Virus record (IMG/VR): IMGVR_UViG_3300042326_002145
Span: 1 to 35,607 of that record
Strand: one strand, 5' to 3'
Length of the DNA stretch: 35,607 nt
Source: a virus
The position numbers were made by a program, and so were the translations under genes. Under the pieces are notes generated by a model that was given only the letters and a program-made list of their open reading frames with translations, was not told the origin of the DNA and did not search any database. Within the stretch, counting starts at the first letter, position 1. Every line of letters begins with the position of its first letter. Shown in pieces: positions 1-35,607 of the stretch.

Positions 1-65
1 GCGCCCCTTCTACCATGCTCAACGCTCTAACCTGCTCCCGCTCCCCTAAATTCCACCGTGCCACC

Positions 66-182
66 ATGCTGCGCCTTCTGATCGCTGCTCTGCTGCTCTA
101 CTGGTTCTGGGAACCAATCCGCCCCATCCGCAATGTGACAGGTGAAGCACTGTCCACTGCTGCTGAAATGATCCGCCGCTGA
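66..182 (+). CDS. Small single-span membrane protein (38 aa), unknown function
   Basis: The product opens with a hydrophobic, aromatic-rich stretch (LLIAALLLYWFW, residues 4-15), then a short polar tail with two IRP motifs and a C-terminal RR. That looks like one N-terminal transmembrane segment or signal anchor with a roughly 22-residue exposed tail. I prefer the ATG at 66 because it places the hydrophobic segment at the N-terminus. The same frame is open upstream to the window edge, with another ATG at 15 that would give 55 aa. No Shine-Dalgarno is seen, as for the neighbouring small genes. The stop at 180-182 is followed at once by the repeated promoter/leader of the next gene. Function unknown. 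Small membrane proteins of this kind occur in cyanophage early regions, but I cannot assign a family. Confidence 0.6.
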   Translation: MLRLLIAALLLYWFWEPIRPIRNVTGEALSTAAEMIRR

Positions 183-183
183 C

Positions 184-217
184 CCTGTAGACTTCTCTCA
201 GTTCACACCACTGAACC
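184..217 (+). promoter_or_regulatory. Early promoter/leader, repeated family A, copy 1
   Basis: A 28-nt stretch (184-211) matches 931-958 with one mismatch. It contains a -10-like TAGACT (188-193), then TCAGTTCAC starting at 198, then the ATG at 218, 20 nt further on. A third, shorter match (TCAGTTCACCAC at 521) has the same spacing behind a better promoter. If TAGACT is a -10, transcription would begin near the A of TCAG and give a leader of about 18 nt without a Shine-Dalgarno. No convincing -35 is seen; CTGAAA at 163-168 would need a 19-nt spacer. Confidence 0.5.
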
Positions 218-352
218 ATGACCTACGCTTTCACTGACGATCTCCAGGTTGAAGAGTACATCCCCACTGAGGATGATTGGGCATCCTATTATGAGGACGA
301 TCAGGCACTTGAAGAGTATTCTCTGGAGTGTGCATTTGGTCCTGAAGAATGA
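218..352 (+). CDS. Tiny highly acidic protein (44 aa), unknown function
   Basis: The 44 residues contain 15 Asp/Glu and no Lys or Arg, with acidic pairs throughout (DD, EE, EDD, EEY) and scattered Tyr and Trp. Such composition is known from DNA-mimic and host-takeover proteins of phages, but no family is recognisable here, so function is open. The ATG at 218 is fixed by the repeated leader at 184-211, whose second copy sits 7 nt before the GTG at 966. The gene ends at 352, and a strong intrinsic terminator starts 8 nt later, so it is probably a monocistronic early transcript. GC-rich codons (GAG, CTG, GCA/GCC) contrast with the AT-rich structural genes downstream. Confidence 0.65.
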   Translation: MTYAFTDDLQVEEYIPTEDDWASYYEDDQALEEYSLECAFGPEE

Positions 353-360
353 CACAAACT

Positions 361-386
361 GGGGGGCAATCGCCTCCCTTTTTTTA
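361..386 (+). terminator. Rho-independent terminator
   Basis: Stem GGGGGGC (361-367) with GCCTCCC (372-378), one G-U pair, tetraloop AATC, followed by seven T (379-385). It lies 8 nt after the stop of the 44-aa acidic gene. This is the best-formed intrinsic terminator in the window. Confidence 0.88.
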
Positions 387-445
387 TACCTAACCCCACC
401 AAAAATAGGTTCTACCTTCATCCTAGCACGGCACCCGCACCCCTT

Positions 446-476
446 GTCAATCCCCTGACCCATTAGCATTGCTGAT
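446..476 (+). repeat. Intergenic repeat with GTCA-N6-TGAC dyad, copy 1
   Basis: GTCAA, five variable bases, then a 21-nt block beginning TGACCCATTAGC. It matches 1804-1834 with one mismatch in the 21-nt block. Both copies contain the dyad GTCA-N6-TGAC, and both are followed by a shared 10-mer TGCCGTTTGG (498-507 here, 1844-1853 there). This copy ends 11 nt before the -35 of the promoter at 488, so an operator or activator site is possible. Both copies precede early-region genes. Confidence 0.6.
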
Positions 477-487
477 CGTTCAACCCC

Positions 488-523
488 TTGACTCTGGTGC
501 CGTTTGGGGCAATACTGGTATCA
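488..523 (+). promoter_or_regulatory. Sigma70-type promoter TTGACT-17-AATACT
   Basis: -35 TTGACT at 488-493, 17-nt spacer, -10 AATACT at 511-516, likely start at the A of TCAG (523). TCAGTTCACCAC (521-532) matches the leader family A element, and the ATG at 541 is 20 nt downstream of its first base, the same geometry as at 184-218 and 931-966. This copy has the only good -35 of the three and therefore supports reading the family as promoters. Confidence 0.7.
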
Positions 524-540
524 GTTCACCACATTACACA

Positions 541-891
541 ATGACTAAACCGACAGAAATTCATCCTGCAATTGCTGCAAATCTTGGATGGGATATTGAT
601 GCTGCCTCAAATGATAATTTGGTTACTGTAGTACGCCATCGCATCATTTTGGAAGAGGTAGTGATGACCAGGGAAGAATTTAATACGATGAATGAAAATG
701 TAAAGAATGAAGAATCTTGTTGGAATGAAATTGAATGGCAAGATGCACAGTGGGATGATTATTGTGAAGAGCGTACAACCTATACTGCATTTCCCGGAGA
801 TGTAACATCATTCACTGATGATTGCGTTGCATTCTTATATCCCGAAGCAGAATGGGTGGAATGCTTTGAAACTGTGAAATGTGCCAATTGA
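541..891 (+). CDS. Acidic protein (116 aa), unknown function
   Basis: The product has about 25 Asp/Glu against 7 Lys/Arg and is rich in Trp and Tyr in its second half (WNEIEWQDAQWDDY). The N-terminal part reads like a short globular segment (HPAIAANLGWDIDAASNDN, then VRHRIILEEVVMTREEF). No family recognised. The frame is open upstream to a TTG at 469, but that start would lie before the promoter at 488-516, so the ATG at 541 is chosen; the leader element at 521 sits at the family spacing. The gene is followed by a GNRA-capped hairpin at 905-924 and the next family A leader. A host-takeover or anti-defence role is conceivable from charge and context only. Confidence 0.65.
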   Translation: MTKPTEIHPAIAANLGWDIDAASNDNLVTVVRHRIILEEVVMTREEFNTMNENVKNEESCWNEIEWQDAQWDDYCEERTTYTAFPGDVTSFTDDCVAFLYPEAEWVECFETVKCAN

Positions 892-904
892 GGCACTGGC
901 ACAA

Positions 905-924
905 GGGGATCGGCAACGGTCCCC
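905..924 (+). other. Hairpin with GCAA tetraloop between early genes
   Basis: GGGGATCG (905-912) pairs with CGGTCCCC (917-924), with one T-G wobble, around a GCAA tetraloop of the GNRA type. There is no T-tract, so it is not a standard terminator. It lies 13 nt after the stop of the 116-aa gene and just before the repeated leader at 931, so it may protect the 3' end of the upstream mRNA or mark a processing site. Confidence 0.55.
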
Positions 925-930
925 ACCCAT

Positions 931-965
931 CCTGTAGAATTCTCTCAGTTCACACCACACCACCC
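931..965 (+). promoter_or_regulatory. Early promoter/leader, repeated family A, copy 2
   Basis: Positions 931-958 match 184-211 with one difference. The -10-like TAGAAT lies at 935-940, TCAGTTCAC starts at 945 and the GTG start codon is at 966, 21 nt later. No clear -35 is visible 17 nt upstream. The conserved distance to the start codon supports a real regulatory leader rather than chance similarity. Confidence 0.5.
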
Positions 966-1088
966 GTGACTCTCTCACCTGCCACCTCCCTGCAGACTCG
1001 CCAACTGGTCTGGGTCCGCAATGGCGTTAAGATTCACTCAGCACCAGCAGCAACCTGGGCGGCACTGGGGCGCAACGGTCGCCTCTGA
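966..1088 (+). CDS. Small protein with GTG start (40 aa), unknown function
   Basis: Translation from GTG at 966 gives a 40-residue protein with a central aromatic/basic segment (LVWVRNGVKIHSAPAATW) and a C-terminal RNGRL. The start is chosen from position: the family A leader (931-958) precedes this GTG by 7 nt, as copy 1 precedes the ATG of the 44-aa gene by 6 nt. The frame continues upstream to 879, but that stretch lies across the hairpin and leader. Unlike its acidic neighbours the product is mildly basic. No family recognised; the gene call rests mainly on the leader. A hairpin at 1103-1122 follows. Confidence 0.5.
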   Translation: MTLSPATSLQTRQLVWVRNGVKIHSAPAATWAALGRNGRL

Positions 1089-1102
1089 TCTGATACAATA
1101 CA

Positions 1103-1139
1103 GGGGAGGCACAATCCTCCCCACATTCTTCACCCTTTC
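1103..1139 (+). promoter_or_regulatory. Leader family B, copy 1: hairpin plus conserved tail
   Basis: GGGGAGG (1103-1109) pairs perfectly with CCTCCCC (1116-1122) around a 6-nt loop and is followed by ATTCTTCACCCTTTC (1125-1139), 3 nt before the ATG at 1143. The segment at 2292-2327 has the same design, with 13 of 15 identical bases in the tail. It may end the upstream transcript, attenuate, or control translation. There is no proper T-tract here. Confidence 0.5.
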
Positions 1140-1142
1140 ATC

Positions 1143-1331
1143 ATGGAAACTATTCTCACCCCCGAAGAAATCACCGAACTGAATACTACCGGAAAGGTGA
1201 CTCTTACCGATGATCTTATGATTCGCATGAAGCAATTCTGCGATCTTGTTGATACCAAAATCACAGAATCTTATGAGGATTCTGATTGGTTTAATGATCC
1301 GAATTGTGTAATGTCAAGGCATCATTATTGA
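1143..1331 (+). CDS. Small acidic protein (62 aa), unknown function
   Basis: The product begins METILTPEEITELN and has 14 Asp/Glu against 5 Lys/Arg. A helical N-terminal half (TPEEITELN, DDLMIRMKQFCDLVDTKITESYED) ends in WFNDPNCVMSRHHY. No family recognised. The ATG follows the leader tail ATTCTTCACCCTTTC by 3 nt, which fixes the start; no Shine-Dalgarno is seen. The last base of its TGA stop is the first base of a 13-bp inverted repeat (1331-1377) that may end its transcript or bind a regulator. Confidence 0.65.
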   Translation: METILTPEEITELNTTGKVTLTDDLMIRMKQFCDLVDTKITESYEDSDWFNDPNCVMSRHHY

Positions 1332-1377
1332 ATCTCGTCGAGACGCGCACACAAGTTCACATGATCTCGACGAGATT
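1331..1377. repeat. Perfect 13-bp inverted repeat made of two TCTCGWCGAGA palindromes
   Basis: The left arm 1331-1343 and right arm 1365-1377 are exact reverse complements with a 21-nt spacer. Each arm contains its own 11-bp odd palindrome, TCTCGTCGAGA (centre 1338) and TCTCGACGAGA (centre 1370), 32 bp apart, or about three helical turns. That arrangement suits a pair of operator sites for a looping or cooperative dimeric regulator. As RNA it would form a strong stem-loop without a T-tract. The loop contains AGTTCAC, the core of leader family A. Confidence 0.7.
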
Positions 1378-1410
1378 ACACACATTTCACACACATTCGC
1401 AACTAGATTC

Positions 1411-1545
1411 ATGTTCATCATTCGTTATCAAACTCCTTACAATAATTGTGAATGGCGCACACAATCATTCACCACAATTCAAGAGGCAGAAAGAATGATT
1501 GCATTTTATAAGTCTTGTGGATCACCTGCAGAGTTAGTTAAATGA
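1411..1545 (+). CDS. Conserved cyanophage small protein (44 aa), unknown function
   Basis: The product starts MFIIRYQTPYNNCEWRTQSF, then TTIQEAERMIAFYKSCGSPAELVK. The pattern RYQTPYxNCEW...EAERMxxFYxSCGSPAxL resembles small hypothetical proteins I associate with T4-like cyanophages, so I consider the gene real despite its size. An amphipathic helix (IQEAERMIAFYKSCG) and three Cys stand out. No known function. The ATG at 1411 is the only start giving the full motif. The leader from 1378 is CAC-rich and lacks a Shine-Dalgarno. A long hairpin begins 11 nt after the stop. Confidence 0.7.
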   Translation: MFIIRYQTPYNNCEWRTQSFTTIQEAERMIAFYKSCGSPAELVK

Positions 1546-1555
1546 ATGAAGAATG

Positions 1556-1609
1556 AAAGTATAAAGAATAGAGAATGAATCTTAAGTAGTTCTTTATTCT
1601 TTATACTTT
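1556..1609 (+). other. Long 20-bp stem-loop in noncoding DNA
   Basis: The arms 1556-1575 and 1590-1609 are complementary over 20 positions, with one G-U pair and a 14-nt loop. The stem is AT-rich (AAAGTATAAAGAATA). It begins 11 nt after a stop codon and is followed by a second hairpin. It could be a terminator, an RNase III-type processing site, or part of a noncoding RNA. No ORF crosses it. Confidence 0.7.
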
Positions 1610-1636
1610 TCCTGAGCATAAAGAACTAACTCAGGA
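1610..1636 (+). other. Short stem-loop following the long hairpin
   Basis: TCCTGAG (1610-1616) pairs perfectly with CTCAGGA (1630-1636) around 13 nt. It sits directly against the long stem at 1556-1609, so the two may stack. TGTAGAAT (1642-1649), the -10-like string seen in leader family A, follows 5 nt later. Confidence 0.5.
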
Positions 1637-1650
1637 TTAAGTGTAGAATG

Positions 1651-1756
1651 TTAGTCAGTGGTGTGGTTTAGTTTTCTACATTTAGTCCTGTCTTAGTTTT
1701 TTATACTTAGCACTGTTTGAGTTTAATTCATTTAGCACTGTTTGAGTTCTTTATAC
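1651..1756. repeat. Degenerate tandem repeat, 3-4 units of about 24-30 nt
   Basis: Units at 1681-1706, 1707-1730 and 1731-1756 share TTAGNNCTGTYTKAGTT followed by an AT-rich end; units 1 and 3 end in TTATAC. Units 2 and 3 share TTAGCACTGTTTGAGTT exactly. A weaker unit is at 1651-1680. There is no unique spacer between units and no CRISPR character. It occupies the noncoding stretch 1546-1943, which otherwise holds the two hairpins, the dyad repeat at 1804 and a leader hairpin at 1904. Confidence 0.65.
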
Positions 1757-1803
1757 AAACTGCCTGACGCTGGTGCGATTCCAACCACGCCAACCGCCCA
1801 TCC

Positions 1804-1834
1804 GTCAAGCGTTTGACCCATTAGCGTTGCTGAT
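1804..1834 (+). repeat. Intergenic repeat with GTCA-N6-TGAC dyad, copy 2
   Basis: Second copy of the element at 446-476. The dyad here extends to GTCAA-N4-TTGAC (1804-1817). TGCCGTTTGG follows at 1844-1853, as it follows copy 1 at 498. No promoter as good as that at 488 is evident, though GATACA (1862-1867) could be a weak -10. Gene 1944-2282 lies downstream. Confidence 0.6.
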
Positions 1835-1903
1835 GAATGGGGTTGCCGTTTGGTATTGGTTGATACAGTCTGCTCGGGGCGCTGGCGGTTAATGTTGTTT
1901 CAA

Positions 1904-1933
1904 CGGATCGAAAACGACCTTTCAACCGATCCG
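1904..1933 (+). other. Leader hairpin before gene at 1944
   Basis: CGGATCG (1904-1910) pairs with CGATCCG (1927-1933) around 16 nt, ending 10 nt before the ATG at 1944. Each arm is also preceded by a direct TTTCAAC (1897-1903 and 1920-1926). It may affect ribosome access. Confidence 0.45.
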
Positions 1934-1943
1934 CCCCAGACCA

Positions 1944-2282
1944 ATGGCAAACTCCTACGATCTGCCCGCCGCCATCGTTTCGGATACGCTCGAAACCCTT
2001 ATGGGGCATCTCGCAACTGCTGACGCTAAGTGTAAAGAGGCGGAGGCAGAATGCAAGCGTCTGCGTGATGAGATCGCTGGCATCATGATGGCCGCTGATG
2101 TAACCTCTGAGCGCACTTGCTGGGGGTTGGTATCACTAACCTCCCGCGATAAAGTTACGTATTCTCCCGCGATTAAGGTTCTTGAGATTAACCTTAAGGC
2201 AGAAAAGGATAAAGAGGTTGCAACTGGAATCGCTAAAGTTGCAGAGGGTGATAAGTTTATCCGCGTAACTTGGGCGAAGTAA
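1944..2282 (+). CDS. Phage protein with N-terminal coiled coil (112 aa), unknown function
   Basis: Residues about 20-48 form a heptad-like helix (LATADAKCKEAEAECKRLRD), followed by a conserved-looking beta-rich part (TCWGLVSLTSRDKVTYSP) and a charged C-terminus ending KFIRVTWAK. This design, a coiled coil and then 'VSxTxRxxVxYxxA', resembles small phage proteins often found near phage recombination genes. That is a resemblance in layout only, and I do not claim that function. The ATG at 1944 follows the leader hairpin by 10 nt. The gene ends 9 nt before a strong intrinsic terminator. Codon use is GC-rich compared with the structural genes. Confidence 0.75.
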   Translation: MANSYDLPAAIVSDTLETLMGHLATADAKCKEAEAECKRLRDEIAGIMMAADVTSERTCWGLVSLTSRDKVTYSPAIKVLEINLKAEKDKEVATGIAKVAEGDKFIRVTWAK

Positions 2283-2291
2283 GTTACATTC

Positions 2292-2327
2292 AGGGGTGAC
2301 GTTCTCACCCCTATTCTTTACACTTTC
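2292..2327 (+). terminator. Intrinsic terminator and leader family B, copy 2
   Basis: AGGGGTGA (2292-2299) pairs perfectly with TCACCCCT (2305-2312) around CGTTC, then comes ATTCTTTACACTTTC (2313-2327). The GC-rich stem plus T-rich tail ends the gene at 1944-2282. The tail matches 1125-1139 at 13 of 15 positions, so it may also serve as the leader of the next gene. Confidence 0.7.
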
Positions 2328-2343
2328 CACCGTTATTCTTGTC

Positions 2344-2676
2344 ATGACCGCTACAATCGACCTACAACCTTACGTGATTCCTTCACACTTTATGTGTGCA
2401 ATTGTCAACGATGATTATACGGGACTTGATGATAAAGAGGAAGCGATTGTATCTCAATTCCTAGAAGATTTGGGAGATCGTTATCTTTTTGTTGCCCCAT
2501 CTGATGAGGATAATTATTTCACACGATGCCATGATTTTCGTGATTATGGTATCCTTGCCTGCGATTGTGTGGCAGTTGAGATAGCGTTTCGCCCCGAATC
2601 CGAACCCGATTATGATGCTGATGACGCTATCTGCAACCGTTACAACAGCATCGTCTGCGGCATGTTGCTGGGTTAA
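2344..2676 (+). CDS. Acidic conserved hypothetical protein (110 aa)
   Basis: The product contains IDLQPYVIPSHFMCAIVNDD, then YTGLDDKEEAIVSQFLEDL, a central NYFTRCHDFRDYGILACDC, and an acidic C-terminus. The arrangement 'IPxHxxxxIVNxDxTGLxDxEE ... C.F.D.G.L.xDC' recalls the DUF6926 type of small proteins found in phages and bacteria, but that name is from memory only. There are about 23 Asp/Glu against 6 Lys/Arg. Upstream in-frame starts (2296) lie inside the terminator hairpin, so the ATG at 2344 is chosen. The gene is the last of the GC-richer small-gene cluster. Confidence 0.7.
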   Translation: MTATIDLQPYVIPSHFMCAIVNDDYTGLDDKEEAIVSQFLEDLGDRYLFVAPSDEDNYFTRCHDFRDYGILACDCVAVEIAFRPESEPDYDADDAICNRYNSIVCGMLLG

Positions 2677-2689
2677 TTGTTAGTTAGTG

Positions 2690-2753
2690 GGCGGCAGTTA
2701 GGTATACTCTGCCGCCCTAATCACGAACGATTAGTATTCCTTATTCGTTCGTG
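2690..2753. other. Cluster of three inverted repeats, two mutually exclusive
   Basis: (a) GGCGGCAG 2690-2697 with CTGCCGCC 2709-2716, perfect, with TATACT (2703-2708) in its loop. (b) CTAATC 2717-2722 with GATTAG 2729-2734. (c) CACGAACGA 2722-2730 with TCGTTCGTG 2745-2753, perfect. Structures b and c share bases and exclude each other, as in an attenuator or a nested operator. No T-tract follows any arm. The cluster sits 14 nt after the stop of the acidic gene. Confidence 0.6.
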
Positions 2754-2913
2754 TTTGACAGTTAAGCGATCCTAATTGAAAAACCCAACACTACCCTAAC
2801 CTACAAAGTGTTACGGAAGCGAGAGAAATATAAGACTCTATAATAAAAAAATCCCCCCACCAAAAAATTTCAAAAACCCCGCATATATAAAATCAAAACT
2901 TATATTCACTCAA
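2754..2913. other. Noncoding boundary with A/C-rich tract
   Basis: No supported gene. It contains an orphan TTGACA (2755-2760) with no -10 at normal spacing, an orphan TATAAT (2839-2844) with no -35, and a tract of about 38 nt (2845-2882) made nearly only of A and C runs with a few T, such as AATCCCCCCACC and CAAAAACCCCGC. Sequence style changes here from the GC-richer early genes to the AT-rich structural module. Confidence 0.5.
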
Positions 2914-3087
2914 ATGAAAAAAAATTCCGGGGATATTTTTGCGCCCATAGAGATCGATCCAATCAGTGGTCAATACTTCATCACAATTCCTGAGCAAATC
3001 ATGAATGACTTAGAATGGTATGAAGACACAGAAATCTCATTTAATCTTGAAGGAAATGAACTAATTCTGTCAGAACGCAGTTCTTGA
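2914..3087 (+). CDS. AbrB/SpoVT-like swapped-hairpin small protein (57 aa)
   Basis: The segment from IEIDPISGQYFITIPEQIM to NDLEWYEDTEISFNLEGNE, then LILSERSS, follows the AbrB/MazE swapped-hairpin pattern: strand, G-x-(F/Y)-x-I-T-I-P, 'E x (I/M)' helix, 'L-x-W-x-x-x-(D)-x-I-x-F', then a last strand. Members usually bind DNA as dimers and act as transition-state regulators or antitoxins; no toxin gene is adjacent. The family call is from pattern only, and a related non-DNA-binding fold is possible. The stop codon (3085-3087) lies inside the -35 box of the next promoter, so expression of this gene and that promoter may interfere, or the protein could act on it; the latter is inference. Confidence 0.7.
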   Translation: MKKNSGDIFAPIEIDPISGQYFITIPEQIMNDLEWYEDTEISFNLEGNELILSERSS

Positions 3088-3112
3088 CATCATATAGATA
3101 ATACTGTATGAT
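3084..3112 (+). promoter_or_regulatory. Near-consensus sigma70 promoter TTGACA-17-TATGAT
   Basis: -35 TTGACA (3084-3089), exactly 17 nt, -10 TATGAT (3107-3112) preceded by TG. The predicted start is near 3119, 16 nt before the ATG of the glycosyltransferase. The -35 overlaps the stop codon of the AbrB-like gene. It is the strongest host-type promoter in the window. Confidence 0.85.
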
Positions 3113-3134
3113 ACTGAAGTAATTACAAAAAATT

Positions 3135-3893
3135 ATGGCTAAAGGATTTACTGTAAAAGCAGCAAAAAGTCCCTCAGTTCAGCAAGAACAAGAATGGGAC
3201 TATAATTTGGCAAGAGAGATGGTAAGAGGAAAATCTATCGTCTTCTGTCTGCCTGGCAGGGGAGTTTCTTATACTTACCTCAAGAGTTTTGTTCAACTGT
3301 GTTTTGATCTAGTACAGTCAGGAGCAAGTATTCAGATCTCGCAAGACTATTCATCCATGGTAAACTTTGCAAGATGCAAATGTTTAGGTGCGAATGTTCT
3401 AAGAGGACCGAATCAAATTCCTTGGGATGGAAAACTTCAATATGATTGGCAACTCTGGATTGACTCAGATATTGTTTTCAATACTGAAAAGTTTTGGCAA
3501 CTGGTTCTGATGGACAAAGATATTGCGGCAGGTTGGTATGCCACAGAAGATGGTCATACAACATCAGTCGCACATTGGTTGGATGAAGAAGATTTCAGAG
3601 GAAATGGTGGTGTCATGAATCATGAGACCGTTGAAAGCATTTCCAAGCGTCGTAAACCATTCACAGTTGACTATACTGGATTTGGCTGGGTTCTGATTAA
3701 GAATGGAGTCTTTGAACATTCTGAAATGAAGTATCCTTGGTTTGCTCCAAAGATGCAAGTCTTTGAATCTGGAGAAGTTCAGGATATGTGTGGAGAAGAT
3801 GTATCATTCTGTCTGGATGCAATAGAGGCAGGTTTCCAAATTTGGTGCGATCCACGTATCAGAGTTGGTCACGAAAAAACAAGAGTGATTTGA
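3135..3893 (+). CDS. GT-A fold glycosyltransferase
   Basis: A 252-aa soluble protein with family-2-like glycosyltransferase features. An early strand (SIVFCLPGRGVSYTYL, 34-49) is followed by a helix and FARCKCLGANVL. The metal/nucleotide-sugar motif is WIDSDIVF, with DSD at 110-112. Then come TGFGWVLIKNGVF (181-193) and a C-terminal GEDVSFCLDAIEAGF with WCDPRIRVGH (His246), the usual acceptor and metal-ligand region of GT-A enzymes. It probably transfers a sugar from a nucleotide sugar to a phage or host target; the substrate cannot be read from sequence. Cyanophages often carry such genes. The ATG at 3135 is downstream of a near-consensus promoter, and the stop overlaps the next ATG (TGATG), so it heads a translationally coupled run. 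Confidence 0.85.
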   Translation: MAKGFTVKAAKSPSVQQEQEWDYNLAREMVRGKSIVFCLPGRGVSYTYLKSFVQLCFDLVQSGASIQISQDYSSMVNFARCKCLGANVLRGPNQIPWDGKLQYDWQLWIDSDIVFNTEKFWQLVLMDKDIAAGWYATEDGHTTSVAHWLDEEDFRGNGGVMNHETVESISKRRKPFTVDYTGFGWVLIKNGVFEHSEMKYPWFAPKMQVFESGEVQDMCGEDVSFCLDAIEAGFQIWCDPRIRVGHEKTRVI

Positions 3894-4087
3894 TGAGCAA
3901 CGAGCGTTACAATATTCTCTGTAAGGGAAGAAAAATTTATACTTGTCTTACAGAGGAAGAATATTTCAATACAATGGAGGATCTGTCAATTGATTTTTAT
4001 CAGACAGGTTCTCCAAAACCTGAAGATCTTGAAACTGAAATTTTAGTGGAGAATAACTTATGGCTACAAAAGCAAAAGGTGGACTGA
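3893..4087 (+). CDS. Small conserved hypothetical protein (64 aa)
   Basis: It starts MSNERYNILCKGRKIYTCLT, then EEEYFNTMEDLSIDFYQTGSP, and ends ENNLWLQKQKVD. The ATG overlaps the stop of the glycosyltransferase (3891-3895, TGATG), so translation is coupled, and the 3' end overlaps the start of the next small gene at 4060. The motif 'CKGRxIYxxLTEEEYFxxMEDL' looks like a small, mixed alpha/beta cyanophage protein; no known function. Its place between the glycosyltransferase and the basic small protein suggests shared expression rather than a defined shared task. Confidence 0.75.
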   Translation: MSNERYNILCKGRKIYTCLTEEEYFNTMEDLSIDFYQTGSPKPEDLETEILVENNLWLQKQKVD

Positions 4088-4215
4088 ATAAAAGCAGTTC
4101 TTATATTCCTGGACCTCCTAAGAAATCCCGTCAGGGAGATGGAGATGGTACTAAGTATTCTGCAACATCTCGTAATGGGGCAAGAAAAAAGTATAGAGGA
4201 CAGGGGAAAGGATAA
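4060..4215 (+). CDS. Small very basic conserved phage protein (51 aa)
   Basis: Sequence elements MATKAKGGLNKSSSYIPGPP, KKSRQGDGDGTKYSATSR and ARKKYRGQGKG. It is rich in Lys, Arg, Gly and Ser and probably disordered with nucleic-acid affinity. The pattern KGGxNKSSSYxPGPPKKxRQG is one I associate with many T4-like cyanophages, so the gene is likely real although short. It overlaps the previous gene by 28 nt, and its TAA overlaps the ATG of the next gene (TAATG, 4213-4217), which shows a tightly coupled operon. Role unknown; a virion-associated or nucleic-acid-binding role is inference from charge. Confidence 0.8.
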   Translation: MATKAKGGLNKSSSYIPGPPKKSRQGDGDGTKYSATSRNGARKKYRGQGKG

Positions 4216-4805
4216 TGTATCACCTAGATGTCAATGATGAATGGAATCATATACATCCATCAGACCTCTGGGTTTATAATAAATTATTTCTAAGTCGGAT
4301 ATTGGGTTATACATGTGGTCCTGTTGGAACCACTGTTCCCGAATCCGACTTTTATATTGTTCGTCCATCCTTTAATTTACTCGGAATGGGCCGTCTTGCT
4401 CGTAAAGAATGGATAGAAAAAAGCACTGATCATTTTCATCCAGCAGAATTTTGGTGTGAGATATTTACTGGTGATCACTTAAGTGTTGATTTTTATCAGC
4501 AAAAAGCAGAATTAGTGATCTTAGGTACTAAATCTGAGAATGATCCACTTTACAAATGGAAAAAGTGGGAAAAAATCAATAAAGAGGTTGAATTTCCTGA
4601 AATTTTAAAACAGTTAAAGGGGAACTATGACTATATTAACTGTGAATTTATTGGAAATAAGTTAATTGAGGTTCATTTTCGACAAAATCCTAATTTTAGA
4701 TATGGAAATTCGATTGCTATACCAGTTTGGGACGATGAAAAAATTAAAAATATGAATTTTATTGAAGATAGTGACTATTTTCGTAAGGGATTTTATATTC
4801 AATAA
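4215..4805 (+). CDS. ATP-grasp-like conserved phage protein (196 aa)
   Basis: Three blocks resemble the parts of an ATP-grasp active site: YIVRPSFNLLGMGR (47-60; basic residue plus glycine-rich loop), EFWCEIFTGDHLSVDFY (78-94; acidic strand ending in D), and NCEFIGNKLIEVHFRQNP (142-159; E152, R156 and N158 in the 'E-x-N' metal-binding position). ATP-grasp enzymes join a carboxylate to an amine or thiol with ATP. This protein is shorter than classical members, so a degenerate or minimal version is possible. It is common in cyanophage structural regions, usually as hypothetical. It starts in overlap with the upstream stop, and a late promoter overlaps its own stop. Next to it lies speD; whether the two act on one substrate is not known. 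Confidence 0.75.
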   Translation: MYHLDVNDEWNHIHPSDLWVYNKLFLSRILGYTCGPVGTTVPESDFYIVRPSFNLLGMGRLARKEWIEKSTDHFHPAEFWCEIFTGDHLSVDFYQQKAELVILGTKSENDPLYKWKKWEKINKEVEFPEILKQLKGNYDYINCEFIGNKLIEVHFRQNPNFRYGNSIAIPVWDDEKIKNMNFIEDSDYFRKGFYIQ

Positions 4806-4808
4806 ATA
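4801..4808 (+). promoter_or_regulatory. Late promoter octamer AATAAATA
   Basis: Fits the T4-like/cyanophage late consensus NATAAATA and overlaps the stop of the ATP-grasp-like gene (TAA 4803-4805). It lies 36 nt before the speD ATG at 4844. AT-rich background raises the chance of random matches, but the place between genes fits. Confidence 0.55.
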
Positions 4809-4843
4809 AATTTTTCGCAAAAAGTAAATTGAAACAGTTTTCG

Positions 4844-5170
4844 ATGGGTAAACATCTACTTTTAGAGGTTTACAATGTCGATTTTAACCTTTTAAATGAC
4901 GGAATTGCCATCCAAGCAATTATGGAAAATGGTATAAATCGTGCTGGAATGACAATTCTCAACATTTACCAACATTGTTTTATTCCTCAGGGATGTACCA
5001 TAGTCATTGCCCTTTCAGAAAGTCATGTTTCATGCCATACTTGGCCCGAAAATGGATGTATTGCGATTGATGTTTATACCTGTGGTGAAGGAAATCCAAA
5101 ATTAATAGCATTAGAACTACTAAAATACTTAAATTCAGATAATTATAAGTTAAGAGAATTAGATCGTTAA
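4844..5170 (+). CDS. speD: S-adenosylmethionine decarboxylase proenzyme
   Basis: A 108-aa AdoMetDC of the short bacterial/archaeal class. It cuts itself before a serine to form a pyruvoyl group and decarboxylates AdoMet, giving the aminopropyl donor for spermidine synthesis. The core is SESHVSCHTWPENG then CIAIDVYTCG. Ser60 (ESH), His65 and Cys80 have the same spacing (+5, +20) as the catalytic Ser63, His68 and Cys83 known in Thermotoga maritima, so the enzyme looks active. The N-terminal MGKHLLLEVY and LNDG fit the family. The ATG at 4844 is preferred; a TTG at 4829 would add five residues. speD is a known auxiliary gene of cyanophages and may raise polyamines for DNA packaging during infection (inference). 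A late promoter octamer lies upstream. Confidence 0.93.
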   Translation: MGKHLLLEVYNVDFNLLNDGIAIQAIMENGINRAGMTILNIYQHCFIPQGCTIVIALSESHVSCHTWPENGCIAIDVYTCGEGNPKLIALELLKYLNSDNYKLRELDR

Positions 5171-5190
5171 ATACTTATGGGAGATAGCAA

Positions 5191-5231
5191 CCTCCTTTAT
5201 AAAAGTTCTGTTTTATTCTTTAAAACAGGAG
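5191..5231 (+). promoter_or_regulatory. Hairpin masking the ribosome binding site
   Basis: CTGTTTTA (5208-5215) and TAAAACAG (5221-5228) form a perfect 8-bp stem with a 5-nt loop, extended to 10 bp by T-G and T-A pairs. The distal arm covers four of the five bases of the Shine-Dalgarno AGGAG (5227-5231) of the gene at 5237. An upstream CCTCCT (5191-5196) could pair with the same AGGAG instead. It is a possible translational switch or thermometer-like leader. Confidence 0.6.
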
Positions 5232-5236
5232 CTAAA

Positions 5237-5479
5237 ATGTCTAATTTACCAGTCGATAGAGATAGTAATTACATGTATGAGATGTGGGGAACTAAAAAAT
5301 TGATCACTGATTATGATGAAATGAAACCAAAGAGAGTCATTCAAGAAGTTATGCATGATCTTGCACCGAAGCATAATCTCAAAAAACAGACTGATCTACA
5401 TGAAAAAATAAGAAACGATGAAGATTATGATGATTGGAATTATGGAACTGAACCAACATACGGATCATCCTGGAAATAG
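5237..5479 (+). CDS. Conserved hypothetical protein (80 aa)
   Basis: It begins MSNLPVDRDSNYMYEMWGTK and is charged throughout, with KPKRVIQEVMHDLAPKHNLK in the middle and a C-terminal acidic/aromatic tail (NDEDYDDWNYGTEPTYGSSW). The frame extends to an ATG at 5177, but the ATG at 5237 has a clear AGGAG 5 nt upstream and is preferred. A stem-loop covers this Shine-Dalgarno. The C-terminus is probably disordered. No recognised function; its place just before gp25 and a late promoter suggests a virion or assembly-related role, by context only. Confidence 0.75.
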   Translation: MSNLPVDRDSNYMYEMWGTKKLITDYDEMKPKRVIQEVMHDLAPKHNLKKQTDLHEKIRNDEDYDDWNYGTEPTYGSSWK

Positions 5480-5480
5480 G

Positions 5481-5488
5481 CATAAATA
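5481..5488 (+). promoter_or_regulatory. Late promoter octamer CATAAATA upstream of gp25
   Basis: Matches NATAAATA and lies 23 nt before the gp25 ATG, in the 31-nt gap after the preceding gene. It would drive the gp25-gp6-giant protein unit, whose genes are separated by one base each. Confidence 0.7.
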
Positions 5489-5510
5489 GATAAAGAATTT
5501 TCTATGTACA

Positions 5511-5912
5511 ATGGCAATAACTAGGATATCTAGATCCTTTAGAGATATTAGTTTATCCTTTGAACCACATCCTGTGACTCGTGATCTGCCTATTCTTAAT
5601 AACGAAAGAGCGATTATAAGATCCGTTCGCAATTTAGTTGAAACAATTCGTACTGAAAGATTTTTTAATTCTTCTCTCGGTTCAAATGTAAGATCAAGTT
5701 TGTTTGAATTTGTCGATTATGCATCAGCATCAATCATACAAGATCAAATTAAAGAAGTTGTTACAAATTATGAGCCGAGAGTATCTGATTTAATCGTTCA
5801 AGTAGATCCCAAACCAGATTCAAATGAATTTGAAGTGACTATTCAATTTGTTATTATTGGTCAAGAAATTCCATCTCAACAATTTTCATTCATATTAGAG
5901 GCAACAAGATAA
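5511..5912 (+). CDS. 25: Baseplate wedge protein gp25 (T4 gp25/lysozyme-like fold)
   Basis: 133 aa, practically the same length as T4 gp25. Diagnostic segments are SRSFRDISLSFEPHPVTRDL at the N-terminus, LNNERAIIRSVRNLVETIRT, ERFFNSSLGSNVRSSLFE, and the conserved NYEPRV (EPR core), then a two-strand C-terminus. In T4 this protein joins gp6 and gp53 in the wedge and links baseplate to sheath. The gene follows a late promoter octamer by 22 nt and is separated from gp6 by a single base, which fits coupled expression. No catalytic lysozyme function is implied by the family name. Confidence 0.93.
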   Translation: MAITRISRSFRDISLSFEPHPVTRDLPILNNERAIIRSVRNLVETIRTERFFNSSLGSNVRSSLFEFVDYASASIIQDQIKEVVTNYEPRVSDLIVQVDPKPDSNEFEVTIQFVIIGQEIPSQQFSFILEATR

Positions 5913-5913
5913 A

Positions 5914-7860
5914 ATGCCTTTTACAAAATTTACCAATTTAGATTTTGATCAGATAAAAACCTCAATCAAAGATTATCTTCGTGCGAATTCAAATTTCACG
6001 GACTTTGATTTTGAAGGTTCTAATTTTTCAATTTTAATTGATACATTAGCATATAACACTTATATTACTGCATTTAATTCAAATATGGTTGTTAATGAGT
6101 CTTTTCTAGACTCTGCAACTGTAAGAGAAAATGTCGTGTCCTTGGCAAGAAATATTGGTTATGTTCCAAAATCCAGAACGGCAGCAAGTGCTGTTGTGTC
6201 TTTTAGTGCTCAACCAAAGGTTTTAACGACAACTTTAACTTTACAATCTGGATTGGTATGTACTGGATCTGTGAGTGGTACTTCTTATGTGTTTTCAATA
6301 CCAGACAACGTTACTGTTCCTGTTAAAAACAATATTGCCAACTTTAAAAATATTACAATTAAACAGGGAACATTTTTAAAAAAGCAATTTACAGTTGATG
6401 GATCTATAGATCAAAAATTTATACTAGATAACGCATATATTGATACGTCCACTATAAGAGTTTATGTGAAGGGAATAAGTGATAATGGAATCGGAAGATC
6501 ATATAAACAAGTAGATGATATTTTAAATATTGATTCAAATTCTGAAATTTATTTGATTCAAGAAATCAAAGATGAAAAATACGAAATTATCTTTGGTGAT
6601 GGAATATTTGGAAAAAAACTTCAGAACAATGAGATTATTACAGTAACTTATATCATTACTGACGGAAAAGAAGGAAATGGAGCAGGTTCTTTTACTTTTT
6701 CTGGAACATTTCGAGATGAAGATGATAATATTGCAATTTTAAATGATAATACAGTAGTAACAATTACAACTTTACAAAATTCTCAGAATGGATCTGATAT
6801 TGAAAATATTGATTCAATTCGAAATTTTGCACCAAAACTCTATTCAGCACAAAATAGGGCTGTTACTGTAAAAGATTATGAGTCAATTATCAAATCAAAA
6901 ATATATCCAAATACTGAATCAATATCAGTTGTAGGTGGAGAAGAATTAATTCCTCCACAATATGGAAAAGTATTGATCAGTATTAAACCAAAAAATGGAA
7001 CCTTTGTTTCGGATTTTGATAAAAAACAAATAAAGGATAAACTTAAAAATTATTCTGTAATTGGTATTAATCCAGAAATTATTGATCTTAAAATATTGTA
7101 TGTTGAAATTGATTCATCAGTATATTATAATTATTCGAAGATTTCAAGTATAGAAGATTTAAAAACTAAAGTAATCAAATCCTTAAATGAATATTCACAA
7201 TCAACTAATTTGAATTCATTTGGTGGAAGATTCAAATATAGTAAAGTTTTACAGATAATTGATAATACTGATTTATCAATTACATCAAATATTACAAAGG
7301 TAAGAATCAGAAGAGATTTAAAAGTAAAAATTAATGCCCAAACTCAGTATGAAATTTGTTATGGAAATAAGTTTCATGTAAATCCTGAAGGTAAAAATAT
7401 TAAATCTACGGGATTTAAGATTGCAAATGAACCTGATATGGTTTATTTTACTGATACTCCTAGGAAAAAATCTGATGGAACTGTATCTAACTTCGGAGAC
7501 ATATCAATTATAAGAGAAAAGTTAACATCAATAACTTCTGAATCTACACCAATTTTTAAAACATCAATTGCGGTTCAGTCTGCTGGAGTAGTAAATTATG
7601 AAACTGGCGAAATAAAGTTAAATGCGATTACGATTACTTCTACAGTTCTTAATGAAGATATTATAGAAATACAAGCTTTTCCAGAATCAAATGATATTGT
7701 TGGATTAAAAGATCTATATCTATCATTTGATGTTTCAAAAAGTAAAATAAATATGATTAAAGATATTATGTCTTCTGGTGAAGATATGTCTGGAGTTTTA
7801 TTCTCTTCTAATGATTATTACAGTTCAAGTTATTCAAATGGGGATCTAAAGAGGTCGTAA
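5914..7860 (+). CDS. 6: Baseplate wedge protein gp6
   Basis: 648 aa, close to T4 gp6 (about 660). The N-terminus (FDQIKTSIKDYLRANSNFTD, SNFSILIDTLAYNTYI, NESFLDSATVRENVV, NIGYVPKSRTAASA) is the conserved gp6 helical region. Later IIFGDGIFGKKL and KDYESIIKSKIYPN are typical of the gp6/J-like baseplate family. In T4, gp6 dimers form the continuous ring that holds the six wedges together and transmits the contraction signal. The gene sits between gp25 and the giant protein with one-base gaps on each side (5913, 7861), so all three are likely one transcript. The C-terminal part (about 560-648) is more divergent. Confidence 0.93.
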   Translation: MPFTKFTNLDFDQIKTSIKDYLRANSNFTDFDFEGSNFSILIDTLAYNTYITAFNSNMVVNESFLDSATVRENVVSLARNIGYVPKSRTAASAVVSFSAQPKVLTTTLTLQSGLVCTGSVSGTSYVFSIPDNVTVPVKNNIANFKNITIKQGTFLKKQFTVDGSIDQKFILDNAYIDTSTIRVYVKGISDNGIGRSYKQVDDILNIDSNSEIYLIQEIKDEKYEIIFGDGIFGKKLQNNEIITVTYIITDGKEGNGAGSFTFSGTFRDEDDNIAILNDNTVVTITTLQNSQNGSDIENIDSIRNFAPKLYSAQNRAVTVKDYESIIKSKIYPNTESISVVGGEELIPPQYGKVLISIKPKNGTFVSDFDKKQIKDKLKNYSVIGINPEIIDLKILYVEIDSSVYYNYSKISSIEDLKTKVIKSLNEYSQSTNLNSFGGRFKYSKVLQIIDNTDLSITSNITKVRIRRDLKVKINAQTQYEICYGNKFHVNPEGKNIKSTGFKIANEPDMVYFTDTPRKKSDGTVSNFGDISIIREKLTSITSESTPIFKTSIAVQSAGVVNYETGEIKLNAITITSTVLNEDIIEIQAFPESNDIVGLKDLYLSFDVSKSKINMIKDIMSSGEDMSGVLFSSNDYYSSSYSNGDLKRS

Positions 7861-7861
7861 T

Positions 7862-10800
7862 ATGGTAAATTCAAAATTTGATTCTAGAGTTAAAATTCAA
7901 CAAATTATTGATAGTCAGATTCCAGAATTTATTTTAGATGAAAATCCAAAAGCAGCGGAATTTCTAAAGCAATATTATATTTCACAAGAATATCAAGGTG
8001 GCCCAATTGATATTGTTGAAAATTTAGATCAATATTTAAAATTAGATAATTTACTTCCAGAAGTTATTGTAGGATTTACGAGTTTAACATCTGGTATTTC
8101 TTCATCTTCTACAAATATTGTCGTTAATTCAACCAAAGGATTCCCTTCGAAATATGGGTTGTTGAAAATAGATGATGAAATTATTACTTATACTGGAATA
8201 ACTACGAATACCTTTACTGGTTGCATTCGTGGATTTAGTGGAATTACAAATTATCATAAGAATTTGCAATATGAAGAATTGGTTTTTAGCGAATCAGTAT
8301 CAGAACCTCATAATTTTGAATCAAAGGTAGAAAATCTTAGTTCCTTATTTTTAAAAGAATTTTATAAAAAAATTAAATTTACTTTAACTCCAGGATTAGA
8401 AGAATTAAATTTCAATGAAAATTTAAATGTAGGCAATTTTATAAAAGAATCAAAGAGTTTGTATGAAACAAAAGGAACTCCAGAATCTTTTAGAATATTA
8501 TTTAATGTTCTTTTTGGAGAAACTCCAAAAATAATTAACCTAGAACAATTTTTAATTAAGTCATCCGATTCAGATTATATAAGAAGAAATGTAGCAGTAA
8601 TTAAAGCAATTTCCGGAGACCCAACTAAATTAACTGGACAAACAATTAAAAAATCTACCGATGAGGGAACCAGTGCTTCAGTTTCTGAAGTAGAAACAAT
8701 CACAAGAAAAAGTAAGACATACTATAAACTTAACTTTTTTGTTGGATATGATGATAGTTATCCAAATATTACTGGCACGTTTTCAGTCACTCCAAATACA
8801 AAAGTAATTGATAATGTAATATTATCTTCTACTAAAACTGGAGTAGTTACAGTAGATTCTACAATTGGATTTGCGGAATCTGGAAGTTTTTTTTATGAGG
8901 ACTATGAGGTATTTTATTCCAGAAAAACAATCAACCAATTTTTAGGTTGTTATATTAATTCTAATGAATCAGTCAATGTACTCAAAAAATCTTTATTGAT
9001 TTCAAATGAAACTTATTATGGATATGAAAATGGCGATTTAGAAAAAAAAGTAGAATTTATAATCACTGGAGTTATATCTGATATTTTTGTAAGTGATAAT
9101 TCTTACAATTTTATTGAAGGAGATGAAATATATCCTCAAAATTTAGGTGAGATTATTTCGCAAGGAAAAAGTAATAAGCAAATTTTTGCAAATAGTTGGA
9201 TTTACAATACAAGTTCAAGATATCAAGTAGATAATTTTTCTGGATTTACAATTACTATAAAATCAAAAATAGATTCTGTAAGTATTTCAGTTGGTGACAC
9301 AATTGAAATACTTGATAGAAATACTGAAAATGTAATTTCTACTGCAATTATTACTGGTATTGATCTTAACGCCAATCAAATTACAATAAATCAGAATATT
9401 AATTTATCTGGAAATTATGATATTAGAAGAATACTTAAAAAGGCAAATTCGCCAATAGTTCCAATCGAATTTGGAAATGATAAGATTACATCCGATATTC
9501 AAAATGTATACAATGAAAATGATGCATATATGTATGTTGCATCTAATTCTTTACCATCCTATCAAATACAAAAAAATGTATTTGAATATACTATAACCAA
9601 ACTGAGTGGAAAGAATGACGATGATGAGTATAGTATCATTGAGTTTAATGATGTAATTTCATTCATAACCGGAGATAAGGTATTATACTACACAGATGAA
9701 AATTCCACAATTGTAGGTTTGGTGGAAGGTCCTTATTTTGTGGAGGTTTTATCGGACAAAAAATCAATTAAACTTCATTTAAGTTCCTCTACAATTGGTA
9801 GTAGTGATTTTGTAACATTTGGACAATTTTCGAATGGTTCAATCGTAGGAAATCATAAGGTTATACTTTATTCTCAAAAATCTAAAACTATTTCTCCACA
9901 AAAATTACTAAAAAAGTTTCCATTAGATAGAAAAACTTCAGATAATAAAATTTACGAAACAATTCCAGGATCAATTGGAATGTTAAAAAATGGAGTTGAA
10001 ATATACAATTATAAAACAAATGATAAAATTTATTATGGACCTTTAGAAAATGTAGACGTTTTAAGTGGTGGAAATAATTATGATGTAATAAATCCACCAG
10101 TCTTAACAATATCTACAGGGTCTGCTGTTCTTTATCCAGTGATAACTGGTTCCGTTAAAAAAATATTTGTAGATCCTCAAGAATTTGATATTGATGTAAA
10201 TATATCAATACAATTAAGTGGTGGAAATGGATCAAATTCTTCATTTAAACCAATTTTTGAAAAGTATGCGAGAGAAATTGAATTTGATGCTAGATCTATT
10301 TTAAATGGTGGTGGAATAGATTCTGTAGATGAAGTTATAGCATTCAAAGAAAATCACAATCTAATTAATGGACAACCACTTGTTTATAATAACAACAACT
10401 TTAATTCTATTGGAATAGGAACTTTTAAGGGTTCTAATTTGGATCAAGGTAAAACATTAGTAAAAAATGCAATTTATTATACAGAAGTAATTAATGATAA
10501 AACAATTCGACTATATCAAAATTTTTCAGACTATTCATCAGGAATCAATACTGTAGGATTCACTACTATTGGAAATTCTGGAACTCATAAGTTCAAAACT
10601 GAAGTAAAAAATAGATTAGTTGATATACAAGTTATTTCCGAAGGAAGTGGTTATTCAAATAGAAAAATTAGAGTATCTCCATCTGGAATTTCAACTTTTG
10701 ATCATACTATAAATTTTAAAAATCATGGGTTTTCTGATGGAGAAGTAGTCTCATATGAATATCAAACTTCCAATATTTCTGGATTAACAACATCAAATTC

Positions 10801-13800
10801 ATATAAAGTTCTAAAACTAAATTCTGATAATTTTAGGATTTGTGATATTGGAATAGGTGGAACTGATAATTCCAATTTTACTAGAAAAAATTATGTAAAA
10901 TTTTCATCTACTGGTTCGGGATATCAGTTTTTTAGTTACCCAAAAATTATCTTATCAGTTGATTATACTTCTGTTGGTCTTGGGAGTACTCAAGTCAGAG
11001 GTTTAATTAATGCAGTTCCATTAATTAGAGGATCTATTGAAGATGTTTATATCTATGAAAAAGGATCAGATTACGGATCTCTTATTTTAAATAATCACCA
11101 AAGACCTCAAATTACTATTAAAAATGGAAGAGAAGCAGAATTAAAACCAGTTATTATAAATGGAAGAATTACATCAGTTCAAGTTCTATATGGAGGTTTT
11201 GAATATTACTCAACTCCAGATTTACTTGTTTTGGGTAATGGAGTTGGTGCATCATTAAGACCAGTAGTTACAAATAATAAAATTTCAAGCATTATAGTTA
11301 TTAACTCTGGGGCAGGATATGATGAGAATACTACCTCTATAATTGCAATTTCTGCAGGTCAAAATGCAAAACTTCAACCAAATATAAGATCATTAACATT
11401 AAATAATTCTTATAAGTATGGTATTCAAAATGCATTATATAGAGATCCTGCTAGTGAAATTTTAGTAGAAACTGAGAATAATCTCAAATATGCAATTGTA
11501 GGATATACCACACATATTAAAGATGCCGGAAATGCCTCAACACATTCGGATATTATTGGATGGGCATATGATGGAAATCCAATTTATGGGCCTTATGGTT
11601 ATTCTGACCCATATTCATCTTCATCAGTTAAAGTATTAAGTTCTGGATATTCTAAAGTAACTGTTGAAAATAGACCAAATTTCCCAGAAGGATATTTTGT
11701 AGAAGATTATGCATTTACTAATGCAGGTGATTTAGATGAATATAATGGAAGATTTGGTAAGACTAAAGATTTTCCAAATGGAACATATGCTTATTTCACA
11801 ACTATTGAATCCAATAATGATGGTAACAATATTGGTAAATTTCCATATTTTATTGGAAACAAATACAGATCTATGAATTTGAATGAAAATTCAAACTTAG
11901 ATCAATCTTTTAGTTTCAATAGTTCAAATTTAATTAGAAATACTACTCCATATAAAGTCAAAGAAGAATATGCCGATAATGATTTTATTGTAGAATCAAA
12001 TGAAATCATTGAGCAAAAAACTTTAATTGAATCCGTTTCATATGGTAGTGTTTCAGAATTGAAAATTTTAAATTCTGGTTCTGACTATAAAGTAGGAGAT
12101 CAAATAAATTTCGAATCCAATGATAGTGGTGGGGGAATTTTAGCAAAAGTTTCCGAAATAACCGGAAAAGAAATTGAACAAATCGAGACAACTGTAGATT
12201 ATTACAATGATTCAGTAGTAACTTGGGAAAATGGTAATTCCATAAATGTACACATTTACCCATATCATAATCTATCGAATAAAGATATTATCAATATATC
12301 AGGAGTATCAACTCAGGTTTCTGTTTTAGATGGATCATATCAAATTGGAGTAACTTCTTATTTCGCTAAATTAGAAAAGGAAATACCTGCATATTCACTT
12401 ACTGGAATAGTTACTGACATTTATTTAACATCTATTCCTGAAAATATTTCTGTAGGAAGTAGTTTTAAAATCAACAATGAACTATTTTCAATTTTAAATA
12501 TTTACAACAACTATGGAGTTATAAGAGTAAGTAGGGAAACTAGTGGCGGAATACACACTCAATCATCTTCAATATACTTTCTCCCGGATACATTTACAAT
12601 AAACAAATTAACAGAATATTTTGATTCTACAGTAAATTCAAAAGTATTTTTTAATCCAACAAAATCTGTTGGCATTGGTACAATAGTTGGTGTAGGAACA
12701 AATGTTAATTATAACATTGGAATTACATCTTATTCAGAATTTATACCGACACAAAGTATTTTTATACCAAATCACCGCTTCAAAACAGGTCAAAAAGTAA
12801 TATTCAAAAAACCAACTGGTGGAGATTCTATTGCTGTATCTGAAACTCCTACAAGTCTATCTTTCAATATTCTAAGTGGAAGTTCTGAAGTATTGTATGT
12901 TATCAATAAGTCATTAGATTATATTGGTATTGTCACTAATGTAGGATTAACGACAAATAGTTCTGGTTTATTCTTTAGAAATACTACGTGGAATTCTGGT
13001 CATGATAGTTATCAATATTCTATAGAATCAGATTTAAATCAAATTAAAGTAGATATCAGCAAAATAAAATCTGTAGTATCTGTTTCAACATCTCATAACT
13101 TACAGATTGGTGACAAAATATCTTTAAGAGTAAATCCAAATTTAAATGTTGGTATTGGAACCTCAACATCAGTAAAGATTAAACTTGATCCTCTGATTCA
13201 GAAAATAATTATCAATCCTACTCAATTTAGTTCTTCGGGAATAAACACAACATCTGATACTATTCTATTAAATTCTCATAGTTTAAATACTGGCGATAAA
13301 ATTATTTTTAATACACTTGGTTCTATACCTTCAGGAATAACAACTGGTTGCTATTTTATATACAAAGTAGATAATGATAATATCAAATTATGTGAAACAT
13401 ATTACGATTCAGTGGTTAATCCACCTGAAACATTGAAATTAACCACTCAGGGAAGTGGAATTCACGAAATTAGTTTAATTAATCCAAAAATAAATCAAAT
13501 CAAAAATAATAATTTAATTTTTGATTTATCAGATTCTTCTCTGTCTGGATACAACTTTAAAATTTACTCAGATAAAGATTTTAAAAAGGAATTTGTTTCA
13601 ATTGAAAATTCTAATACAAAAGTAGTATCGGGTGTTGGAACTGTTGGAGTGTCCACAAATGCATCATTGACTATAAATTATAAAGATTTTGTTCCTGAAA
13701 AAATTTATTATAATTTAGAAAAATCTGGGTATATTAGTACTGCAGATTCAGAAGTAAATAATTACTCTGAAATACTGTTTACCGATAGTTTATATTATGG

Positions 13801-16800
13801 TACTTATAATGTAAGTGGAATTGGAACAACTACTTTTACAATTTCACTAAAAAATACTCCAGAGAAATTAAACTATTATCAGTCTGAATGTGATATTTTA
13901 AAATATAATACTACATCTAAAACTTCAACTGGAGGAATCAGTAAAATAAATCTCTTATCCGGTGGATATGGATATAAATCTTTACCAGATTTTATAGGTT
14001 CAAATTCTTTAAATGGAAAAGGTGCATTTATTATTCCATATTCAAATACTATTGGAAAAATAACAAAAAGTAGAATTATAAATGAAGGATTTGAATATTC
14101 TTCAGATAAAACACTGAGACCAACAGCAGCAATTCCACAAGTTGCTTATATAGCATCATCAAATACTATTGATACGATTGATGTATTAAGTGGTGGTAAA
14201 AATTATATTTCACCCCCTGATCTAATTTTAATAGATTCCAGTACTGAAGAATCTATTAACTCTGGATTTTTAAAAGCAAAGTTAAATGGATCTTCTATTG
14301 GTTCAGTAGATATTGAAATACCCCCAAAAGGTTTACCAATTAATCCCGTTACAATTAAATCAATTAACAATACAAATGGGATAACAATTGATAAAGTTCA
14401 AAGTTCTTCTTCAGGAATAGTTACTTGTTTTATCACTACTCCTTTACTTGGATTTTCAATACAACCATTCCAACCTGGAGATAGGATATTTGTAGAAGGA
14501 ATAGAAAAAACAAATTCCTCTGGAGATGGATTTAATTCTCCAGATCATGGATATAATTTTTTTGAAGTTAAAAATTACTATGCATTAAATCCAGACAAAG
14601 TAGAATTTGATATATCAGACTTTACAAATAATCCGGGAGTAGCAAAAACTATTCAAGAATCAAATGCTTCAATTGTAAATTATAAAAATTATCCAGAATT
14701 TAAAGTAATTCAAAAATTCTCTCCTTTTTCTATTGGAGAGCAATTATCTTCCGATAATGGATTTGGATTTATTTCTAGAAATTTGAAAGTTGTTGATTGT
14801 CGAGAAAATGTAATTAGAGTAGTAGGTAGTTATTCTCTATCTATTGGGGAAAAAATAAGAGGATTGCAATCAGATAATGTAGCAGTTATAGACTCATTAT
14901 CTTCAACAAATGGAATTTATAATACTAATTCCTTTAATCTTCAAAATTTTGGATGGGAGAATGATACTGGAAAACTTAGTTATGATACTCAAGTAACTCC
15001 AGATAATGATTACTATCAAAATCTTTCATATACGGTAAAAAGCACTAAAACTTGGGAAGAGATATCATCCCCAGTATATGATTTATTACATACTAGTGGA
15101 ACTAAAAATTTTTCAGATACTCAATTTATTGAAAATGCACAATCAGGAATAGGAACTGTTGAATCTATTTTATCGTTAGTTAGTATGTTTGTTGAGGAAA
15201 ATAGAGTAGATACAATTAATAATTTTGATTTAGTTGTTGATGTGGATGTTATTGGAAATAAATCTAAATTTATAAAATTTGAAAAAGTCAGACTTAGTGA
15301 TTATATTCTATGTAAAACAAATAGAGTCTTACAAATTGATGATATTAGTAATGAGTTTTCAAGTTCTAATGACGAAATAGAGAATGTTGCGAATATTTTA
15401 CCATTGAATTCAGAAAGTGGATATAATAGATTTCTTGTTCAAGTTAAAAATATTTTATCTAATGAAATTCAATTTAATGAAATAATCACTTTAAATGATA
15501 ATGAAAATATTTTTACTTTATCCGTTTCGGAAATTGTAAGTAATAGTACTTTAGCAAACATCAGTGGATATGTTACTGAAGATAACAATTTTTATCTAAA
15601 ATTTGACCCATCTGATCCGTACAATTCAAATTACAATATTAAAATATTAAGAGATACCTTTACAAGTAAAACTGCAATAGGATCTACTGAAAATTTAAAT
15701 TGTGTTGATTTAATTGCTCAAAATAAAGTAGTTGCAAGTGGAATAACTACCTCAATCATAAGTTTAGATTCTTCCAAATATTCTTCAATCTACTCCAATA
15801 TTCACATATTAAATACAAATAGTTCTAACATGAACTATGTTCAAATTTATCTAGTTCATGATGGAACTGATACTTATATCAGTGAATATTATTTTGACGA
15901 TGAAAGTTATGAAAGTTATGGATTTATAGGATCTTTTGGAGCATCTTTAAATGGTGGAATTTTATCCTTAAACTATACAAATACAGAAAATGAAAATATT
16001 ATAGTAAGATCAAAAAATATTGGATTTGGATCAACTTCTTTAGGAACAGATTTCTATAGATTTAAGTTACCTGGGCAAATAGATGGTAATGAGAGAACTG
16101 TGGTTTTTGAATCAAACTACAATAATGTATCTTCAGGATCTACAAGTATTTTTGTTTTGGATAAAAATTTATTCAATTCAGTAAAATCTACAGTAAAAAT
16201 TGGTGTAGGACAAACAAGTTCTTTACATCAAATAATGACTGTTTATGATGGATCTGATATCTTCATAACTCAATACCCATTCTTATCTGTAGGAAGTACT
16301 ACAGGAATAGGTTCATTTGGTGCGACCGTAGATTCTACAAATATCATACTGAATTTTTATCCAGATCCTTTAATATCTGAAGAAAAAGAAATAATTTCTT
16401 TTAACGAATGTTTCTATTCTGATTTGGATCTTGTAAACCTTCCCCCAGATTTAGTTTATTCTCCAATCAGACAATCTGTAAGTGCTTCTAAGTTTTATGG
16501 CAAAAATTCACCATTTATTGATAAATTAGATTTTGAATCATATTCAAATGATATTCCAATATTCATGAAAACTTTTGATCCAATAACAACTATTGATATA
16601 TCAACTGGAATATGTACAATTCCTAATCATTTCTTCAATACTGGAGAAAGATTGATTTACAATCCAAAATCTACTTTTATTGGCATAGGTACATCAGCAA
16701 TAGGAATAGGTGCAACAGAAAACTATGTCGGTATAGTTACAACATTATTACCAGAAGTTCTTTATGCAATTAGAATTGATAGTAATACTTTCAGATTAGC

Positions 16801-19570
16801 AACTAAAAAAGAATATGCTGATCAAGGAATTGGAGTATCTTTTACTTCTTTTGGTACTGGAAATGCTCATGAATTGGAGATGTTCAAAAAAAATGAAAAG
16901 TCATTAATTACAATTAATAATCTTGTTCAATATCCAGTTACATATTCCAATGTAACTCATACTTTATCTGGAAATGATGGTCAAATTAGTGCAGCATCTA
17001 CTATATTTTCTCTTAGTGGTATTTCTTCAATAAATCCAAATGATTTATTAAAAGTAGATAATGAATATATGAAAGTAACGAATGTTGGATTGGGAACAAC
17101 AAATGCTGGGCCAATAACTTTCTCAGGAGATGTACCTTTAGTTGAAGTTACTAGAGCATTTTTGGGTTCTAGTTCCGGAATTCATACTGATACTTCTAAT
17201 GTTGATATTCATAGAGGTTCATATAATATTTTTGGAAATAAAATTTATTTTACAGAACCTCCAAGAGGTAATCAATTAGATTTAATCGGACCAGATGAAA
17301 GTAATCTTCCTAGAGAAAGAGCAACTTTTACTGGACGGGTATTCTTGAGACAAGATTATACATCAAATCAAATATATGATGATATTTCAAATCAATTTAC
17401 AGGAATTGGACAAACTTTTATTTTAACATCTCAAGGAATTAATACCGTTGGATTGGGTACAAGTGGTGGAAATGGTATTGTTTTTATTAATAATATTTTC
17501 CAATCACCAACTACTCTGAATAATTCAAATAATAATTATATCATTGAAGAAGATACTGCTGTTGGAATTAGTAGTATATTATTTACCGGAGTATCATCAA
17601 ATTCTGGTTTGTTTATATCAGATTATGATATTAATATGAATCAATTACCTAGAGGTGGTATTATAGTGTCCTTAGGATCTACTCCAGGTTTAGGTTATGC
17701 TCCCCTTGTAGGATCTTCAGTAACTGCAGTTATTGGTGTTGGTGGATCTATTGTATCTGTAGGATTGGGGACAATGGACATTATTGGATCTGGATATAAT
17801 GGAGTGGTATCTGTAGCAGTTACTGAATATGGTCATAGTGGTTCAGTTGCCAATATTATTGCTTCAGTTGGTGCTGGTGGAACACTTTCATTTAATATTA
17901 TAGATGGAGGATCTGGATATAGTGAACCAATGATTAATATATCTTCACCATCATATGAAAATCTTCCTATTATTGGAGTTTCTAGAATTGGAATAGGAAC
18001 AACAACAGACACTGGAACAGGATTATTATTGAATGTTGAAGTTGGAGCAAGTTCTACTACAGGAATAGGATCTACACTATTTGAAGTCACAAACTTCAAA
18101 ATTGTAAGAAATGGATACTCATTTAGGAGAGGTGATGTATTTAAACCGATTGGACTAGTAACTGCTTTAGGTTTGTCGGAACCAATTAGTGAATTTGAAC
18201 TAACAGTTCTTGATACTTTTACTGATTCATTTGCTGCATGGCAATTTGGAGAATTGGATTATATAGATTCAGTTAAAAATTATCAAGATGGAATAAGAAC
18301 TAGATTTCCTTTATATTATAACTCAGATCTTTTAAGTTTTGAAGTTGATTCTGGGGTTAATGATTCTCAGTTAATAGATTTGGCATCAGTTTTATTAATT
18401 TTTATAAATGGAATTCCTCAGGAACCAAATATTTCTTACGAATTTAGTGGCGGAACATCATTTACATTCACTACTGCACCTAAACCAGAAGATAATATTT
18501 CAATATTCTTCTATAGAGGAACTAGGGATCAAGATAGTCTTCTGTTTAATATTACAGAAACTATTAAAGTTGGAGATACTGTTCAGATTTATAGCAATAA
18601 CAAAAATATTAATAATACAATTACACAAAACAAGAGAATTGTATCAAATATATCTGGTTCTGATAAAATTCAGACTGAGACATATACTTATCAAGGTATT
18701 GATAGTGTAAATAAAAAACCATTGTATTGGACAAAGCAAAAAATTGACCTCGAAATCAATGGAGATATTGTATATAAATCTAGAGAATCTATTGAACCAC
18801 AAATTTATCCAACTGCAAGTATTATAAAAAATTTCAATCCTAGTGATGGTGAAATCTTCGTAGATAGTGCTTCTTTATTCAATTATGAGCGACAAACATC
18901 TGATCAATTTGATTGTATTATATTTTCAAATAATAATGTGGGAATTGCTACTACTAATTTTTCTACTCAGTATGAAAAAATAACTGACATCAATATGTCA
19001 GGTCTTAGAGGATTTGATGCATCTATTACAGGAATAGGAACTACATCAGGTATTGGAGCACCATTGGCAATTAAGTTTCAAATTAATATCCCATCAGTAA
19101 ATTCAGTAAATCAATATGGAGATATTTCTGATCTTCAAGTTGGATATCCAATTTATATTTCAAACACTATAGTTGGATCTGGTGTTACTTCCATCAATAC
19201 AAATGATTCAGATGTTCTTGCAATAAGTACATCTCATTTGAATAATATTTACTTTGTTCATGCATTTGACTCGGTAACAGGAATTATAACTTGTAACATT
19301 CATTCTAATACTTCAATTGTTGGAGTTGCAACTACAGGAAGTTTAAATTATCCCGTTGGAAAAATATCATGGGGCAAATTATCTGGTTTTACTAGATCAT
19401 CATCACCAATTTCTATTGCAATAACTGGTGCGGTTTCTAGCATAGGAATAAGCACTGAAGGATATGGTGCTGGATTATCTACCTATCCATTTATTCAGAG
19501 AAGAAATATTGGATTTAATGATAATGGTTCAATTATTAAGGATAATTTACTCAATTCTGCTGATTTCTAA
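7862..19570 (+). CDS. Giant YHYH-domain baseplate/tail protein in the gp7 position (3902 aa)
   Basis: A single uninterrupted 11.7-kb gene. The N-terminus (DSRVKIQQIIDSQIPEFILD, then KAAEFLKQYY, FLKEFYKKIKFTLTPGLEEL, YETKGTPESFRILFNVLFGE) is that of giant cyanophage virion proteins. It occupies the slot of T4 gp7 (1032 aa), so a wedge role is inferred. Repeat modules follow: GF...GCxRG at residues about 72-142, 310-370, 1515-1580 and 3035-3120; HxLxTGDxV at about 590, 825, 945, 1635, 1740, 1800 and 2915; and GxGY/P repeats at many sites. A YHYH domain lies at about 1180-1320 (IIGWAYDGNPIYGPYGY, then DFPNGTYAYF). KSTKTWEEISSPVYDLLHTSG lies near 2390, and two FING-type modules near 3200 and 3510. 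It is largely beta-structured with many GIGT motifs. No signal peptide or membrane segment is seen. Confidence 0.88.
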   Translation: MVNSKFDSRVKIQQIIDSQIPEFILDENPKAAEFLKQYYISQEYQGGPIDIVENLDQYLKLDNLLPEVIVGFTSLTSGISSSSTNIVVNSTKGFPSKYGLLKIDDEIITYTGITTNTFTGCIRGFSGITNYHKNLQYEELVFSESVSEPHNFESKVENLSSLFLKEFYKKIKFTLTPGLEELNFNENLNVGNFIKESKSLYETKGTPESFRILFNVLFGETPKIINLEQFLIKSSDSDYIRRNVAVIKAISGDPTKLTGQTIKKSTDEGTSASVSEVETITRKSKTYYKLNFFVGYDDSYPNITGTFSVTPNTKVIDNVILSSTKTGVVTVDSTIGFAESGSFFYEDYEVFYSRKTINQFLGCYINSNESVNVLKKSLLISNETYYGYENGDLEKKVEFIITGVISDIFVSDNSYNFIEGDEIYPQNLGEIISQGKSNKQIFANSWIYNTSSRYQVDNFSGFTITIKSKIDSVSISVGDTIEILDRNTENVISTAIITGIDLNANQITINQNINLSGNYDIRRILKKANSPIVPIEFGNDKITSDIQNVYNENDAYMYVASNSLPSYQIQKNVFEYTITKLSGKNDDDEYSIIEFNDVISFITGDKVLYYTDENSTIVGLVEGPYFVEVLSDKKSIKLHLSSSTIGSSDFVTFGQFSNGSIVGNHKVILYSQKSKTISPQKLLKKFPLDRKTSDNKIYETIPGSIGMLKNGVEIYNYKTNDKIYYGPLENVDVLSGGNNYDVINPPVLTISTGSAVLYPVITGSVKKIFVDPQEFDIDVNISIQLSGGNGSNSSFKPIFEKYAREIEFDARSILNGGGIDSVDEVIAFKENHNLINGQPLVYNNNNFNSIGIGTFKGSNLDQGKTLVKNAIYYTEVINDKTIRLYQNFSDYSSGINTVGFTTIGNSGTHKFKTEVKNRLVDIQVISEGSGYSNRKIRVSPSGISTFDHTINFKNHGFSDGEVVSYEYQTSNISGLTTSNSYKVLKLNSDNFRICDIGIGGTDNSNFTRKNYVKFSSTGSGYQFFSYPKIILSVDYTSVGLGSTQVRGLINAVPLIRGSIEDVYIYEKGSDYGSLILNNHQRPQITIKNGREAELKPVIINGRITSVQVLYGGFEYYSTPDLLVLGNGVGASLRPVVTNNKISSIIVINSGAGYDENTTSIIAISAGQNAKLQPNIRSLTLNNSYKYGIQNALYRDPASEILVETENNLKYAIVGYTTHIKDAGNASTHSDIIGWAYDGNPIYGPYGYSDPYSSSSVKVLSSGYSKVTVENRPNFPEGYFVEDYAFTNAGDLDEYNGRFGKTKDFPNGTYAYFTTIESNNDGNNIGKFPYFIGNKYRSMNLNENSNLDQSFSFNSSNLIRNTTPYKVKEEYADNDFIVESNEIIEQKTLIESVSYGSVSELKILNSGSDYKVGDQINFESNDSGGGILAKVSEITGKEIEQIETTVDYYNDSVVTWENGNSINVHIYPYHNLSNKDIINISGVSTQVSVLDGSYQIGVTSYFAKLEKEIPAYSLTGIVTDIYLTSIPENISVGSSFKINNELFSILNIYNNYGVIRVSRETSGGIHTQSSSIYFLPDTFTINKLTEYFDSTVNSKVFFNPTKSVGIGTIVGVGTNVNYNIGITSYSEFIPTQSIFIPNHRFKTGQKVIFKKPTGGDSIAVSETPTSLSFNILSGSSEVLYVINKSLDYIGIVTNVGLTTNSSGLFFRNTTWNSGHDSYQYSIESDLNQIKVDISKIKSVVSVSTSHNLQIGDKISLRVNPNLNVGIGTSTSVKIKLDPLIQKIIINPTQFSSSGINTTSDTILLNSHSLNTGDKIIFNTLGSIPSGITTGCYFIYKVDNDNIKLCETYYDSVVNPPETLKLTTQGSGIHEISLINPKINQIKNNNLIFDLSDSSLSGYNFKIYSDKDFKKEFVSIENSNTKVVSGVGTVGVSTNASLTINYKDFVPEKIYYNLEKSGYISTADSEVNNYSEILFTDSLYYGTYNVSGIGTTTFTISLKNTPEKLNYYQSECDILKYNTTSKTSTGGISKINLLSGGYGYKSLPDFIGSNSLNGKGAFIIPYSNTIGKITKSRIINEGFEYSSDKTLRPTAAIPQVAYIASSNTIDTIDVLSGGKNYISPPDLILIDSSTEESINSGFLKAKLNGSSIGSVDIEIPPKGLPINPVTIKSINNTNGITIDKVQSSSSGIVTCFITTPLLGFSIQPFQPGDRIFVEGIEKTNSSGDGFNSPDHGYNFFEVKNYYALNPDKVEFDISDFTNNPGVAKTIQESNASIVNYKNYPEFKVIQKFSPFSIGEQLSSDNGFGFISRNLKVVDCRENVIRVVGSYSLSIGEKIRGLQSDNVAVIDSLSSTNGIYNTNSFNLQNFGWENDTGKLSYDTQVTPDNDYYQNLSYTVKSTKTWEEISSPVYDLLHTSGTKNFSDTQFIENAQSGIGTVESILSLVSMFVEENRVDTINNFDLVVDVDVIGNKSKFIKFEKVRLSDYILCKTNRVLQIDDISNEFSSSNDEIENVANILPLNSESGYNRFLVQVKNILSNEIQFNEIITLNDNENIFTLSVSEIVSNSTLANISGYVTEDNNFYLKFDPSDPYNSNYNIKILRDTFTSKTAIGSTENLNCVDLIAQNKVVASGITTSIISLDSSKYSSIYSNIHILNTNSSNMNYVQIYLVHDGTDTYISEYYFDDESYESYGFIGSFGASLNGGILSLNYTNTENENIIVRSKNIGFGSTSLGTDFYRFKLPGQIDGNERTVVFESNYNNVSSGSTSIFVLDKNLFNSVKSTVKIGVGQTSSLHQIMTVYDGSDIFITQYPFLSVGSTTGIGSFGATVDSTNIILNFYPDPLISEEKEIISFNECFYSDLDLVNLPPDLVYSPIRQSVSASKFYGKNSPFIDKLDFESYSNDIPIFMKTFDPITTIDISTGICTIPNHFFNTGERLIYNPKSTFIGIGTSAIGIGATENYVGIVTTLLPEVLYAIRIDSNTFRLATKKEYADQGIGVSFTSFGTGNAHELEMFKKNEKSLITINNLVQYPVTYSNVTHTLSGNDGQISAASTIFSLSGISSINPNDLLKVDNEYMKVTNVGLGTTNAGPITFSGDVPLVEVTRAFLGSSSGIHTDTSNVDIHRGSYNIFGNKIYFTEPPRGNQLDLIGPDESNLPRERATFTGRVFLRQDYTSNQIYDDISNQFTGIGQTFILTSQGINTVGLGTSGGNGIVFINNIFQSPTTLNNSNNNYIIEEDTAVGISSILFTGVSSNSGLFISDYDINMNQLPRGGIIVSLGSTPGLGYAPLVGSSVTAVIGVGGSIVSVGLGTMDIIGSGYNGVVSVAVTEYGHSGSVANIIASVGAGGTLSFNIIDGGSGYSEPMINISSPSYENLPIIGVSRIGIGTTTDTGTGLLLNVEVGASSTTGIGSTLFEVTNFKIVRNGYSFRRGDVFKPIGLVTALGLSEPISEFELTVLDTFTDSFAAWQFGELDYIDSVKNYQDGIRTRFPLYYNSDLLSFEVDSGVNDSQLIDLASVLLIFINGIPQEPNISYEFSGGTSFTFTTAPKPEDNISIFFYRGTRDQDSLLFNITETIKVGDTVQIYSNNKNINNTITQNKRIVSNISGSDKIQTETYTYQGIDSVNKKPLYWTKQKIDLEINGDIVYKSRESIEPQIYPTASIIKNFNPSDGEIFVDSASLFNYERQTSDQFDCIIFSNNNVGIATTNFSTQYEKITDINMSGLRGFDASITGIGTTSGIGAPLAIKFQINIPSVNSVNQYGDISDLQVGYPIYISNTIVGSGVTSINTNDSDVLAISTSHLNNIYFVHAFDSVTGIITCNIHSNTSIVGVATTGSLNYPVGKISWGKLSGFTRSSSPISIAITGAVSSIGISTEGYGAGLSTYPFIQRRNIGFNDNGSIIKDNLLNSADF

Positions 19571-19585
19571 TCATATGCTTAAACA

Positions 19586-19593
19586 TATAAATA
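19586..19593 (+). promoter_or_regulatory. Late promoter octamer TATAAATA upstream of gp8
   Basis: Exact match to the T4 late promoter sequence, in the 42-nt gap between the giant protein gene and gp8, 20 nt before the gp8 ATG. Best of the four late-promoter candidates. Confidence 0.78.
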
Positions 19594-19612
19594 TAAAAAA
19601 AGAATCATATAA

Positions 19613-21217
19613 ATGTCTGCAATAGTAACAGATCAATTTAGAATATTGAATGCTACCAATTTTATAGATTCGGTAGAAAATCAATCAAATTCCTTTTATG
19701 TTTGGGTTGGATTGGCAAATCCTGGAATATATACTGGATTTGCGCGAGATGCAAATTGGGATGGATCTGAGACTGCAGATCCATTAAATGCTGTTGTCCC
19801 AAATCCAATAGATAATTTAGATTATTTAACTCATTATAGTGATACTATTCTTTTTGGTAAAAAAATTACAGGAACAAATATACGAAGAGTTATTAAAAGA
19901 GTTGATTGGGTAAGAGGAAAGAAATATGACATGTATAGGCATGACTATAGTATTCTTAACAAAAGTCCTATAGCTCAAAGAGCAAGACTTTATGATTCTG
20001 AATATTATGTTATGAACACTGATTATAAAGTTTATATTTGTATACGAAATGGATCAAGTGGGATTAATTCCACGGGAAATCAATCATTATATGAACCAGA
20101 TTTTACTGATCTTGAACCATCAGTTTCTGGACTAGGAAATGATGGATATCTTTGGAAATACTTATTTACAGTCTCTCCTAGTGACATTGTAAAATTTGAT
20201 TCTACAGAATATATTACTTTGCCAAATAATTGGAACAGTTCTACAGATTCTCAAATTGTTTCTGTTAGAGAAAATGGAGATTCTAGTATCAATAATAATC
20301 AAATAAAAACTGTATACATTGATAATCCTGGAAAAAATTATCAGGGAGGTGAAAATAATGTAAAAGAAGTTGATATTTTAGGTGATGGTACTGGAGGAAA
20401 AGTTTCTATAACAGTAAATGCTAATGGAGAAATAATAGAAACAAATGTCACTTCTGGGGGAACAGGATATACCTATGGAATAGTTGATTTGGGAACAATG
20501 CAACCATCTGGAAATATTTCAAATCCTGCAAAATTAATCCCAATAATTCCACCATCTAAAGGGCATGGATATGATTTATATAAAGAACTTGGTGCGGATA
20601 AAATTATGATTTATTCTAGATTTGATGATTCGACAAGAGATTTCCCAATTAATACTAAATTTTGTCAAATTGGAATTCTTAAAAATCCAGAAAAATATGG
20701 ATCTATTGGAACTTTCACAGACTCACAGTTTTCGGGACTTTATGCAATACAGTTTAGTAGTGTAAACCAAATTGCCCCTCAGATTGGAGAAAAAATCATT
20801 CAAAATTCTACAGGGGCATTTGGTTATATTGCTTCATATGACACAGACACTAAAGTTTTAAAATATTTTAAAGATAGATCTTTATATTATGGATCATCAT
20901 ATGATCAAACTGATTATATTGGAATATCTAGTAGTAAAAATGCTAATGTGAATTTTATTAATCCACAAATACCAACATCAGAAGATACCATAGTTGGAAC
21001 CAATAGTGGATTCAATGGAACTCAAATTTCATCTCTAACCGGAATCACCACAACTATTAATGGTTCCGTTATAAATTTGGGTAGTTCTTTCACAAATGGT
21101 CTTGCCAATCCTGAGATAAATAAAAAGACGGGAGATATTATCTACATTGACAATAGACCCCTAGTATCAAGAAATATTAGGCAAAAAGAAGACATTAAAA
21201 TTATTCTGGAATTCTAA
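19613..21217 (+). CDS. 8: Baseplate wedge protein gp8
   Basis: 534 aa against 334 in T4. Conserved gp8 blocks are SNSFYVWVGLANP, PIDNLDYLTHYSDTILFGKK, IKRVDWVRGKKYDMY, YYVMNTDYKVYICI and GYLWKYLFTVSPSD (residues about 25-192). In T4 a gp8 dimer links gp7 and gp6/gp10 in the wedge. The extra length comes from inserts: a GxGY beta repeat at 233-290 (NPGKNYQGG ... TSGGTGYTYG) and a module at 392-428 (GEKIIQNSTGAFGY then SYDTDTKVLK) that also occurs in gp14. The start follows a TATAAATA late promoter. Three bases separate it from the next gene, so the two are probably cotranscribed. Confidence 0.92.
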   Translation: MSAIVTDQFRILNATNFIDSVENQSNSFYVWVGLANPGIYTGFARDANWDGSETADPLNAVVPNPIDNLDYLTHYSDTILFGKKITGTNIRRVIKRVDWVRGKKYDMYRHDYSILNKSPIAQRARLYDSEYYVMNTDYKVYICIRNGSSGINSTGNQSLYEPDFTDLEPSVSGLGNDGYLWKYLFTVSPSDIVKFDSTEYITLPNNWNSSTDSQIVSVRENGDSSINNNQIKTVYIDNPGKNYQGGENNVKEVDILGDGTGGKVSITVNANGEIIETNVTSGGTGYTYGIVDLGTMQPSGNISNPAKLIPIIPPSKGHGYDLYKELGADKIMIYSRFDDSTRDFPINTKFCQIGILKNPEKYGSIGTFTDSQFSGLYAIQFSSVNQIAPQIGEKIIQNSTGAFGYIASYDTDTKVLKYFKDRSLYYGSSYDQTDYIGISSSKNANVNFINPQIPTSEDTIVGTNSGFNGTQISSLTGITTTINGSVINLGSSFTNGLANPEINKKTGDIIYIDNRPLVSRNIRQKEDIKIILEF

Positions 21218-21220
21218 AAA

Positions 21221-24200
21221 ATGGCCCAAAAAACAAATTTAAATGTAAGTCCATATTTTGATGATTTTGACTCTGAAAAAAACTTTTATAGAGTTCTTTT
21301 TAATCCGGGAAGGCCAGTACAAACAAGAGAACTAAACAATATTCAATCAATTTTACAAAATCAAATTGAATCTTTTGGTAGTCACATTTTTAAGGAAGGT
21401 TCTGTAGTAATTCCTGGAAATGTCACTTACGATTCTCAATTTTTTGCAGTTAAGTTAAATTCAACTTCTTTGGGAGTCAATATATCAAATTATATTGAGC
21501 AATATGTTGGTAAAAAAATTGAAGGGCAAATATCAGGAATAACTGCTATAGTACAAAAGGTTGAAATTCCAAATAATACAAATGATCTAGAATATATTAC
21601 AATATATGTAAAATACTTAGATTCTGATAATAATTTCACAATAAATCCATTTACAGATGGTGAATCTTTAATATCAACTGAAAGTATCCTTTATGGAACT
21701 ACAACTATTTTTTCAGGAACTCCATTTGCAACATTAATTTCATCAGAATCCACATCTACTGGATCTGCAGCATCTATTAATGATGGAGTTTATTTTGTAA
21801 GGGGATCTTTTGTAGCGATAACAAAAGAAACTATAATTTTAGATTATTATTCAAATATTCCAACTTATCGCATAGGATTGAAAGTATCTGAAGAAATAAT
21901 AACAGCCAAAGAAGATCCTTCATTGTATGATAATGCAAAAGGATTCACAAATTATGCTGCCCCTGGTGCAGATAGATTTAAAATATCTTTATCATTAACA
22001 AAAAAAAGCATAGACAGTGTAGAAACTGATACTGATTTTATTGAACTTCTGAGAGTTGAAAATGGAGAAATAAAAAAGGTAAGTACAAAAACACAATATT
22101 CTCTAATTAGAGATTATCTTGCACAAAGAACTTTTGATGAATCTGGAAATTATTCAATAACTCCATTTAAAATATCTTTACACAATTCTTTAAATAATAG
22201 ACTTGGTAATGATGGATTATTTTTAGAAAATCAAAAAACAGAAGCAGGTAACACTCCTTCCGATGATTTGATGTGTATAAAGTTATCTCCAGGAAAATCA
22301 TACGTTAAGGGATATGATATTGAAAAAACAAATACTACTATTTTAGATGTAGAAAAACCAAGAACAACTCAAAAAGTTGAAAATGTTTCAATTCCATTTG
22401 AAATGGGCAATTTGTTGAGGATTAATAATGTAACGGGATCACCAAAACAAAATTTACCTGTAGAATTACACTCAGTAAGAAGAAGTGCATCGGGAACTCC
22501 TTCCTCTTCTACGAAAATTGGGGATGCTAGAGTTTATAATTTTAGAGTTACTGATGCTGCGTATAAAGATGAAACTACTAATTGGGATCTATATCTTTAT
22601 GATATACAGACATATACTGTATTGACTTTGAATCAACCTTTATCAAGTTCAGAACTACCAACTACATCTTTTGTTAAAGGTAAGAGTAGTGGTGCTAGTG
22701 GATTTGCAGTTTCTGCGGGAAATAATACAACAACAGTTACATTAACTCAAACATCTGGAACATTTATAAAAGGTGAGCAAATTTATATTAATGGCATTGA
22801 GTTATATTCTAGATCTATTGTAAATATAGATGTTTATGATGCATCAGATATTAAACAAATTTATCAGTCAACTTCTGTATCTCTATTTGGCGCACCTTTT
22901 ATAGGAGATTCTGTATTAACTAAAAATTTACCTATAGGATTTAATGCTTCTGATACTATTAATATTAATTCTTCAGGAACAGTTACTTGCCCAGGAAAGT
23001 TTTTTAATTCAATCAAACCTGGTAGTATTATTAGATACCAACCATCATCAGGATCTTTAGAAAAGTATAATAGAGTATCCAGTGTAAGTTCTACTGGTTC
23101 ATCAATGACCCTCGTAAGTGTCGCAAATGTTAATGGTATTTGTGATGGGTCTGTTGGAGTAGCAACAAACATATCATTTAGCATTGGATATCCAACAATT
23201 AGAAATAATGAAAAGGGATTTTTATATGCAGAATTACCAAATTCTAATATTTCTTCTGTAGATTTGAATGATTCAATTTTAACATTCTGCGCTCAATCTA
23301 CAAGTTCAAAATCCTCAAATAGTCCTATAGTATTATCTGTATCAGATTTTCCTCTACCTTCAGGAATATCAACAGCATTATTTCAAAGTTTTGATGAAGA
23401 GAGATACTCAGTACATTATAGTGATGGAACCACAGAATCTTTAACACCAGATAAATTCTCACTTATCAACAATCAAGTTACATTATCAAATTTAACACCA
23501 GGGAAAACAACATCAGCAATTAATGCAACATTTATAAAAAATGGTGTTCAAAGTAAACAAAAACAATTTAATAGAAGTCAAACAATAAATGTAATTTATT
23601 CAAAATATCCAGAATCTGGTACTGGAATCAGTACATCAGTAAATGATGGATTAATTTATAATCCATATTATGGACTTAGAGTTCAAGATGAAGAAATTTG
23701 TCTTAATTATCCAGATGTATCTAAAGTTTTAGCAATTTATGAATCTTTGGATACAAATAATCCAATTTTAGATTCTCTTTCATTTAGTGTTACATTAAAT
23801 GTTGGTACAAATGCATTAATTGGGGAAAATATTACAGGTTCTGAAAGTGGTTGTATTGCTAGAATTGTTACTAAGTTTGGAAATAGTGTAGGTATTATCT
23901 ATTTAAATTCAAACAGATTTTTAAATAATGAAAATGTAAAATTTAATGAGAGTAATATAATTGGTGAAATTGATACATTAACTCTAGGAAGTTATACTGA
24001 TATAACAAATAGATTCAAATTGGAAAAGGGACAAAAAGGGCAATATTATGATTACTCAAAAATTATTAGAGCAGAGGGTGAAACATCACCATCAAAAAGA
24101 TTATTAATTATTTTTGATTATTATAATGTTCCTCAGACAGATAATGGAGATGTTTTCACTGCTCTCAGTTATAAAAAAGAACAGTTTGCTGAAAATGTAC

Positions 24201-27200
24201 CACTTTTAGGTTCGAATAATATAAGAGCAACTGATACTTTGGATTTTAGACCAATAGTTCCTGTATTTTCAAGTATTGCATCTTCACCATTCCACTTTAC
24301 AAACAGAAACTTTGATTCATCAATTAAATTTAATCTTACCTCAAATGAAAGTAGCATTGTAAGTTACGATTATTATGTGGGTAGAATAGATAAAATTTAT
24401 TTGGATAAAAATGGAGATTTTATATATTTAAAAGGTTTATCAACTCTTGATCCAAAATCCCCAATTAAAACTAATGATGTAATGGAGTTGGCTACCATTA
24501 CTTTACCACCATATCTTTACAATGTAAAAAATGCTTCTATTTCACTAGTTGACAATAGAAGATATACTATGAGAGACATTGGATCTATTGAAAACAGGGT
24601 GCAAAACCTTGAAAGAGTTACATCCCTTTCTCTACTAGAGTTAAGCACTCAAACACTACAAATACAAGATTCTGAAGGATTTAATCGATTTAAGACTGGA
24701 TTTTTTGTTGATGATTTTAAAAATTATGAAAGAATTAATTCAAACTTATCCCTGATTGAAGTTGATTCCGATTCTCAAGAATTAACACCTATAGTATCTA
24801 GAAATAGTTTAAAGAATTATTTGGCACCACAATTAAGTATAATTGATGAAGAAATAGATCTTTCATCTAATTATAATTTAGTAGATTCAAATGTTCAAAA
24901 AACCGGAACCACAGTAACATTGAAATATGAGTCTAAAAAATGGATTGAACAACCACTGGCAACTCAAGTAGAAAATGTAAATCCATTTCATGTAGTATCA
25001 TATACTGGATCAGTAAAATTATCACCAAATAGGGATAATTGGGTAAGAACAATACAATTACCCAATAAGAGTATATCAGTTACAAATAATCTGTTATTAG
25101 AAAGAGATCAAGTTTTATTCGAAGAAAGAACTAATGTTGTAAATGTTGCTAATGTTGAAAGAAGAGGAGAAGTAGAAGTAAGTTCTCCTCAGTTATCTGC
25201 ATCTCAGAATATTTCAGAAAGTACAAATAGAACTACAACAACATCAAGTGTAACAAACTTAACTCAAACAAGTCCAGAAGAATTCATGAGATCAAGAAAT
25301 ACTGAATTTAGTATTTCTAATTTGAAACCATATACTCAATACTATCAATTTTTAGATGGTAATGGTTCTGTAGACTTTGTTCCAAAACTTGTTGAAATAT
25401 CAAGCAATAGTTCTTTAAATGATTTTGGTTCTTCATCCACATTCAATGTTGGTGAGAAAGTTTTAGGATATGATGCAAATAATAATTTGATTATATCCTT
25501 TAGAGTTGCCGCATCAAATCACAAGTCTGGTAGTTATAATTTACCATCAACAGTATTTGATACCAATCCTTATAATAAAAATGAAAATATTTCAGATGGT
25601 TACAGTCCATCATCTAAAGTATTGAATGTAGATACTTATTCATTATCAGAAGAGGCTCAAGGATTATATTCAGGATTTTTAGTTAAGGGTGCAAAATTAG
25701 TTGGGCAGAGTAGTGGTGCTATAGCATATGTTAAAGATCTCAGATTAATATCTGATAATTATGGAGATTTAATAGGAACCTTCTATATTAGAGATCCTCA
25801 TACAAGTCCTCCCCCAAATGTGAGAATTAATACTGGAAATAAAACTTATAAAATTACATCCAGTCCAACAAATGAGACTGCTGCTGCTGGTAGTACAACA
25901 ATTTCTAGTGGAGAAACTAACTATATTTCAGTTGGAACAATAGAATTTTATGAAACTACAATCACAAATACGACCAATGTAACTACTACCAGAACAAGAA
26001 CAACTACCTTAACAAATACAACAACAGTCACTAATTACTACGATCCCCTAGCACAATCTTTTAGTGTTGGTGGTAGTCAAACCAGAAATGATGATGAAAA
26101 TGGAATATTCCTAACATCAGTTGATCTTTATTTCTATAAAAAAGATTCTGGAACAAATCCATTAACTGTTCAGATAAGAACAGTTGAATTAGGAACTCCA
26201 ACTAGAACTATTTTAGGAAATTCTGTTACATTGAGACCAGATCAAATTAATACCTCAGAAGATTCGAGTGTTGCAACAAAAGTTACATTTGATTATCCAG
26301 TATATCTTGATCCTGGATTAGAATATTGTATTGTATTACTTGCTCCAGAAAGTGTAGAATATGAAGTTTTCATCGCTGAAATGGGCAAGAAAACAATTCA
26401 AAGTGCAAATCTCCCAGATTCAGAATCTGTAGTATATACTCAGCAGTTTGCTCTTGGAAGTCTATTTAAATCTCAAAATGGATCTATTTGGACTGCAAAT
26501 CAATATCAAGATATGAAATTTAGATTATATAGAGCTGAATTTATTTCTGATACTCCATCTACAGTTTATTTCTACAATCCATCATTAGATAGAAGTAATG
26601 GATATGTTAAAAATTTACAAACAAATCCAATTACGGTAATTCCTAGAAAATTAAAAGTTGGTATTACTACTATAACAGATTCAAACCTAGTACAAATTTT
26701 CAATAATGGTAGAAAAATTAGTGAAGGTGGTGTAAGTTCTAAAACTTATAACTATGGATATGTTTTCGGTACTGGATGTTCCGTTTCTTCTGTGGGTATT
26801 ACTACTGGTGGATTTAACTATGTTACATCTTCTCCAGTATCAACATATAATATCAATGGAAATGGTTCAGGATTAACTCTTAATATCACTGCAAGTGGTG
26901 GACTAATTACCAATGCTACTATTGCAAATCCTGGAAATGGTTATGCAATTGGTGATATAGTTGGAATAGTAACTTCTAGTGTTACAAGTTCTAGCGGAAG
27001 AGATGCTAGAATAACAATTACCGGAAACAATAATGGAATTGATACATTATACTTATCAAATGTTCAGGGAAATTCATTCACTTCAGGAAAAAATTTGGTA
27101 TATTACGATTCATCGAATACTGCCATTTCTTTAGCATCAACAACAATAGCAAATTCAACCCCAATAGGTTCTATTTACGATGGAAACTTTATTCGTGTGA

Positions 27201-28525
27201 ATCATTTTAATCATGGTATGTATTCTAAAAACAATAAAGTTTCAATTTCTGGAGTATTTTCTAATGTATTGCCAACTACTTTAACACAACCTATCATTAC
27301 ATCTTCAACTACAATTTCAGTTGCAAGTACTGCAAATTTTGCAACTTTTGAAGGTAAGTCTGTGGGTAATTTAAATCCTGGATATATAATCGTTGGAAAT
27401 GAAATCATTAAATATGAAAGTGTTAATGTAAACTCATTAACTGCAATATCAAGAGCACAAGATTATACAATAGCAATTCCTCATAATGTTGGTGATCAAG
27501 TTTACAAATATGAATTTGAAGGTGTTTCTTTAAGAAGAATCAATAATACTCATGATATTAGTGATGTTGGTTTAGATATTGATAGTTACTATATTGAATT
27601 TGATAGAACAACCAATGGTGTAAATAGATCAACTGATGGTACACCAACTGAACATCCTCAGTTATCTTTCTCCTCAGAATTGACCGGAGGAGGATCTGAT
27701 GTATTTGCCTCAGAAAATATTCAATATGATGCATTAATTCCATTTTATGATTTAATAACTCCATCGCCATTAACTTCGGTAACTGCAAAAATTAGATCTG
27801 TCAGTGGAACCAGTGTAAGTGGAAATGAAAAATCCTTTGATGATTTGGGATATGAAGATATTCAGTTGAATACATTGAATAGACTATATTCATCTAGAAT
27901 AGTTTGCTCCAAACCGAATGAAGAAGCATATCTAACTGCACTTCCAAGGAAAAAGTCATTTACAACTGCACTAACATTATATTCTTCAAATAAGTACCTT
28001 TCTCCTCAAATATTTTTAGATGGTTCGTTTACTGATTTCCATAGTAATAGAATAAATTCACCAGTATCAGACTATGCATTAGATGGTAGAGTTAATTCTA
28101 TTTTCAATGATCCACATGTTGCTATTTACATTTCAAATACTGTATTGCTATCTCAATCAGCAACTTCTCTAAAAGTTATTTTATCTGCATATAGACATGC
28201 AAGTGCAGACTTTAGAGTTCTGTATAAATTAATTAGACCAGATTCTAGTGAGGTTGAACAAGTATTTGAATTATTCCCAGGTTATGATAATCTTACAATA
28301 GATAATAATAATGATGGGTATTTAGATGTTGTCGATTCAAAAAATAATAATGGACTGCCTGATACTCTTGTTCGTGAAAGTAAAGCAAATGAATTTCTAG
28401 AATATGAATTTTCTGCAAATAATCTTGGAAGTTTTACTGGATACACCATTAAGATTGTAATGACTACAACAAATCAAGCATATCCACCAAGAATTAAAGA
28501 TCTAAGAACTATTGCATTGGCATAA
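21221..28525 (+). CDS. DUF4815 virion protein in the gp10 position (2434 aa)
   Basis: The N-terminus (NVSPYFDDFDSEKNFYRVLF, RPVQTRELNNIQSILQNQIE, FGSHIFKEGSVVIPG) is the DUF4815 signature of large cyanophage structural proteins. It follows gp8 where T4 encodes gp9/gp10, so a wedge/tail-pin or peripheral fibre-support role is inferred. Other landmarks: FMRSRNTEFSISNLKPYTQY near residue 1360; a Thr/Asn-rich linker at about 1578-1607 before NYYDPLAQSFSVGG; a GxGY beta repeat near 1856-1937; a GF-type module (STANF ... IIVGNEIIKYE) near 2024-2100; and a C-terminal carbohydrate-binding-like beta region ending PRIKDLRTIALA. It is about four times the length of T4 gp10 (602 aa). Its stop overlaps the next start (TAATG). 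Confidence 0.9.
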   Translation: MAQKTNLNVSPYFDDFDSEKNFYRVLFNPGRPVQTRELNNIQSILQNQIESFGSHIFKEGSVVIPGNVTYDSQFFAVKLNSTSLGVNISNYIEQYVGKKIEGQISGITAIVQKVEIPNNTNDLEYITIYVKYLDSDNNFTINPFTDGESLISTESILYGTTTIFSGTPFATLISSESTSTGSAASINDGVYFVRGSFVAITKETIILDYYSNIPTYRIGLKVSEEIITAKEDPSLYDNAKGFTNYAAPGADRFKISLSLTKKSIDSVETDTDFIELLRVENGEIKKVSTKTQYSLIRDYLAQRTFDESGNYSITPFKISLHNSLNNRLGNDGLFLENQKTEAGNTPSDDLMCIKLSPGKSYVKGYDIEKTNTTILDVEKPRTTQKVENVSIPFEMGNLLRINNVTGSPKQNLPVELHSVRRSASGTPSSSTKIGDARVYNFRVTDAAYKDETTNWDLYLYDIQTYTVLTLNQPLSSSELPTTSFVKGKSSGASGFAVSAGNNTTTVTLTQTSGTFIKGEQIYINGIELYSRSIVNIDVYDASDIKQIYQSTSVSLFGAPFIGDSVLTKNLPIGFNASDTININSSGTVTCPGKFFNSIKPGSIIRYQPSSGSLEKYNRVSSVSSTGSSMTLVSVANVNGICDGSVGVATNISFSIGYPTIRNNEKGFLYAELPNSNISSVDLNDSILTFCAQSTSSKSSNSPIVLSVSDFPLPSGISTALFQSFDEERYSVHYSDGTTESLTPDKFSLINNQVTLSNLTPGKTTSAINATFIKNGVQSKQKQFNRSQTINVIYSKYPESGTGISTSVNDGLIYNPYYGLRVQDEEICLNYPDVSKVLAIYESLDTNNPILDSLSFSVTLNVGTNALIGENITGSESGCIARIVTKFGNSVGIIYLNSNRFLNNENVKFNESNIIGEIDTLTLGSYTDITNRFKLEKGQKGQYYDYSKIIRAEGETSPSKRLLIIFDYYNVPQTDNGDVFTALSYKKEQFAENVPLLGSNNIRATDTLDFRPIVPVFSSIASSPFHFTNRNFDSSIKFNLTSNESSIVSYDYYVGRIDKIYLDKNGDFIYLKGLSTLDPKSPIKTNDVMELATITLPPYLYNVKNASISLVDNRRYTMRDIGSIENRVQNLERVTSLSLLELSTQTLQIQDSEGFNRFKTGFFVDDFKNYERINSNLSLIEVDSDSQELTPIVSRNSLKNYLAPQLSIIDEEIDLSSNYNLVDSNVQKTGTTVTLKYESKKWIEQPLATQVENVNPFHVVSYTGSVKLSPNRDNWVRTIQLPNKSISVTNNLLLERDQVLFEERTNVVNVANVERRGEVEVSSPQLSASQNISESTNRTTTTSSVTNLTQTSPEEFMRSRNTEFSISNLKPYTQYYQFLDGNGSVDFVPKLVEISSNSSLNDFGSSSTFNVGEKVLGYDANNNLIISFRVAASNHKSGSYNLPSTVFDTNPYNKNENISDGYSPSSKVLNVDTYSLSEEAQGLYSGFLVKGAKLVGQSSGAIAYVKDLRLISDNYGDLIGTFYIRDPHTSPPPNVRINTGNKTYKITSSPTNETAAAGSTTISSGETNYISVGTIEFYETTITNTTNVTTTRTRTTTLTNTTTVTNYYDPLAQSFSVGGSQTRNDDENGIFLTSVDLYFYKKDSGTNPLTVQIRTVELGTPTRTILGNSVTLRPDQINTSEDSSVATKVTFDYPVYLDPGLEYCIVLLAPESVEYEVFIAEMGKKTIQSANLPDSESVVYTQQFALGSLFKSQNGSIWTANQYQDMKFRLYRAEFISDTPSTVYFYNPSLDRSNGYVKNLQTNPITVIPRKLKVGITTITDSNLVQIFNNGRKISEGGVSSKTYNYGYVFGTGCSVSSVGITTGGFNYVTSSPVSTYNINGNGSGLTLNITASGGLITNATIANPGNGYAIGDIVGIVTSSVTSSSGRDARITITGNNNGIDTLYLSNVQGNSFTSGKNLVYYDSSNTAISLASTTIANSTPIGSIYDGNFIRVNHFNHGMYSKNNKVSISGVFSNVLPTTLTQPIITSSTTISVASTANFATFEGKSVGNLNPGYIIVGNEIIKYESVNVNSLTAISRAQDYTIAIPHNVGDQVYKYEFEGVSLRRINNTHDISDVGLDIDSYYIEFDRTTNGVNRSTDGTPTEHPQLSFSSELTGGGSDVFASENIQYDALIPFYDLITPSPLTSVTAKIRSVSGTSVSGNEKSFDDLGYEDIQLNTLNRLYSSRIVCSKPNEEAYLTALPRKKSFTTALTLYSSNKYLSPQIFLDGSFTDFHSNRINSPVSDYALDGRVNSIFNDPHVAIYISNTVLLSQSATSLKVILSAYRHASADFRVLYKLIRPDSSEVEQVFELFPGYDNLTIDNNNDGYLDVVDSKNNNGLPDTLVRESKANEFLEYEFSANNLGSFTGYTIKIVMTTTNQAYPPRIKDLRTIALA

Positions 28526-28731
28526 TGATTCCAGTAAAAGGGTATCCAAATTTATATCGTGATGAGCAAAGTAATGCTATAATTAATTGTGATGATAAAT
28601 CATACAATCAATATATGAATGCAGTGAAAAATAGACAACTGCAACAAAAAGAAATAGATCAAATAAAAAAAGACATCAATGAGATTAAATCTTTATTAAA
28701 GGAGTTTATAGATGAATCCAGAGGAAATTAA
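28525..28731 (+). CDS. Small coiled-coil protein (68 aa), conserved in cyanophages
   Basis: It begins MIPVKGYPNLYRDEQSNAII and continues NCDDKSYNQYMNAV, then a helical, Lys/Glu/Ile-rich C-terminal half (QQKEIDQIKKDINEIKSLLK) with clear heptads, likely a coiled coil. The opening VKGYxNLYRDExSxAIINCD is a pattern I associate with T4-like cyanophages between the tail and neck genes. Function unknown; the coiled coil suggests oligomerisation, perhaps as an assembly helper. Its ATG overlaps the stop of the DUF4815 gene, and its 3' end overlaps the next gene by 20 nt. Confidence 0.85.
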   Translation: MIPVKGYPNLYRDEQSNAIINCDDKSYNQYMNAVKNRQLQQKEIDQIKKDINEIKSLLKEFIDESRGN

Positions 28732-28876
28732 TTTAGAATCTTTTGACAGATTATTTGAATATGAAAAACATGTTAGACTTATTGATAAATTGGATGTAGA
28801 AGAATTAAAAAATTTTGCAAAATTATACTGCAAATTATATTTGAAACAGCAAGAAGTTTTGGCATCAATTAATTAA
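28712..28876 (+). CDS. Small helical protein (54 aa), conserved in cyanophages
   Basis: The product, MNPEEINLESFDRLFEYEKH then VRLIDKLDVEELKNFAKLYC and KLYLKQQEVLASIN, is almost entirely helical, with alternating Asp/Glu and Leu/Phe. The pattern ESFDRLFEYEK...ELKNFAKLYCKLYLKQQE is familiar from cyanophage small proteins near gp13. It has one of the clearest Shine-Dalgarno sites in the window (AAAGGAG at 28699-28705, 6 nt before the ATG). It overlaps the previous gene by 20 nt, so it belongs to the same transcript, and a late promoter octamer begins 8 nt after its stop. Function unknown. Confidence 0.82.
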   Translation: MNPEEINLESFDRLFEYEKHVRLIDKLDVEELKNFAKLYCKLYLKQQEVLASIN

Positions 28877-28883
28877 AGTAAAT

Positions 28884-28891
28884 CATAAATA
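28884..28891 (+). promoter_or_regulatory. Late promoter octamer CATAAATA upstream of gp13
   Basis: Matches NATAAATA in the 55-nt gap before gp13, 41 nt before the ATG. The genes gp13-gp14-gp15 overlap by one base and gp16 follows closely, so this site could drive the whole neck/packaging unit. Confidence 0.65.
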
Positions 28892-28931
28892 ATCAAAGAA
28901 TGCTACTTTTAGAAAATAAAGAATTATACTA

Positions 28932-29774
28932 ATGTCAAAACCTTCAAGTAGACAAGAATTAATTGATTATTGTTTAAGAAGATTGGGAGCTCCAATATTG
29001 GAGATTAATATTGCAGATGAACAAATTGATGATTTAGTCGATGATGCATTACAATACTTCTATGAAAGGCATTTTGATGGTGTCGAAAGAATGTATTTAA
29101 AATACAAAGTTACTCAAGATGATATAGATAGGGGAAAGGCAAAAAACACAAGTGGTGTAGGAATTGTAACAACAACATCAGAAGCAAATATTTCGGGAAT
29201 TGGAACGGTAACATATAATTTCTATGAAAATTCCAATTTCATTCAAGTTCCTGATAGTATAATTGGTATTGAAAAAGTTTTTAAATTTGACACTAGTTCT
29301 GTTTCTGGTGGAATGTGGAGTATAAAATATCAATTATTTTTAAATGATCTATATTACTTTAATTCAGTTGAACTTTTACAATATGCGATGGTGAAATCAT
29401 ATTTAGAAGATATTGATTTTCTATTATCTCCAGATAAGCAAATTAGATTTAACAAAAGACAAAATAGATTATATCTAGATATTGATTGGGGAGCAAAGTC
29501 TAAAGATACCTTTATAGTTATAGACTGCTACAGAATATTAAATCCCAATGAATATACAAAAGTGTATAATGATAGTTTTTTGAAAAAATATTTAACTGCA
29601 TTAATGAAAAGACAATGGGGGCAAAATTTAATTAAATTGAGAGGTGTAAAACTTCCAGGTGGTGTTGAATTAAATGGTGAAAGAATATACGAAGATGGTG
29701 AAAGGGAATTGCAGCAGATTAAAGAAAGAATGTCAATGGATTATGAATTACCTCCTTACGATTTTATTGGATAA
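28932..29774 (+). CDS. 13: Neck protein gp13
   Basis: 280 aa against 309 in T4. The N-terminus (SRQELIDYCLRRLGAPILEI, NIADEQIDDLVDDALQYFYE, RHFDGVERMYLKYKVTQDDI) and middle (NRLYLDIDW then KDTFIVIDCYRILNP) are the conserved gp13 blocks, and the C-terminus has LMKRQWGQNLIKLRGVKLPGG. In T4, gp13 and gp14 form the neck that closes the filled head and receives the tail. A short GIGT-like insert (GVGIVTTTSEANISGIGTVT, near 80-97) is the same small motif found across the giant tail protein. The stop overlaps the gp14 start (TAATG). No Shine-Dalgarno is seen; a late promoter octamer lies 41 nt upstream. Confidence 0.92.
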   Translation: MSKPSSRQELIDYCLRRLGAPILEINIADEQIDDLVDDALQYFYERHFDGVERMYLKYKVTQDDIDRGKAKNTSGVGIVTTTSEANISGIGTVTYNFYENSNFIQVPDSIIGIEKVFKFDTSSVSGGMWSIKYQLFLNDLYYFNSVELLQYAMVKSYLEDIDFLLSPDKQIRFNKRQNRLYLDIDWGAKSKDTFIVIDCYRILNPNEYTKVYNDSFLKKYLTALMKRQWGQNLIKLRGVKLPGGVELNGERIYEDGERELQQIKERMSMDYELPPYDFIG

Positions 29775-31174
29775 TGACACTTAATTCATTTTTTTTAAAT
29801 AATTCCCCAAATGAGCAAAGACTCATACAAGATCTAGTAAATGAAAATCTAAGGTTAGCTGGAATTGAAATATACTATATTCCAAGAAAAATAGTAAGAA
29901 AAGAAACAGTACTTAAAGAAATTTCATCCTCAAAATTCAATGATAATTTTGCAATAGAAGCTTACTTAGTTAATTATGATGGATATACTGGACAAGGTGA
30001 TTTATTAACTAAGTTTGGAGTTAGTTTGAAAGATGAAGTTAGTTTATTAATTTCCAAAGAAAGATATGAAGATTTTATTTCATATTTCTTAGACGAAGAT
30101 GATCCAGAAATAGAGTTAAATTCTCGACCAAGAGAAGGTGATTTGGTATATTTTCCTTTAGGAAAAAGATTATTTGAGGTTAAATTTGTTGAACATGAAA
30201 GTTCATTCTATCAACTTGGAAAACTTTATGTTTATGAATTGAAGTGTGAACTATTTGAATATGAAGATGAGATAATAGATACTACAGTTGATGAAATTGA
30301 TACCAGTATTAAGAATGAAGGATATATTACTGAAATTCAATTAACTAGAAGTGGTGAGACAGCAACTGCGATTGCTTCTATTGGAACTGGATATGTAAAT
30401 AAGATTTATTTAACTAATGATGGTTATGGATATACTTCCACTCCATCTATAGAAATATCTCCAGCACCTTTTGGTGGATCTAATGCATCTGCGGTTGCCA
30501 TTACTTCATCATATGGTTCTTTCAGATCAATTAAGGAAATAATACTATCTAATCCAGGTTTTGGATATACTATCCCACCAAAAATTACAATAACTGGTGG
30601 TGGTGGTGTAGGTGCTTCGGCAACATGTGCTATAGAAACTGTTAATACAGGAATAACAAGCATATCTATGATTAACAAAGGTTCTGGATATATGTCTAAA
30701 CCTTCAATATCCTTTTCTTCCCCAATTCCAGGTATTGGAGTAACACCTATAGGAATATCTTCACTATCAAATATGGGACAGATTGAGGCAATATTGTTAT
30801 CAAATTCTGGAATAGGTTATAGTTCTGCTCCGATTATAACCATTTCTCCACCACCAACTTCAGGTATAGACACTTCTATTATCAATTATAAATTTAATGA
30901 AATTGTAACTGGATCTATATCAGGAACAACTGCAAGAGTAAAATCTTGGGATTTAGATACTAAAGTTTTAAAAGTTTCATTTATAGATGATGTTAGTGCA
31001 AAGGGATTTTATCCTGGAGAAATTATTACTGGATCTGATTCCAATACGTCTTATGCTACGGTATCATTTGATTCTTTTGATAATAATGATAAATATAGTG
31101 AGAATAAAACAATTGAAACAGAAGCTGAACAAATAATAGACTTCTCAGAAAAAAATCCATTTGGTACTTACTGA
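29774..31174 (+). CDS. 14: Neck protein gp14 with inserted beta repeats
   Basis: 466 aa against 256 in T4. The gp14 core is residues 1-185 (NEQRLIQDLVNENLRLAGIE, IYYIPRKIVRKETVLKEISS, EGDLVYFPLGKRLFEVKFVE, YVYELKCELFEYEDE) plus the C-terminus, ending NPFGTY. Between them lie about 200 extra residues: four GxGY/P beta repeats of 41-45 residues (GYGYTSTPSIEISP 217, GFGYTIPPKITITG 262, GSGYMSKPSISFSS 303, GIGYSSAPIITISP 346) and then a module with SWDLDTKVLK (about 375-430) that also occurs in gp8. The core should act as in T4, forming the neck with gp13; the insert probably projects from it. Start and stop both overlap neighbours by one base. Confidence 0.92.
   Translation: MTLNSFFLNNSPNEQRLIQDLVNENLRLAGIEIYYIPRKIVRKETVLKEISSSKFNDNFAIEAYLVNYDGYTGQGDLLTKFGVSLKDEVSLLISKERYEDFISYFLDEDDPEIELNSRPREGDLVYFPLGKRLFEVKFVEHESSFYQLGKLYVYELKCELFEYEDEIIDTTVDEIDTSIKNEGYITEIQLTRSGETATAIASIGTGYVNKIYLTNDGYGYTSTPSIEISPAPFGGSNASAVAITSSYGSFRSIKEIILSNPGFGYTIPPKITITGGGGVGASATCAIETVNTGITSISMINKGSGYMSKPSISFSSPIPGIGVTPIGISSLSNMGQIEAILLSNSGIGYSSAPIITISPPPTSGIDTSIINYKFNEIVTGSISGTTARVKSWDLDTKVLKVSFIDDVSAKGFYPGEIITGSDSNTSYATVSFDSFDNNDKYSENKTIETEAEQIIDFSEKNPFGTY
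30422..30850 (+). repeat. Four tandem GxGY...P beta repeats inside gp14
   Basis: At the protein level, units start at gp14 residues 217, 262, 303 and 346, each reading G-x-G-Y-x-x-x-P-x-I-x-I-(S/T), followed by a Gly/Ser/Ala-rich turn, a strand, and an 'I-x-(S/A)-I-x-L-x-(N)' strand. Related units occur in the giant protein, gp8 and the DUF4815 protein. DNA identity between units is modest, so the copies are old or exchanged from diverged sources. Confidence 0.8.
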
Positions 31175-32022
31175 TGCTAGGAACTTATTTTTATCACGAA
31201 ATTATACGAAGAACTGTTATATCTTTTGGTACTTTATTTAATAATATTAATATAAGGCATAAAAATTCATCAGATGAAAATATAAGTGAAATAAAAGTTC
31301 CTCTTGCCTACGGACCAATTCAAAAGTTCTTAGCTAGAATTGAACAACAACCAGAATTAAATAAACCTATTGCAATGACTTTGCCAAGAATGGCATTCGA
31401 AATGACCTCAATTCAGTATGATCCATCAAGAAAAGCAAATATTACTCAAACATTTAAAGCTTCAGATGGAAATAATTTTAAAAAAGTATTTTTACCAGTT
31501 CCATATAATATTGGATTTCAACTTAATTTGATCAGTAAATTGCAAGATGATGCTTTACAGGTTATAGAACAAATATTACCATATTTTCAACCAGCATTCA
31601 ACTTAACTGTAAATTTAATAGATTCAATTGGAGAAAAAAGAGACATACCAGTTGTTTTGGATAGTGTATCTTTTACTGATGATTATGAGGGTGATTTTTC
31701 TACAAGAAGAATATTAATTTATACCTTTAACTTTACAGCAAAAACTTATCTCTTTGGTCCAATTGCTGATAGTACTGATGGACTTATTCGTAAGGTTCAA
31801 GTTGATTATTATACTGGAACAGATACTCAAACTGCTAAGAGAGAGATGAGATATACTGTTACTCCCGATCCAATAGATGCTGAACCATATGAAGACTTTG
31901 GATTTAATGAATCAATAGAGATGTTCTTTGATGGTAAAGAATATAGTCCAACACAACAACAAGACATAGACTATATACAAAGTGGTAGTGGAACTGCTAA
32001 TGAAGGTCCTATGCCCTTTTAA
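31174..32022 (+). CDS. 15: Tail sheath stabiliser/terminator gp15
   Basis: 282 aa, close to T4 gp15 (272). The N-terminus MLGTYFYHEIIRRTVISFGT, then VPLAYGPIQKFLARIEQQ, TLPRMAFEMTSIQYDPSRK and VPYNIGFQLNLISKLQDDAL are characteristic gp15 blocks; VNLIDSIGEKRDIPVVLDSV and the SFTDDYEGDF segment follow. In T4 a gp15 hexamer caps the tail tube and sheath and joins the tail to the neck. The start overlaps the gp14 stop (TGATG at 31172-31176), and gp16 begins 2 nt after the stop, consistent with one late transcript. The C-terminal 40 residues are acidic and probably flexible (SGTANEGPMPF at the end). Confidence 0.92.
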   Translation: MLGTYFYHEIIRRTVISFGTLFNNINIRHKNSSDENISEIKVPLAYGPIQKFLARIEQQPELNKPIAMTLPRMAFEMTSIQYDPSRKANITQTFKASDGNNFKKVFLPVPYNIGFQLNLISKLQDDALQVIEQILPYFQPAFNLTVNLIDSIGEKRDIPVVLDSVSFTDDYEGDFSTRRILIYTFNFTAKTYLFGPIADSTDGLIRKVQVDYYTGTDTQTAKREMRYTVTPDPIDAEPYEDFGFNESIEMFFDGKEYSPTQQQDIDYIQSGSGTANEGPMPF

Positions 32023-32024
32023 TT

Positions 32025-32447
32025 ATGAAAAATAACTATGAAAATTTGGATTCTACTTTTAACATTGAAAGTAAAATTGTTGAGGTAGAGAATGTAAATG
32101 ATCAACTCAATATTTCTCCATTAAAACCAGATGACATTCAAAAAGATTATGAGTACACTCGTGCTAATTTATACTCTTTAATTGAAAAGGGGCAAGAGGC
32201 AATTAATGGAATCATGGAACTTGCTGGAGAAGGTGGAAGTTCAAGAGCATATGAAGTTGCTGGACAACTCATAAAAAGTGTTGGAGATGTAACAGATAAA
32301 TTAATAGATTTACAGAAAAAACTTAAAGAAGTCGAAGAAGATACCATCAAAACGACAACTAATACTACGAATAATGCTATTTTTGTTGGTTCAACTTCAG
32401 AATTATCAAAATTACTCAAGCAAGGTTTTCTAAATAATAAAGAGTAA
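32025..32447 (+). CDS. 16: Terminase small subunit gp16
   Basis: 140 aa against 164 in T4. The core YTRANLYSLIEKGQEAINGI, ELAGEGGSSRAYEVAGQLIK, GDVTDKLIDLQKKLKEVEE and the tail NNAIFVGSTSELSKLLKQ match cyanophage gp16. The helical centre forms the ring-forming coiled coil, which in T4 recognises DNA and regulates the large terminase gp17. The acidic N-terminus (about 45 residues) looks flexible. gp17 normally follows; here three other genes lie directly downstream and gp17 is not reached before the window ends. Confidence 0.9.
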   Translation: MKNNYENLDSTFNIESKIVEVENVNDQLNISPLKPDDIQKDYEYTRANLYSLIEKGQEAINGIMELAGEGGSSRAYEVAGQLIKSVGDVTDKLIDLQKKLKEVEEDTIKTTTNTTNNAIFVGSTSELSKLLKQGFLNNKE

Positions 32448-32459
32448 CTTTTTAATTCT

Positions 32460-33749
32460 GTGAATAAGTTAAAGTCCCATAAAACAGTTGAACAAATTGC
32501 CAAGAAACATCGCCTTGAAGTTTCTTTTGTGAAGAATCAACTTAAAATGGGAATTCCTATTGAGCATGAACACACAAAAGATAAGGATCTTGCTACTGAC
32601 ATTGCTCTTCAACATCTTGATGAAATTCCCGATTACTATACACGACTAAAAAAAATGGAATCCTCAGCAAAGAAATCGCATAAAAAATATAAGGATGTTA
32701 CTGAAGGAAAAAAAATGAAAGGTGAAGATCCTTGTTGGAAGGGATATCAGATGGTTGGTAAAAAGAAAAAAAATGGTAAAGAGGTTCCAAATTGCGTTCC
32801 AGTGAAGGAAGAAAATGGAATGATGAGATATTGCCCCAAATGTCAAAAAGATGAGACTCGTTCAGAGTGTAAGTATGGTCCAAAATTCTGGGATATGTAT
32901 TCTTTACCAAAAACTTTGGGTAAAGATTATCATGCAAATTCGCCTCATCCAGGAAACTTTCCAGAATCTTATGATCATGAGCATTCGATGGCAAGATCAG
33001 AACTCTCAACTATTGCATCTGCAGTAAAAAGACTTAAGAAAAAAATGAAAGGTGAAGGAAATATAGAAGCATGGGTTCAATCAAAGATTACTAAAGCAGC
33101 AGATTATCTTGATACTGCAGCGGATTATGTTGATAGTGGTGAAATGAAAGAGCAGGTTGCAGGTACTGATTCTCCAGCAGATAACCCAAATATTGAAAGA
33201 TTTAGTACAGCAATTAAAGCAATTGGAAAAAGAAAACTACCAGATTCTCAAAAAATAGGTGCTCTTAAACAAGCTGCACAAATATATCGTGGTATGCGTG
33301 AAGAAATTAGTTTTGAAATCGGTTCTGGTCATAAACAGGTACAAAAACAGGCAAAAATTAGAAATCTTGCAGAGAGAACTACTAACCAAAATGAAAAATC
33401 TGCTGCACAAAGAAAACTTTCTGGACCTTCATTACCTCTTGCAGATTCTTACGAATACTCAAATTGGAGAGTAGAATTTGGATTATCTGAAGATTGGCAA
33501 AAAGTAAATCGTAAAGATAAGACCGATGGATTAAGTCAAAAAGCAGTTAATGCTTATCGTAAAGAAAATCCAGGTTCAAAACTTCAAACTGCAGTAACTG
33601 AAAAGAATCCAAAAGGAAAAAGGGCAGGGCGTCGTAAAAGATTCTGTAGTCGTATGTCTGGAATGAAGGACAAACTCACTTCTGCAAAAACTGCAAGAAA
33701 TCCGGATTCAGATATCAATAAAACACTACGTCGTTGGAACTGTAACTAA
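32460..33749 (+). CDS. Patchwork protein with DUF5661- and DUF6321-like domains (429 aa)
   Basis: The start is GTG at 32460. Modules in order: a DUF5661-like helical domain (1-70; TVEQIAKKHRLEVSFVKNQL then IEHEHTKDKDLATDIALQHL); a short cassette EDPCWKGYQMVGKKKKNGKE with VPNCVPVKE (89-117) seen in several marine phage proteins; a small CPKCQKDETRSEC segment (125-137) with possible metal-binding Cys; an HSMARSELSTIASAVKRLKK / IEAWVQSKITKAADYLDTAA helical module (175-222); and a DUF6321-like C-terminus (344-428; DWQKVNRKDKTDGLSQKAVN ... KRAGRRKRFCSRMSGMKDK). It is very basic in parts. Domain names are from memory. I infer a DNA-associated or head-internal virion role; it sits between gp16 and the following cassette. 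Confidence 0.8.
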   Translation: MNKLKSHKTVEQIAKKHRLEVSFVKNQLKMGIPIEHEHTKDKDLATDIALQHLDEIPDYYTRLKKMESSAKKSHKKYKDVTEGKKMKGEDPCWKGYQMVGKKKKNGKEVPNCVPVKEENGMMRYCPKCQKDETRSECKYGPKFWDMYSLPKTLGKDYHANSPHPGNFPESYDHEHSMARSELSTIASAVKRLKKKMKGEGNIEAWVQSKITKAADYLDTAADYVDSGEMKEQVAGTDSPADNPNIERFSTAIKAIGKRKLPDSQKIGALKQAAQIYRGMREEISFEIGSGHKQVQKQAKIRNLAERTTNQNEKSAAQRKLSGPSLPLADSYEYSNWRVEFGLSEDWQKVNRKDKTDGLSQKAVNAYRKENPGSKLQTAVTEKNPKGKRAGRRKRFCSRMSGMKDKLTSAKTARNPDSDINKTLRRWNCN

Positions 33750-33750
33750 A

Positions 33751-34059
33751 ATGAAATCATTTCAACAGTTTATTTCAGAAAGCATCAATATTGCCGGAGA
33801 TTTTAACGGCAATCTTTATATGAATTCTTCCGAACCAGAAACGGCAAACGAATCTTTTCTTGCTGATGTAGTTTGGAAAGGAAGATTATATCGCATGGAA
33901 GTTGAAGGTAAAATGATGAACAAGAATGAACTTGCTGAACAACTTCAAAGAGAATATCCTGGGGCAATTGTTCATAACATTTACCCAGTAACAGAAAATT
34001 CATTAACAGTTAAAAACGCACAAAGATACAGACCAGAAAGATTATCATGGAGTGATTGA
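33751..34059 (+). CDS. Conserved hypothetical protein with capsid-targeting-like N-terminus (102 aa)
   Basis: The N-terminus MKSFQQFISES resembles the MKTYQEFIAEA targeting peptide of T4 internal head proteins, though short similarity of this kind also occurs in other phage proteins. It continues INIAGDFNGNLYMNSS, FLADVVWKGRLYRMEVEGKM, ELAEQLQREYPGAIVHNIYP and ends RYRPERLSWSD. The 'NIxGxFxGNLYxNxS ... ESFxADVxWxGxLYRxE' pattern looks widespread in marine T4-like phages. Function unknown; an internal head or assembly role is inference from the N-terminus and from adjacency to terminase. One base separates it from the patchwork gene, and the next ATG follows 3 nt after its stop. Confidence 0.78.
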   Translation: MKSFQQFISESINIAGDFNGNLYMNSSEPETANESFLADVVWKGRLYRMEVEGKMMNKNELAEQLQREYPGAIVHNIYPVTENSLTVKNAQRYRPERLSWSD

Positions 34060-34062
34060 TTC

Positions 34063-35607
34063 ATGGCACAATTTAATAAGAATGAACAAGATTTCCTGAA
34101 TCAGGAAAGAACACTGTTTGAAGTGAATATGATCGCCAATAAGAATGGCGAAGTCGTTACAATTGATAATCCATTTCCAGTATCTCTTGGAAGTTCCAAT
34201 ATTACTATTAATGGTAATATTACAATTCCAGGAATAGTAACAGTTACAAGCACTCCAGATAATCCAGTTCATAATCACATAGTTGAAGTTGGGACAGGTG
34301 GAACATTAACAACTCCATATCTTCCAGTCGGTATTTCTACATTACTGAATACTGTAGGTATTGGAACCACTGGGCAAGTATCAATCAACCTCAACAATTC
34401 ACCAGTCAGCACCACAAATCCATTTCCTGTTACTGGAAATATTGATATTGAATTACCACCAATAGCAACTGATGCATTTGGTCGTTTAAGAACTTCAACA
34501 CCACTTACACTTTTTGATAGTTCCCACAGATACAGGGACAATAATCTTTGGAGTAGTCTAGTTGTTGGTACTGGTTCAACAGTTGGATTTGTAACTGCAC
34601 AAGGTTTAGTAAATTTAACTGTTGGTGTTGGAAGCACCGCATCAATCATCAGAGAAACGACAAAAGTATTCTCATATCAACCAGGAAAGTCATTAGAAAT
34701 TTTAACTACTTTTGTAATGAACCCAGCAAAAGCAAATCTTCGCCAAAGAGTAGGATACTTTGGTGCAGATAATGGAATGTATCTGGAACTTGATGGAAGT
34801 AGTTTATATTTTGTAGAAAGAACTTATGTTCCGGGAATTACAACAGAAACAAGAGTAGCACAAGCAGATTGGAATATTGATACGATGCTTGGTGCAGGGC
34901 ACCGCAATCCATCAGAGGTCACATTAGATATTAGTAAGGCACAAATTCTTTGGATGGATATTGAATGGTTGGGACTTGGAACAGTTAGATTGGGTTTTGT
35001 AGTTGATGGTAAGTTTATTCATTGTCATTCATTTCATCACGCAAATAGAATTAACACAACTTACATCACAACAGCATCACTACCTTTAAGATATGAAATT
35101 GCTAATACGGGAATTACAACCAGTGCAAGCACACTCAAACAAGTTTGCTCTACTGTAATTTCAGAAGGTGGATATGAACTTCGTGGATTGCAGCAAGCAA
35201 TAGGAACACCAGTTCAAACACCAGTTGATTTAACAACAGCAGGAACTTATTATACAGTTTCATCAATTCGTCTTAAAACAACGCCAAATAGATTAGATGC
35301 AATTGTAATTCTAACTGCACTTTCTATTTTAGGTATTACAAACAATGCAACCTATAACTGGCAAGTAAGAGCAAGTGGAACGTCTAATGGTGGAACTTGG
35401 ACTGATGCTGGTCTAGATAGTGCTGTTGAATATAAGATTGGTGGAGGAACTTATACTGGCGGAAGAATACTAGCATCTGGATATACGTATGGTTCCAATC
35501 AAGGTTCATCATCAGTAGATATTCTTAAAGAGGCATTATTTAAGTTTCAGTTGGAAAGGGATGCATTAACAGGAACACCTTATGAACTTTCTATTGTATG
35601 TGCTTCT
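34063..35607 (+). CDS. Virion structural protein, partial (3' end beyond window)
   Basis: The frame is open from ATG 34063 to the window edge (515 codons, no stop). N-terminal ANKNGEVVTIDNPFPVS, a His-containing HNHIVEVGTGG, then DAFGRLRTSTPLTLFDSSH and a large beta-rich region (ETTKVFSYQPGKSLEILTTF, LRQRVGYFGADNGMYLE, AQILWMDIEWLGLGTVRLGF) are typical of large cyanophage virion proteins with a jelly-roll-like fold. GIGTT/GVGST motifs recall the giant tail protein. A fibre, decoration or adhesin role is likely, but the exact one is not known. It starts 3 nt after the preceding stop, so it is in the same transcript. The true length cannot be stated. Confidence 0.82.
   Translation, partial: MAQFNKNEQDFLNQERTLFEVNMIANKNGEVVTIDNPFPVSLGSSNITINGNITIPGIVTVTSTPDNPVHNHIVEVGTGGTLTTPYLPVGISTLLNTVGIGTTGQVSINLNNSPVSTTNPFPVTGNIDIELPPIATDAFGRLRTSTPLTLFDSSHRYRDNNLWSSLVVGTGSTVGFVTAQGLVNLTVGVGSTASIIRETTKVFSYQPGKSLEILTTFVMNPAKANLRQRVGYFGADNGMYLELDGSSLYFVERTYVPGITTETRVAQADWNIDTMLGAGHRNPSEVTLDISKAQILWMDIEWLGLGTVRLGFVVDGKFIHCHSFHHANRINTTYITTASLPLRYEIANTGITTSASTLKQVCSTVISEGGYELRGLQQAIGTPVQTPVDLTTAGTYYTVSSIRLKTTPNRLDAIVILTALSILGITNNATYNWQVRASGTSNGGTWTDAGLDSAVEYKIGGGTYTGGRILASGYTYGSNQGSSSVDILKEALFKFQLERDALTGTPYELSIVCAS

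Follow-up and report, generated by a model that had tools for sequence, protein, structure and literature searches.

A single family of tandem repeats, recognized by the motif GxGY...P, recurs in four otherwise unrelated virion proteins encoded in the 35,607-nt stretch of viral DNA analysed here (the window), a Kyanoviridae-like (T4-like cyanophage) fragment. We favor, with moderate confidence, the explanation that this homologous repeat is an exposed, interchangeable virion decoration, adhesive or spacer in role, that is exchanged by recombination. The GxGY unit would be a three-stranded β-repeat of ~42 residues with which T4-like cyanophages interchangeably decorate loops of their virion proteins.

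All four carrier genes lie on the plus strand, as do all features given below. The first encodes a giant baseplate wedge protein in the place of gp7 (7862..19570, 3902 amino acids; phrog_2885, with PF14240 YHYH inside), followed by the baseplate wedge protein gp8 (19613..21217, 534 amino acids; phrog_438; PF09215 at 8.9e-13, with 48.4 bits against the Pfam Phage-Gp8 cut-off of 25), whose profile (A3) matches T4 gp8 at E 8e-26. The third encodes a DUF4815 (VrlC-like) baseplate protein (21221..28525, 2434 amino acids; phrog_358; PF16075 at 1.9e-57, with 195.3 bits against a cut-off of 30), and the fourth is the gene for the neck protein gp14, or head closure Hc2 (29774..31174, 466 amino acids; phrog_460; T4 gp14 chains 9mkb/9lu4). 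Window gp14 passes the Pfam T4_neck-protein cut-off (1.8e-29; 103.4 bits vs 25), and its residues 8–173 align with T4 gp14 at E 2e-22.

In gp14, the array occupies residues 184–371 (30323..30886; site A) and consists of 188 amino acids of repeat units only. The four tandem units foreseen in the original prediction were recovered at 30389..30487, 30527..30616, 30653..30739 and 30776..30868, with hidden Markov model (HMM) scores of 34, 33, 32 and 29 bits, respectively; the same HMM found no unit in gp14 of S-SM1, Syn1 or HTVC008M. The part beyond the array (30887..31171) probably forms, together with residues 181–191, a small β-barrel with a conserved tail in the AF2 model—a lead only, for which the best VIA match had a Z of 6.7, an rmsd of 3.9 and 81 aligned residues (as we infer them; model range 181–439). 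Window gp14 is longer than its T4 counterpart (466 vs 256 amino acids), and the T4 alignment stops at residue 173 with 70 T4 residues remaining—too few to hold both the array and the C-terminal part; part of the size difference stems from the insert, as had been proposed. Among relatives, gp14 has two alternative array sites, A and B, and 0, 2, 3, 4 or 8 detected units. Mean identity across 25 sequences is 78% in the N-terminal domain, 56% in the array and 62% in the C-terminal part. Because gp14 tolerates 0, 2, 4 or 8 units and divergence is faster in the array than in the domain preceding it, we infer on these sequence grounds that GxGY arrays are exposed on the particle surface; a faster-diverging region may also merely be unconstrained.

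The DUF4815 protein likewise offers two sites. In an alignment of 16 homologues, the window carries an insert at site 1 (26636..27190, residues about 1806–1990, ends set by eye) that encloses a GxGY pair at 26756..27055, and its site 2 (26246..26247, at about residue 1675) is empty. Site 1 is empty in Syn1, S-CAM1, S-B68, HTVC008M and Melnitz, and the first three of these have a GxGY pair at site 2 instead, each site being filled or empty depending on the phage. The gp8 pair (20291..20500), placed by eye and by hhalign and marked by a weak single HMM match at 20300–20344 (E 0.083), sits at the same site in 17/17 panel phages by eye, with an HMM match in 11 of them. Its stretch is missing from T4 gp8, which has ~50 residues where the cyanophage gp8 profile spans ~129 positions, and this explains part of the length difference (534 vs 334 amino acids). 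The expectation that insert positions vary between relatives was therefore borne out for DUF4815 and gp14 but not for gp8. In the giant protein, HMM units were found at 10049..10120 (12 bits), 10619..10696 (15 bits), 11162..11251 (22 bits), 11279..11359 (11 bits), 13931..14026 (23 bits), 14165..14227 (14 bits) and 17888..17950 (19 bits), together with a weak one, additional to those originally listed, at 12044..12133 (9 bits, E 0.025). Five of these eight are common to at least seven of ten aligned giant proteins, the unit at 11162..11251 to all ten, and among these ten the one at 13931..14026 was detected in the window only. A fixed gp8 site and widely shared giant-protein units are what one would expect of a purely structural element.

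Such a structural role is the alternative that survives best, although we judge it rather improbable: the repeats would be stiff β-spacers that enlarge and brace baseplates, necks and fibres, with no outside binding. The invariant gp8 position, the sites shared by the giant proteins of 10 phages and a confident, regular model of the array all speak for it. Against it stand the gp14, DUF4815, tail sheath and head copies, each present in some relatives and absent from others—for tail sheath and head protein, too, we observed filled and empty states—which indicates that many phages manage without the brace. The range in gp14 unit number points the same way.

The membership of these copies in one family is carried by profile searches. 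Regular expressions located the strict motif three times and GxGY...P five times in the window, always within the plus-strand genes already named. Starting from the four gp14 units, an iterated HMM (window units being counted at i-E <= 0.1) was run on 264 ORFs, taken from regions of 17 phages including the window; at i-E <= 0.01 it retrieved 157 units, spread over 41 proteins. Reversed proteins from the same ORF set gave 0 units and block-shuffled ones 1. These controls carry the weight rather than the E-values, since window sequences formed part of the HMM's training set. The window DUF4815 copy (26785–27030) was missed by this HMM, and a second one of a 'GxGY..GD' flavour, seeded with S-SM1-like fibre arrays, did not find it at E 0.1 either. 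Alignment-to-alignment comparison with hhalign relates it to the others: an alignment of 17 GxGY pairs (A6), which includes two DUF4815 pairs, both from site 2, unlike the window's site 1, matched the gp8 alignment (A7, 14 of 17 sequences) at 97.0% (E 9e-11) and that of ten DUF4815 homologues (A8) at 95.2% (E 2.7e-8). A7 and A8 matched each other at 97.6% (E 4e-12), and a control made of the gp14 barrel and C-terminus (A9) failed, at 0.1%. By these comparisons, the gp14, gp8, DUF4815 and giant-protein units belong to one homologous family, as predicted for these four proteins. Convergence, in which Gly/Tyr/Pro-rich β-hairpins came to resemble one another independently, could draw on the short, biased motif and on single-unit HMM matches that are weak in window gp8 and absent from window DUF4815; we consider it very unlikely in view of the near-empty controls and of profile–profile E-values between 1e-8 and 1e-12.

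The repeat extends well beyond the four window proteins. A GxGY pair profile matched all of 15 related phage genomes, chosen by gp8 or gp14 homology (8 of which had lent rows to the profile), at 2 to 18 places each, HTVC008M and Melnitz having just two. At least nine virion protein families of the neck, wedge, hub, sheath, fibre and head carry GxGY in these relatives; by PHROG name, the carriers are gp14, gp8, DUF4815, the giant protein, hub gp5, tail sheath, head protein, wedge phrog_719 and tail fibre. The initial placement of the carriers in baseplate and neck thus holds for the window and is too narrow for its relatives.

Turnover was followed most closely in gp14. Of 409 ORFs, 395 had a complete N-terminal domain, and these were represented by 146 sequences at 95%; a tree of that domain, which may itself recombine, places 32 filled and 29 empty gp14 within a Syn1-like clade, with 9 filled/empty changes, 5 of them forced by supported branches. 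A more careful tree of the 61 Syn1-like sequences gave 10 changes (7 forced, bootstrap range 9–11), and a single clade of filled sequences was rejected (p-AU 9.7e-14, in a test set up after a tree had already been viewed). In the filled/empty pair L182 and L109, the first ~460 nt of gp14 are 83–100% identical; past that point identity falls to 53–75% with a 240-nt length difference, stays at 53–80% up to the gene end and returns to 83–92% just beyond gp14. Two of the five filled/empty pairs (L214/L139 and L223/L157) are diverged throughout, and the block is less clear. The interleaved states, together with the matching flanks, argue for allele exchange by recombination, and since the difference spans a block wider than the insert, it resembles homologous exchange. 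Across 31 filled alleles at site B, the insert and the N-terminal domain vary in step (Mantel r 0.56), so filled alleles are not freely shuffled. Among the best 80 of 444 relatives retrieved with the window as query, 79/79 gp14 ORFs were filled, with 3–4 units. In addition, reported selection on cyanophage gp14 is deemed by its authors indistinguishable from their own false-positive rate (PMC5112629).

Most gp14 alleles come from IMG/VR contigs, and chimeric metagenome assemblies or uneven sampling might in principle produce the interleaving. This we regard as highly improbable, because isolate records show both states: Syn1 is without the unit, and a matching GxGY pair occurs in 36/50,697 phage records, among them Syn9, Syn10, S-RSM4, S-CAM4, S-WAM2 and S-CAM22, nearly all in genes annotated as neck protein, Hc2 or virion structural protein.

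How the unit moves between genes is a separate matter. A DNA comparison of 721 units from 253 frames, sorted by masked similarity into five carrier groups (a set without hub, sheath, head and other further stretches), revealed no recent cross-gene copying: the best match between groups was 75.8% over at least 60 nt and 72.5% over at least 80 nt, with none reaching 100 nt. Nor did the gp14 insert contain a mobility gene, as it comprises repeats only, with no Pfam match in the array; inteins and homing genes were dropped as candidates on the same grounds. Without recent gene-to-gene copies or a mobility gene, a self-moving cassette is unsupported. A self-mobile in-frame cassette with its own movement function would suit a unit that turns up in numerous unrelated genes and, within one gene, at different sites, yet we give it hardly any credence given the low between-group DNA identity, the repeats-only window array and a filled/empty difference wider than the insert.

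Structure prediction gives a confident, regular array. AF2 modelled the gp14 array alone with a pLDDT of 90.9 and a pTM of 0.82; in the whole-gp14 model (25 rows), most of residues 1–183 fell below a pLDDT of 50, and a fold search with that model ranked T4 gp14 first (E 8e-3). Foldseek of the array against the PDB gave a best E of 0.47 and none at 1e-3, and the best VIA match of the array model had a Z of 3.1, with Ig-type chains at 2.9 or less; absence of a listed solved relative does not prove that the predicted fold is new. BFVD yielded 35 matches to the array at E <= 1e-3, including cyanophages, Agrobacterium phage Atu_ph07, Alteromonas phage ZP6 and Sylvanvirus. Searches of Pfam and NCBIfam models and of PDB sequences returned zero matches for the copies searched, and we recognized no description of it in the open-access literature (PMC). 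Two gp14 proteins, the window array and one DUF4815 protein matched no Pfam Ig family at E up to 10, a search in which HMMER filters drop most weak matches.

The closest parallel in kind may be the Ig-like domains of phages, reportedly one kind of domain that occurs on virion proteins of differing function, is gained and lost between relatives, and is said to help surface contact. The GxGY repeat shares this pattern—the same domain in unrelated virion proteins, present or absent among relatives, as in a promiscuous decoration—but is a ~42-residue tandem repeat without a Pfam Ig match, and our best reading is that it resembles, yet is distinct from, those domains. Smug et al. 2023 (PMC10684548) treat the shuffling of domains among phage proteins, neck passage proteins among them; there, too, exchanged domains lie beside near-identical flanks and cross functional classes. 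Mosaicism is counted there with known ECOD domains, whereas GxGY gave no Pfam, NCBIfam or PDB sequence match. With respect to T4 itself (gp14 and gp8 structures 9mkb/9lu4 and 1n7z; relative 9f4a), the gp14 N-terminal domain and most of gp8 are homologous, and the T4 gp14 alignment falls short of the window array.

If the decoration reading is right, the initial gene-to-gene spread would be old, and current turnover would proceed by homologous recombination at each gene. In gp14 of Syn1-like phages, the state has switched repeatedly, a central allele block having been exchanged between more conserved flanks. The arrays are putative decorations, multivalent and of low affinity, that would serve as adhesives or spacers; they might aid particle contact or help the particle stay near the host envelope, and could be replaced when hosts or waters change. 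That they are adhesive is probable. A bolder version, which we offer tentatively, holds that the array has a fold new to solved structures, is shared with bacterial proteins and forms an adhesive coat on every tier of the particle, filled and empty gp14 alleles coexisting in the sea as an exchangeable adsorption trait that homologous recombination spreads. T4-like cyanophages abound in the ocean and, to our knowledge, little is known about host adaptation of their baseplates, necks and fibres beyond the tail-fibre tips. Several core virion proteins owe to the repeat some of the length by which they exceed those of T4, and the repeat also marks sites of allele exchange; the natural filled (Syn9) and empty (Syn1) gp14 alleles make the role of the array directly testable.

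A curated GxGY model would allow annotation not only in phages but also in many bacterial proteins. Bacterial repeats are recognized by the same HMM and are arranged in tandem, often in longer arrays, whereas the phage copies are short inserts in virion proteins: 111 of 118 bacterial frames with the motif had at least two units, and up to 20 occurred in one frame. The carriers include Verrucomicrobia, Planctomycetes, Bacteroidetes, Acidobacteria and others, and one of the four bacterial proteins scanned has fn3 domains beside its GxGY repeats.

The 35,607-base IMG/VR virus record (G000) carries a T4-like baseplate-neck block encoding two wedge proteins in the gp25 and gp6 places (names taken from the annotation of relatives), a 3902-aa giant wedge protein (phrog_2885), gp8, a 2434-aa DUF4815 protein, gp13, gp14 and gp15. 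Judged by gp14, the closest named record is that of Synechococcus phage S-SRM01, a member of Kyanoviridae (57.7% over the whole protein). The giant protein also contains a YHYH domain (PF14240, E 1.6e-20) at 11513-11815.

A motif scan of the window bore out the GxGY positions named in the original prediction, and GxGY is a real β-repeat that has no name in the libraries searched. At i-E ≤ 0.01, an HMM seeded from the four gp14 units of the window identified 157 units, distributed over 41 of the 264 ORFs scanned; since its training includes window sequence, reliance was placed on the controls, in which reversed proteins yielded 0 units and block-shuffled proteins 1. Within the window, this HMM detected four units in gp14 and eight in the giant protein—including one at 12044-12133 absent from the prediction—and scored weakly on gp8, while the DUF4815 copy was detected neither by it nor by a second HMM. 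For these two proteins, alignments of the relevant stretch in 14 gp8 and 10 DUF4815 homologues were compared by hhalign with a 17-row alignment of GxGY pairs, giving 97.0% and 95.2%, respectively, together with 97.6% for gp8 against DUF4815 and 0.1% for a barrel control against GxGY. The proposal of one module common to all four proteins is thus upheld by the HMM for gp14 and the giant protein and by hhalign for the others.

The gp14 array, modeled alone, was predicted as twelve strands and no helix (pLDDT 90.9, pTM 0.82). No solved structure matched this model (lowest Foldseek E 0.47; highest VIA Z 3.1), a sequence search of the PDB with an eight-unit relative, that of S-CAM9, gave nothing credible (best E 0.12), and Pfam and NCBIfam listed nothing for the arrays submitted. 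In a model of the whole protein, the gp14 segments on both sides of the array probably make up a small barrel (best Z 6.7, below the trust level), which would place the array in a loop. The array model also matched BFVD entries A0A3G5AH46 and A0A3G5AH06 (E 2e-7 and 5e-4), predicted proteins labelled Sylvanvirus, a giant virus.

The module is widespread among virion proteins. Matches to a pair profile occurred in all 15 related genome records searched, 8 of which had contributed rows to that profile, at 2 (HTVC008M, Melnitz) to 18 (S-SM1) places per genome. A detectable unit was found in 15 of 16 outlying stretches sampled, and the ten of these 15 compared with PHROG matched a hub and lysozyme protein (phrog_1922, four stretches), a tail fibre (phrog_17885, three), and a wedge (phrog_719), head protein (phrog_613) and tail sheath (phrog_23), one each; counting gp14, gp8, the DUF4815 protein and the giant protein, carriers comprise nine families. 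Occupancy is uneven: the sheath held detectable GxGY in 1 of 15 genomes (S-CAM1), and the head protein in Syn1 and not in its S-CAM1 homologue. Across 15 phages, sheath ORFs (L433-L447) span 635-885 aa, with differing inserts near the place of the S-CAM1 array, a region that is likely an insertion hotspot. In S-SM1-like phages (L257-L336), the gene upstream of gp13 had 0, 1, 2 or 3 detectable units in 30, 19, 20 and 8 of 77 frames, counted in the flank-covered part.

Insert positions vary between relatives in gp14 and the DUF4815 protein, each with two sites found filled or empty, but not in gp8, whose stretch occupies a single site in 17/17 phages by eye (HMM match in 11/17). At gp14 site A, the window type, the array precedes the FNEIVTG strand of the C-terminal barrel; at site B, ~20 residues further on, a pair lies between GEEVVG and RAEVKSWD in phages whose best-matching segment shares 86-87% identity with Syn1. 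No unit was detected in gp14 of S-SM1, Syn1 or HTVC008M; across 14 panel sequences, window included, detected units numbered 0 (three sequences), 2 (two), 4 (eight) and 8 (one). Of the 16 DUF4815 proteins compared, ten, including that of the window, carry the module at site 1; those of Syn1, S-CAM1, S-B68, HTVC008M and Melnitz have nothing there, and that of S-SM1 has a different insert. Site 2 is occupied in just three of the set, Syn1, S-CAM1 and S-B68. Among ten giant proteins, five of the eight window units are common to at least 7, one to 5 and one to 2, and the unit at 13931-14026 was detected in no giant protein other than that of the window; a further two C-terminal sites occur in 8/10 and 7/10 of the set but are missing from the window and S-SRM01.

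The state of gp14 has changed repeatedly. We assembled 409 gp14 ORFs from the panel (14 ORFs) and the best 80 matches to each of five queries, so that proportions of states are not frequencies: each of the 79 ORFs contributed by the window query has 3-4 units; the Syn1 query added 4 filled ORFs and 76 empty ones, a filled Syn1-like query 76 further filled ones, and the S-SM1 and HTVC008M queries together 160 empty ones. One close relative (L048:1760-3151) has a single in-frame stop codon in gp14, either an error or a broken gene. A tree restricted to the N-terminal domain (146 representatives of 395) required one change for site A, on a branch with a support of only 36, and 9 state changes among the 32 filled and 29 empty members of the Syn1-like clade. 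A careful tree of the 61 Syn1-like sequences gave 10 changes (bootstrap range 9-11), 7 of them forced by supported branches, gains and losses being counted alike; a single clade of filled rows was rejected (p-AU 9.7e-14). Three of five aligned filled/empty DNA pairs (L182/L109, L180/L104, L212/L116) display a replaced central block between conserved flanks, the other two being more diverged and less clear in pattern. Upstream of gp13, identity between L182 and L109 falls to ~37-59% before base 900 of L182, this region being mosaic too. Isolate records hold both states, with Syn1 empty and the filled pair in other phages; scored by pair and not by site, it matched 36 of 50,697 phage records, all from Synechococcus phages or cyanophages. 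Insert and N-terminal distances correlated across 31 filled alleles (r 0.56), indicating that filled alleles are not freely shuffled.

Of the two proposed routes of spread, recombination stands for the present exchange of alleles at each gene and not for recent passage between genes. The 721 units in 253 frames fell into five carrier groups (later-sampled outlying stretches lie outside this set), between which the best DNA match reached 75.8% at ≥60 nt, with none at ≥100 nt. Together with an array composed of repeats only, this argues from sequence that gene-to-gene spread is old and that the current process is allele replacement; the same two observations disfavour an element moving as in-frame cassettes. 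Allele replacement is in keeping with general recombination among T4-like phages. Lateral exchange is discussed in PMC2993671, and PMC7029224 places gp14 of pelagimyophages beside their variable host recognition cluster, a closeness that may expose gp14 to exchange.

The tolerance of 0-8 units, and an identity of 56% in the gp14 array versus 78% in the preceding domain, suggest that the arrays are surface-exposed, where they could act as adhesive or spacer elements at the cell surface. A wild cyanophage survey (PMC5112629) lists gp14 among genes with a positive-selection signal and describes a gp14 cluster restricted to upwelling regions and the Mediterranean, with its own caution that selection signals did not exceed the false-positive rate. 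GxGY resembles phage Ig-like domains in behaving as a promiscuous virion domain, but is not Ig-like by sequence.

The module is not confined to phages. A motif scan of prokaryote genomes gave at least 119 stretches, and among the matches listed 118 were in an open frame, 111 of them with at least two units; in viral contigs the figure was 100 among the 120 matches listed. Compared with Pfam, three of four bacterial arrays had no match and one had fn3 plus a few other domains. A second module (F..GE.I.G..SGA.A.V) is seemingly common to the gp14 C-terminus (30887-31171) and the later part of gp8 (~20800-21110), at a place where T4 gp8 lacks ~100 residues, and PHROG gp8 family 438 matched gp14 residues 369-441 at E 1e-4.
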